From: Gordius sp. MW1
Lineage: Eukaryota; Nematomorpha; Gordioida; Gordea; Gordiidae
Length of the DNA stretch: 64,000 bases
Assembly: GCA_964036665.1 (NCBI GenBank)
Contig: OZ038530.1
Location: 6,214,501 to 6,278,500, forward strand
Direction: 5' to 3'
How positions within the stretch are numbered: position 1 is the first letter of the stretch; each line of letters starts with the position of its first letter. The notes beneath the pieces are model-generated. The model did no database searches. It saw nothing but the letters and a program-made list of their open reading frames with translations, and was not told the DNA's origin. Position numbers and translations under genes: made by a program. Shown one piece after another: positions 1 through 64,000 of this stretch.

Positions 1-150
1 GACCAGTTAAAATTTAGACTACGTTTCGAGTTAATGCCAAATGTAGAGACACAGATGAAAGCGAATCTTGAACCAAACAATGATATAGCTGAAAATCCAA
101 CTATTATAAGACGTACAAGAATTTGGAAGAAACCTGTGTGTTTCTCATGA
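1..150 (+). pseudogene. Possible C-terminal tail of an LTR-retrotransposon polyprotein
   Basis: Frame 1 is open from the window edge to a TGA at 148-150 (49 codons). It ends in the pattern IIRRTRIWKKPVCFS, resembling the basic RRSTRxxKPPxRF tails that close many Ty3/gypsy pol proteins just after the integrase. There is no catalytic motif in view and the fragment is cut by the window edge, so the assignment rests on this tail alone. It could equally be a chance open stretch. Confidence 0.25.
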
Positions 151-344
151 TGAGTTCAATTTTTAGAATAGGGATAAATGTAATATAATGGATTAATACA
201 TTGTATTTGTATTGTATATACGTTTAATTTCGTTGTTCCTAGTGTATTATACACGTGATTGTTATCATATGTTTTAAGTTACTATTTTGAATAAGAAAGT
301 TGCACAGTAGTAAATAATACTACAGTAATATTTCAAGAAACTTA

Positions 345-1250
345 TACCAATTACAAATGACAAAGATTCGTTTCCCGATAATGAGCCAAACATAAGCATG
401 GTCGAACTTCTTGGGGAAGATGATGTTAGGACAATGAACAAAATACATAAAAGAAAAGCGAATGGCCCAGATGGAATTCCTAGCATGGGTCAGATGCCGA
501 GAAAAAGGAGTCACGACCATGACAAATCTATTTAACAAGATATTGGTAGATGAACAAATTCCTAATCAATGGATAGCAAGCACGATTAAACACGTATTCT
601 AAGGCAAAGAAGGCCTTCAAGAGTGTGGCAATTATGGAGGTATTAAACTAACTGGAAAGGATCTTAGTAAATATCATCTAATTAATTCGGATTTGTGGTC
701 GGCAAATCCACAATCGACTCAATCTTCGCACTAAGACAAATAAGGAGAAGAGATACTTAGGGTCTTTTTCGACTTTAAGAAAGTTTATAACACGGTCCCA
801 CGCGATTTAATATGATGGTGCTTAAGAAAATAAAAAATCTCTGACGCGTATATACGTCTTGTGAAATATTTATGAAGTCTCAAATTCGCGCGTTGAGACG
901 ACAGTTGGAGACTTTGAAGTCCCTCAGGTTGAAATTGGATTACATCAAGGATCCGTCCTAGGTCCCTTTTGAAACAAAGGAGAAAGTATTCAAAGAAGCT
1001 AAAAAGTGGTAAAGCACTTAGCTTAAGCTTAGTATGGTTTAAAGATCAACGATCGAAAACGGTATACATGGGGATGAACGTTACAGGCACCCCATCGCTA
1101 GATGACCATCTAAATTATCATAAAGTAGACAGGTTTACAAATCGCGGTTCGATGCTAAATGAAGAGGGGGGTTACGCAAAAGAAGTTAATGCACGAATCT
1201 AATGGCTATAGGCGGATCCGGTGTTATGTGCGTCACAAATATGCCAACAT
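345..1250 (+). pseudogene. Degenerate RTE-type LINE reverse transcriptase
   Basis: Fragments of a non-LTR reverse transcriptase of the type often annotated as craniofacial-development-protein-2-like can be followed over about 900 bp, switching frame several times. In order: an early RT segment with KANGPDGIP (about 450-480), then VFFDFKKVYNTVPRDLI (about 755-810, the palm block holding the first catalytic Asp), then VGDFEVPQVEIGLHQGSVLG (about 905-962), and finally KVDRFTNRGSMLNEEGG followed by KEVNARI (about 1125-1200), matching the late KxxKYLGSxxxxxGxxxxEVxxRI block. The FADD-type catalytic block between the last two segments is missing. Stops and frameshifts throughout make it a dead copy. 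No endonuclease domain or 3' end was recognised. Confidence 0.75.
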
Positions 1251-2295
1251 GGCCGAAGAACATAGCTTATAAATTCATCAGATAGGTTTCAAATTATGGA
1301 ATGGAAACTTGGGCATTAAACGTCACAGAAGAAAAGTTATTAAAAGATAAGGAGATAAAACTTACAGATTGTAACTTGGGTTATACTTATTACAAATGAA
1401 CGTTTTAGATTAAGATATTCAATATATGGCGGACTTGATTAACTAAAATCTTTAGTTTTTAAGGATCGGGCCATGTGGCTATAAGCTTATCTTAGTTCAC
1501 TTTCTAAATTAATGTTGGTGATCCGGAAAGCTTTGATAGCAGAACACTTTTTATATAATGGGAAAGAATTTGCACCAATTAAGCTTACTCTACATTAGGT
1601 AATATTCAGAGTAGACTCAGGAACAAACTGGCGAATGAAAAGATTCGCAAAATTTTGGCAATATGGCACAATTTAAATCGAAACCGGGTAATTTTTCTCA
1701 AATCATTATGCTATGTCATCTTCAGAGTCTATAGATAAATATGTAGATAGATGAATTAGAGATCGATTGACGTTGATAAAATATGTCTATATTCCGTAAT
1801 TGTGATTACATACATATGTTCATTTTCTAAATGCATGTATTTAATTATTTGAAGTTTATTGTAGAGTTATCATAATTTGATATGAGTATATTTATTTATT
1901 AGGAGTTATACATTATAATAACTCAGCTTTTAAGGCGAACTATTATGAAATAAAAGTTAGCAATTAGGATGGCAAATTTTTTTGTAAGAAAAAAGTAAGG
2001 AGAATTTTTGAAAATCAGTCAACGTCTGCCAATTTTCTAAAAAAAAATTAACGCTTGGTTCAAAAGTCCCTGAGCAGGAGGCGACTATGTGTGCGAAAAT
2101 ATGGGATGAGAGTGTGGTATTTGACCGTATTGCGGTCCTCTGCGAGAGTTAAGCAAGATTTGGTTGGATGGCGCAAAATGTGTATAAGGGGAAGGCCATT
2201 TTGCCAGGGGAGCCGTTAGGCCATTCTTCCTTCTAACGAAGATCGGAAGGCATTAAGACAGATGGTGAGTTGCCTTTGGAGAGCCTGTTAATAAA
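1251..2295. other. AT-rich region without recognisable gene
   Basis: 1250-2040 is AT-rich with many stops on both strands. 2045-2295 is noticeably richer in G+C than its surroundings and may be a remnant of an unrecognised mobile element. No coding signal was found on either strand. Confidence 0.4.
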
Positions 2296-2800
2296 ATAAA
2301 CGGGCCTCTGTGTCAATTCGGGCCTTATGGGGTAGCCCGACCCAATGCCCGAGCCCTGCTTGATTTAATCAAAACAAATTATCATTTTAAAATATGATCC
2401 TAGAATTAATATCTTCTAATAGCATTCATAATATAGTTCCAAACTCCATCCTCTACCACCTGTCTATCTTAATTTTTCTATTAAAATTGTATAACCTGAA
2501 TTTAAAATATATGCAAAATTTAAAAAATCTTATTTATTATAAAATGTCAATAAAATTATAAGTTATAATCATTAGTTAAATATATTGCAGTGATAGAAAT
2601 TGGAGTCCTTATTTTTAACATATCCTTATTTTTAAATACAAATAATAGCAATCCGATCTATTTTATGTTTATATGGTAAAATAATTTTTAATCTAAAATT
2701 TGCCTAAAAATATTTATTAAAAAAATTGGGTCGAGCTCGAGTCTGCAAGAAAAACTATTTTGGGCTAGGGTCGGGTTTGGACAAATTAAGAATTGAGACA
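2296..2800 (+). repeat. Diverged copy of the GC-rich-ended hAT-like family
   Basis: The left end is rich in GGGCC and GCCCGA motifs, the centre is AT-rich, and the right end has GGTCGAGCTCGAGTC followed by GGGTCGGG. This is the same arrangement as the intact element at 4167-4886. Neither terminal inverted repeats nor a target duplication could be delimited. Confidence 0.45.
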
Positions 2801-2830
2801 GTTAAAAAAATCCATATTATAGAGCACTAT

Positions 2831-3760
2831 TTTTTTTTTTTTTTTTTTTTAAGTTAAAAATCTTTATTAGGTAAAATCTATATATATAAAAAATATAAAA
2901 CACGATCAATAAATAAATATAAAGCGTGACTATCTTCATCGAGGGCCAGAGGACAGGTGTCGGAAAATGCCTTATAATTGTATTTGGCAATTAAAATTCC
3001 TATTTTTTGGCGCAAAAGAAAACTTGCTAAGTATTTTTCGGGAGATCTTTTTCCTATCAATTTAAAGAAGGCTAATGCCTGTTTGCCAAAAGTGGCGGAA
3101 CATGAAGCCACGATAGGGATAAAAATTTTAGAAGGAATTATATCACGGTATTTATGAGTTTTGCGTGCTTCCGCTAGAGCTAACGGGTCAGCGTTATTGT
3201 TAGAGGGTGCAAATACGTCGATGCAGGTAAAGTCCCAAGATAGGAACTTACCGTCATCCCATGGAATTGTGGATGTTCCATCGGGGCGCATTCTACCCTC
3301 AAGAGTGGGTTCTGATGGTTCGAGAATGGAAGGGAGCCGGCTTTTAGTAAAGCGGTTTGAATCAAAAGGTTGATCTTTTGATGGCGAATGAAACGGAATT
3401 TGTTAAGTTTACAATGTAAGGGGTGGTGGGCCCAAACATCCATTTGTTTCTTACAATTTTTACAAATCAATTGCTTGCAATTGGGATCCCCAGTCTCAAG
3501 GCGATCGCATAAGTAATTTCGGGGTTTGATAGTAAGAGCCCGGAGAACTTGCTTGGAATGCATTCCAGCCATTCGTGACCAGAGTCAGTCGTTAGTGACC
3601 TGAGATTGAAATGCTGTACGGCGTCACAACTCGAAAGTAGGTAAGCGACGGAGCGTGACACTATACTGGCATCCCAATGGTACCTGGCATTACATTTTCA
3701 AGCCATGATGTTAAAGCAGTTTGCGTTAAAAAATCTTCAGTTTGGGTGGTCAATTTAAAA
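2831..3760 (-). pseudogene. 3' end of an RLE-type non-LTR retrotransposon (LINE)
   Basis: On the minus strand the element ends in a long A tract (the T run at 2831-2850) preceded by AATAAA-like signals. This is the expected LINE 3' end. Reading upstream, two overlapping frames give the C-terminal part of the protein: a cysteine-histidine knuckle (CKNCKK, then HHPLHC), then RPDGTSTIPWDDGKFLSWDFTCIDVFAPS, quoted here only as a pattern around RPDG and WDFTCID, then FIPIVASCSATFGKQALAFF. The same order occurs in the plus-strand copy at 40976-41510. A CCHC knuckle followed by a PD-(D/E)XK-like domain is typical of LINEs that cut their target with a restriction-like endonuclease (RLE). The RT is missing (5' truncation) and a frameshift lies near 3200-3290. 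Confidence 0.7.
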
Positions 3761-3951
3761 ACGAGACACTAATTTTGGCTAAATATGTTTTAAATAGAGC
3801 AGTTGAAGTTTTTTTATAAATAGATTTTCGAATTCGATGCTCCAACTTTGAAAGAATCCACATGTTCGAGTTGGCAGCCATCCTATCCTTAAAACTAGGC
3901 TATGGATAAACTTAATGGTTATATATATATGTCATTTTTTTGTTTTAAATG

Positions 3952-5595
3952 TAGGGGAGACCGGGGACTAAATGGCCATAAAAAATTAAAACACGTCTTA
4001 AAAAAAATAATAAAATTTTTTATAACTCTTTACTGGAATACATTTTTAAAGTCTATTTCTACTATAAGAAAAAACTGGGGAAAAAGTACTTATATTTTTT
4101 TCTGAATTGAGTTTAAAAAAATCAAAAACCCTAGAAATTTTAAAAGTGCCCGGTGCTAGGTATAGCTAGAGCCCTGCACGGGCCGGCCGTCCGAGGCCCG
4201 GCCCGGCCCGACGGGCTTTCGGGCCGAACTCCGGCAGAATTGTATAAAACAATGGGCCTCGGGCTCGGGTCGGGCCTGATGCGGCGGCCCGACCTGAGGC
4301 CCGAGCCCGGCCCGAATTGAATTAAAGCAAATTAATCTTTTATAAAATAGGATTTAAATCAACTCAACTCAATATTAATAATTATCTTCGCGCAGCCTAC
4401 ATTATATAGCTTCTAAACTTCAGCTTATTTCCCTTGTCTAATATAATATAACTGACCTGAATTGCAAATCTTATTATATTTTATAGAATCATAGTAGCTG
4501 TTACAACTTTAGAAATAAGAAAAGTAACTATTTCAAAAAGTTTTTTATTTGAAACTGTTAAAAATTTATTTTATAAAGTTAAATTTTTAGCTTTAAATGA
4601 TTAGCTGAATAAACTCTAACGAGTGGAAACGGATTTTTTATTTCAAATTCATTCTAGTTGTAAATTAGGAGTAATAACAATGTAATGCATTTTATATCTA
4701 GATGGTGAAAAAAATTTCGGTAATATATTTTTTAAAAAATTTTATTTAGAAAATCGGGTCGGGCTCGGGCTCGGGCCTAAAATAAAAAAGTCTTTCGGGC
4801 TCGGGCCGGGCTCGGGCAAAATAAAAATTGAGAAGTCGGGCTCGGGCCGGGCTCGGGCCGAAGAAATTTCATTTTGCAGGGCTCTAGGTATAGCCCTGTT
4901 CAAGGGGAAGATTAACCCTGACCTTTTCACTTCTTAATAGTGTATGCTAACTCAAATCAATAAAAAGATTGTTACATTATAAAAAACATAGAAAATGCAA
5001 ATGTAATATGATTGTATTTTATATAATACAAATAAAAAAGGGTCAAGCTGACAATCCTTAAGTGCATTTAAAATACAAATTCTGCAATGGAAAAAAACCT
5101 TTAGTCGTTTTTTAAAGTATAATTGTAGTCTATTTTTATTTCAAATTACACTAAGTTGGATTATAAACAAAAAAATTTTTAAACCTGCTAATTTGTTAGA
5201 CACATGGAAAAATGAACTAGCCCCTCTCCGACTAGCCCCGACCCCTATTTTTATAAGCAATTAATAATTTAACATGTTATTGCAAATAAAAATTTAATCA
5301 TTAACGGTTTTTTTATAAATATCTCTTTATAAGATAAAATTTAAATTAGTCCAAAATATACAGCCAAGCGCAAAATACAAAATTTTGTCAAGGCTACTAA
5401 TAGCTCCGAAAAATCGTTTTTCTTCTATACAAATTTCAAATTTTATTTTTTCTGGGCCAAATTTTTTTTTCTTTTTACCTTATGTAAAAACACACATATG
5501 GTTAAAATTTTAATTATATATCTTTATTATTTTGAAAAATAAGTACAAAGTTAATAGTAACTCCGGGCTACGACTAGCCCCGGTCTCCCCTACAT
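3952..5595. repeat. Inverted-end repeat surrounding a nested hAT-like element
   Basis: TAGGGGAGACCGGGG begins near 3952 and its inverse CCCCGGTCTCCCCTA closes the unit near 5594. The two ends therefore form short terminal inverted repeats. The interior is AT-rich and non-coding. The hAT-like element at 4167-4886 sits inside it, so this unit is the older one. No clean target duplication was seen at its borders. Confidence 0.5.
4167..4886. mobile_element. Non-autonomous hAT-like element, 720 bp, with perfect 8-bp target duplication
   Basis: The ends are inverted repeats of each other (TAGAGCCCTGCACGGG... and ...TTTGCAGGGCTCTA). The element is flanked by identical 8-bp copies GGTATAGC at 4159-4166 and 4887-4894. 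An 8-bp duplication is the hallmark of hAT transposition. Both ends are strongly GC-rich (repeats of GGGCTCGGGCC) around an AT-rich core, and there is no transposase. Related diverged copies lie at 2296-2800 and, inverted, at 11400-11645. Confidence 0.85.
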
Positions 5596-6040
5596 TATTT
5601 TTAGATTAATAAAGGTGGATTCTCAAGTCATTGTATAAATTATATACTGAAATATATTAACACTCCTTTAGTCGGGTGGGATCCTGAGAGCCGTTTAAAA
5701 AGCTGTACAAAATATGTAAGTGAATATTATAATTTACCCTTGAATATCTCTGCAAAAGTTGACTTGTTTTTATCCAATTGTTTTTAATAGAGATTGTTTT
5801 AGATGCCCGAAGACTTCCAGAACCCTACATTCCATAATATGAAAAAAAAATTCAACATTTTTTTAAATATATTATTGAAACCGATTATTGTAAGCCCATT
5901 TGTGAAAAAAAGTTTGTATACATTTCTTTTTATTTATGATATTCAATTTTTAAACTCTGATTTTAACATGTTAATTTTTCCTCGTGATATTTAGAAGTGA
6001 TTATTGTGTGATTTTCCCCTCAATTTTTGATTTTTTAATA
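5596..6040. other. No recognisable feature
   Basis: AT-rich sequence. A plus-strand open frame at 5803-5994 has strongly biased AT-driven composition (F, I, L, K, N) and no recognisable domain, so it is not called as a gene. Confidence 0.4.
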
Positions 6041-7060
6041 TGTCTAATCTTGACAAGTGCAGTATTTTTGATAGTTCTTCACCTGAAGATGGTATATAAA
6101 CATAACAGTTATAACATTTTAACAAGTAGTTCTCGATGATTCTGATGATTACATCAATATGAGTAATCATGAATCTGAAAGTGTGTTAGCAGCGGATGAA
6201 GATGAAGAGGAATTAATTAATATGCCTAACAAAAATAGTTACTTTTATGGTAAGTAAATATGACATATTTCAAAGGGAAAGACAATACTAAACTGACACA
6301 AAAATTGTCCTAATAAAAATTTTAGAGCAAGGAGAATTTTGTATTGCATTTATCTGGAGTAAAGCCATGTAGATGGGCAGCCAAAACTCCTCATGATTAT
6401 TTCAAATTATTAATTACTGATGAGATATTTAATACTATTGTTACATTTCGCAACCAAAGAACAACCTCAATGACTTATGGAGCATAGAGGGCTTTGTTGT
6501 TAACATTTATAGAGCAACAATGTCCCAGAAAAGATTTTATAGTAACTGAGTTTTCTCAGATTTGATGATTTGGAGAGTAGGTACCCGTGAATCTTTTACT
6601 AATTTTGTCAACAACTGCCGGAATGCCTACACAGTATCAGAATATGTGACGATTGATGAGCAGTGGCTTTCATTTAGAAGTAAATTTATATTCAGGCATA
6701 CATCCCAAGTAAACCCTCAAAATATGGGATAAAATTTTTTGCATTGTGTCATTCCAAAACACTTTATACCTACAATGTAGTTGTACCCAGTGAAATAACC
6801 CTAAGGTCCTTATAAATTAAGTCATAAGAGTATAGATATTGTAAATAGGCTAACTCAGCCTATTTCTAAAAGTGGGAGAAACATGACAACAGATAATTGA
6901 TATACAAGTTACTCATCTCTTCAATAGTCATAATCTAATAATGGTTGGGACTTTTAAAAAATAAAACATTGTGCAATGATCATTTGTATACATTTTGCAA
7001 AAATTGTAAAACGTCGTTTGTTTCTGTACCTTCACTTGAGAGTGACCTGATTTGAGCATA
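6040..7060 (+). pseudogene. Degenerate piggyBac-type transposase
   Basis: A start-like segment (MSNLDKCSIFDSSSPEDG) at 6041 is followed by an acidic stretch with HESESVLAADEDEEEL (about 6165-6215). Across several frames come blocks typical of the piggyBac (DDE_Tnp_1_7) fold: TIDEQWLSFRSKFIFR near 6652-6700, KPSKYGIKFFALCHSK near 6710-6760, and RNMTTDN then YTSYSS near 6880-6920. In the family these correspond to the second catalytic Asp (T/VDExxxxFRGR), the KPxKxGIK block, and the third Asp (TxDNxYTS). Stops and frameshifts show the copy is dead. TTAA-flanked ends were not identified. Confidence 0.7.
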
Positions 7061-7690
7061 CCTAAAACTTGCGACTATAAATATACGTATAAAATGTATA
7101 TATAACTATTTTTATAGCCTCATAAAGCCCATGATATAAAAGTTTTCATTTGATTATTTTCCATATTCTTAATTTTATTCTTTTATAATGTATCTGTATA
7201 AAAGATTTATGAAATAACATTTAAAATTATAATAATATTAGTCGAGACCAATAGTAAAGTTATGCCTCAAATAAGGCCAAATGCCTAAGTTTAGAAAACT
7301 TTTTTTTCTATAGGTTATTATTTACCAAATTTTCCACATTTATAGTTTCAAACTTCTTTTATAAGATCTTTTTGATTAAACCATAAAATAAAATATATTT
7401 TTTTTGTATTCGCCAAAATAGTCTTAAGGGAAGAATTTCGAGGGTTGCTCTAATTATAGATATAAACCATTTAATAAAATAGCCAAATTAATATATTGAT
7501 TACGTATAAGAGTTGAAATATTATTCTTGCAAATTTTGATAAGTTTGTTTTATAAAACAACCAAGTTATAGCTTTTTAAAGTTTGGGGTTACCATGACCC
7601 CAAATACCATCCGTTTTAGCATTTGACCCACCCTACGGAAGCTTAAATTAATGAGCAGGCATAGAGCAATCGATCAAAATTATATTGGAT
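7061..7690. other. No recognisable feature
   Basis: AT-rich, stop-rich sequence on both strands without a repeat or coding signature that I can identify. Confidence 0.4.
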
Positions 7691-7864
7691 TTCACAATTT
7701 CCACCGTGATTTTCTGCTTCCCCCATATCTATCTAAGTACACACGAAGAGGGCGAGAATGGAAGAGAAAGAGAGGAGAGTAGGTAAAGGAGAGAGAGATT
7801 GTTAGTAAAGTAAACACAACGTACGCAGTAGGTACTCTAATGTAATCCGTTTTCCGACCATAGT

Positions 7865-8563
7865 TAGAGTTGTTAAATTGCTAAGTCGCTTCAACTACAA
7901 CGTGCACGCACACTGAGCTGTTTAACATGCTAGTTTAGCACAATGAGTGTTCGCTGTTCGGTGCAATAGTTTTAACAGTACCATGTAAAAATGCTCGAGA
8001 GGTTAGTCAAAGCAGCAAAATCTGTTAAAGCATTGAGCAGATAGCTCGAGCAGTAAACTCGAACAGATAGGAGATTTAATTGCCATTTCTTATAATAACT
8101 TACAATATTTGCTCATATTATATATCACAAATAAATTAAGAACTTTGCCCCCCCTCCCTTTATTTATCCCTTAGTTCCCCCCCCCCCCCCCCCCCTTATT
8201 TTTTACCCTCTATCACCCCCCCCCCTCCCCGGGTGAGAAAGAGGGTAAAAATAAGGGGGCGGGTGAAAAAGGGGGGGGGGAGCAAATCACCCCCCTCCCC
8301 CTGGTAAGAAAGAGGGTAAAAAATAAGGGGGGGGGGAACCAATAGGACAAATAAAGGGAGGGGGCAAAGGTCTTTATTTATTTATGATATTTTAGAAAAT
8401 TTTTGCCCTCATATTCAATGAATATGAGCAAATATGCTACTGTTAAAACTATTTCACCGAACAGTGAGCACTCATTATGCTAAACTAGCATATTGAACAC
8501 CTCAGTGTGCGTGCTCGCGTTTGTACTTTGTAGTTGAAGCTACTTAGCAATTTAACAACTCTA
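7865..8563. mobile_element. Fold-back hAT-like element with C-tract/G-tract core
   Basis: The ends are the inverted pair TAGAGTTGTTAAATTGCTAAG and its complement. They are flanked by ACCATAGT (7857-7864) and ATTATAGT (8564-8571), a decayed 8-bp target duplication. Inverted similarity continues inwards for much of the element, making it nearly palindromic. The centre (about 8145-8375) holds long C runs followed by long G runs. The same terminal sequence occurs in the 203-bp copy at 25425-25627, which has a perfect duplication. Confidence 0.75.
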
Positions 8564-8571
8564 ATTATAGT

Positions 8572-10010
8572 GGCGAATAAGGGAAAAGGGGTTCAACGCG
8601 AAAAAAACTAAAATAATGGACCTATCAATGAAACTTTAATCTAATATAAAATAAATAAATATTTTCAGTATAAATTAAAATGCGGTTAAAATCGGCATTT
8701 TTTGCACCTTCAACCTCGTCTATCTAAAAAACTGGAAGTTCTGGAAAAAATAAAATAAATTATTGTTCAGCGCAAAATTCTATATTAAAATTATACGTGC
8801 GCTTGCAGGAGGGTTTTTTTAGTAGACCTGTGTTTTTATTTAAACCTAAAAATCGAACTTTATAAAATCGATTTTATTTAATGGTTTAAAATAAATAGCT
8901 CTTTGTAATTTGTACTTATTTTATTAGATTCAAATTGGCAACTATTATAGTCATGGGGAGGGGCTGGTGGAAAAAGCTATATTAAGCATGTTCTAAAAAA
9001 TTATACCGAGTCAGCTTACTTAAATCATATTTTATATGGATTTATTGTTGGGCTTAATTCGACTCGCATTAATATCATCCCTTCCACTACTTCGATTTCT
9101 TCCATTTCTACCCCTTTTCACTCTTTAGACTTTTTTCTACTATTTTCTGCTGTTATTTTCCATTCGCTCTCACACTACATCCTTTACTAACCTCTATGCT
9201 AAAAAAATTTAGCGTACCCTTAAACCCTATCCTTCCCCGAAAACTGTAAAAATCCTGTACCCTTTAAAAAATCCCAACGAAATATTAATATTGTTCGAGA
9301 ATATGTACGCGATTATACTCGTGAGTACAACAATAGAAGTTCAAACAAAACCGCAGTATCATATCTAACAGAGTTGCCCTAAGTCAAAATCTATCAGTTC
9401 CCCTGAGCAGACTTAATAGCCCCAGTTCAAACGTAACAGAATTCCCCAGAGCCAAAACACAACAGTGGTGCCCTGGCCCCGGTCCTAAGAGTACTTCCCC
9501 CGTCCCCGAATAATACAAAAAATATCTCAATTTTGTTTCATTCTAGAAATCTTAAAGTTCAAAAAATGGAATGCATAAAAATTTTAATTAAAGTTTATTA
9601 AGTTCTTGTAAAATTTATAAAATAATCAGGAGCAAAAAATGTTATTAAATTTATATAATTAGGACTAGCTAATTGGGTATAAAATAGGGACACACTAGAA
9701 ACATGGACGGCTCGCAGGGCTTAGACGGGCTTCTGCTTTAAAACATATCAACGGGCGGGGCCTGTACGGGGTTTAATATAACCTAGAGGGCTAGGGGCCT
9801 ATATATACGTAAGGCCTTCTAAAAGCCCATTAAATTTTGATTTTTGTTTTATGAAGTATAAATAAAGGTTTTTGATTAAATGTTATATTTTATGATTATT
9901 TGATGTTTATTAAATTAACTTGGAAATTATATTATATATTTTCATCTTAATTCATTCATTCATTAATATCTCAACGCGCATTATAAATGTTAATTAGAGA
10001 TTATAACACG
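8572..10010. other. No gene; segment related in inverse orientation to 11985-12065
   Basis: 8570-8650 resembles the reverse complement of 11990-12060 (shared words around a TTAAAGTTTCATT core), so both are parts of one older repeat family. The rest is AT-rich with a GC-richer patch at 9690-9830 (GGGCGGGGCC, GGGCTAGGGGCC). No coding signal was seen. Confidence 0.4.
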
Positions 10011-10011
10011 T

Positions 10012-10150
10012 AATCCCATGGGCGTAGCAGGTTAAATTAAAAGGGGGCGATAATGATTATAGGAGGGACAAAAAATGTTTTTTTGATTAAGACATTTTGA
10101 ATTTAGGGGAGGGGCAGTGCCAGTCATTGCCTCCTTTTTTATCATTCTAG
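10012..10150 (+). repeat. Fragment of a DNA-transposon family with ATGGGCGTAGC end
   Basis: The sequence begins with CATGGGCGTAGCAGG and continues into a stretch rich in GGGGGC and GGGGAGGGGC. Related ends occur at about 24115-24225 (inverse, ending CTACGCCCATGGG), 44272-44320 and 49137-49290. Such GGGCGTAGCC termini are common for animal TIR transposons; the superfamily is not determined here. Confidence 0.45.
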
Positions 10151-10329
10151 CAACATTAGAGTAAAATTCAATATTTAGATAAACTTTATTACAAGTTTGT
10201 GTAAGATTTTGTATATTTATATATATATATATACATTAAAAAATCTACAAACAAATTTTATAGTTCTCGTTTCTTTAAGTTTTAAGTTTCCCTTATAAAA
10301 CAGCATTACTTTTTCCCATATCAAAAACA

Positions 10330-11190
10330 AAAATTTTATATATAAAAATGAAACTATGTATGTTTGTTTGTATGTTTGTGTGTATGTTTGTGTGTATGTA
10401 TGTGGATAAGGGCTGAACTCTGAAACTACCGGCCCGATTCGCGCGAAAATTTAGCCATAGATGCCCAGGGCGGCCAGGGGTAAAATAGCTTTTTCAGAAT
10501 CCTAAAATTCCTTTTAGTTTTAAAAATATCGGACATTACGTTTTAAAAAAGGACTAAACTCTGAAACTACCGGCCCGATTCGCACGAAAATTCAGCCATA
10601 GATGCCCAGGGCGGCCAGGGGTAAAACAGCTTTTTCAGATTCCTAAAATACGTTTTCGTTTTAAAAATTTCGGACATTTCCCGGCCAGTTTCATTTATAG
10701 CATCACATACAATAATGACGTCATACATACAAGGATGAAGTTTTCTCATTTAAAAATATAATAAAAATGTTACAGTATACGGTCAAAATTATTTTAAATT
10801 AAATAAATAAAAATTTAAAAGTTTAATAAAAATGTTACAGTATACATACGGTCAAAATTATTTTAAATTAAATAAATAAAATTGAAATTATGCAATTTTT
10901 GCCATTAGAATCACGTGGTCGATCTTTCAGATTCCTAAAATACCTTTTCGTTTTAAAAATATCGGACATTTCGTTTTAAAAAAGGACTATACTCTCAAAC
11001 TACCAGCCCGATTCGCGCGAAGATTTAGCCGTAGATGCCCAGGGCGGCCAGGGGTAAAATAGTTTTTTCAGATTCCTAAAATATCTTTTCGTTTTAAAAA
11101 TATCGGACATTTCCCGGCCAGTTTCATTTATAGCATCATATACAATAATGACGTCAAACGTAATTAAAAACATTGTAACCTTAAATAGGG
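10330..11190 (+). repeat. Helitron-derived repeats (5'-end sequence in tandem)
   Basis: It starts with the TATATATAAAAATG-TATGTTTG stretch typical of Helitron 5' ends. Three successive blocks (about 10405-10700, 10545-10760 and 10925-11160) follow with CTGAAACTACCGGCCCGATTC then CCCAGGGCGGCCAGGGG. The same words occur in the complete Helitron at 19694-21680 and in the fragments at 47955-48227 and 61510-61670. No Rep or helicase coding sequence is present. Confidence 0.6.
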
Positions 11191-11399
11191 TTATTTAAAC
11201 GTATTTTATTTAGCATATATGATTTTATGTTTTCCGGCTCCAAGTGTCGCTTTTTTATTAAAAAAGAACTCGGTTGACAGGAACTTTTTGACAAGTTTCA
11301 ATATGTACATGATTATTATTAACATTTGTAACACATATATATTGTTCAACAATTTCAAGTAAAATAATTACAAACTAAAATGAAAAAATAGATAATAAA

Positions 11400-11645
11400 A
11401 TTTATAAGGGCCCGAGCCGGGCTCGGGCTAGACAAGGAAAAAAAGCTGAAGCTTAGAAGCTATATAATATACGCTGCGCGAAGATAATTATTTAATATCG
11501 AGTTGAGTTGATTTAAATCCTATTTTATAAAAGATTAACGCCGCATCAGGCCCCACCCGAGCCCGATTATTTAATAAAATTCTGCCCGGGCCCGACCCAA
11601 AACCCGATTGGGTCGGGCCGGGCTTCGGGCGGCTTGTGCAAGGCA
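11400..11645 (-). repeat. Partial copy of the GC-rich-ended hAT-like family
   Basis: The AT core (11460-11530) is the reverse complement of 4320-4420 and is flanked by GGCCCGAGCCGGGC-type sequences. It is a truncated, inverted relative of the element at 4167-4886. Confidence 0.6.
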
Positions 11646-12210
11646 ATACCAATAGCCCCATGAAATTCACTAAATAGAATACAAATTTGGTGCTCATATT
11701 GCTTTTTCCCCCAATAAAAATATTTTGTCGTGCACGCTAATTATGCTTTTCCTCTATGATGTTATTTAATAGAAAATTTTATTCTATGATAATTTAATAA
11801 CACAGGTCTACAAATATTGACTTTGTGATTCCATCCCGCAATCAGAACAATAATTTTGATGGAGAATTTTGAATTGAACAATAATATGTTTTCAGTTTCT
11901 TTCCTAAACCCCCAGTTTTTTAGATAAACGAGATTAAAGGTCCAAAAAATGACCATATTTTAATAATGAAAAATATTAATTTATTCTTTAAGATTAAAGT
12001 TTCATTATAAATCCATTATTTTATTTTTTGTTTCACCCCTATATTTAAATCTATTCCCCTTTAAGTGAACCCCATTATCTTTTCCAAATTCGTCCCGCTA
12101 TCTGAAAAAAGGAGTACATATGAGTACTTACTACATACGAGATGTTTAATAACACATCAATCTCTCCCTTTCTCCTTCTTTTCCACTCCAGTCCCCATAT
12201 CTAGCCAAGC

Positions 12211-12988
12211 TAGAGGTGTGCACGGATCAAATTTTTTGATCCGACCCGATCCGAGGGGTTTGTAAAAAATTTTATATCCGTCCGATCCGATCCGATCCGA
12301 GTTTTTTAAAATCTAAATCCAATCCGATCTGAAATTTTTAAATTAAAATTTTACGAACAGAACTTTTTATTGATGATTCAATTCAAAATACATAAAAATA
12401 AGGTATAGCAATTTTAATAGACCTGAAATAAATATAAAATTTTATTTGACTAATTCCATATTATCACATAAAAATAATAAAGAATCTAAATTTTCTGGTT
12501 TAATTAGCGTTCTTCTTTCTTCTAATGTTCTTCAAGCCACCGAGAAATTTCTTTCCGAAGTGGTAGAGGTAGCAGGTGCTAAAACTTTATTTGCCAGCTT
12601 ATAAAGCCTTGGCAGGACTGTTTGATATAAAAACCACCATTTCAGCAAATCTTTTTTTGAATCATATTTGCAATCTTCATTTTTTAATGAAAGGTAAATT
12701 GAGATTTCATCGGTAAGGTGAGAGGTGGTATTGGGCATCAAAAATAGTAAAGTAAAAAAAGAATGCAAAGATAATTATGAAAAGGTATACTAAAAATTAT
12801 TAATTTAATTAATTAGAATTTATTGTTGTTTATTTTAAATTTGAAAATTCGATCCGATCCGACTTAAATAAGATGTAGATCCGATCCGATCCGACTTCCA
12901 AAATTAAAATGTTGATCCGATCCGATCCGAGTTCGGACGGATCGGATCGGATCGGCTGTCGGATCGCATTGATCCGTGCACACCTCTA
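12211..12988 (-). mobile_element. hAT element, 778 bp, with perfect 8-bp target duplication
   Basis: The termini are the inverted pair TAGAGGTGTGCACGGATC and GATCCGTGCACACCTCTA. The element is flanked by identical AGCCAAGC copies at 12203-12210 and 12989-12996. Subterminal regions are packed with GATCCGATCC motifs, a typical transposase-binding arrangement. The interior keeps only the 3' end of a transposase gene (12532-12768, minus strand), so this is an internally deleted, non-autonomous copy. Confidence 0.9.
12532..12768 (-). pseudogene. hAT transposase, C-terminal dimerisation fragment
   Basis: The 78-codon minus-strand frame ends with KWWFLYQTVLPRLYKLANKV then LAPATSTTSERNFSVA. This matches the hAT family C-terminal dimerisation region, where W..(8-12)..P.L..LA...L..PA.S..SER.FS is the diagnostic signature. 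The N-terminal BED finger and the DDE catalytic core are absent. The frame breaks right after the SER-FS block, so it cannot make a functional transposase. Confidence 0.85.
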
Positions 12989-13080
12989 AGCCAAGCACAC
13001 ATGAAGGAGGCGGGAGTGGAGGAGAAAGAGAGATTAAGTGAAGGGAGAGATGGATGTATTAGTAAACATCGCATATGTGA

Positions 13081-13267
13081 TAGTGTTGTAAAAACGGCTG
13101 GGTTTGTTTGGTCAACTATTGGTTTAACTTAGATTAACGGTCGACTTTGGTCTTTAGGTTAAGCCCAGCGTCGACTAAAAAAAATAGATCAAGACATTTG
13201 GTCTGTTTCATTTTAATCAACTAAACAAAGGTCAACCAACCAATACCCAGCCGTTTTTACAACACTA
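13081..13267. mobile_element. MITE, 187 bp
   Basis: It is bounded by the inverted pair TAGTGTTGTAAAAACGGCTG and CAGCCGTTTTTACAACACTA, with inverted similarity continuing into the interior (TTGGTCAAC...). The flanks (ATATGTGA and GTATATAG) agree at only four of eight positions, so a target duplication cannot be claimed. A TAGxGTTGT start resembles the other hAT-like miniature elements in this window. Confidence 0.65.
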
Positions 13268-13289
13268 GTATATAGTATGTACTCCAATG

Positions 13290-15070
13290 TACTCTGTTTT
13301 CCAGATATAGTGGGGCGAATTTTAATAAGGGGAAGGGGGTCACGTAAACGCGAATTAATTTAGAATATAGAGGTTAATAAAAAAAATATTTATCTAAAAA
13401 CAGGAGGTTTTGGAAAAAATTGTGTCCTTGAACGCATAAAGTAAATTAGGAAGGGGCGGGGCAAGAATATAATAATTTTTAATGCATCAAATATACTACT
13501 TGCGGCAATAGAAATGACGGTGTTAATAGCATAGCAGTATAAAATAAATATACAATCGTGCATCTCTAATATTCTATTATATTCCTTGACTGTGGAAATT
13601 AAATAAATACCCAATTTGTTATTCCCCTAACCGTTCCCCGGACTTATTATCTTAATTTTTTTTTCTAAAGGTGATGCTCACTTTTGCCAAGGTAAATTAA
13701 GGCCTAAGTAGTTCAAATACGTATATAAGTTAAATATAAGTCAACTTAAAATTTAATATGTCAATCTATATTTGGCAGAAACGATGATTTTATTACAAAT
13801 GCAATGATTTAATATAAAAAATTTGCCTTATGAATAGGAATTGTTACTTTTATTAATTTGTTGAGTGAGTTAGTGTAAATAGGCTATTAACATGTGCACA
13901 TTAAAGTTGTGCAAATAAAAATGAAGATTTGCTATTTTAATTTTTCTTTTATTTTTTATGTACAGAAAAAGTTAATAAAACCAGGGGAGAAATACAGTAA
14001 ATTTTTTCAAGTTTTCTCATCGAGACATGGCGAGATTCTATTTTCGACCGAGACGCAACGAGATTGGAACAACAAATATAAGCTTTATAATTTATTTGTG
14101 TATTCTCAGCATGCAAAGTGTTTTCCAAAAATATAAATGAAGAACTGTGTCAAATGCTATAAATAAAAGGGATTAGATCAATTAGACAAATCCAATCTAA
14201 TTTTAATTGTCAATATATAGTAAGTGGTTTTGCGAAAATATTTATTAACCTGTTGCATTTATTTTGTTATATAAAATCCAACTTAATTTTAAAAACACCA
14301 TACTAAATGAAAGTTATGTCTCTGTAAGGAAGCAAATTACAGTTACCTTGGAAGAGATTTGGTTGTAAAACGCACAAGGTGAAAATAGAAAGAATACACA
14401 CTCAGAATTAACTTTCATTATAATGTTATTATTATCCATTGCTATATAAACTCGCCATTTATAGACCATCATTGTTGCTTTTTCCTCCTGAATAAATTAT
14501 ATTCCAACCTCTTCCACCAAATCTCTATTATTGGAAGATAAACTTAGTTTGGAAAGTTTTATCAGGGTACATTTTGGAAGTTACGCGTTGTAGCTAGTAC
14601 AATGAGATTAGTTTTAATTGTCTTAGCAAAAACTGTATCTTTGTCTCAGGCTTTGCCATACCTAAGGTCCATAATATAAGCAAGATTTAATTGTTACTAA
14701 AAGGTTGTGCATCTGTTTTGGCCTCACTTGATTCATTAAGCCTCTGGATTATTTGCAATCAATTGTAATTGTGTGGAAAGGTAAATAATGCAAAAGTAAT
14801 TCTCCTGTGATGTGGCTGGATTTATATGTTTAAGATTGGAGCCGGCTAAATATTTTAACTCTTTGCAAATATACATTGCTTGTCGCTAGTAATGGCAACA
14901 TAGTAATAAAGTATCTACAAAAATTCTACCAAAAGTTTTTAAATTTGAGAGATTAATTCCAACCATAAAACTAATTTTACCAGATTTTAACCAAGGTTAT
15001 ATGCGAATTTAAAACGGACTGTGTTTCGGCCATAAACATTTTGATTAAAGGCCGACCATTCAATAAAAAC
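13290..15070. other. Mostly unique sequence upstream of SEM1; no further gene recognised
   Basis: No transposon signature was seen. An 80-codon plus-strand frame at 13894-14136 (MHIKVVQIKMKIC...) has no recognisable domain, and part of it reads antisense to a CTCG-rich repeat also seen near 17260-17380, so I do not call it. The promoter of SEM1 must lie in this stretch, but no TATA or initiator element can be singled out in the AT-rich background. Confidence 0.4.
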
Positions 15071-15387
15071 ATGACAGAATCTGTTCAAAAAGAAGAGAAA
15101 AAAGTAGATGTAGGCTTACTTGAAGAAGACGATGAATTTGAAGAGTTTCCTGCAGATGGTTAATTAATTGATGATTCAATTTAGTATTATTAGATTGGAC
15201 AGAAAATGAAGAGTTTAATGAAGATGCGAATGTATGGGAGGATAATTGGGATGATGATAACATTGAGGATGATTTCAGTAAACAGCTAAGGTAATATATT
15301 TATATTAAATGAGCTATTTTTTAATTAAGAGCTGAATTAGGTAAACACGCCATTGCCAAAAATATGGATGTGGATTTGAAAAAATAA
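15071..15387 (+). CDS. SEM1: SEM1/DSS1, 26S proteasome lid subunit and BRCA2 partner (three exons)
   Basis: Joining exons 15071-15158, 15194-15290 and 15330-15387 gives an 80-residue acidic protein, close to the usual ~70 residues of SEM1/DSS1. The family's two acidic-aromatic blocks are both present: [20 protein letters not shown] (spanning the first intron) and [17 protein letters not shown]-terminal helix follows ([12 protein letters not shown]). In other animals the protein is a disordered-then-helical component of the proteasome lid (Rpn15), of TREX-2 and of BRCA2 complexes. The introns are only 35 bp (15159-15193) and 39 bp (15291-15329), both GT-AG, and both junctions keep the frame and conserved residues (Asp and Arg codons are split). 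The start is the first ATG and fits the family N-terminus. An AT-rich tail with AATAAA near 15433 follows. Confidence 0.95.
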
Positions 15388-17380
15388 ACTTATTTAGGTG
15401 ATTTTGCCGTTGTGTATATAATCTATCTTATAAATAAAAGACTCTGTTGATATGAATGTTATCTTTGTTATAATTTAAATAAAGTTTTGATTAAACAATT
15501 TTGTCACACTCTTATCTAACTTTTCAATTATAAAATTATATACACATTTTTAACTATACTAACATTAATTTGGGGTCAGAAGTGTTATAAAATGTATTAT
15601 TTTTTTATTACACTAATAATAATTTAAAGTCTTGCATTTTGTTAGGTGTGATATATTTTTATTAAGACAATAACTAAAAATAATTTGTTTTAAAATTTTA
15701 AGATACAATGTTAGGCCTATAGATGCTCTACTTGTCTGACATATTTAAAAAAAGAAATTATTTTTTTAAAAGAATTTTTATAGGTATAAAATGTGCATAT
15801 CTGATTTAAAAATTTATTATATATTCATTTGTTTTTTAACATTAATTGGCAAACATTTAAAAGTGTATTGCTTTCCATTATTACACTTTGATATGATAAT
15901 TTATGCACTAACCACACCGCCATATCACAGACTAGTAAATATATGACAAACTATAGGTTTTTTGACTTTGCTATGGAATATAGAGTGGAAATCTTTTAAA
16001 ACTTAAAATTATCAATATTCTGTTGAATTTGTTTTTAGGTGTTATGTTAATATAAGTTGTCAATATTTTATTGCAATGCATAGGCTGACAATTTATAGTG
16101 TTAAATAAATTTTTCTTGTATTTTTTATTAAATTATAATAACCATACAAAGACTATCCCTTGGAACTGTGAGCTAATTTGAAGCATTTATATTTCATTTT
16201 TTAAAAACTATTTTTGAAGTTTAAAATTGGTACAGTGCACTACTAAAAAGTTTTATAATTTAAATCATAATTATATTTAGAGTGATTATGTTAGATACAT
16301 ACTTTTCATAGTGCATTAGTGTTTTGTATAACTCTTCTCTAGGATATTCATTAATCAAGCAGTCGTGTTTTTTGCTATAGTTGAATTGAATGTATCTCTT
16401 TATCAACTATTTGTCCCCACAGTCGTGGGGATTGTTTTGATGAGTTTCTTCCATCTTGAATGTCTTGATTAATCTCTGTTGCTTTCGTAATTTTGTCGAC
16501 TTGCTCTTTCCGAGTGACACGCAGTCCACCCTATAGTGTCATGGTTATCTTAGCTATAATAATGCTACTCGGATTTTATTTTTTTTTTTTTTGGGGGGGG
16601 GGTAATTTTTCAAGCCTTCACCGAATACGACACTGACAAGGACACGATCAAAATGCAACAATTAACCCCTTCAATCTATCAATTTATTTCGTTCTATACG
16701 TGTCCCAATACTGTGAACGAAGCTTCCTACCTATCTCACTGCTAATATGATGACAACCTAGACATTTTACTACACTCCTACCATCAACCTTTGCAACGTC
16801 TGCCTGCGACTCAAATTGTCCACTGCTGCATGGCCATCTTCACATCAACAATTAAACATTCACACCTACACGGCCTCTTGTTATGAGCAAGGACCTAAGC
16901 AATTTCGTTAAGACAAAGCATGACACAAATCAAACGACATTTGATGGGATGGTTTCCAAAACAATAACACGTGCTATTATTACCAGTATTTTCACCACGC
17001 TGACCGGTTTAACTGATGGCCCTCGGCGATTCCAATATAGCTGCGTCTCCCCGTGGCATGCATCTTAGTAATATATTGAATAGCACAACAACTTCACCCA
17101 ACCATCACTCACACCTCGGCCACCACACTAACAACCATACTCGCGGTATATGAACATCAAATCAAGGTCACTTATTCAAATTATCTTCTCTGCATCCACT
17201 TCAGCCAACACTAATGCAACCTCGTTTCAAAGTTCACTGACCAACTAAACTAGCTAGTGTTTCGGTCTCTCTCGGTAGAGAAAGCAAAATCTCGTCTCGA
17301 AAGCGATTATGTAAATCTCATCTCGGTCTAGAAAAAGCTCGGGCTCGTATAGACTAGAATTCTAGACTTGTCTCGACTTT
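15388..17380. other. No gene recognised; 3' flank of SEM1 and a GC-richer stretch
   Basis: 15388-16560 is AT-rich non-coding sequence containing possible polyadenylation signals for SEM1. 16580-16602 is a T run followed by a G run. 16610-17250 is closer to balanced base composition, rich in ACC/CAC words, with many stops. 17255-17380 is a CTCG-rich patch (repeated TCTCG words). None has recognisable coding content. Confidence 0.4.
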
Positions 17381-19105
17381 AAAAACTCGGGCCTTCGGCC
17401 CTCGTGGGAAGGGGGAGGGGAGAAGGGAAGGGGGGAAGGGAAGGGGGGACGACTCATCTATACTTCGTATAAATGTATCATATTTGCTATGCAATTTATG
17501 GGCGAGAAAGGTGGGAAGGGGCGAGAATGCCTATAGGGGGGTATTAAATGCCTAATGATTAATTAATTATTTATACAAATTTTCCATTTATAAGCAAAAT
17601 GTAATATAGGCAAAATGTAATATAGGCAAGGGTTAGGGTTAGATTTAGTGTTTGCATCTAGTTGCGTATTACATTAGTTTTTACGGCCTTTAGTGATTAT
17701 GGGTCTAACAAACATTATATTATAAAACATCACAATGTTAAGAATTTGCAAAATTATTGAGAGAAATTTTTGTTGAATTTGAACAATTTTTAATTAAAAA
17801 AATCAAAAATTTGGCGAATGGTCATTTTTTCTCCATTGGTCAGTACCAATAAATACTCTATAAGTCAATGATAGCCAAAAAAACGGGAAAAAATTTGATG
17901 CTCACTTTGGCCAATGGTCATTTTTTTCCATTGGTCAGCAGCCAGCACACGGTAAAAATGGATATAAATTCATAAGAGTAAAAAAAACGAGAAAAAAATT
18001 TCGAATCACATTTTGGCCAATGGTCATTTTTTTCCATTGGTCAGCAGCCAGGACACGGTAAAAGTGGATATAAATTCATAGTAGTCAAAAAAAACGAAAA
18101 AAAAATTTTCGAATCACATTTTGGCCAATGGTCATTTTATTCCATTGGTCAGCGGACGGCCAAAAAGTCATAATAGCAATGGTAGGAACAGGAACAATCA
18201 TAATAGTCAAAAAAAACGAAAAAAATAATTTCGATTCACATTTTGGCCAATGGTCTTTTTTTCCATCGGCCAGGAGCCAGCGGACGGCCAAAAAGTCATA
18301 ATAGCAATGGTAGTAACAGGAACAATCATAATAGTCAAAAAAAAACGAAAAAATAAACTCAGATTCACATTTTGGCCAATGGTCATTTTTTCATTGGTCA
18401 GCAGCCAGCGGACGGCCAAAAAGTCTTATTATCAATGATAGTAACAAGAACAATCATAAGAGTCAAAAAAACTCCGGGATTCTAACCCAAAAACTAGTTA
18501 AATTGCATAGCAATTAAAAGTAAAAACTTTTATTTATGTTTATTATATAATAAAATGAAACAATAATAGAACAAGCGGACGGCCAAAAAGTCATATTATC
18601 AATGGTAGTAACAGGAAAAATATATTAATTTAATTTTAGAAATAAAAATTTTTTGCCCTCTCCGGGAATCGAACCAGCAATTCAGAACGTTCGCCGGGGT
18701 TCGAACCCACATTAATAGAGGCATAGGCTTTTGTAGGGGCACAGGGACCCATATCAGTAGAGGCATAGGCCCTTGTAGTGGAGGGCATAGGGTAATTATA
18801 GCAATTAATATCAATGTTACCCAATTCAAAAACGAATAGATATACTTATGCATTAATTTAACATAGCAATTAAAACCCGACCCCGCCCGAAAGCGAGGGA
18901 GATAGAGATGAGGGGTGGGGCACCACTTATGCATTAATAGCGAGGGAGATAGAGATGATGGGTGGGGCACCTCTTTCTCATGCATTAATTTAAAAAATCG
19001 ATAACCTAGTATACCCAATGCAAATAGATACGGACGGACGGACAACGGACGGACGGACAACGGACGAACAACAAAAAACGAGCCCATAAATTGCATAGCA
19101 ATTAA
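17381..19105 (+). repeat. Composite repeat family, copy 1
   Basis: This is the reference copy of a long family recurring eight times here. The 5' end is AACTCGGGCCTTCGGCCCTCG (hairpin GGGCCTTCGGCCC) followed by purine-rich GGGAAGGGG. Next comes TTTGCTATGCAATTTATGGGC (about 17488), a GGTTAGGGTTAG patch (about 17632), then an array of ~120-bp units each carrying CCAATGGTCATTTTTTCCATTGG. B-box-like GGGTTCGAA sequences follow (inverse orientation, about 18660-18710). The 3' end holds GGACGG repeats and finishes with TTGCATAGCAATTAA. No transposase or RT is encoded. Confidence 0.8.
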
Positions 19106-19614
19106 AAAAGTTAACGAAATAAAAATTTCTCTTTTTTTATTAAAAATTTAAATAAGTTTTAAAAAAATCCAAAGAGCAAACCTTTGTATTTTTTGAAAAA
19201 CCTTAATCACTTTTTAAAGATTTAGCACGACATCTCATTGAAAATATAAAGATAACATTTTCTATGAAAAGTGCAAATTAAAAAAAACTATAAATAAGTT
19301 TGAGAAAAATTTTATAGTTAACTAGCTGTGCCCGGCTAAGCTGCTTTGGCTTAGTCTTATTAACTAATTAATTAGTATGAATAAATAGAACATATATAAA
19401 GATTTTGGGTCATCTGTAGGAGAGTTTAGGATGTAAAAAATAGAATGCTATATTACCCCCTCCTTCTCATTTACGCCACTGATTGAAATAAATATTAGTT
19501 AATTTAATGAAAGGGAAAGGCATATTTATTCATAATTTAAAACATTTGTAACAGTTTTTAATACTTATAAAGTATTTGTTAATTTCCTAGGTTAAAAAGT
19601 GCAATGTTAACTAT
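19106..19614. other. Spacer with an inverted Helitron 3' end
   Basis: 19321-19356 reads CTAGCTGTGCCCGGCTAAGC..., the reverse complement of the Helitron 3' terminus seen at 21645-21680 (hairpin region then GGGCACAGCTAG). This marks a minus-strand Helitron end. The words TTTTATAGTTAAC (19310) and GTTAACTATAAAA (19606) form an inverted pair around it. The remainder is AT-rich without genes. Confidence 0.55.
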
Positions 19615-19973
19615 AAAACTCGGGTCTTCGGCCCTCGTGGGAAGGGGGAGGGGAGAAGGGAAGGGGGGACGACTCATCTTTACTTCGTATAAATCTATAT
19701 ATATAAAGTAAAGTGTATATATGTATGTAAGGGCTAATCTCTGAAACTACCGGCCCGTTTCGCGCGAAAATTTACCCCTAGGTTCCCAGGGCGGCCAGGG
19801 GTAAAATAGCCTTTGCCGATTCCTAAAATTCCTTTTAATTTTCGAGATATTGGGTTTTATACGTTTTGACGTTCAATAAAATGTCAATCAAACGCACCTC
19901 CTCGCGTTCGTCGAAAATTTGAATATACAGACAGTTCTGTAGTAGAAGTGTATCACTTATAGTAGTTTGTAAA

Positions 19974-20843
19974 ACGTAATCTTTTCTTAACGGTGACAAC
20001 GTAAAATTTATGAATTAAATTTCTTAAACGTCATCTTTTCTTAACGGTGACAAGACAACATAAAATTTATGAATTAAATTTCTTAAACGTCATCTTTTCT
20101 TAACGGTGACAAGACAATATAAAATTTATGAATTAAATTTCTTAAACGTCATCTTTTCTTAACGGTGACAACATAAAATTTATGAATTAACCTGAAATAA
20201 ATAAAATTATAGATTATTTGAGAAAATATATAGGTGAAGAAGATGAATTTTTCTCATTATCATTACATGAGATATTTTAAATGAGAAAGATGAAAGTATA
20301 TATAATTTAAATGTAATATAAAATAGTCCAACGTTGATTATTCTGAGTAAATGCTATTTATATATAAATGTCATTATTTATCTATCATTAATTTTTATTA
20401 AATGAGATATTTAAATGAGAATCAAATTTATGAATTAAATTTCTTAAACGTCATCTTTTCTTAACGGTGACAAGACAACATAAAATTTATGAATTAAATT
20501 TCTTAAACGTCATCTTTTCTTAACGGTGACAAGACAATCTAAAATTTATGAATTAAATTTCTTAAACGTCATCTTTTCTTAACGGTGACAACATAAAATT
20601 TATGAATTAACCTGAAATAAATAAAATTATAGATTATTTGAGAAAATATATAGGTTAAGAAGATGAATTTTTCTCATTATCATTACATGAGATATTTTAA
20701 ATGAGAAAGATGAAAGTATATATAATTTAAATGTAATATAAAATAGTCCAACGTTGATTATTCTGAGTAAATGCTATTTATATATAAATGTCATTATTTA
20801 TCTATCATTAATTTTTATTAAATGAGATATTTAAATGAGAATA
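19974..20843 (+). repeat. Nested tandem duplications inside the Helitron
   Basis: A ~60-bp unit (CGTCATCTTTTCTTAACGGTG then AATTTATGAATTAAATTTC) is repeated three to four times from about 19974. The whole block plus its AT-rich 3' flank is then duplicated with a period of 420 bp (for example AACCTGAAATAAAT at about 20188 and 20608). The two 420-bp copies are almost identical, so the larger duplication is recent. Confidence 0.85.
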
Positions 20844-21287
20844 AATTTTGAAACTACCGGCCCGATTCGCGCGAAACTTTACCCGTAGGTTCTCAGGGCG
20901 GCCAGGTGTAAAATAGCTTTTTCAGATTGCTAAAATTCCTTTTAGTTTTAAAAATATCGGACATTTCTCGGCCTTTTGGTTTTAAAAAAGGGCTAAATTC
21001 TGAAACTTCAGATCCGATTCGAGCGAAAATTTAGCCGTAGATGCCCAGATAGGCCAGGGGTAAAATAGCTTTTTCAGATTCCAAAATACCTTTTTGTTTT
21101 AAAAATATCTGACATTTCCCGTCCAGCATTTATAGCAGCATATACAATAATGACGTCATACATACAAAGCTGAAGTTTTCTCGAATTAGATATTTAAAAG
21201 TATAATAAAAATGTTACAGTATACGGTTAAAATTATTGGGGTTTAACAGACTATTTAAATTAAATAAATAAAATTTAAATTATGCAG

Positions 21288-21492
21288 TTTTTGTCATTAT
21301 TATCACGTGGTCGATCATATAAGCATATTTTTAATAAATATCCATCCTTCAATTAATTATTTTATTATATTAAAGAAAATTGTATTTCAAATAAATCAGC
21401 TAACTAGAAAAATAAAATAATTAATTGAAGGATGGATAATTATTAAAAATATGCTTATATGATCGACCACGTGATAATAATGACAAAAACAG
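21288..21492. repeat. Long palindrome near the Helitron 3' end
   Basis: Two ~75-80-bp arms are inverted copies of each other: one contains CACGTGGTCGATCATATAAGC (about 21304), the other GCTTATATGATCGACCACGTG (about 21452). A ~55-bp spacer separates them. Parts of the same arm recur at 10905-10925 and 44785-44820, showing it belongs to the Helitron family. Confidence 0.8.
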
Positions 21493-23688
21493 AATTTGCA
21501 TTTGGTTTGTCTTATTATAAAAATATATACTAAAAAAGTGGGTTCATAAAATCATTCGGACCTTTCACATTATAAGTTATTTCATATATGACCCCATTTT
21601 AGATAAGTCTTATTAATAGCTTATACTTAATTAACCACTTAAGGACTGAGCCAAAGCAACGCTTGGCCGGGCACAGCTAGTGTATCATATTTGCTATGCA
21701 ATTTATGGGCGAGAAAGGTGGGAAGGGGCGAGAATGCCTATAGGGGGGTATTAAATGCCGAATGATTAATTAATTATTTATACAAATTTTCCATTTATAG
21801 GCAAAATGTAATATAGGCAAAATGTAATATAGGCAAGGGTTAGGGTTAGATTTAGTGTTTGCATCTAGTTGTGTATTACATTAGTTTTTACGGCCTTTAG
21901 TGATTATGGGTCTAACAAACATTATATTATAAAACATCACAATTTTTAAGAATTTGCAGAATTGTTGGGAGAAATTTTTGTTGAATTTGAACAATTTTTA
22001 ATAAAAATCAAAAATTTGGCGAATGGTCATTTTTTCTCCATTGGTCAGTACCAACAGATACTCTTTAAGTCAATGATAGCCAAAAAAACGGGAAAAAAAT
22101 TTGATGCTCACTTTGGCCAATGGTCATTTTTTTCCATCGGTCAGCAGCCAGCACACGGTAAAATGGATATAAATTCATAAGAGTAAAAAAAAACGAAAAA
22201 AAATTTTCGAATCACATTTTGGCCAATGGTCATTTTATTCCATTGGTCAGCAGCCAGGACACGGTAAAAGTGGATATAAATTCTTAATAGTCAAAAAAAA
22301 CGAAAAAAAAAATTTCGAATCACATTTTGGCCAATGGTCATTTTATTCCATTGGTCAGCAGCCAGCGGACGGCCAAAAAGTCATAATAGCAATGGTAGGA
22401 ACAGGAACAATCATAATAGTAAAAAAACAACGAAAAAAATAATTTTGATTCACATTTGGCCAATGGTCATTTTTTTCATTGGTCAGCAGCCAGCAGACGG
22501 CCAAAAAGTCATAATAGCAATGGTAGTAACAGGAACAATCATAATAGTCAAAACTAAAACGAAAAAAAACTTGGAATCACATTTTAGCCAATGGTCATTT
22601 TTTCCATCGGTCAGCAGCCAGCGGACGGCCAAAAAGTCATAATAGCAATGGTAGTAACAGGAATAATCATAATAGTTAAAAAAAACGAAAAAATAAACTC
22701 GGATTCACATTTTGGCCAATGGTCATTTTTTTCATTGGTCAGCAGCCAGCGGACGACCAAAAAGTCTTATTATCAATGATAGTAACAAGAATAATCGTAA
22801 TAGTCAAAACTAAAACGAAAAAAAAAACTTGGAATCTCATTTTGGCCAATGGTCATTTTTTCCATCGGTCAGCAGCCAGCGGACGGCCAAAAAGTCATAA
22901 TAGCAATGGTAGTAACAGGAACAATCATAATAATAAAAAAAAAACGAAAAAATAAACTTGGATTCACATTTTGGCCAATGGTCATTTTTTTCATTGGTCA
23001 GCAGCCAGCAGACGGCCAAAAAGTCATAATAGCAATGGTAGTAACAGGAACAATCATAATAGTAAAAAAAACGAAAAAATAAACTTGGATTCACATTTTG
23101 GCCAATGGTCATTTTTTCTTTGGTCAGCAGCCAGTGGACGGCCGAAAAGTCGCATTAGCAATGGTAGTAACAGGAACAATCATAATAGTCAAAAAAAAGA
23201 AAAAAGAAACTTGGATTCACATTTTGGCCAATGGTCATTTTTTTCATTGGTCAGCAGCTAGCAGACGGCCAAAAAGTCTTATTATCAATGGTAGTAACAA
23301 GAACAATCATAAGAGTCTAAAAAAACTCCGAGATTCTAACCCAAACTCTTGTAGTGGAGGGCATAGGGTAATTATAGCAATTAATATCAATGTTACCCAA
23401 TTCAAAAACGAATAGATATACTTATGCATTAATTTAACGTAGCAATTAAAACCCGACCCCGCCCGAAAGCGAGGGAGATAGAGATGAGGGGTGGGGCACC
23501 TCTTATGCATTAATTTAAAAAATAACACAGCGAGGGAGATAGAGATGAGGGGTGGGGCACCTCTTTCTCATGCATTAATTTAAAAAAGCGATAACCTAAT
23601 ATACCCAATGCAAATAGATAGGGAGGATACAACGGACGGACGACGGACGGACACCAAAAAACGAGCCCAAAAATTGCATAGCAATTAA

Positions 23689-24472
23689 AAGTTATAAACC
23701 ACTGGTGTATAAAAGTCTGTTATAATGATCGACAATGTAGAGAAAATATTTTAGTACATCGTTTATAATAGTGTAATGTTATAGCTTAAAATCTATAGTA
23801 TCAAAATGAAGAGATATTAAAAAGTTCCTTCAATTTGGTTAAATGAGGGCTTTTACAAATTTGGTTGAAATCAGAATTAATTAGAAATAACAAATTTCCG
23901 CAAGTATATAATGGAAGCGAAATTATGTATGAGAAAAAAATTAGAAATATAGTTATATCGTTATACCTAGTAAAATTTTGATCAGGTGAATGTATTATAG
24001 ATGAGGTTTGATTTTAATTAAACCCAGTATAAAGATAATGACTTAAGTATAAAGTAAAACAATTAATATATATTATAATTTTAGACCTGGAAGTGTAGTT
24101 AAAGTTGAAGGAGGGAATTATGTTATATTCATAGGCTTAGCCAACATTACGATTAGAGTGGGGCAATAATGATTTGGAGGGGGGCAGACGCCCTTCTCTG
24201 CCTCCCTCTGACTACGCCCATGGGTATATTAATAGTTTGATTGTACACATACGGGTATCAGCTTACCTGAGTGATGATAAAATATGATTTTCAAAAAGAA
24301 AGAAAACTATGCTTATTTACCTAAAATTAAGTTGGAATAAGGATAAGGCTGGAAGATTGATATGGTTGGCGGGGAAATCTTTGCGATAAACGTATTGATA
24401 TTAGTAGATAATTAAGTTACAATGAAGATAAATACAGCTATACCTGTTATGGAGGTATAAAATTTAAAAATA
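23689..24472. other. No gene; contains a GGGCGTAGCC-type transposon end
   Basis: AT-rich sequence. 24115-24225 carries GGGGGGCAGACGCCC and ends with GACTACGCCCATGGG, an inverse copy of the end seen at 10012. No coding signature was found. Confidence 0.4.
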
Positions 24473-24860
24473 CACAGGTCCAGTCATAATCGTGGCTTCA
24501 ACAACGTTGCACATCAAGCGTTTAACAGCGAGACGTAAACCATTGCTCAGTTTTGGCTGACTGATATTACGCATCACGATAATCGGTACGCCAATTTATA
24601 AATGCAGAATGTAAGGTGGTATCCCTGCCACATCATTTGAATTTAAAAACTCGATTGGCTAAAATAACAGCGTCATCAGTAACAACAACAGTGTCAACCG
24701 ATTTGTAAATAATTGGAATGGAATGCCTTGAATGTTAGACAGAATGAGATTGTTAAGCTTGTGGACGTCTTTATTCCTTGGGGCAAGAATAGCCCGTTGG
24801 CGGAGTCAAAGTCGATCATGATACTGGGCGTTAATTTGTGAAAACATCTATTCAAAGCTA
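24473..24860 (-). pseudogene. Helitron helicase (Pif1-like), C-terminal fragment
   Basis: Minus-strand frames give ISQPKLSNGLRLAVKRLMCN then VVEATIMTGP near 24480-24560. Upstream come QINAQYHDRL and RAILAPRNKDV near 24780-24840. These match the C-terminal Pif1-family helicase blocks of Helitron RepHel proteins (AILAPxNxDVxxLN...; LxNGTRLxVxxLxxNVVEAxIxxG). The copy at 55402-55842 shows the same sequence in an open frame. Frameshifts and a missing C-terminus mark it as dead. Confidence 0.75.
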
Positions 24861-25007
24861 CCTAAAAAATACATAAAACAAACAGTAATTATTTTTTACC
24901 TTTTGGTTGAAATAAAAATTTTGAATCTTCCATCTTCGTAAGATGCTTCATTAGCAACTATGTAGGGAGTGTCCTCTTCTAGAGGAATGCGAATTTTCAC
25001 TTAGCCA

Positions 25008-26079
25008 TACGCCTCTATATTTCGAATCGAAACGATTATTTTATAATTCGATTCGGATTCAATTTTTTTCAAAAAAATATTCGATTCGAGATTCGTTGAA
25101 TATTAAAATGAAGATTCGAATTCGATTCGAAAAATAATTAAGGATTCGAAATCGATTCGAATATATATTAAGTTTTTTTACTAATAAAAAACACATTAAA
25201 AAGGCTAGAATTTTTAATTTGCATATACATTTGAAAAATATATTTGAAAGACATTTAAAAAAAACACTCATTGAAAATAAAAATATCAAAGGCTAACAAA
25301 AAACTATGGCGATATGTATAGGACAATCAAGATTATCTTCCTACCCCACTAAACGATTGGTTGTATTTTTATTAATGTAACCTTTTCTCCCCTTCAATGT
25401 TGGATAGTAATTCCTCCTAAGAGGTAGAGTTGTTAAATTGCTAACTTTCTTCAACTCCAGCTACCATCTGCTCGAGTTTCTGCTCGGCCCTCGAGCATTT
25501 TTATATGCTACTGTTCTGCCTAGTGCACCGAACAGCGAGCACATATTGTGCCAACGCGCATATTAAGCAACTCAATGTGCGTGCTCGCGTCTGGTGTTTG
25601 AAGCAAGTTAGCAATTTAACAACTCTACTAAGAGGAATTTAAAGGCCAAATCCAATGCCTGCTTTACTAAAATAGCCTTTTCTATCATTATATAGGTGCT
25701 GTTCCACCTGACTACCATGTCAAGTATTGCCTATATGTAATTAATTGGTGGGTCAAATTCTTTACATATAGCAATCGTGAAATATTTTTGGGCTGTCTTG
25801 CAATTTATATCCAAGTCCATTTAATTGTGATCCTAGTTCTCCATAACTTATGTAAATTTGAAAAATTTTAAATTAGCAGGAAAAATAAGTAAAATGCGGT
25901 AAGATAAAAATAGCTAAATATTTGCGTCTCGTCTATTTAAATTAGACTTTTTTTTAAAAAAATAGATTTTTTAAGGATTCGATTCGGATTTTCGAATCTT
26001 AGCAGCGTAAATATTCGATTCAAAACTTACACATATGGATTCGAATTCAATCGAATCTCGAATATTTCCCAGAGGCGTA
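25008..26079. mobile_element. hAT element (TACGCCTCTG family), 1072 bp, perfect 8-bp target duplication
   Basis: The ends are the inverted pair TACGCCTCT and AGAGGCGTA, with subterminal ATTCGATTCGA motifs. Flanks are identical CTTAGCCA copies at 25000-25007 and 26080-26087. The element itself carries a nested 203-bp MITE (25425-25627). The interior shares sequence with the copies at 26349-27798 and 33951-36974 but lacks a usable transposase frame. Confidence 0.9.
25425..25627. mobile_element. MITE nested in a hAT element, 203 bp, perfect 8-bp target duplication
   Basis: The ends TAGAGTTGTTAAATTGCTAA and TTAGCAATTTAACAACTCTA are inverted repeats. The flanks are identical CTAAGAGG copies at 25417-25424 and 25628-25635. 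It is a short relative of the fold-back element at 7865-8563. The corresponding site in the copy at 26349-27798 (about 27310-27345) is empty. Confidence 0.92.
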
Positions 26080-26348
26080 CTTAGCCATAATACTAGTTCC
26101 CCTAAGCCTACGCTTGAGGCACCGTTCTTTCTTTTCCTGAGTGTTATCAAAATATTTCTCAATTGAGGCATTGAGGGTGATGGCAGATTCATCTTATTGA
26201 TGTTGTCTAATATGGATTTCGGTTTTAGATCCAATTCAAACATACGACGGACTTCATTTTTAACAGAATCGTCATTTTTAGTCAAATTTGAGGGAGTAGA
26301 TTGATGGGTGTGCTAAGAATTAGCATCATACACAATAACTCTTTCTGA

Positions 26349-27798
26349 TACGCCTCTGGATTTCGAATCGAATCGAATATTTTTGGTATTCGATTCGTAT
26401 TCGAATTTTTTTTTAAAAAAAATATTCGATTCGAGATTCGTCGAATATTAAAATGAAGATTCGAATTCGATTCGAAAAAAATTTAAGGATTCGAAATCGA
26501 TTCGAATATATATTTAGTTTTTTTATTATTAAAAAACACATTAAAAAGGCTATGTTTTTTAATTTGCATATACATTTGGAAAATTTATTTGAAAGATATT
26601 TAAAAAAATACACACATTACAAAAAACTATGGCGCTATGTGTAAGACAATCAAGAACCGTTTTTAGCCAATTTTTAAGGCAAATTATCTTCCTAACACTT
26701 TCTTTCTTAAACGATTGCTTGTATTTGGTTAATAAATTGGTTCCGGTTGAAAATATTCTTTCGCACGGGGTAAATGATCCAGGTATAGAGAAAAGATTTT
26801 TTGACAATTTTTGAATATCTGGAAAACCACATTGATTCGATTTCCATCATTGTAAAGGCTAAACATTGGAGGCCACACGTGGTTTGTGCAAAAATGTCTC
26901 CAATGGAGACTTCGCCTTATCGCTCTTAATAGACGACCTAGTGTTGATAACTCGCTAGTTGATAAAAATCGGGCCGACTTTCTATAGCAGTTTCCAAGAC
27001 ATCTTTAATTTCTCTAGAGGATATGCCATGTACGTAAATCACCCCAGTGGTGATAAACACTTAAATTTTGGGACTTAAATCGACGGCATTCGCCAATAAG
27101 ACTATCTTCTTGTTGAATGCCATATATCTTCAATTTTCTGTTTGACCATTTTGACAGCATGATCTTCTATGCCTGGCTAACAATATACCGGTAATCCCAA
27201 GTTAATTTTGGGATTTGCCTCCCTTCCCCCCGGATATTAACTAGTTGCACTGTAAAAGGGTAAAAAGTATCAATTTAACCTTTTCAATTAGTTTCCATTC
27301 AATGTTAAATAGTAATTCCTCATAAAAGAAATTTAAAGGCCAAATTCAATGCTGGCTTACCAAAATAGCCTATTCTATCATTATATAAGTGCTGTTCCAC
27401 CTGACTACCATGTCAAGTTTCGCCTTTATGTAATTAATTGGTGGGTCAAAATCTTTAAATATAGCCTTTAAGCGTAAATTATTTTTGGCTGTCTTGCGAT
27501 TTCTATCAAAATCCATAATTTAAATAAATTTTAATCCCCATTCACCATAACTTAGGTAAGTTTGAAAATTTTGTAATTATACTTTTTCAAATTGTAGCAG
27601 GAAAAATAACTAAAATGGAGAAGATAAAAATAGCTAAATATTTGAGTCTCGTCCATTTAAATTAAACTTAAAAAAAATTAATTCGATTTTTTCGAGGAAT
27701 CTTATCAGCGTAAATATTCGATTCGAAACTTACACATATGGATTCGACCGATTCGAATCGATTCTCGAATCAAATCTCGAATATTTCCCAGAGGCGTA
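26349..27798. mobile_element. hAT element (TACGCCTCTG family), 1450 bp, with transposase relic
   Basis: The termini TACGCCTCTGG and CCCAGAGGCGTA are inverted repeats. The flanks CTTTCTGA (26341-26348) and CTCTCTGA (27799-27806) differ at one position. The left third carries the C-terminal end of a hAT transposase on the minus strand (26559-26807). It lies 269 bp from the related copy at 25008-26079, in the same orientation. Confidence 0.88.
26559..26807 (-). pseudogene. hAT transposase C-terminus within the 26349-27798 element
   Basis: The frame reads LFSIPGSFTPCERIFSTG then NLLTKYKQSFKKESVRKIIC and LKNWL, matching the hAT dimerisation signature PA.S..CER.FS..G.......S.L....V....C...WL. The residues expected before it (the DDE core and the W-P.L..LA segment) are not in frame, although antisense scraps continue to about 27180. 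The same region is recognisable in the copy at 33951-36974 (about 35880-35990). This relic identifies the TACGCCTCTG family as hAT independently of the target duplications. Confidence 0.85.
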
Positions 27799-28469
27799 CT
27801 CTCTGATGTTGATTTATAGAGCAAAAAACATCGTGCTTCGCATTGCACTCCATGAAACTTTACTTGATTACAACTAACGGGCGTTCGTGATGACGCGCTA
27901 AGCGAAAAAAGCGAAGTTAATTTTTGGGCTAATTTATCAAACTCTTCATTTTTTTATCAATATCTTTATATTCATCGTGAAAGTTATCATATATAGAAAA
28001 TAACAATTGTAAATAGGAGGCGTTCATAGTGAAACCGCAGACGATTATTTTCGCCCCCGACAAAAAGCGAACAAAAATAAGATACAAATCATTTTGTACT
28101 TTTCGCCCAATGTTTAAAAAATTGAATTTGGTATGTGTCGTATCCTGGATACGAAACGAGGTTACGGAGGGAAGGTAATAAATTTCGGGAAGAACATAAA
28201 ACCCGTCAAGACAGGGATATAAACTGGCAGAGTTACTTCGAGCAACGAGGCCCGAGACGTAAAGGGAACGTGTCCTTGGGAGCTTTGATTGGAACAGAGA
28301 CTTAAAAGGAACGTACCCTTGAGAACAGCGGGGGAATAAATTAGGATCCCAAAAAGTTTGGAACGAAAATGGGCCAAACAAGCCAGAAAACCTTGAAAGG
28401 GATGGGTAATAAATTAAGGATTGGAACGAAGAAGGAGGTCAAAGGATGGGAAAAAAAGTAACGACGCCA

Positions 28470-28600
28470 AGAAAATTAAACCTATATAAACCCCACGAAA
28501 ATCGATACACAGCAGAACGTTTCTTTCCGAACGTCTCTCCTAGATTTCCCCCTTTCGAGTTCTGAATAAACAAACCTGCCACACATAGATCAAGCAACGA
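28470..28600 (+). promoter_or_regulatory. Candidate LTR promoter with TATA box
   Basis: CCTATATAAACCCCACG (TATA at 28483-28490) lies upstream of the protease of the gypsy element, and TGAATAAACAAACC (28563) could serve as polyadenylation signal. That layout is typical of an LTR U3-R-U5. No matching repeat of this stretch was found 3' of the element, so its status as a true LTR is uncertain. Confidence 0.35.
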
Positions 28601-28859
28601 TAACGAGACGCTTAGAGACATGGTCAATAAACTGAGCTTGAGCATCGAGACATTGCGGCATGAGGTCAGCAAAAAAAAATCGTTTTCAGTCGAGAAGTAG
28701 GTCTAATCAAGACGATTTTGATCCCCTTTTCAACCCCAAGATTTGTGTTGGTATAATCAAAAATATAAGGAAAAGGCCAATAAATGCCGACAGCCTTGCA
28801 ATTATACCCCGCTTTCCTTATCAAACCCATAGGCCTGCCAGAATCCGCTGGTTCAGGCC

Positions 28860-29370
28860 ATAACATCAGTCGCTTATTTTTTATTTACGATAAATCAACC
28901 AAATTTCGTTCTTTAATAGATACTGGCGCGGAACTTAGTGTCATACCACCCCCGCGTAACCACCATCTCACCCCCTCACACATCCTCCTCCAAGCTGCAA
29001 ATAGCAGTTCCATACTGACCTATGGCCATAAATCAATGGAACTAGACCTTAGCTTACGGCGAAGTTTTCAATGGGTTTTTACAATCGCGGACGTTAAGAC
29101 ACCTATCATCGGGGCTGATTTTTTAAATCATTATAACCTTCTCGTTGATATACGCCGTAAATGTTTGTTAGACCCTAGGACTACTTTAAAGTCTTATGGG
29201 CGATATGACTCAAACTTGTATAATTTACAACTCGCAATAAAGTTCGATTTACCATATTTTACAAATGTGTTAAAAGAGTTCCTCGATATTTATGACCCTC
29301 CAAATTACAGGTCACGCGTAAGCCACCAAATAGTTCACCACATACGTACGGACCACCCGTTTATGCCTTA
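28860..29370 (+). pseudogene. gypsy aspartic protease
   Basis: The frame contains FRSLIDTGAELSVIPP (about 28903-28950), the retropepsin active-site loop with catalytic Asp in DTGA. The second conserved block IIGADFLNHYNLLVD (about 29106-29150) follows, and a linker runs towards the RT. The protease would cut the element's own polyprotein. The reading frame is open from about 28784 to 29369, so this domain is intact in sequence. The polyprotein continues past the terminating TAG in another register, so at least one mutation separates it from the RT. Confidence 0.85.
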
Positions 29371-29864
29371 GACCCTGTCAAGCTAAAGATTGCCAAACAA
29401 GAGTTTGCACACATGCTCGAACTCGGAATAATTCAACACTCAGAAAGCCACTGGAGTTCTCCACTCCACATTGTTCCGAAAAAAACTCCAGGAGATTGGC
29501 ACCGTGTGGAGATTACCGAGTACTTAACGTTCTAACGATACCGGATCGTTACCCCTTGCCACACCTACACGATTTCTCACTCAACATAGCCGGCACAACA
29601 ATCTATACCAAAATAGATCTGGTCAGAGCTTACGATCAAATACCCGTAGACTTGGAAGATATCGCAAAGACCGCAATAACTACACCTTTCGGTCTTTATG
29701 AATTTTTGCAAATGCCTTTTGGTTTACGAAATACTGCTCAAACATTCCAACGCTTCATTGACCAAACTCTCCGTGGTCTCAATTACATCTTCGCCTATTT
29801 GGACGATATTTTAATCGCAAGTACATTAACTAGTGAACATTTAGACCACTTACGTCAGGTTTAA
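29371..29864 (+). pseudogene. gypsy reverse transcriptase
   Basis: After KQEFAHMLELGIIQHSES and WSSPLHIVPKK (29398-29480) a frame change near 29495 leads to PCGDYRVLN, TIYTKIDLVRAYDQIPV (first catalytic Asp), TPFGLYEFLQMPFGLRNTAQ, and LNYIFAYLDDILIAS, whose YLDD box supplies the other two catalytic Asp residues. All palm and finger landmarks of a Ty3/gypsy RT are therefore recognisable over about 160 residues. A stop follows at 29862-29864, and the thumb/connection region continues in other frames. Confidence 0.9.
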
Positions 29865-30590
29865 ACGAGAGATTTGATATAAAAATTAATCTGGACAAGT
29901 GTTAATGGGGATGTTCTTCTCTGGATTTTCTAGGACATTAGTTTCCCTACAAGGTTTAACGCCAATACCGGTGAAGATCTCGGCCATCAAGAATTTTGCC
30001 ACCCCGATCACTATGACAACGTCGTTGAATGGTAAATTTTTACAGGCGTTTTATACCCAACTGTGCACTTCTTCTACAACCACTGACTGATCTCCACAAC
30101 GACACAAAAGGACCATTGGACATCACGCAGAGCGCACACGGCGCATTCCAAAAGATTAAAATAATGCTCGATGAAATCTCGACTCTTAATTATTTATTGG
30201 ATGGTGCCAACATCTCTATTACAACCGACGCGTCAAATTCTGCCATTGGAGCCGTTTTACATCAGATCGTAAAAGTCCTTTATCCTTTTTCTCCCTTAAA
30301 TTGAGCAAAACAAAAACTCGATATAGTAGATTTGGGAGAGAACTGCTAGCAATTTATCTTTCAATTAAACATTACCGACACATTTTAGAAGCGTGACTTT
30401 ACAATTTTTACTGACCACAAACCGTTAACTTACGCTCTCACTTTTAAATCCGATAAATACTCGCCGCGCGAAATACGACAATTAGACTATATCTCCCAAT
30501 TTAATTCAGATATACAGTTTATTAAAGGTAAGGCATAGTAGCAGACACTTTGTCCCGAATCGATACACATCACTCACTGAAAGAATTGCT
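29865..30590 (+). pseudogene. gypsy RT connection and RNase H region
   Basis: Fragments in different frames give GLTPIPVKISAIKNFATP (about 29958-30010), VNFYRRFIPNCALLLQPLTD (about 30030-30090), and ISITTDASNSAIGAVLHQ (about 30214-30266), the last being the first catalytic Asp block of RNase H. FTDHKPLTYAL-like words follow at about 30408-30440 and RQLDYISQFNSDIQF at about 30477-30520. The order matches a gypsy RT-RNase H linker. Several frameshifts are present. Confidence 0.8.
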
Positions 30591-30682
30591 ATGACACAAA
30601 AACAAGAGCAATATCAACTAGAAGAGCTCGAAAGCCTTAAACTGGAACAACGCTTAATTCCAGGTATAAATTTAACTATCAC

Positions 30683-31613
30683 GTGCTATACATCTACATC
30701 GGCTTGAGACCTTTAGTACCTAGGACGCTCCGACGCATAGTTTTTAATCAGCTACATGGTCTTTCTCACCCAGCTTTACGCCCAGCACTTAAACTAATCG
30801 CTAAACGTTTCGTCTGGCCGGGAATGAACAAAGATGTACGCGATTGGACAAACAATGCATTGCATGTTAAAAATGCAAGGTAAATAGACACGTGAACCCC
30901 AAGCACGTTCGCTGAACCAGACGCAAGGTTTTGCCACGTACATGTAGATCTCGTCGGACCCTTACCACCTTCTAACGGCCACATTTACATTTTTACTGCC
31001 GTTGATCGCCCGATGGCCGATTGCAATTCCCATTAATGACGTAACAGCCGAAACCGTTGCACGCACATTTTTGACACACTGGATAGCCAACTTTAGTGTT
31101 CCAGCGACATTAACCACGGACCGGGGACCGCAATTCCAATCAACCCTTTTTAAACAATTATTTATTTTACTAGGTTATCACCATATCACTACGACAGCTT
31201 ACCACCCACAAGCCAATGGGATGGTAGAGCGATTTCACCGACAGCTCAAAAGTTCAATCATGACAAAAGGTAGCGTTACCCGTTGGTCCGACCTAATTTC
31301 CCTTGTACTCCTAGGGATTTGCAACACCGTCAAGGAAAACCTCGCCTGTTCAAGCGCTGAGCTGGTATACCGTACTTCTTTACGACTCCCAGGAGATTTT
31401 TTACAACCGTCGGATTGCGACATAACCGCCGCCGATTACATTCAACGCCTTCGAAAGCAGTTCGATGATTTACGATTTACACCTTCCAGACCATCGAACA
31501 TCAAACAACAAATTTCCGAAAATTTATTTGCATCCACCCATGTTTTTGTTAGGACTGACCGGCTACGCAAAGCCTTGGTTCCCCCCTATGAAGGACCTTT
31601 CAAAGTGATTTAA
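30683..31613 (+). pseudogene. gypsy integrase
   Basis: The N-terminal zinc-binding segment is recognisable (LHGLSHPALRPALKLIAKRF then VWPGMNKDVRDW, about 30753-30850), but the expected CxxC pair reads as non-Cys residues before a stop. The catalytic core follows: HVDLVGPLPPSNGHIYIF (first Asp, about 30938-30990), a frameshift near 31000, then TLTTDRGPQFQS (second Asp, about 31110-31145) and QANGMVERFHRQLK (catalytic Glu, about 31210-31252). A C-terminal stretch ending in YEGPFKVI closes at 31613. The DD(35)E residues survive, but a complete protein cannot be made. Confidence 0.9.
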
Positions 31614-32621
31614 AAGCATACTAAATTTTTTATCATAGACCTCAATGGGAGAAAAGACACTGTCTAGGTTGATTTATTAAAGCCAGCTATCCTCGAGCCT
31701 AAGGTTGATAATCCAAATTCATCAGTTGACCCAAATTCACCCAAACCAAACAATCACTCACCAAACCAAATTTTAAACCAACCTACCATTGTTTCTTCTA
31801 CAAAACCTAGGGCACCACTTTCTAACCCAACCATTACCAAGTCTGGTAGACAAGTTTATTGGCCCAAAAAATTTGTTAATTTTGTATGAATTCCGTTTTT
31901 ACCCAGCAAAATATTTGTTGCATCCATTTTTAATTGATTGCGCGCGGCATATTACTTATGTCTACTCTAAAACTTAATTGACTCATTTACGTTACCTTAC
32001 TACTTCTTGACGTTAATTGACCAATCACATATAGCTCGTGGATTCAACATTAAGTTAATTGTTTTAATGTATTTCAATTAATTCGCGATTATATAAAGAC
32101 GTGGTAAAACACTTCTTTTCTACTTACTTTTCTCGCAAACATTTGACTTATATTGGATATATAATAAAGTATTTATTATTTTATAATTTGGTATTTACTT
32201 CCCGATAAGACCATCTTAACGTATTGTTACTTTCAATGCTGATTTTACTATTGTCCATTAAAGATTTTTTCTGTCTCAATAAATTATCAAAATAAATAAG
32301 TTAAATTAAATGATATAATTGCTTTAGAAAAGGCTAAATTTTGTTAATTAATATTGAAAGGTCAGTACTTTATATCTAAACTTTAAAAAGTTTTTGGTAC
32401 AGACATACAGATATTATCATATGTTAACAATGTGTATTTTCATAATATATTTACTTAAATTTAATTTAATGTTGCGCGAAAATTATCAACTTTGTCGACA
32501 AAATGATTGTTCGTTTCAAGTAAAAAAGACGTCTATTTTAAAATATTTATTAGTTTTTAGATGGTTCTTGCACAGTTCTTAATTCAAGTAATTTTTAATC
32601 AAAATCATAATTAATCTTTAG

Positions 32622-33601
32622 CTTGCCAAAATTATCAACATCCAGGAGAAAACAGTTTTGCAGAGTTTTTGAATTTATGCATTAAATCATATGTATGGTC
32701 TGTTCAAAGAAATGAAGAGAATTTGATCAAATACTCAGCAATGAATATATCATGGGTTATGTTAAACAAAATTTTTGAAAATACTTCTACAATTTATATC
32801 TACATTGAAAATGTTGTTGGTGATAATCATTACACAATATTTCCAATATGTAAATCTTACAAGATTAATCCACCTTATGGGATGCAAGTTCAAGTATGAA
32901 TACTCTAAAATTACAATTTTAAAAGCCAATAAAGGGTGAAAATTTTTATGATTGTCTCTATATGCTATCTTATGGCACAACTCAGCCTTTAGTATATTAT
33001 GATCAAATAACTTTGGCTCCCTCGAACATAACTAAAAGATATTATGTTGTTATCCCAGATGATAAGTATATAGGTATATTTTTTTAAATATTATCTTTAA
33101 ACCCAGCTTTTTATTTCACTAATAAATAAACAAATAAGCATGTGCTTGGAAATTAATAATTAATATTTTCATAAAATTATTCATACATTAGATCCCCTTA
33201 AAGATCCCATGCAATGGCAGACAACTTTATATTATTTCCCCTATATATTAAATTTATCTAGCCAAGATTTTATGCTTAAAAAATTGGTGGAAGTTAACTT
33301 CCAATGGCCTTCAAAACACTTAATAAAGATGAAACCCATATTATCTGAACAACATTCAACATTGTGGATATCCTTTCCTTCAAGCTCCATTTATAATGGT
33401 ACAGAAATAGCATCCAAAATCTCCATTGATCAAAAGCAGGAACTGCAATTGAACTTGCCGAACTATACAAATAAGCATAATCATTTATCCTTTAGTCAAA
33501 TGGATAACTTAAAATTCCCTAAACAAGATTATAACATTAAGAATTTTTTAAATGATGCTAAATTTGCCCTTCTACCAATTGCTTCAAAAGTGTTGTCCAA
33601 G
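32622..33601 (+). CDS. Unidentified host gene, three internal exons
   Basis: Exons 32622-32893, 32926-33073 and 33192-33601 join in frame (phases 0 and 1 at the two junctions) through GT-AG introns of 32 and 118 bp. They give about 276 residues without a stop. The protein starts inside a codon (acceptor TTTAG at 32621) and ends at a strong donor (AAG/GTGAGT at 33601), so both termini lie in exons not identified. It has segments such as GENFYDCLYMLSYGTTQPLV, YYVVIPDDKYI, and DPMQWQTTLYYFPYILNLS; I recognise no family, signal peptide or membrane segment. Its aromatic-rich, evenly mixed composition is unlike the AT-driven open frames around it. The gypsy element lies just upstream and a hAT insertion 350 bp downstream, so an intron may contain the latter. 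Confidence 0.65.
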
Positions 33602-33938
33602 GTGAGTTTTATATTATAATATCTTTTATTTATTGTTGACATTTTTGGTCAGCTATGGTCCATCTTCTCTAATATTTTATTTCTTAAACTAATCAAACTT
33701 TCCTTCATATGTTTTTCTTCACTTTACCTTCAATTTCAACAAGTAGTTTATATATGTAAATGTTTTGAATGTGTTTTCAAAAAATTACTGCTATCCAAAA
33801 GTTTTTTCTCTATTAATGAAAATAATATTTTTGCCTTATAGCATACACTTATAAATTTTGAATACTAATTTTATTTTGATGCACTACAATTTTAATTGAC
33901 AATAGGGGGTTTACACGAATTTAAGTGAGATACACATT
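33602..33938 (+). other. Probable intron start of the unidentified gene
   Basis: Begins with GTGAGTTTT after the last recognised exon. AT-rich and non-coding up to the repeats that start at 33939. No acceptor followed by an open frame was identified. Confidence 0.4.
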
Positions 33939-33950
33939 TGGGCCATTCCA

Positions 33951-36900
33951 TACGCCTCTGGATTTCGAATTGAATCGAATATTTTAATTGCTATGCAATT
34001 TATGGGCTCGTTTTTTGTTGTCCGTCCGTCCGTTACCCTCCTATCTATTTGCATTGGGTATATTAGGTTATCGATTTTTTAAATTAATGCATGAGAAAGA
34101 GGTGCCCCACCCCTCATCTCTATCTCCCTCGCTGTGTTATTTTTTAAATTAATGCATAAGAGGTGCCCCACCCCTCATCTCTATCTCCCTCGGTGTGTTA
34201 TATATAAGATTTGTTAAATTATCTCTTATATAATAAACATAAATAAAAGTTGTTTACTTTTAATTGCTATGCAATTTAACTAGTTATATAATAAACATAA
34301 ATAAAAGTTGTTTACTTTTAATTGCTTTGCAATATAACTAGTTTTTGTTATATAATAAACATAGATAAAAGTTGTTTACTTTTAATGCTATGCAATTTAA
34401 CTAGTTATATAATAAACATAAATAAAAGTTGTTTACTTTTAATTGCTATGCAATTTAACTAGTTTTTGGGTTAGAATCCCGGAGTTTTTTTGACTCTTAT
34501 GATTGTTCTTGTTACTATCATTGATAATAAGACTTTTTGGCCGTCCGTTGGCTGCTGACCAATGGAAAAAATGACCATTGGCCAAAATGTGAATCTGAGT
34601 TTATTTTTTCGTTTTTTTTTGACTATTATGATTATTCCTGTTACTACCATTGCTATTATGACTTTTTGGCCGTCCGCTGGCTCCTGACCGATGGAAAAAA
34701 TGACCATTGGCCAAAATGTGAATCGAAATTATTTTTTTCGTTTTTTTTGACTATTATGATTGTTCCTGTTCCTACCATTGCTATTATGACTTTTTGGCCG
34801 TCCGCTGGCTGCTGACCAATGGAATAAAATGACCATTGGCCAAAATGTGATTCGAAAACTTTTTTTCGTTTTTTTTGACTATTATGAATTTATATCCACT
34901 TTTACCGTGTCCTGGCTGCTGACCAATGGAAAAAAATGACCATTGGCCAAAATGTGATACGAAATTTTTTGTTTTTGTTTTTTTTTACTCTTATGAATTT
35001 ATATCCACTTTTACCGTGTGCTGGCTGCTGACCAATGGAAAAAAATGACCATTGGCCAAAGTGAGCATCAAAATTTTTTTTTCCGTTTTTTTGGCTATCA
35101 TTGACTTATAGAGTATCTGTTGGTACTGACCAATAGAGAAAAAGTGACCATTGGCCAAATTTTTGATTTTTTTAATTAAAAATTGTTCAAATTCAACAAA
35201 AAATTTCTCCCAACAATTCTGCAAATTCTTAACATTGTGTTGTTTTATAATATAATGTTTGTTAGACCCATAATCACTAAAGGCCATAAAAACTAATGTA
35301 ATACGCAACTAGATGCAAACACTAAATCTAACCCTAACCCTTGCCTATATTACATTTTGCCTATATTACATTTTGCCTATAATGGAAAATTTGTATAAAT
35401 AATTAATTAATCATTAGGCATTTAATACCCCCCTATAGGCATTCTCGCCCCTTCCCACCTTTCTCGCCCATAAATTGCATAGCAAATATGATACATTTAT
35501 ACGAAGTACAGATGAGTCGTCCCCCCTTCCCTTCCCTTCTCCCCCTTCCCACAAGGGCCGAAGGCCCGAGTTTTTTTGATATTCGATTCGAATTTTTTCT
35601 CAAAAAAATATTCGATTCGAGATTCGTCGAATATTAAAATGAAGATTCGAATTCGATTCGAAAAATTTCACGATTCGAATCTATAATAACTTTTTTAAAT
35701 TGGAGATTAGATTTAAAAAAGGCTACTGTGATTTTTAATTTACGTATATATTCAAAAAAATTTAAAAACTTTAAAAAGAGTACACACATTGAAAATAAAA
35801 TATTAATGGCGAACAAAAGATTATAGCGATATGAGTAAAACAATCAAGAAGCGTTTTTTGGCCAATTTTTAAGATAAATTATCTTTCTAACACTTTCTTC
35901 CTTAAACGATTGCTTGTGTTTTGTCAATAAATTTGTTCCAGTTGAGAATATTTCTTCGCAGGGGGTAGATGATCCAGGTATAGAGAGAAGATTTTTTGCC
36001 TGTGTTTAGATGGCTGGACTGGAAAACGACGTTGATTTTATTTCCACCATTGTAAAGGCTCAACATTGGAGGCCACCCGTGGTTCGTGTAAATATGTCTC
36101 CAATGGAGACTTCGCGTTCATGTCGCTTTTAACTTAATATACGATCCAGTTTTGATACCTCGCTACCTAGTTGATATAAAATTGGGCTGACTTCCTATAA
36201 GTTTTCAAGTCATCTTTAATTTCTCTATAGGATATGCCATGTACTGGTGATAAACACTCAAATTTTGAGCCTTCAATCGATGACACTCGCTAATAAGACT
36301 ATCTTTTTATTGAATGCCATATATCTTCAATTTTCGGTTTGGCCATTTTGACAGCATGATAATATACCGGTTATACCAAGTTCATTTTGGGTTTCCCCCC
36401 TCCCCCCCTGGATATTAAATTAGTAACATAGTAAAAAGGAAAAAGTATCAATTTAACCTAATTTCTATTTGTTTCCATTCAATTTTGGATAATAACTCCT
36501 CCTAAGAGGAATTTAAAGGCCAAATTCAATGCCTGCAGCCTTTTCTATCATTATATAGGTGCTGTTGCACCTAACTACCATGTCAAGTTTTGCCTTAGTG
36601 TAATTAATTGGTCGGGCATATTCTTTACATATAGCTTTTAATCGTGAAATTTTTGGGCTGTCTTGCAATTTTTATCAACCTTAATATAATTAAATTGTAA
36701 TTTACGTTCTCCATAACTTATGTAAGTTTGAAAAAATTTTAATTAAACTTTTTCAAACTGGAGCAGGAAAAAGAACTCAAATGCGGTAAGATAAAAACAG
36801 CCGAATATTCGGTCTCGTCTATTTAAATTAAAATAAAAAAAATAGAAATTCGATTTTTTCAAGGATTCGATTCGGATTTTCGAATCTTAGCAACGTAATT

Positions 36901-36974
36901 ATTCGATTCGAAACTTAAACATATAGATTCGAAATCGGATTCGAATTGAATCTCGAATATTTCCCAGAGTCGTA
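33951..36974. mobile_element. hAT element (TACGCCTCTG family), third copy, with nested composite repeat
   Basis: The termini TACGCCTCTGG and CCCAGAGTCGTA are inverted repeats with one change. The flanks CCATTCCA and CCATTTTA match at six of eight positions. The left end is interrupted at about 33985 by composite repeat copy 3, and the hAT sequence resumes at about 35574 with TTTTTTTGATATTCGATTCG. The part after the nested repeat is collinear with 26400-27798, including a more decayed transposase C-terminus antisense near 35880-35990. Confidence 0.85.
33985..35573 (-). repeat. Composite repeat family, copy 3 (inverse), nested in a hAT element
   Basis: On the plus strand it begins AATTGCTATGCAATTTATGGGC and ends GGGCCGAAGGCCCGAGTTT, the reverse of copy 1. 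The uninterrupted hAT sequence at 26375-26390 (ATTTTTGGTATTCG) gives the empty site, so the insertion went into a T run and the family ends can be fixed to within a few bases. It contains four tandem copies of a short TTTTAATTGC(T)ATGCAATTTAAC / TATATAATAAACATA unit near 34205-34465, then the ~120-bp hairpin array, then the TTAGGG patch and purine-rich 5' end. Confidence 0.85.
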
Positions 36975-37215
36975 CCATTTTATAAGACGATTTTCGACCC
37001 AAAATTTCAGATTAGGATAATTTTAGTGATGGTGTAGTCCTCATATATTATAGTATTTGTTGAAAATTATATGCATTTTAGGTCAAGATTTTTAAGTTAT
37101 GGACTTTGGAAGGGCCAAAATAACGCTCGGGCGCTGTTTAATGATTTTACTATTAAGCGCTCCTCTCTTACTGGTATGCTCCTAAAATTATCTACCGAAA
37201 TAATTTAACAAAACT

Positions 37216-37851
37216 TCTAACTTAACATTCATAACCAACTTGATAACAATTGCACTTAGCCTTAAATTTGACAACTATGTTCTCTGGTGTTTTAAATTTA
37301 AATGTTATTTATAGTAGTTTGTAATTAAACATTATATAATTGGGTAACAAAAATTTGCAAATATTGACTACAATTAGAACCGCTATCTCCCTATTTCTAT
37401 GATAGTAATCACTTACTAAAAATATCGATTGAAAAACTACACGTCATAGCTTTGTCTAATCATAAATGTATTATTTAATAATTGGTTGTGCTGGTTTGTA
37501 GACGTTACCTACCAACCTTCTTGGAATCCTGCAAATTCTGCCAAATTGAAATCAATATAACAAATACAAAATTATATATACTTGAAAGCTCTGCACACCT
37601 TAGCCCACCAAGACTAATATAGAAGCATATACAGAAGCAATGCGAGAGTTTAAGACATTATTTTACATTTCTATATCTCTTGCAATTTACATATTCCCAA
37701 TTACAAAACCTTACACAGCCATGAAACTGAGAGATCAATCTAATATAATGTTTTCGTGCTTTTCAACCAAGTTTGTGGAACAACCAAGAAAGACACCTAA
37801 CTATTCTTTTGAAAAAACATTCTTTTATAATTGGCAAAAATCTAAAGGTGA
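37216..37851. other. AT-rich region with one unproven open frame (37640-37850, plus)
   Basis: From the ATG at 37640 a frame starts with a hydrophobic segment (LFYISISLAIYIFPIT) that would pass as a signal peptide, followed by about 45 residues. The LINE copy on the minus strand (A tail at 37852-37865) interrupts it. No family is recognised. It may be the 5' part of a small secreted-protein gene cut by the LINE, or chance. Confidence 0.25.
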
Positions 37852-38285
37852 ATATTTTTTTTTTAGAATCGACATGCTTTATTAAAAAAAGTATTAAAAA
37901 AGTGGAATTAATACAAAGATACAAGAACGAAAATATTTATAAAAAAATGATTAAAACACATTATCCGTTTCTTCATCTTTAAGAATTGGCATTGAATCCA
38001 TCAAAGAATAAAAATTGGATTTAGCAATCGCAATGGCAATTGATTGTCTTAGTAAGAAAAGAAACTATTCGATATTTTAGAAGGGGGCGAGCGTTTATTG
38101 AGTTCTTTAAAAAAATTTAATGCGCTCTTTCCCAACGTCCTTGAGCACGACGAGACGATAGGAATAAAAACGGAGGTTTCCGATAAAGCTGAGTATTTTA
38201 AGGATTTGCGATGCTCTTGATCCTAGGGGATCGTGAGCGTTGGAGGGGGCAAACAGGTCAATACAGGTGTAGGCATACAAATATC
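37852..38285 (-). pseudogene. 5'-truncated RLE-type LINE, 3' end only
   Basis: On the minus strand the copy begins near 38285 with YTCIDLFAPSNAHDP and continues FIPIVSSCSRTLGKSALNFFKEL and LRQSIAIAIAKSNFYSLMDSM, PILKDEETDNVF. This is the C-terminal region seen at 2878-3250 and in the plus copy at 41200-41510. It ends in a 3' untranslated segment with AATAAA and a run of ten A's (T run 37855-37864). Severe 5' truncation is the normal result of target-primed reverse transcription. Confidence 0.75.
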
Positions 38286-38641
38286 ACCTCATTGCAAATT
38301 CACCCACACTTATACGTTCAGTTGATTCCAGAAACTTCAACCTTCTAATTCTTATGGCAAAAGTTTAAATACTATTATTCTTATTAAATATTGATTTACA
38401 ATTACTTTTTCTTTACTTGTACCCATAATTAAAGTAAAACCCATAGGTATATTATTAATCATGTTTATAATAAACAATGTTCTCTACAAATTCAGCAACA
38501 CATACTTTTATCCCTAATTTAGATATTTACACACATAATTAAAGCAATTTTACTAATGATATAACTAATTATTCCTTACTACAACCCATCTTTCCAAACG
38601 TACCCTGAAAATATAAAACTTGCACGTATAAATTTACACCC

Positions 38642-39111
38642 ATGGTAGCACTTAAATCTCTATGTCCTACATGTAAGAGAAACATTTGTTTAAACAAAAA
38701 AAATTGTTTGTCCACCATGGCCCATTATTGGCTAAATGCCCTTCATCTGGTAAGCTGGCCCCCCCCCCAAATATAATATGTCCTCCTGCAGCATTAGAAA
38801 TTGAATCTAATAATAATATTGATATTTCACCTAACTCTAATACATTCCCAGCTACTCCTAATAATGTTTATTACAGCGATGAGCTTCTGGATTCAACATG
38901 GAGTAAAGTCCTTTTGGCACATGACTTCACCCCCACAATTTCAAGAATTCCAAGAAGAGCACGACCTTGCATGCAACGATTTTTGATAAATTTGCTTAAC
39001 AGCATTATGAGTGACCCACACAACATCACAGCATGGGAAAAACTTATCAAATCTTCTTATCATATTTTGGCTCCATCTCAAACTAAAGAGTCTAATATCA
39101 CAGAAAATTAA
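38642..39111 (+). pseudogene. LINE N-terminal zinc-finger and linker region
   Basis: The first frame gives LCPTCKRNICLNKKNC. After a one-base shift the next frame gives FVHHGPLLAKCPSSGKLAPP, so a C-x2-C...H...C finger is split by a frameshift near 38700. Then follows a low-complexity linker and STWSKVLLAHDFTPTISRIP, then RRARPCMQRFLINLLNSIM (about 38885-39010), a block preceding the RT in this LINE type. The frame stops at 39109-39111. Confidence 0.65.
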
Positions 39112-39389
39112 AAAGGATATTTTGAATTTTGATATAAATAATACCCTTGAGCCTCACACACATTCAGAGAGAGAATTAAAGCCTTTTACTCCATAACAAA
39201 CGGCAAATAGGATCTCGAGGAAAATTAATTCCTTTAACATCAAAGGGGCTATGAGACTTTTGGAGGATAATAATCCAATTGTAACCCCTAGTCAGGAGTC
39301 ATATCAACAACTCTTAGCAAAACACCCCAAACATTACTCACAATATACCTTCCCCTTACACCATCCAGCATAATTTTAAAGTCCTCAGA

Positions 39390-40200
39390 CATAAGTGAAG
39401 CTATCCATTCTTTTCCCATGGATTCTGCTGCAGGTTTGGATGGCATTAAACCTATCTTCAAGATCTCATAAAAGTTGAAAACATTAACTCTCCAGTTTTA
39501 CTCACTGTCCTAACAAATTTTTGCAATCTAAATCATTAATGGCAACATTCCTCAGGAAGTACGAGCGATAGTCTTTGGGGCAAAGTTACTTGCTATCGAA
39601 AAACCAAATAAAACATTAAGACCGATTGCTATCGGCGGAGTTTTTAAAAGAATCATCTCTAAAATAATAAGCAAAGCAATTAAACCAAATTTAACCCTAT
39701 CCTTAATGCCTCACCAGCTAGGCTTCGGGGTCAAAGGAGGGTGTGAAATAGCAACACACGCCGCAAGATTGACCCTCGAAAATCTATCACCCAATGAGTC
39801 TTTGTTAAAATTAGATTTTTTAAACGCTTTTAATAACTTAAACAGAGATTCCTTTATTAAAATTTTTATCGAGACCTATCCTAAATATGCTAATAATATC
39901 CTTTAAAGTTGTGGGACACCCTCTATCCTAAAATTCGGGCATTATTTAATTGATTCAGCGGAGGGCATTCAACAGGGGGACCCCCTTGGCCCCCCCCCCC
40001 CCCCTTATTTTGTATGGCCATCAAACCATTAATAGATGAAATCAACGAAAAATGCAATTTAAGGTTAAACGTATGGTATCTCGACGATGCCACTCTATCA
40101 GGCACCACGGAAGAGCTAATCAAAGCTCTTAACATCATTAATGAATACTACATAAAACTTAACCTATCTTTAAGCGACAAAATGCGAAATTTATTCTGAC
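39390..40200 (+). pseudogene. LINE reverse transcriptase
   Basis: In order: SAAGLDGIKPIF (about 39424), KPNKTLRPIAIGGVFKRIIS (about 39603-39660), MPHQLGFGVKGGCEIATHAA (39706-39765), LLKLDFLNAFNNLNRDSF (first catalytic Asp, about 39803-39856), EGIQQGDPLGP (about 39966-39996), and LNVWYLDDATLSG (catalytic DD, about 40067-40105). These are the canonical non-LTR RT blocks. A C run at 39988-40003 marks a frameshift just after QQGDPLGP, and the first block is separated by another. Confidence 0.85.
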
Positions 40201-40359
40201 AGCACAACTGACATCCACCCGTCCTTTGCATCTTTTCTACGCCTTGAGAAGGACTAAGTATTTTTACTAGGTTCTCCAATAGGCGGTCCTGAATGCTTAA
40301 GAAGTTATCTCGACGATAACCTTAAAAATTTAAAATGTAAAAATGAAATTTTTAAGCTT

Positions 40360-41520
40360 ATGCCCGCCCATCACACATTTTGCATATTGAAAAACTACTT
40401 TAATAGAGCCAAAATATTGTTTTGCTTCCGATCCACAAGCGCATTTTTGCATACACATATTTTACAGAATTTCGAAACCCACATAAAATCTGTCATCGAA
40501 TCCACCCTGAACTTATCATTCGATACTAACACCTGGCTCCAAGCCACATTACCAACAAAATCTGGGGGTCTGGGTATTCGTTCGCCAAGCTCCTTATCCT
40601 TGGCCTCATTTATATCCTCCCACTTATCCTCAAAATCCATCGTCGCCAAACTAATCTCATACTCACTCGATGAAACATTTATACAGGCCCTATCCCTTTG
40701 GAATTTAAATGTTCTACCAGAAAGCTCACCACCACATCAAAAGGATTGGGATGCATGTTTGGTTTCGCGCTCCGTTGCTTATCTCCTTTCGAGCTGCGAT
40801 ACCAAACAACATTAGAACCTTAGATCTTTGGTGTTTGATAAATCTGGACATGAATGTCTAGAGGCGTATCCTAGCAAGTTCTCCAACATGATGTTAGAGG
40901 ATTGCGAGCTATCCTACAATACGCCTTGGAATAAAATACACCAAGGCATATGCCTGTAAAAATTGCAACCTACCAGTGGATGAAGAAGCACGCCACCCGT
41001 TACACTGCAGACTAAATAAATTTAGACACTTGCGACACTCTAAAATCAATTCTATTATCCAGTCAGCCCTTAAAAAGGCCCATATTCCCTCCATACTTGA
41101 ACCTTCAGATCCTGCCCTTGAAGGTCGAATGCGTCCTGACGGTTCCTCGTTAGTCCCATGGGAAAATGGTCACTTTTTAAAGTGGGATTTTACATGCATA
41201 GACCTATTTGCCCCCTTTAATCTAATTATGACCCCATGGCCCTCGCTGAAGAACGCAAGCTCCAAAATACAAGGCCCTTTTGGACTCTAGTATTTTTATC
41301 CCAATAGTTTCCTCCTGTTCAGGATCCTATGGAAAAATGGCGTTGGCTTTATTTAAAGAAATAGGCAGGCGATCCCCTCCCTCCAAACATTCCCCCGCAT
41401 TTTTATTGAAACAATCAATACTATCTTAATTGCAAAATTTAATTTCAAATCTTTTTTGGATTCCTGGCGTCTTTTAAAAGAGGAAGATGAAGACATATTA
41501 CTCATATGATGTTTTTTTTT
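40360..41520 (+). pseudogene. LINE thumb, CCHC knuckle and RLE-like nuclease domain
   Basis: The thumb region (TWLQATLPTKSGGLGIRSPS, then SVAYLLSSCDTKQH) is open from 40360 to 40815. After a shift comes CKNCNLPVDEEARHPLHC (about 40950-41010), a C-x2-C-x9-H-x3-C knuckle, then RMRPDGSSLVPWENGHFLKW with DFTCIDLF (about 41128-41210), and finally a helical tail ending LLKEEDEDILLI near 41508. RPDG...W and WDFTCID are the positions where PD-(D/E)XK nucleases carry their acidic residues. That it is the element's target-cutting endonuclease is inferred from its position and from RLE-type LINEs in general. Confidence 0.7.
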
Positions 41521-41637
41521 AATATAATTATTATATAATTGTATCATTTAATATTATGTTTAGATATATATCAATAAACTAACTTCATCTTTAAAAAAAA
41601 CTTTTGCAGTCGATATTTATATTAGGGCCGCCATTTC

Positions 41638-42988
41638 ATGAATCAAAACATTTTCTACCGACCATTCAGATCAGGATAATTTTTGGTAAGGGTGTAGGCC
41701 TCATTTATTAGAGTAATTTCTGAATACTTTAGCCATTTTGGGCCAATACTTTTTAAGTGGACGTTTAAAAGGCCAAAATCACGTTCGTGAGCGTTTTATG
41801 CATTTTACTATTTTTTTTATTTCTGAAAGTAATTGCGTTATTCACTCAAATTTTGGTGTTGTTCCTAAATTCTCTATCGAAATAATTAACCAAATATTTC
41901 AAACTTTTGCGATTCATTTTTTGTCAACTTAGTGAAAACTCATAAAAACATATTTCCCTTATATATGACTTCACAATGTGCACTCCTTTATGACTCATTA
42001 TCATATTTCAATCATAAAAAGTTTGGGGTCGGTTACAAGATGGTTAAGAATTCGAAAAATTACATTTTCATCAAAAATATTTATAGATGGCTATAATCAA
42101 GTATCATAAGAACATATTAAGATGTTAAATTTAAAAATACATGGTAAATAAATAATATTGTAATGAAAATAAACTTAAATTTTGAACTTTTATCTGCGCG
42201 ATGGGCAAGTAACCGAGTTTGAAAATAACTTTAATTTTAATTAAAATAAAAAATGGTCACAACTAGCAAGTAAATTTTTTAAAACACCTTTCATCCTGCA
42301 TAAATTTTATATTTTTAGGATGGATTATCATTACAAAAATAAAAATATTTGAGCAATTTTAATAATTTTAGCCAACCCCTATATTATTTAAGTTAAAATT
42401 CAAGATCTAATTTTGAAACTCGGATAACCAATACGCAGAAAAAAAGATGAAAATTTAAGTTTATACTTATTCCAATATTATTTATTTACCATAACAAACA
42501 TTATATGTTCATGTGATAATTGATTATACCGCTATCTATAAATTTGGTGGAAATGTAATTTTTCGAATTCTTGACCATCTCGTAGCCGTTCCCAAACTTT
42601 TGATGATTGAAACATGTTAATGGGTCATAAAGGAGTGCACATTGTAAAATTGGTGATTTCATACATAGGGGAAATGTGTTTTTATGATTTTTGACTAATT
42701 TGACCACAAAAAATTAACAGTTTGAGGTTTTTTGTTAATTTATTTCGATAGAGAATTTTTTAGGAACAAAATACACCAAAATTTGAGTAAATAACGCCAT
42801 TACTTTCAAAAATAGTAAAATCCATACGCTCCCGAGCTTGATTTTGGCCCTTCAAACGTCTGTAACTTAAGTATTTGCCAAAAATGGCTAAAGTTTTCAG
42901 AAATTACTCTAATAGAGGCCTACACCCTCACCAAAATTTATCCTGATCGGAAATGGTCGGTCGAAAATCGTCTTTTTTATAATTCGAC
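41638..42988. mobile_element. Large fold-back element, ~1350 bp, arms of about 480 bp
   Basis: The left arm (from GGGCCGCCATTTCATG at about 41638) and the right arm (ending CATGGAATGGCCC at about 42988) are inverted, imperfect copies of each other. They can be followed through TTTTCGACC, GATCAGGAT, AGGCCTACACC/GGTGTAGGCCT, TTTTTAAGT, TCTATCGAAATAA and GAACAACATG-type words to about 42120 and 42490. The flanks are ATTA on both sides, possibly a 4-bp target duplication. Nothing in the core is coding. A one-armed copy lies at 33939-37215. Confidence 0.75.
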
Positions 42989-43484
42989 ATGGAATGGCCC
43001 ATTATGATGTTTGTTTTTATTAACCTTCAAATTTATAAAGAATACATGGTAATTAAATAATATTCGACGAAAAATAAGGTTAAATTTGGATCTTCCTTTG
43101 AATCCAAGGGCTATTGTCCTAGTTTGGAAATCAATTTAATTTTGGTTAAAAATGGTCACAACCAGCAAGCAATATTTTTTAAAGCACCTTTAATCCAGCA
43201 AAAATATTATATTTTTAGGATGGATTAATAAAATTAAATATTTAATCAATTTCATCATGTTAATATTTATTCATTTTCAACCTTTAATCATGCATTAAAA
43301 TGTTTGGCGTATAAGTCAAGACAAGTTTTATAACACCTTTTATAATATAAATCAATAGAACCTCGTCAATATGCAGTTTATGTAGATTTGCACCAAATTA
43401 ATTAAGGGTTAGCTCAAATTGTCGAAAAGGATGTACTCAACAAACACATTATCGCACATCTTTTATATTTCAATTACGTCTGTC
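42989..43484. other. No recognisable gene; partly related to the fold-back core
   Basis: AT-rich sequence. 43040-43250 repeats words present inside the fold-back element (GGTCACAAC, CAGCAAG, TTTTTAGGATGGATTA), so it is a diverged relative of 42170-42330. Confidence 0.45.
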
Positions 43485-43735
43485 GATTTCGAAATTTGAT
43501 TCGATTCGAGACTTTGAAAAAATATTCGATTCGAGATTCGTCGAATATTAAAATAAGGATTTGAATTCGATTCGAATATTTTTCAAGTTTCTTTAACTCC
43601 TCGATATGGCATTAAATTAATTTTAACATTTCAAAAAATTTATTCAAGATTGAATGTAAAAATATTAAAGGCGGAAAGGATAAAATATCGATATCCCTAA
43701 AACAATGAAGAATGGTTTTTAGTCAGTTTTTGTTT
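43485..43735 (+). repeat. Truncated copy of the TACGCCTCTG hAT family
   Basis: TTTGATTCGATTCGAGAC, then AATATTCGATTCGAGATTCG, then GAATATTAAAATAAGG are the left subterminal repeats of the hAT elements at 25008, 26349 and 33951. The sequence is collinear to about 43735, where composite repeat copy 4 begins. Neither terminus is present. Confidence 0.65.
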
Positions 43736-43742
43736 GTTATAT

Positions 43743-44786
43743 AAAAACTCGGGCCTTCGGCCCTCGTGGGAAGGAGGAGGGGGGAAGGGGAGGAGGGAAA
43801 GGGGGAAGGTAAGGGGGAACGAAACTCATCTATACTCCGTATAGAAGTAGCATATTTGCTATGCAATTTATGGGCGAGAAAGGTGGGAAGGGGCGAGAGT
43901 GCCTATAGGGGGGTATTAAATGCAAAATTATTAGTTAATTATTAATTTATACAAATATTTAAAAAGTTAAAGGGTATTAACAAGAACAATATATGAAAAT
44001 AAAAATTTTGCCCTCTCCGGGATTCGAACTTACGAGCTAGTGAAGCTAGTCACTCATTCAATCAACTCAGCCATTAGACTTCAAAATATGTTTTACCCAT
44101 TACTTATATATAGCTACCACTTGGTACAATAAAAATAAAAGCAAAAAATATTAGTATAGGTCAAAAAAGACGAAGAGGGCGACCATCACAAGCTAAAAAT
44201 GCTTTGGAATATAACATTTTATTGCGTTTTATATATTTTATTGTATTTTATTAAAAGATAATTAAAACATCATGGGCGTAGCCAGGTTTTGAATTAGGGG
44301 GGGGGGCAGATTCAAAAAAAAATTTCCTGAGAGCAAAAAAAAAAGTTCTCGACTATCTAAAGGGTTTTGGCTGGCCTTGGCCGGCAATTTAGTTATAAAA
44401 CTCTGATGGGGTCTAGCAGAAAATTTGGACAAATATGATTAATGATAAAAGTATTAATATTATGTAGAATGATATCTACTTCCTGGGGCAATCTGGTGTT
44501 TTCACGGGAAAAAATTTCAAACTAGTTTATTTTTCATACGAATTTATTATTATGAAAAAAATGGGGGTTGGCCCCAAATAAATTATAAAACAGACGGTCA
44601 AAAATTCATATTATCAATGGTATTAACAAGAACAAAATATTAATTTAATTTAAAAAAATTAAAAAAAAATTCGTCCTCTCCTAGGCTTGAACCCGAACTT
44701 CCAGGTCACAAAGCTGGCGCCAATAACTTGAAGGGTAACGGACAACGGACAACAAAAAACGAGCCCATAAATTGCATAGCAATTAA
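43743..44786 (+). repeat. Composite repeat family, copy 4
   Basis: It has the family's GGGCCTTCGGCCC start and TTGCATAGCAATTAA end. Its middle lacks the ~120-bp hairpin array but contains a tRNA-like module (44013-44083), a second module near 44690-44745, and a GGGCGTAGCC-type fragment (44272-44320). The last shows that unrelated sequence can be carried or inserted between the conserved ends. Confidence 0.75.
44013..44083 (-). repeat. tRNA-like module with A and B boxes
   Basis: On the minus strand it reads TAATGGCTGAGTTGATTGAA (A-box match TGGCTGAGTTG), then an arm ACTAGCTTCACTAG, then GTAAGTTCGAATCCCGG (B-box match GTTCGAATCC). It ends GAGAGGGCAAAATTTT, a T run on the transcript side. This is the pol III internal promoter layout of a tRNA-derived SINE. 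It is not a functional tRNA, because the acceptor stem does not pair well. Confidence 0.6.
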
Positions 44787-45074
44787 TATGCTTCTATGAT
44801 CGACCACGTGATAATAATAATTGCCCTCTTGTTTTTCGATTACAATTTAAATGGTTAAAATATTATCGTTAGTTACATCAAAGACTTTAAAGCAGTTATA
44901 AAAAGTTTATATATACATGTAATTTTTTTGATTAAATTTTTGACAAAATGCGAATTTTATTTTTTCTAAACAAAATTTTTTTTACTTTTGCCTTATGGAA
45001 AAATACACATATGGTTTAAAATTTTATTTAATATCATTGTTATTTTAAAAAATAATTAGAAAGATACTTAAAAA
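44787..45074. other. Helitron arm fragment and AT-rich spacer
   Basis: 44785-44825 (TATGATCGACCACGTGATAATAATA) matches the palindrome arm at 21452-21490 of the Helitron. The remainder is AT-rich without features. Confidence 0.5.
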
Positions 45075-46364
45075 CAATTTGGCGAATGGTCATTTTTTTC
45101 ATTGGTCAGTAGCCAGGACACGGTTTAAAAGGATATAAATACATAAGAGACGATTAAAAAACGAAAAAAAAATTTCAAATCACAATTTGGCAAATGGTCA
45201 CTTTTTTCCATTGGTCAGTAACAATAGACGGTTTATAAATACATACGAGTCAAAAAAAACGAAAAAAAAATTTTGATTTACACTTTGATCAATGGTGATT
45301 TTTTCCATTGGTCAACAGCCAACGGACGGCCAAAAAGTCACATTATCAATGGTATTAACAAAAACAATATATTAATTTGAAAAAAAAATGAAAAAAAAAA
45401 TTTGATTCACACTTTGGCCAATGGTCATTTTTTCCATTGGTCAGCAGCCAACGGACGGCCTAAAAGTCACATTATCAATGGTATTAACAAGAACAATATA
45501 TTAATTTAAAAAAAAAAAAAAATTTTGATTCACACTTTGGCCAATGGTGATTTTTTTCATTGGCCAGTAGCCAGCGGACGGTCAAAAAGTCATATAATCA
45601 ATGGTATTAACAAGAACAATATATTAATTTAATTTAAAAAAAAATAAAAATTTTGCCCTCTCCGGGATTCGAACCCACATTAGTAGAGGCATAAGCTTTT
45701 GTAGGGGCACAGGGACCCATATCAATAGGGGCATAGGCATTTGTAGGGGAGGGCACAGGGTAATTAGCAATGTTAACCAATTCAAAAACGAAAAAAAAAA
45801 TTTCGATTTATACTTTGGCCAATGGTCATCTTTCCATTGGTCAGTAGCCAGAACACTGTCAAAAAGTCATATTATCAATGGTATTAACAAGAATAATATA
45901 TTAATTTAATTTAAAAAAAATAGAAATTTTGCCCTCTCCGGGATTAGAACCCACATTAGTAAAGGCATAAGCTTTTGTAGGGGCACAGGGACCCACATTA
46001 GTAAAGGCATAGGCTTTTGTTTAGGTACCCATATTAGTAGAGGCGTAGGCCCTTGTAGGAAAGGGCATAGGGTATTTATCAATGTTAACCTAATATACCC
46101 AATTCAAAGACGAAAATAAAATTTCGATTTATTTGGCCAATGGTCATTTTTTTCATTGGTCAGTAGCCAGCGGACGGTCAAAAATTCATATTATCATGTT
46201 ATTAATAAGAACAAAATATTAATTTAATTTAAAAAAATTAAAAAAAAAATTCGTCCTCTCCTTGGCTTGAACTTAAGACCTCCAGGTCATAAAGCTGGCG
46301 CTAATAACTTGGTGGACGACGGACGGACAACAAAAAACGAGCCCATAAATTGCATAGCAATTAA
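45075..46364 (+). repeat. Composite repeat family, copy 5 (5' end missing)
   Basis: It starts in the ~120-bp hairpin array (GGCGAATGGTCATTTTTTTC at 45080). It alternates array units with B-box modules (GGGATTCGAACCC near 45663, GGGATTAGAACCC near 45940) and 45-bp repeats of the type GGCATAAGCTTTTGTAGGGGC. It carries a tRNA-like module at about 46255-46315 and ends with TTGCATAGCAATTAA. Confidence 0.75.
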
Positions 46365-46585
46365 AAATAACTTTCACAATGATTGCAGGTAGCATAGTTC
46401 GATGACTTATAATGGTCCCAAACCATTAACTTTTTTTCTTCTTCAGTATCAAAATTATCTAAATTTAACATAGTCTCTAAAGTATAAAAATAATATTTAA
46501 CATTAAATAACGGTTGACTTAAAATGTTAGCAAAAATATGGGAATTTTTTTGAAAGTTGAACCCCATAATATAAGTAAAAAGCTA
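46365..46585. other. Short spacer between two inverted composite repeats
   Basis: About 220 bp of AT-rich sequence between the 3' ends of copies 5 and 6, which point towards each other. A minus-strand open frame (46361-46567) shows no recognisable domain. Confidence 0.4.
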
Positions 46586-47954
46586 TTAATTGCTATGCAA
46601 TTTATGGGCTTGGGCTCGTTTTTTGGTGTCCGTCCGTCCGTCCACCAAGTTATTTGCCCCAGCTTTCTGACCTGGAGGTTCGAGTTCAATCCCAGGAGAG
46701 GACGAATTTTTTTTTAAATTAAATTAATATTTTGTTCTTGTTAATACTATTGATAAAATGACTTTTTGACCGTCCGCTGGCTCCTACCACTGAAAAAATG
46801 ACCAATGGCCAGATAAATCGAATTTTTTTTTCGTTTTTGAATTGGTTAACATTGATAATTACCCTATGCCCTCCCCTGCCTATGCCTCTACTGATATGGG
46901 TCCTTATGCCCCTACAAAAGCATGTGCCTCTACTGATGTGGGTTCGAATCCCGGCGAGGGCAAAATTTTTTTTTTAAATTAAATTAATATATTGTTCCTG
47001 TTAATACCATTGATAATATGACTTTTTGGCCGTCCGCTGACTCCTGACCAATGAAAATATGACCATTGGCCAAATAAATCGGATTTTTTTTTCGTTTTTG
47101 AATTGGTATATTAGGTTAACATTGATAATTACCCTATGCCCTCCCCTACAAGGGCCTATGCGTCTACTGATATGGGTCCCTGAGTCCCTACAAAAGCCTA
47201 TGCCTCTACTGATGTGGGTTCGAATCCCGGCGAGGGCAGATTCTTAATTGCTGGTTCAAATCCCGGAGAGGGCAAAATTTTTATTTTTTTTAAATTAAAT
47301 TAATATATTGATCTTGATAATACCATTTATAATATGACTTTTTGACCTTCCGCTGGCTACTGACCAATGAAAAAAATGACCGTTGGCTAAATAAATCGAA
47401 TTTTTTTTCCGTGTTTGAATAGTTATATTAGGTTAACATTGATAATTACCCTGTGCCCTCCCCTACAAGGGCCTATGCCTCTACTGATATGGGTCCCTGT
47501 GCCCCTACAAAAGCCTATGCCTCTACTAATGTGGGTTCGACTCCAGGAAAGGGCAAATTTTTTTTTTTTAATTAAATTAATATATTGTTCTTGTTAATAC
47601 CCTTGATAATACGACTTTTTAACCGTGTCCTGGCTACTGACCAATGAAAAAAATCACCATTGGCCAAATTGTGATTCGAAATTTTTTTTCGTTTTTTTTC
47701 AAATTAATATATTGTTTTTGTTAATACCATTGATAATATGGCTTTTTGGCCGTCCGCTGGCTGCTGACCAATGGAAAAAATCACCATTGGCCAAAGTGTG
47801 AATCGAATTTTTTTTCGTTTTTTTCGACTCGTATGTATTTAAAACCGTCTTTTAATACTGACCAATGGAAAAAAATGATCATTGGCCAAATTGTGATTTG
47901 AATTTTTTTTTCGTTTTTTTCGGCTCTTATGTATTTTGTTCTCGTTAATACCAT
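46586..47954 (-). repeat. Composite repeat family, copy 6 (inverse)
   Basis: It begins with AATTGCTATGCAATTTATGGGC, then GTCCGTCCGTCCACC, and a tRNA-like module (46640-46712 with CCAGCTTTCTGACCTGG and GAGTTCAATCCC). Next come three to four ~320-bp blocks combining a B-box (GGGTTCGAATCCCGG at about 46938 and 47218) with array hairpins. It ends near 47950 without the GGGCCTTCGGCCC end, abutting a Helitron fragment. Confidence 0.75.
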
Positions 47955-48227
47955 TGATAAAATTTATTTATTTAATTTAAAATAATTTTGACCGTATACT
48001 GTAACATTTTTATTATACTTTTAAATATTTAATTCGAGAAAACTTCAACCTTGTATGTATGACGTCATTATTGTATAAGATGCTATAAATGAAACTGGCC
48101 AGGAAATGTCCGATATTTTTAAAACGAAAAGGTATTTTAGGAATCTGAAAAAGCTATCTTACCCCTGGCCGCCCTGGGCATCTACGGCTAAATTTTCGCG
48201 CGAATCGGGCCGGTAGTTTCAGGTTTA
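47955..48227 (-). repeat. Helitron fragment (inverse)
   Basis: It contains TTTTGACCGTATACTGTAAC, TATGACGTCATTATTGTAT, TTTTAAAACGAAAAGG, TGGCCGCCCTGGGCATCTAC, and GAATCGGGCCGGTAGTTTC. This is the reverse complement of the blocks at 10960-11160 and 20990-21240. No terminus is preserved. Confidence 0.7.
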
Positions 48228-48830
48228 GAGATTTTATATCGGAAAATATTCATCATTTTATTATATAATAAACATATTCATTATAAATTATGGAACAAAA
48301 AAGTTTAGTTTTTCTCTACACATGATATACCTAGACCTACTACGATACCCCTCTAACTCTATTATTCCTCTCCAGCTCCACAACTTCCCTTTTGTTGCCA
48401 CGCTTTGTGACTTCTTTGAGATTTTATATTGGAAAATATTCATCATTTTATTATATAATAAACATTTTCATTTAAATTATGGCAGCAAAAAAGTTTAGTT
48501 TTTCTTTACACGTGATATACCTAGACCTACTACGATACACTTCTAACTCTACTATTCCTCTCCAGCTCCACAACTTCCCTTTTGTTGCCACGCTTTGTGA
48601 CTCCTTCGAGATTTTATATCGGAAAATATTCATCATTTTATTATATAATAAACATATTTTATAAATTATGGCAGCAAAAAAGTTTAGGTTTTCTCTACAC
48701 ATGATATACCTAGACCTACTACGATACCCCTCTAACTCTACTATTCCTCTCCAGCCCACAACTTCCCTTTGGTTGCCACGCTTTGTGACTCCTTCGAGAT
48801 TTTATACCGGAAAATATTCATATCGCCCCT
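48228..48830. repeat. Tandem array, ~190-bp unit, about 3.2 copies
   Basis: GAGATTTTATATCGGAAAAT starts at 48228, 48418, 48608 and 48796 (periods 190, 190 and 188). Each unit contains ATACCTAGACCTACTACGAT and CCACAACTTCCCTTTTG. Units are about 95% alike by eye. A long open frame across two units on the minus strand is a by-product of the repetition. Confidence 0.9.
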
Positions 48831-50189
48831 TTTAAGATTCATCAGTTAAGTTACTTGTGCAACTAACTTTTCCCTTCCCACTCTATCATAAAATCAATAA
48901 TATAAGTTATATATTTCGTGGGGGTATTCGTTTTCCTTACCCATGTGACGTAATCGATTGAGGGGTGGAGATGTAGTTTGTTTAACAAGTATTGATAAAA
49001 CTTACCACATAATTATCATGTTATTGATCCTCATTTTATTCCTCACCGCAATTATGGGTGCAAAAGTAATAACAATTGATGCCCGTGTTTGTTAGTAGAT
49101 TTACAAGTTTTAGTAAGGAATGATAGTTACTATTGTAGGGAGAGGCATAAAGTGGCGACTGCCCCCCCTAAATTTAAAAAACATTAATATTTAAAAAAAA
49201 CTATGACTAAAATTTCAAAACATCGATTCGCCCCTCCCTAAATCATAATTGCCCCCTTCTAGCTCCAATCCTGCCTACGCCCATATTGTATGTATGTTGT
49301 TATTATTGTATCATCGCACATGCTACAAGCGAGATAAAACTTCCCACCCCACATGTCTTGCCTGTATGCCATCCTCTATGAATAGATATTAATTGCAATG
49401 TAATTTATGGTTTTTTATCCCATTATCCTATAAATAAATTCTAACTTTCCTAAGCTAACTTCTTAAATTTTAACAGACGATCTAAATTACTAAAAAAAAA
49501 TTATAAAAAAGACGTAATTCACCTAAAGACAAAAACAGATTTACACGGTTAAGAATAATGGAAATTAAAAAATTCAATGGATTGTTTGACCTTATAAAAT
49601 AATTCAATTTTTGGCTGTCATAAGAAGATCGCTAATTCCATTAGTATTTTTCGTTAATTAAAATCGACATGAATTAAGTTGTATCGTTATTGGGATTACT
49701 TATTTATAAAGCTTGATTCGCTGCAAAAAAAAACAAAATTTATTACACCTGTAATTTTACTGACTGAATATAACCATAGTCTAAACTCTAAAGAAAGACA
49801 ATATATCACCTAAACTCAGATCTAAGGAAAATATTCGAAATTTGGACCAATACTCTAAAATTCATATTTTACACTACACCTATTAACTTTAATGTTTTTT
49901 TGAAATTTACCGCAGTAATTTCAGGTCACTAAAATTGTGGGAAATAAAGTATTTCTCCTAATCCTATTGCTTTACTGGTTTCTCCCCTTTCCCCTCTCCT
50001 AAGAATTATAGCAAGGTTAGTTAGTTTAGTAGTGCAGCAGTGATTGACAAAAATGCTTAGCGCGAGCGCTCATAAAACGAATTCATTGCCAAGGTTAATC
50101 TAATCCGCCACACACACACAACCACCATCACACAGTGCAGCAGCAGTACTATTCATACCCACCCCTCGGGGGGGGGGCATAGCTTTTCG
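48831..50189. other. No gene recognised; transposon-end fragment at 49137-49290
   Basis: AT-rich sequence. 49137-49290 holds CGACTGCCCCCCCTAAATTT and ends CTGCCTACGCCCAT, a relative of the GGGCGTAGCC-type ends at 10012 and 24225. A CA/ACC microsatellite lies near 50110 and a G run near 50168. Confidence 0.45.
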
Positions 50190-50690
50190 ATACCCTTCAA
50201 GTTATTTGCCCCAGCTTTCTGACCTGGAGGTTCGAGTTCAAGCCCAGGAGAGGACAATTTTTTTTAATTAAATTAATATTTTGTTCTTGTTAATACCATT
50301 GATAATATAACTTTTTGACCGTCCGCTGGCTGCTGACCAATGAAAAAAATGACCATGGTCAAATAAATCGAATTTTTTTCCGTGTTTTAATTGGTATATT
50401 AGGTTAACATTGATAATTACCCTCTGCCCTCCACAACAAGGGCCTATGCCTCTACTGATGTGGGTTCGAATCCCGGCGAGGGCAAATTCTTAATTTTTAA
50501 TTAATATATCGTTCTTGTTAATACCATTTATAATGTGACTTTTTGACCTTCCGCTGGCTACTGACCAATGAAAAAAATGATCATTGTTCAAATTGTGATT
50601 GAAATTTTTTTTTCGTTTTTTTTTTCAAATTAATATATTGTTTTTGTTAATACCGTTGATTTGAATTGGTATATTAGGTTAATAATAAAC
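50190..50690 (-). repeat. Composite repeat family, copy 7 (inverse fragment)
   Basis: A tRNA-like module (50198-50260: CCAGCTTTCTGACCTGG, GAGTTCAAGCCCAGG) is followed by array hairpins and a B-box module (GGGTTCGAATCCCGG at about 50461). Both family ends are missing. It stops about 60 bp before the membrane-protein gene. Confidence 0.7.
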
Positions 50691-50739
50691 GTTTATGTAT
50701 CCCCAACCATTATACAATTAAAATTATATTTTATGCTAG

Positions 50740-52601
50740 AGGAAGGGAAGTTTGCATAGTTACGCGTTTAAGGACTTGTTTTATCACAGTCTGTATGATC
50801 AGCTTTGGCCAAATAATACCATTTCCGAGACTTTAAATATGGCTGAAGGACGAAGTGCTAACGAGAAAGAGAAGATCAAAAAATGGCTAATATTGCTTTC
50901 GACGAAATGTTTTGGGTTTGTGACGGTAAAACCTTCAATCGGTGGAACTTATGTATCTTCTTTGGCATTTAAAATATTACCCGAGCCAATTTATGATATT
51001 GATAGAGTGGTCGCTTCAATTTGGCTATATCAACAAGGGAAATATGCATTAAGCCGCAACACTCCATCCGACAACAAATCTCAGGGATACGTTATTTTGA
51101 TTGGAACACTTGTGCTGGGGAGCGTGTTGGTGTTAGCTACATTATTTATACTACGTTTATCGATGTCCAAAAAGAAGTTAATCTCGGCACCTATAATATA
51201 TCATCGCATTAGTCGAAATGGTAAGAAGCATATTGAGTCTAATAGAACGTTACATCGCAATTTGTATGTTATTAAAAGGTGTCCAAATGGCATCATCAAT
51301 TTTGGTGGTCTATTCAAGATTAAGTGGACAATTACATTGTCGATGTGTGGAAAGTTTTGCTAGACTCATTGAGATCCACTATAACTGCAATGTCATATTA
51401 GACGTTTGGAACCTCGCGGTATTAATATGATAGCTTACTTATAAATTTACCAATCTATTTTTAACACAGATGTAGCTTTACTCGTTTCTATTCAATACGG
51501 CAGAAAGGTCCTCTAAATCCGGGAATTTGGTTGGAAGGACATATGAATCGATGTCAAGCTATTGTGATTGTGCTAACAACTGAATTGTCCTACAGTCAAC
51601 GCCCATCGATCAATTGCCGTCAAACTTTATTACTCTCAAATAAATTAAAATCGTATGGTTTTTCAAAATCAAAGTATAAAACTAAGAACTGTAGTGGTCC
51701 ATTATCCAATCCTAACGGAAACGATAAATTTGCTCATTTTAAAGATAATTGCTCAAAAAAAGTTAAGCAAACAAGCAATTTAGGAGTTAAGGAAATGCCT
51801 TGGCCTGATCTTTTAAAACCTTGCTTAGATATTTTGAGAAATTCCTCACGGTTAATCGACGATCTCGGACCCTTTGCCAACAAAACGATGCTTGTCAATT
51901 TTAAATATCTTAGTTTTAAACAAAATACTCAAGACGATGGTAAAACACCAAATATTTTGTCACACTGTTTGGGTCTACCTTCAAAAATGACCTTAAAAAT
52001 ACCCATTATTAATATTGAATTGGGAGATATTCAAAAGTCGCTTGTGTCTTTTTGGCAAAGTTCTAATGCTTACTTAAATCGCGAAGTTGCCTCCTCACAA
52101 CATCACAATCTACGAATATGTAAAATTCTTTCACTGACAAATATTCTTTCGAAACTTAATTTACCAAGCAATATTTCACATGGACGAAGACACAGTTTAA
52201 GCTCATTTCCACAGAATTCTGATATTGTTCGTGAGTTTTCTTTAGAAAGCTATGCACTTCTAGCTTTCGAATCATCGTTTAAAAGGGTTAGTAACGATGA
52301 AAGTGCGCATACCCAAGCAATCCCGCTAACCTCACCAATGATGTCCACTTTTAACATAGCCGATGAAGGCCTATGCGAGATGTCACGTTTATTTCAGCCA
52401 CCTCTTGATGAACCCTCTTCTACATCCTTTCATAGCTTAGATGTTAATGTGCGTGATGATATTGAAGTTGGTGGGATTTTACCCTCTTACGAAACCATGA
52501 AGGGGGAGCGTAGAGAGGTGGAATGCGACGTTTTAATTCATCCTGATCCTTCTTACTTTGATGTACCAAGTTATCAGGCTATGACTGGTGTAACGCTATG
52601 A
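50740..52601 (+). CDS. Probable single-pass membrane protein of unknown family
   Basis: A plus-strand frame runs from about 50740 to a stop at 51361-51363; the first ATG that reads well is at 50839 (MAEGRSANEKEKIKKW). It contains one clear membrane segment (YVILIGTLVLGSVLVLATLF, about 51088-51147) followed by basic LRLSMSKKK, suggesting an extracellular N-terminus and a cytoplasmic tail. A second frame, 51470-52601, is open for about 375 codons and ends with ILPSYETMKGE, DVPSYQAMTG and a TGV-like tail. One possible join is a donor at 51276 (AAG/GTGTCC) to the acceptor CACAG at 51469, giving an in-frame Arg codon; other joins exist. The long uninterrupted frame in AT-rich DNA and its serine-rich, proline-containing tail argue for a real gene. 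No family is recognised. Confidence 0.55.
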
Positions 52602-54132
52602 ATTAAGATCAATCAATGCATGGTTGTAACATGGCTATTATTAATCCAGTGTGAAAAGCATATAATTAGTTATAATTTATGTAACTCGTGTTCCGATAGT
52701 TTAAGAGTTATGCCATTTTCTTCGAATGAATCCTTCTATACTGATATGTTGTTTTAAACATGAACAAATTGTGTATACTTTGTATCATATAAAGTTGAAT
52801 ACTAGCCAATGTTTGAGCAAGCGATTTTATATGAGTATTTTATCAATAAAATATTAATTAAATAACTTTTTAAAGTTTGTTACAACCCTTGAGCTAAGAT
52901 TAAAGTTTTTTGTCACTTAATGCGAAATTATAAACTCACCTTAAATTAATGAATTATATGGGTGTTGAAACGAGTGACTATCTTTTGTCATATCATAAGC
53001 TAATTTTTTTATTCTATGTTTTTTATTACATAAAGTATTTGATTGTAGATCGACATAATGATCTGTTTGTATAAAATGGTCTGATATGTTGGATGGTGTG
53101 GACAGGTATGCACAAAGTTGATTGAGTAAACTGGTCTACAGTAATAACAAACCCTAAAACCCAATCCTTATAGCTTTGTGCTGATCAGAATCATAGACTA
53201 GATCGATTGCTGATCAACGCACAATGTGTACCATTTTTTCCACCATTTTAATGATAGATTTTTATAAATTAATAAACTTAAAAAGGTTACTAAAAAATAT
53301 TGAATTGGGTAGATATCAAAAACAGCATCCTAAATAAATATCATTTACACAATACATAAAAATTAAATATGTAAAAACTGTGATGAAAGTTTGTTTAATA
53401 ATATAGCGCCATTTATATTTTATATAATATTAATTTTATGACATTCGTTCAAATTTATTAACTAGTGAGGAAGGTAAATTGAACAGCGCAAAATTACATG
53501 GTTGAAATACACCAGTTGTTGTCTTCAAAATGGAGGAAAATTTGACACACAATTTACCATATGAAACATATGGCATGAGCAGTCTATCTAGTATATGTTT
53601 TCCGTTTTTCCTTATACGCCGAGTTTTTCAAAAAATTGAATTCAAAGTTGCTAAAATAAACTTTTTACCCTTTTTTAAAGGTGTATACTACGAAAGCAAA
53701 TTACTCAAACTTAAAAAAACGTGTAAGTTGTAAAACTAATTTACGGCCCAAACTTTAATAATTTGTCTTTGCCTTAATTAGTTTTTGATTTATATTAAAA
53801 ATTCACTTAATCCATGTATTTTACATGGCAAAATCGCGTCAGACCTATTTGGTCCCTCTTCCGTATCCCATGGCTTATATGCATATGAAAATATTGTATG
53901 TGGTGTGGGTTGGTGTGTTATGAACCTACAACTATACGCCCTTTCTCACCCTTTATGAGCACTAAGGTTATTCTCTATGCTATCCCTTTTTCACTCGCGT
54001 ATTGCAATTACAATAGGCCAAATTTTAATACCAAGAATTTCAACTATTCGCAAAATAAACAATGATTAGGGAAGGGATGGAGACTTAATGTCAGACGCGA
54101 TTTGGCAATATAAAATATAAGGCGTTAGTTAA
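52602..54132. other. 3' flank of the membrane-protein gene; no further gene
   Basis: AATAAAATATT near 52847 is a possible polyadenylation signal. The rest is AT-rich. A 67-codon frame at 53530-53733 (MEENLTHNLPYETYG...) has no recognisable domain. Confidence 0.4.
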
Positions 54133-54714
54133 TCTATCTATATATATAAAAATCTAGGTCCCTTTTTTGAATGCTAATAACTTTTAGAGTTCTCAACCGA
54201 TTGCCACCAAATTTGGCCAGATTATTGCCTTAGCATTGTAGATGGTTTATAGATACTTTTTATCAACCTGCGACAGCGGGAACCATGTTTTGTGGTAGTC
54301 TATACCGCCATCTACCGGACTTCAATCACAACGCTTATCTTAATTATTATTTTGCCAAATGTTTTTTTACCATTCATTTGTCACATATTTCTCTATTTTC
54401 TATTCAACTTGGTGATCCTTTTTACTTTATATATATCTTTGACAAATAAATAATTAAAAACCGCAAAGCATCAAAAATTTCATATTATAAAAATAACGCG
54501 AGCTCTTTTATACGTTTACATAATAAGCGTTTGACGAGCGAAATGTTATTATAAGAAACAACGAGGGCCTCAAGAATCACTTTTATGGTTTCTTAAAAGA
54601 GTATCTTTGCCATTTTATAATACCACTAAAAGGATATATTTTTGCTTACAAATTTTTGTAAATATTACATTTTTATTTCTAATAATTTTTTTATATACAA
54701 TTCGCCCTATTTGC

Positions 54715-55395
54715 AGTTTAAAACACCACTAAGAAGGAGTGGCAGTTTGCACTATTTTAATATACCACTACAAAGGATTGGCAGGTAATACCATTATATT
54801 TTTGCCTACTGATTTTTGTAAATATTACACTTTTACTTTAATAATCTTTTTGCATACAATTAGCCCTATTTGCAGTTTAAAATACCACTACAAAGGATTG
54901 GCAGGTAATACCATTATTTTTGCCTACTGATTTTTATAAATATACATTTTTCTCTAATAATTTTTTTGCATACAATTTGCCTTATGCAGTTTAAAATACC
55001 ATTAAGAATTGGCAGTTTCCACTATTTTAATATACCACTACAAAGGATTGGCAGGTAATACCATTATATTTTTGCTACTGATTTTTGTAAATATTACATT
55101 GTTACTCTAATAATTTTTTTGCATACAATTTGCCCTATTTGCAGAATACCACTATAAAGGATTGGCAGATAATACCATTATATTTTTGCCTACTGATTTT
55201 TGTAAATACTACATTTTGACTTTAATAATTTTTTTGCATACAATTTGCCTTATTTGCAGTTAAAAATACTACTAAGAAGGATTGGCAGTTTGCTATTTTA
55301 ATATACCACTACAAAGGATTGGCAGGTAATACCATTATATTTTTGCCTACTGATTTTTGTAAATATTACATATTTACTCTAATAATTTTTATGCA
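54715..55395 (+). repeat. Tandem array, ~118-122-bp unit, about five to six copies
   Basis: Units read ATACCACTACAAAGGATTGGC, AGGTAATACCATTATATTTTT, GCCTACTGATTTTTGTAAATA, TTTTTTTGCATACAATTTGCC, TATTTGCAGTTTAAA. They start near 54760, 54880, 55030, 55145 and 55300. It sits immediately upstream of the helicase fragment, and one unit flows directly into it. Confidence 0.85.
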
Positions 55396-55401
55396 CCCAA
55401 T

Positions 55402-55842
55402 TTGCATCTTCCAGCCATACTACCACACGTTTTGCATTTGAAAATTGGGGCACTGATTATCATGTTGCGCATTATTAATCAGCCAAAACTTTGCAATGGC
55501 ACACGTCTTGCTATTAAACGCTTAATGTGCAACGTTGTTGAGGCCACGATTTTGACTGGACCTTTCACGGGAGAAGATGTCTTCATAACACGGATCCCTT
55601 TAATTCCAACAGATATGCCCTTTGAATTTAAAAGATTGCAATTTCCTTTCAAACTCGCATTTGCTATAACCATTAACAAAGCTCAAGGCCAGTCCCTTGC
55701 AATTTGTGGAATCGATTTAGAAACAGATTGTTTCTCACGTGGACAATTATATGTTGCATGTTCGCGCGTCGGCAATCCACTAAATCTCTATATCTACACA
55801 GAAAATAACATGACCAATATTGTCTATCTTCAAACATTATAG
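55402..55842 (+). pseudogene. Helitron helicase (Pif1-like), C-terminal fragment, open frame
   Basis: The frame reads LCNGTRLAIKRLMCNVVEA, ILTGPFTGEDVFITRIPLIP, FPFKLAFAITINKAQGQSLA, and RGQLYVACSRVGNPLNLYI before a stop at 55840. These are the last motifs of SF1B Pif1-family helicases (motif V TINKAQGQS and motif VI YVACSRV), which unwind DNA during rolling-circle transposition. The N-terminal Rep (HUH) domain and helicase motifs I-IV are absent. The tandem array is found where they should be, so the gene has been truncated by array expansion or deletion. The 146-codon frame is intact, suggesting a fairly young copy. Confidence 0.9.
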
Positions 55843-55850
55843 CAATTTGT

Positions 55851-56829
55851 TCCTTTCTAAGGCAGAAGTTAAGCTGCGAAGCATCTCTTACCCGAACCTA
55901 CAACCCTCTTTATAACGCCTCACTACTTTTCTGCATGAATAATTACAGTTAGTATCATTTCTATTTATCCACTCATAACTTTTAGCAATTACCATTAAAG
56001 CCCATTGATTTTACTCGCGTATAATCACCTTTAAAATTCTATAATTTTATATTTCTTTTAGCATTTCTCCCCTTTTTATTACGCCAGAGGATTATAACCA
56101 AATTTGACGAGACATTCACAAGAAGCTATAATACTGTATGGGTATTACCTTATTCTTCATAAGACCTATCTTTAATTTACCCTTTATCCATCAACTTTCC
56201 CTTGCAGGTTTTATTTTACTATTTATATCATTTTTTACGTTATACTTTCAGCCAAAATTTCATACAGCTCTTTATTACCCATACATTATTATAAGCTTTT
56301 TTTATTTTAATGCTTATATACTCTTATGAATTATTAATAAATATTTTATATCGCTTTCAAATAAATATTATGGATATTTATTTGCATTAGCATTCGGACC
56401 TTTCACATTTTAAATTATTTCATATATGACCCCATTCTTATCAAAATTCTCATAAACCTATTACTATCTCAACCTTAAATATGCTTGTAATTATATGTGT
56501 AGTTATTCTTATAAACATTTATAATTTTACATTGTGTTATAGCAGAGGATTTAGAGGAGGTGAAAAACAAAATAGCAGTTTTATAATAGTATAATCTTCG
56601 AAAGGGTTTTTGAGGAAACATCTACAATAAGCACCTTAGGTGATTAAAACAAACCTTTTAAAAAAATATTTATATTTTCTTATCAGCTAAATAGATTTAG
56701 ATATTGAGAAATCTAAGTTTTTAATAGACAATGAGGAATCTAAGTTAAATGATGAAAGTGAGTAATTTTTAGAAAATTTTATTTAAGGTAATATATACAT
56801 TTTAAAATTTCAGATTTTAAGTCAGATGT
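55851..56829. other. AT-rich sequence, possibly the 3' part of the Helitron
   Basis: No gene. ATTCGGACCTTTCACATTTT at about 56392 matches 21556. 56138-56329 is an open but hydrophobic AT-driven frame without recognisable domain. Confidence 0.4.
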
Positions 56830-57509
56830 GTTTCTACCATAGACTAATAATAAACATAGACTGCCGAACAACTGTTTTTTTGTAAGACAGTAAGAAGGCA
56901 GCCATATCTTGAGAGGACAATCAGAGCAAATCGACCTATATATAAATCTAATGAAATGAGCTCAAATTTATTAATAAATCAAGAAAATTAAATTTTTTGG
57001 GGGTTAATTAGGACAAAAAATTGTTTCAATTTATAAAAGCTTAAAATAGATAAAATTTATGTTTAAAGACTAATTACTAACAATTTAATATGTATTGTGA
57101 ACAAATAGAACTATAAATTTAGCGCCATCTATATTACATTTGAATTTCAAATTTATAGTGATAATGCTTGAGCATTTTTAAGGCAAAGTTTTTTTCAGGA
57201 ACTTATCTGTGGGAAGTATTTTAAAAAAGGGAAAGGGACGTATTTAAATTTTGTAAAACTTTTAACATGAATAAAAAAGATCCTGTTATAGAGCAAAAAA
57301 AGGTCTATATTCATAAAAAGTAAAAAATAAAAAGGTCCCTGCTACATCTGAATTGTAAATTAAACAATAAGTTTATTCAAAAATACAGTATATAACGTTT
57401 ATAAATATTGCACGATATATATAAGATCGTATTAAAACACTAATTGAATGGGATCATATCAATTACAGATTTAGTAGAGAAGGTGTAATAAATCTACCTA
57501 GATGGTCTT

Positions 57510-57790
57510 TTCCTCTAAAAAGGTTTTAAGAAGGCATGTTAAGCAATCTTGAAAACACAGAGAAGATTATATTGAACATAACTAACCTGACATACGGCTG
57601 GTGGTGGTTGGTTGTGGGCAGGAGGTGATGGTCTTATCCTTTAAAAAGGTTTTAAGAAGGCATGTTAAGCAATCTTGAAAACACAGATATATTGAACATA
57701 ATTAACCTGACATACGGCTGGTGGTGGTTGGTTGTGGGCAGGAGGTGATGGTCTTATCCTCTAAAAAGGTTTTAAGAAGGCATGTTATTA
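57510..57790. repeat. Tandem duplication inside the P-type element
   Basis: A ~125-bp unit (CTCTAAAAAGGTTTTAAGAAG, GCATGTTAAGCAATCTTG, ACCTGACATACGGCTGGTGG, GTTGTGGGCAGGAGGTGATGG) occurs twice with a partial third copy. A diverged piece (GGCTGGTGGTAGTTGG) lies at 58235. Confidence 0.85.
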
Positions 57791-58060
57791 AATCATATTT
57801 GCATATGGATAAAGCAATATTACCTTATTTTGGGTATCATGGGTGTTTGTAATATCTTGAAGAGCTTTTGCTGAAGTTTTGCTATTTACATGAATTTTGG
57901 GGACAGCCGTCTCCCGAAGCCTATTATTTAACCTCGAAGGATAATAGTCTTTCTGCTCGAAATGGTTTGAGCATATAAGGGAGTTCTTCTTAAAAATAAA
58001 TTGTGGACCCATAACTTGTATCCATTTTTCTACCAAATTTTTATTCTTTACAGGAAATCT
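57788..58060 (-). pseudogene. THAP zinc-finger domain of the P-type transposase
   Basis: The minus-strand frame reads LVEKWIQVMGPQFIFKKNS then LICSNHFEQKDYYPSRLNNR and LRETAVPKIHV. The pieces W, ICSxHFxxxDY, LRxxAVP are the conserved THAP residues (W36, C-x2-H of the zinc site, and the AVPTIF box in human THAP1 terms). The preceding exon with CxxC is not found next to it: the frame opens after a splice-acceptor-like stretch near 58050 (minus strand). THAP domains bind the transposon ends in P elements. Only about 82 codons remain before a stop. Confidence 0.8.
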
Positions 58061-58445
58061 AAATTAAAAATTAATATTAAAACAATATATCACTTGTAAA
58101 ATCCTATGTTGCGACTAGATCCTATATACAAATGGCATAGACTGCAATGCTTCATCTATTTATATGTAAAACATGGGGATAAATTATTGTTAAATATAAT
58201 GAGAAAATCTAATAAACGTAACTAACTTGAAAAATGGCTGGTGGTAGTTGGTTATAAAAAGGGGGACGTGGCTTAGATGACGTATTCCTTATATCAATGT
58301 TGCAATGGATATATTACTTGATATACTTTCCTATTTTAAAATGGCGGACGAAGCGTTAAAATTGGCTGAATTTAGCGCAAGCTATTTAGATACAGAAAAA
58401 CAGCTGTTCGGCAGTCTATGTTTATTATTAGTCTGTGGTTTCTAA

Positions 58446-59376
58446 AGTAGAGAGAACATCTAACAATGCTCCCAAAGACTGTGTTAAAAAATTGTCAGAG
58501 TTGTATAACAAATTTAAGACCCACAAAATTAAAATTTAATTGCAGTTTAATTTAGAAATAGATTTTTTTCAGACAGTTTGAATTATCCCAAGAATTATAA
58601 GTCGCAGATTAAATGCACATAGTCTGTGTTTTACATTATAAAAGATTAGATTTTCCTATTGATGAACATTATCATGATATTTCAATTTTGTCATGCATAG
58701 CTAATAGATATATTTGCAATTTTGCTTATCTGTATGAGGATAGCTTAGAAGTTAGGATTCTTTAAAAAATCAAGACATGTATTCAAATTTTTAATATGTT
58801 GCATGATATTTAAACATGATAGACAAGTGTAAAATGCTTTTTTAATCATCTATAACAATCATATTCAAAGTAATCAATGATGAATAAAAATATTATATCA
58901 AGGCTTACATCAATCCTCTGCCTTTTATCTTGTCCTTATGGGTTTAGTGAAAACACCATATATGACAATATCCTAAAAAAAGCATTCTATAAAATTTGCT
59001 TACAAGCACTTTAATAGCTTGACATTATGATTCATATAAGTGATAGAAATTCTGCTCATTTTTACCAATAACATAATCTATAACATCGTTGATAAAATAT
59101 TCTTTGATTGGTCTTCGAACCAATAAACATTCGAATGGCTGTGCAGAAGCGAATTTAATGATCATACAAAATAAAATAACAGAGATAAATATGGAAATAG
59201 CACCATCTATAGTGTATTTTATATATGCAATAAATATAATATTTTGTTTGAAGTTAAAATTTTACCTAAAACATTTATTAGTCTATGTTTTTGTAACAAT
59301 TTGACTGGCAAAATATCATCCAGTGCTTTTCTATTTTGCTCATATTAATTAGCCATATCACAAATCGCTTATTACT
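58446..59376. other. Upstream region of the Smad gene
   Basis: AT-rich, no transposon signature and no gene recognised on either strand. The Smad promoter and any 5' non-coding exon must lie here or further upstream beyond the P-type element. Confidence 0.45.
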
Positions 59377-60611
<1,235 letters not shown>

Positions 60612-61261
60612 TAATTAGTCTAATTTAAAATTATTTAATTATTATGCAATCAAATAGCTTTCAAAATATTGGTAATAGTATATTGTTCTACCATTTTTTA
60701 TTTGATATTTCTTAACTCTCTGTTGGTCAAAAAATAATTATTAGGATACCAAAAGCTACTCTGAATTCATAACTTTAATAGCTTTACCTTGGTTATTTTA
60801 ACTTTGTACAAATAATAATCATTTAACTCTACTGTTTAATTGACTTTACTTTATTGTACAATTTATTGGTTATATTAAACTCGGGCCTTCGGCCCTCGTG
60901 GGAAGGGGGGGAAGGGAAGGGGAGTAGGGGAAGGGAAGAGGGGAAGGGGGAACTCTTCTATACTCCGTATAAACGTAGCATATTTGCTATGCAATTTATG
61001 GGCGAGAAAGGTGGGAAGGGGCGAGAATGCCTATAGGGGGTATTAGATGCAAAATAATTAGTTAATTAGTTATAGGCCCTTGTAGGGGAGGACATAGGGT
61101 AATTATCAATGTTAACCAATTCAAAAACGAAAAAAAATTTCGATTTATTTGGCCAATGGTCATTTTTTTATTGGTCAGTAGCCAGCGGACGGTCAAAAAT
61201 TCATATTATCATTGGTATTAACATGAACAAATATTAATTTAATTTAAAAAAATTAAAAAAA

Positions 61262-61340
61262 AAAATTTGTCCCCTCCCTGACTTGAACCCCACACCTCCA
61301 GTTCACAAGCCTGCGCTATAACCACTATACCATGCTGGCT
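61262..61340 (-). repeat. tRNA-like module with strong A box
   Basis: On the minus strand: GCATGGTATAGTGGTTATAGC (A box TGGTATAGTGGTTA, identical to many real tRNAs), an anticodon-arm-like GCAGGCTTGTGAACTGG, and GTGGGGTTCAAGTCAGG (B box with one deviation). The CTTGTGAA loop resembles a tRNA-His(GTG) loop. T-rich sequence follows. Best read as the head of a tRNA-derived SINE. The stems are imperfect, so it is not a functional tRNA gene. Confidence 0.65.
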
Positions 61341-61509
61341 TTAAAATAGTAGAAGTTATTATGTTATTTATATAGATGATGAAATTAATATGACTTTTTG
61401 ACCGTCCGCTGGCTACTGACCGACGAAATATATTGATTTTCTAAACATAAAACACAACTATTAACAAAAACAAAATATTAATTTAATGTAAAAAAAAAAT
61501 TAAAAAAAA

Positions 61510-61670
61510 AGTTTTTTTTAGTTTTAAAAAAGGGCTAAATTCTTAAACTAACAGCCCGATTCGCTCGAAACTTTACCCGTAGGTGCCCAGGGCGGCCGGG
61601 GGTAAAATAACCTTTTCAGATTCCTAAAATACCTTTTCATTTTAAAAATATCGGACATTTCCCTGCCACA
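61510..61670 (+). repeat. Helitron fragment
   Basis: GGGCTAAATTCTTAAACTAAC, AGCCCGATTCGCTCGAAACTT, GGTGCCCAGGGCGGCCGGGG and TATCGGACATTTCCCTGCC match the internal blocks of the Helitron at 19694-21680. No termini. Confidence 0.65.
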
Positions 61671-63565
61671 CGCGGTGTAATATCTATGACACGTAGAAAA
61701 ATTTTACTAATTATATAAACTTACGCGCGCCATCTAATAAAGTACAATTCGTGTTTGAGTTTAATAGTAGATTCAATTTAATTAGAAATAACGGGCTATG
61801 CTTATACCTTTGAAGGAGGTTTCGAATTTTGTGTTAGTTTCTATCGATATATTTTATCGTAAATTAGAATCTAATACCTATATTATTTTTTTAAATATTA
61901 CTTTTTAGGTTTTCTATGAAATCACAATCTAATTAAATGAAATATATTAACCCAATAAAAAAATATATATGCATTTATAAGGTTAAAAATATATATTACA
62001 TAGTTGGCTGTCTGTTAGACCATCTATAATAAATTTTTAGGTTATATATAAAATTTGGCCAATGGTCATTTTTTTTCATTGGTAAGCAGCCAGGACACGG
62101 TAAAAGTGGTTATAAATTCATAAGTCAAAAAAAAACGAAAAAAAAATTTTCGAATCACATTTTGGCCAATGGTCATTTTTTCCATCGGTCAGGAGCCAGC
62201 GGACGGCCAAAAAGTCATAATAGCAATGGTAGTAACAGGAACAATCATAATAGTCAAAAAAAACGAAAAAATAAACTCGGATTCACATTTTGGCCAATGG
62301 TCATTTTTTTCCATTGGTCAGCAGCCAGCACACGGTAAAAGTGGATATAAATTCACAAGAGTAAAAAAAACGAAAAAAAAATTTTCGAATCACATTTTGG
62401 CCAATGGTCATTTTTTTCCATTGGTCAGCAGCCAGCGGACGGCCAAAAAGTCATAATAGCAATGGTAGGAACAGGAACAATCATAATAGTCAAAAAAAAC
62501 GAAAAAAATAATTTCGATTCACATTTTGGCCAATGGTCATTTTTTTCCATCGGTCAGGAGCCAGCGGACGGCCAAAAAGTCATAATAGCAATGGTAGTAA
62601 CAGGAACAATCATAATAGTCAAAAAAAAACGAAAAAATAAACTCGGATTCACATTTTGGCCAATGGTCATTTTTTTCATTGGTCAGCAGCCAACGGACGG
62701 CCAAAAAGTCTTATTATCAATGATAGTAACAAGAACAATCATAAAAGTCAAAAAAAACTCCGGGATTCTAACCCAAAAACTAGTTAAATTGCATAGCAAT
62801 TAAAAGTAAACAACTTTTATTTATGTTTATTATATAACATTGGTCAGCAGCCAGCGGACGGCCAAAAAGTCATAATAGCAATGGTAGAAACAGGAACAAT
62901 CATAATAGTCAAAAAAAACGAAAAAAATCATTTCGATTCACATTTTGGCCAATGGTCATTTTTTTCATTGGTCAGCAGCCAGCGGACGGCCAAAAATTCT
63001 TATTATCAATGATAGTAACAAGAACAATCATAAGAGTCAAAAAAAACTCCGGGATTCCAACCCCAAAACTAGTTAAATTGCATAGCAATTAAAAAGTAAA
63101 CAACTTTTATTTATGTTTATTTATAACTAGTTAAATTGCATAGCATTAAAAGTAAACAACTTTTATCTATATTTATTATATAACCAAAACTAGTTAAATT
63201 GCATAGCAATTAAAAGTAAACAACTTTTATTAATGTTTATTATATAACTAGTTAAATTGCATAGCAATTAAAAGTAAACAACTTTTATTTATGTTTATTA
63301 TATAATAGATAATTTAACAAATCTTATATATAACACACCGAGAGAGATAGAGATGAGGGGTGGGGCACCTCTTATGCATTAATTCAAAAAATAACACAGC
63401 GAGGGAGATAGAGATGAGGGGTGGGGCACCTCTTTCTCATCCATTAAGTTAAAAAAAGCGATAACCTAATATACCCAATGCAAATAGATAGGGAGGGTAA
63501 CGGACGACGGACGACGGACGACGGACGGACACCAAAAAACGATCCCATAAATTGCATAGCAATTA

Positions 63566-64000
63566 ATATAAGTCCCCCTTGATTGCTATTTTACTTTGTT
63601 CCTTACTTAAAATGTTTTTAAGAAATATTGATGTTATAATGAATTTGGGGGAATTTTCAAATCGGCACTTTTCCAACCCTCTCAGATTTTATTGAAATTT
63701 AATAATTGTTGATATTATGAATCTTAGCTCATTTGGACCACAACTTTTTAAGGTGGGTGCTAGGTCAAAACTCGTCATTTCGATAAATTTTTTAAGGTAT
63801 TCAGCCACTAATCATAAGATTTGGCTATAATGACAGGTAAGACCTGATCACATATCTATTGGTCATCTAATAATGGCCAAAATGTAATTTCTATCATTTC
63901 CCAGTCCCAAACCTTTTGAAATTTAAAGCAAATGTTTTTTATTTCCTATATAACTATTTAAATAAAAATTCGAGTTGGACTACCATCTGAAAGTGGGCAA
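63566..64000. other. Unique AT-rich intron sequence to the window edge
   Basis: No exon, repeat or coding frame was identified after the composite repeat. The missing Smad MH2 exon(s) are expected further downstream. Confidence 0.45.

Follow-up and report, generated by a model that had tools for sequence, protein, structure and literature searches.

Repeat Copies in the Window

The window, i.e., the whole 64,000-nucleotide stretch of Gordius DNA that was analyzed, contains seven copies of an interspersed repeat family, plus a canonical-type Helitron nested in one of them (Table 1). As argued below, the units are almost certainly HINEs, that is, non-autonomous Helentron (Helitron2-type) rolling-circle transposons, and they are probably mobilized by a Helentron protein encoded elsewhere in the genome. 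The hairpin end of the family, AACTCGGGCCTTCGGCCC, is found five times in the window at up to three mismatches (four exact, one with a single mismatch; 0.00 expected). The motif of the palindromic end, TTGCATAGCAATTAA, is found 25 times at up to two mismatches (0.51 expected). A subterminal motif, described in an earlier note as the inverse of the other end, is indeed a near reverse complement of that end and occurs 12 times at up to three mismatches (0.00 expected). The same note listed eight copies with both ends. Five do have both; two more have the TTGCATAGCAATTAA end only. Several matches of the short TTGCATAGCAATTAA-type motif are seen within copies, in a palindrome array.

Table 1. Features of the repeat family in the window. 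Strands of copies follow the Helentron orientation.
Feature	Position	Strand	Remarks
Complete HINE copy 1	17384-19105	-	both ends
Complete HINE copy 2	19617-23688	-	both ends, one mismatch in each; split by canonical-type Helitron
Canonical-type Helitron nested in copy 2	19694-21680	+	ends TC...CTAG; flanked by A and T bases of the HINE
Uninterrupted paralogue of copy 3 insertion site	26361-26405	+	
Complete HINE copy 3	33984-35572	+	both ends: 5′ TTAATTGC at 33984, 3′ GAGTT at 35572
5′ terminal palindromic repeat, copy 3	33984-34007	+	ATTGC-TAT-GCAAT stem
58-bp array repeating the terminal palindrome, copy 3	34226-34468	+	
Inverted internal copy of terminal repeat, copy 3	35466-35489	+	86 bp from 3′ end
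3′ terminal hairpin, copy 3	35555-35572	+	GGGCC-GAA-GGCCC, then GAGTT
Complete HINE copy 4	43746-44786	-	both ends
Partial copy	45074-46364	-	only 5′ end (Helentron orientation), TTGCATAGCAATTAA
Partial copy	46586-47956	+	only 5′ end (Helentron orientation), TTGCATAGCAATTAA
Complete HINE copy 5	60878-63566	-	both ends, one mismatch in 24-bp end

Copy 2 is 4.1 kb long because the canonical-type Helitron (19694-21680) lies within it, and copy 1 supplies the undisturbed site of that insertion. The lack of obvious coding capacity held up, as the three ORFs of 120–181 aa, which are all those of at least 120 aa in the window copies, gave no Pfam matches at an E value of 0.01. As to the proposed tRNA-like modules, no tRNA was found in the window by ARAGORN or by Rfam at the gathering cut-off, nor by a permissive Rfam scan of positions 43000–64000. 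The three permissive Rfam matches, of which two microRNA families and one viral frameshift element were the targets, fell below gathering scores and were judged to be chance. Strings resembling the tRNA B box are visible by eye.

Anatomy and Orientation

The correct reading order of the unit is as follows: the palindromic repeat at the tip (TTAATTGCTATGCAATTTATGGGC), a tandem-repeat core, an inverted copy of the repeat, a GGGCC-GAA-GGCCC hairpin, and a terminal GAGTT. The orientation first proposed was back to front, since the end that had been called 5′ is the 3′ end of a Helentron. The reverse orientation was adopted because three features agree on it: where the hairpin is placed, the T-richness of the insertion sites, and the strand on which the autonomous partner (see below) is encoded. 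Folding of three stretches indicates that short hairpins can form at both family ends, as had been suggested, but 12, 3, and 12 of 200 shuffles folded at least as well, so that the folding is only mildly unusual.

Alignment of 25 copies, 20 of which were selected by exact ends, revealed common ends amid unrelated flanks, i.e., a real interspersed repeat family with fixed ends. The palindromic subterminal repeat begins at position 4 in all 25 copies, 3 nt from the tip. In 22 copies a distance of 67–141 bp separates the inverted internal repeat from the 3′ end; the repeat is displaced by an insert in copy w2 and is absent from copies L067 and L070. The 3′ stem-loop, GGGCC-GAA-GGCCC, is exact in 24 copies and has one mismatch in the other; between it and the terminus are 5 bp and the Ts.

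The units are not LTR, LINE, or plain SINE elements, as had been recognized; their anatomy is that of HINEs instead. Inverted repeats, said to be lacking, are present in asymmetric form, one at a tip and one internal. DINE-1 was once described as a MITE-like cut-and-paste element, and the inverted repeats might invite such a reading (a TIR element) here. It is extremely improbable for the Gordius units: only one of the inverted repeats occupies a tip, the other being ~100 bp inside the opposite end, two empty sites show no target duplication beyond Ts, and the coding relative of the family encodes Rep/helicase.

The least ordinary trait of this HINE family is its internal array of terminal-palindrome copies. 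The array is found in 19 of the 25 copies examined, with up to four extra palindromes each, and those in the window are preceded by TTTTAATTGC, just as the true end is. We infer that the tandem core is an internal expansion.

Genome-Wide Abundance

The family is not confined to the window. Exact copies in the genome (G000, 211.8 Mb) number 3429 for the 18-bp hairpin end and 6421 for the 24-bp palindromic end; backward-read controls of both ends had no exact copies in the same search. The 3429 exact hairpin ends are dispersed and occur on both strands. Contig C1 has 56 hairpin ends in its first 3.16 Mb, and 37 of these are followed within 5 kb downstream by a palindromic end in the expected orientation. 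Controls with the same 56 ends gave 11 for the wrong orientation and 5 for upstream placement, and the random-placement mean was 3.7.

The window copies hold tandem arrays, with periods of ~58, 106–109, and 123–129 bp, as might be expected if the units were satellite blocks without insertion sites. Given the thousands of dispersed ends on both strands, the fixed ends amid unrelated flanks, and the empty sites analyzed next, a satellite origin is scarcely conceivable, and we continue to treat the units as HINEs.

Insertion Sites

The earlier note proposed an empty site for copy 3, and an empty counterpart is indeed found in the window near 26361. Two empty-site comparisons, one for copy 3 using that match and one for copy L063 using many matches, show a gain of Ts alone, 6 at one site and 5 at the other. 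Weak matches for L056, L064, and L067 were left out of the comparison, as were further copy 3 matches in the same AT-rich repeat. The T run following GAG has at least four Ts in 21 of 25 copies, with at least two Ts on each side being a consequence of the selection. The insertion context of the family is T-rich sites. Depending on how many of the terminal Ts belong to the element, a few Ts may have been duplicated upon insertion. Both outcomes that the earlier note named as refuting were checked and did not occur: the copies agree at their boundaries, and insertion sites exist.

A Coding Helentron with the Same Ends

A longer, coding relative between the same ends had been sought, and one is present at C6:3185016-3199785. 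This 14.8-kb Helentron, which is interrupted by a ~3-kb insert, bears both family ends and has DUF6570, Rep, PIF1-helicase, and endonuclease-like coding. It matches the HINE 5′ end at 94.2% over 156 bp and the HINE 3′ end in two segments, one of 174 bp at 93.7% and one of 56 bp, which includes the hairpin, at 94.6%. A second Helentron copy, at C8:35.19 Mb, carries the HINE 3′ end at 91.8% over 196 bp and also shares with the first a noncoding stretch that precedes the 3′ end; homology between the two ends 4 bases beyond GAGTT. A third, at C6:10.995 Mb, carries the HINE 5′ end at 89.6% over 317 bp.

The partner's coding strand is that expected of Helentrons (DUF6570, Rep, PIF1, Exo_endo_phos), with the DUF6570 domain on the N-terminal side. 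Rep motif 2 has an S between G and P and is preceded by F/Y-x-R, reading FKRIEFQHRGSPHAH in both lineages found, A and B. In lineage B, the C8 copy has an Exo_endo_phos match of 33.5 bits (PF03372 cut-off 24.5), and two other endonuclease fragments score 18.2 and 18.5 bits, under the Pfam cut-off of 24.5. The lineage-B proteins examined are broken by stops, frameshifts, or an insert. Lineage A (C8:4.09 Mb) has a long open frame, in which a PF03372 match of 26.3 bits shares one frame with PIF1 (an AP-type endonuclease after the helicase), and a downstream ORF with a replication protein A OB domain. TTTTTAATTGCTATGCAATTTATGGGC lies upstream, and the core repeats are ~84% like those of the HINE; no hairpin end was found within the 25.2 kb examined. 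Lineage A is a possible direct partner of the HINEs, lineage B fits that role better, and the C6:3185016-3199785 Helentron is most likely the element that moves the HINE family in trans.

Canonical Helitrons (Helitron1) are abundant in the same genome, where the Helitron_like_N matches number at least 150 (of 714 first-look candidates, 150 were scored), and one canonical-type element sits inside HINE copy 2. That such Helitrons move the units is nonetheless very unlikely. The family ends are TTAATTGC...GAGTT rather than the canonical TC...CTRR, its sites are T-rich whereas canonical Helitrons insert between A and T, and no family end lies within ~1.5 kb of any of the 30 best canonical Helitron loci. 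All 30 of these loci have the GLPH motif, unlike the Rep motif of the Helentron partner. A canonical Helitron was therefore rejected as partner on ends, site, and Rep motif.

The repeat puzzle has an ordinary answer, because a coding relative with the same two ends is present in the same genome. All HINE traits looked for were found, i.e., the tip palindrome, inverted internal copy, 3′ stem-loop, T-rich sites, absence of coding, and ends shared with a Helentron. The guess that Helitron-like machinery might be involved was sound; a need for an unknown recombinase or Penelope-like machinery, also suggested, finds no support.

Proposed Mobilization

By analogy with the family, a Helentron Rep/PIF1 helicase/endonuclease protein made from elsewhere in the genome would recognize the shared ends. 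The protein would then peel off and copy one strand of the HINE and insert it into T-rich DNA. Following the hypothesis of Bao and Jurka (2013) for Helitron2, the palindromic 5′ repeat might fold into a hairpin, which would open when the repeat pairs with its inverted copy near the 3′ end, and the inverted copy together with the 3′ hairpin might mark the end of replication. If the partnership is as proposed, full lineage-B Helentrons are predicted to begin with TTAATTGC and end with GGGCCGAAGGCCCGAGTT in unrelated flanks. It is unlikely that the internal array of 5′ palindromes is itself functional. If it were, it would offer several Rep recognition or stop sites, and rolling-circle copying that starts or stops internally would give rise both to the variability of the tandem core and to copies without a 3′ end.

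Now that its class, orientation, and autonomous partner have been assigned, a common repeat of this genome no longer has to be annotated as unknown. The genome is also a usable setting for the analysis of Helentron end recognition, having a Helentron lineage with an open frame, related coding copies whose ends match those of the HINEs, and HINE ends in the thousands.

Comparison with Known Systems

The earlier view that no standard class accommodates the units overlooked HINE/DINE-1, a described class of non-autonomous partners of Helentrons (PMC4067079). As far as a limited paper search goes, the Gordius units appear to be a new HINE family within that known class. In the HINEs of Metaseiulus occidentalis and Culex and in Drosophila DINE-1, the palindromic repeat lies 2–4 nt from the 5′ tip, versus 3 nt here (PMC4067079). 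Further traits in common are the inverted copy lying inside the 3′ end, the 3′ stem-loop, the T-rich target, terminal Ts that vary in number, tandem repeats within some of the copies, and a Helentron in the genome that bears the same ends (PMC4067079). Differences are found in spacing. The inverted 3′ copy is 67–141 bp from the end in the Gordius units versus 38–60 bp in mite HINEs, a range given as description, and the 3′ hairpin, at 5 bp plus Ts, is slightly closer to the terminus than the 8–35 bp of mite HINEs (PMC4067079). An internal array of terminal palindromes finds no mention for HINE/DINE-1 in the available part of PMC4067079.

Autonomous Helentrons resemble the Gordius partner in the S between G and P of Rep motif 2, in PIF1, and in the endonuclease domain. 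They code for Rep/helicase/endonuclease, whereas no coding domain was detected in the window units. In the fungal elements no endonuclease was found (PMC3627910, PMC5148889), in contrast to the endonuclease domain of the Gordius partner. Helitron2 and the Fusarium FoHeli elements have a hairpin at each end and terminal inverted repeats that are asymmetric, as do the Gordius units (PMC3627910, PMC5148889). FoHeli1/2 further share with them a GAA-loop hairpin and a T-rich 3′ end, although this hairpin occupies the 5′ end in FoHeli1/2 and the 3′ end in the Gordius units (PMC3627910, PMC5148889).

Ends, Orientation and Copy Number

The repeat family has the features described for HINEs, i.e., non-autonomous Helentrons (Helitron2-type rolling-circle transposons). 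The earlier note placed the end motifs correctly in the window, and their counts are far above chance. Its orientation is reversed: read the opposite way, copies begin with TTAATTGCTATGCAATTTATGGGC and finish with GGGCCGAAGGCCCGAGTT. Eight copies with shared ends had been proposed; five window copies have both ends, and two others have one.

In the whole assembly, the exact 18-bp hairpin end (3′) occurs 3429 times (1738 forward, 1691 reverse) and the exact 24-bp palindromic end (5′) 6421 times; backward-read control motifs were found 0 times. End pairing was examined on contig C1 from its start to 3.16 Mb, where the two end listings overlap. For 37 of 56 hairpin ends, a palindromic end lies within 5 kb in the expected orientation (median 1840 bp). 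The corresponding counts are 11/56 in the wrong orientation and 5/56 upstream; 500 random placements averaged 3.7 and never exceeded 11. The two ends are therefore parts of a single unit.

Anatomy of the HINE Copies

Twenty-five two-ended copies were compared: 18 from C1, one each in fetched stretches L003 and L046, and five in the window. The 20 non-window copies were chosen by exact ends, so that end conservation among them reflects how they were chosen, and young copies are favoured. Copy 2 has one mismatch in the hairpin, and copies 2 and 5 one each in the start. The 5′ starting repeat is palindromic (ATTGC-TAT-GCAAT), and an inverted copy of it lies 67–141 bp from the far end in 22/25 copies (99 bp in 10 of the 22); it is shifted by an insert in copy 2 and missing from L067 and L070. 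A C/T-rich stretch of variable length separates this inner repeat from the terminal hairpin. The last 200 bp diverge from the consensus by 0–4% in 18 copies and by 11–38% in seven (L064, L067, L070, L072, and window copies 2, 4 and 5), some of them with inserts or missing parts. Extra ATTGCnnnGCAAT palindromes occur within the core in 19/25 copies.

No coding domain was found in the units, for which the earlier note saw no obvious coding capacity. Its tRNA-like modules are visible by eye as strings with GGTTCGAATCCC-type B boxes, but no tool called a tRNA. The undisturbed site of the Helitron inside copy 2 is visible in copy 1. By eye, protease-like and integrase-like ORFs lie near the window's reverse transcriptase ORF.

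Features in the window and the coding partner
Feature	Location	Strand	Remarks
HINE copy 1	window 17384–19105
HINE copy 2	window 19617–23688
HINE copy 3	window 33984–35572
HINE copy 4	window 43746–44786
HINE copy 5	window 60878–63566
Canonical-type Helitron (TC...CTAG)	window 19694–21680		inside copy 2, between A and T
tRNA-like strings in HINE cores	window 43990–44080, 46940–46965, 47210–47240, 61270–61345		by eye; may represent a tRNA-derived SINE, captured or inserted
Reverse transcriptase ORF	window 29334–29864		PF00078, 71.4 bits; region suggests a degraded LTR retrotransposon
Pif1 2B domain fragment	window 55363–55842		PF21530, 40.5 bits; probably left over from a Helitron helicase
Lineage B Helentron	C6:3185016–3199785	minus	14770 bp; ~3-kb insert in coding part

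Target Site

The T run after GAG is at least 4 long in 21/25 copies, and the Ts before AATTGC number exactly 2 in 15/25 and more in 10/25, two or more Ts flanking both ends having been required when most copies were picked. Copy 3, for which the earlier note gave an empty site, has its empty counterpart near window 26361. Another copy, L063, is inserted in a HINE core whose undisturbed form recurs many times in the fetched loci. Counted by hand, the filled sites of copy 3 and L063 gain Ts only (6 and 5); duplicating a few Ts would look the same as the element's own terminal Ts. Thomas and colleagues likewise describe variable terminal Ts (PMC4067079).

Coding Helentrons

A DUF6570 (PF20209) search of the assembly gave 21 matches, and a search with the Rep region of one such locus gave 40, many being pieces of the same loci. 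The lineage A locus, C8:4.09 Mb, carries a 1767-aa open frame whose N-terminal piece matches DUF6570 and Helitron_like_N and whose C-terminal piece matches PIF1 and Exo_endo_phos; a separate downstream ORF matches the replication protein A OB domain. The Rep motif is FKRIEFQHRGSPHAH, the Helentron form according to PMC4067079, whereas GLPH is found in 30/30 canonical (Helitron1-type) loci sampled. Downstream of the lineage A Helentron, a variant end, TTATTAATTGCTATGCAATTTATGCCTTAACG, occurs in two copies 288 bp apart (L043, C8:4082785–4083093), possibly the ends of a sister subfamily.

The longer coding relative with the same ends sought in the earlier note was found in lineage B. This C6 Helentron has the HINE 5′ end at its start (94.2% over 156 bp) and the HINE 3′ end at its terminus (93.7% over 174 bp; 94.6% over 56 bp including the hairpin). 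It matches DUF6570 (44.4 bits), the Rep query (76% identity) and PIF1 (56.1 bits), and its endonuclease piece scores 18.5 bits, under the 24.5 cut-off; Exo_endo_phos reaches 33.5 bits in a second lineage B copy, at C8:35.19 Mb. That copy has the same 3′ noncoding stretch and end, the hairpin being one base short, and homology between the two copies stops 4 bases beyond GAGTT. Because homology stops there and the preceding stretch is also common, the family 3′ end is part of the Helentron rather than a nested HINE. Aligned to the C6 Helentron, the 3′-terminal 60 bp from six HINE copies give 51–56 identities over 56–58 aligned bases (79.7–90.3% with gap columns counted).

A third copy, at C6:10.995 Mb, has the family 5′ end (89.6% over 317 bp) and is truncated before the 3′ end; a separate complete HINE lies ~140 bp from its 5′ end. 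At a fourth locus, C8:4.62 Mb, 8 kb of downstream sequence showed no family 3′ end. Near C6:10.995 Mb, the Rep search hit both strands (C6:10.958 Mb, +; 10.992 Mb, −), a sign of a possible inverted duplication. Kelch-like coding pieces on both strands adjoin the Helentron there (L045, L046, L048; C6:10979000–10999999).

Mechanism and Comparison with Known HINEs

The family has HINE anatomy, ends in common with a Helentron, insertions at T-rich sites and a high copy number. Reasoning from the family, the Helentron protein would nick at the HINE ends, peel off and copy one strand, and the copied strand would be joined into a T run. Bao and Jurka (PMC3627910) suggest that the 5′ and 3′ asymmetric repeats pair with each other, which would undo the 5′ hairpin and signal where replication stops; the anatomy here appears compatible with this scheme.

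We regard this as a new family of HINEs rather than a class of its own; it may already bear a name. To a specialist, the family is ordinary once the orientation is reversed, and the internal palindrome array is the sole feature worth testing. Compared with described HINEs, the inner repeat lies farther from the 3′ end, the hairpin is slightly nearer the tip, and the array is a departure.
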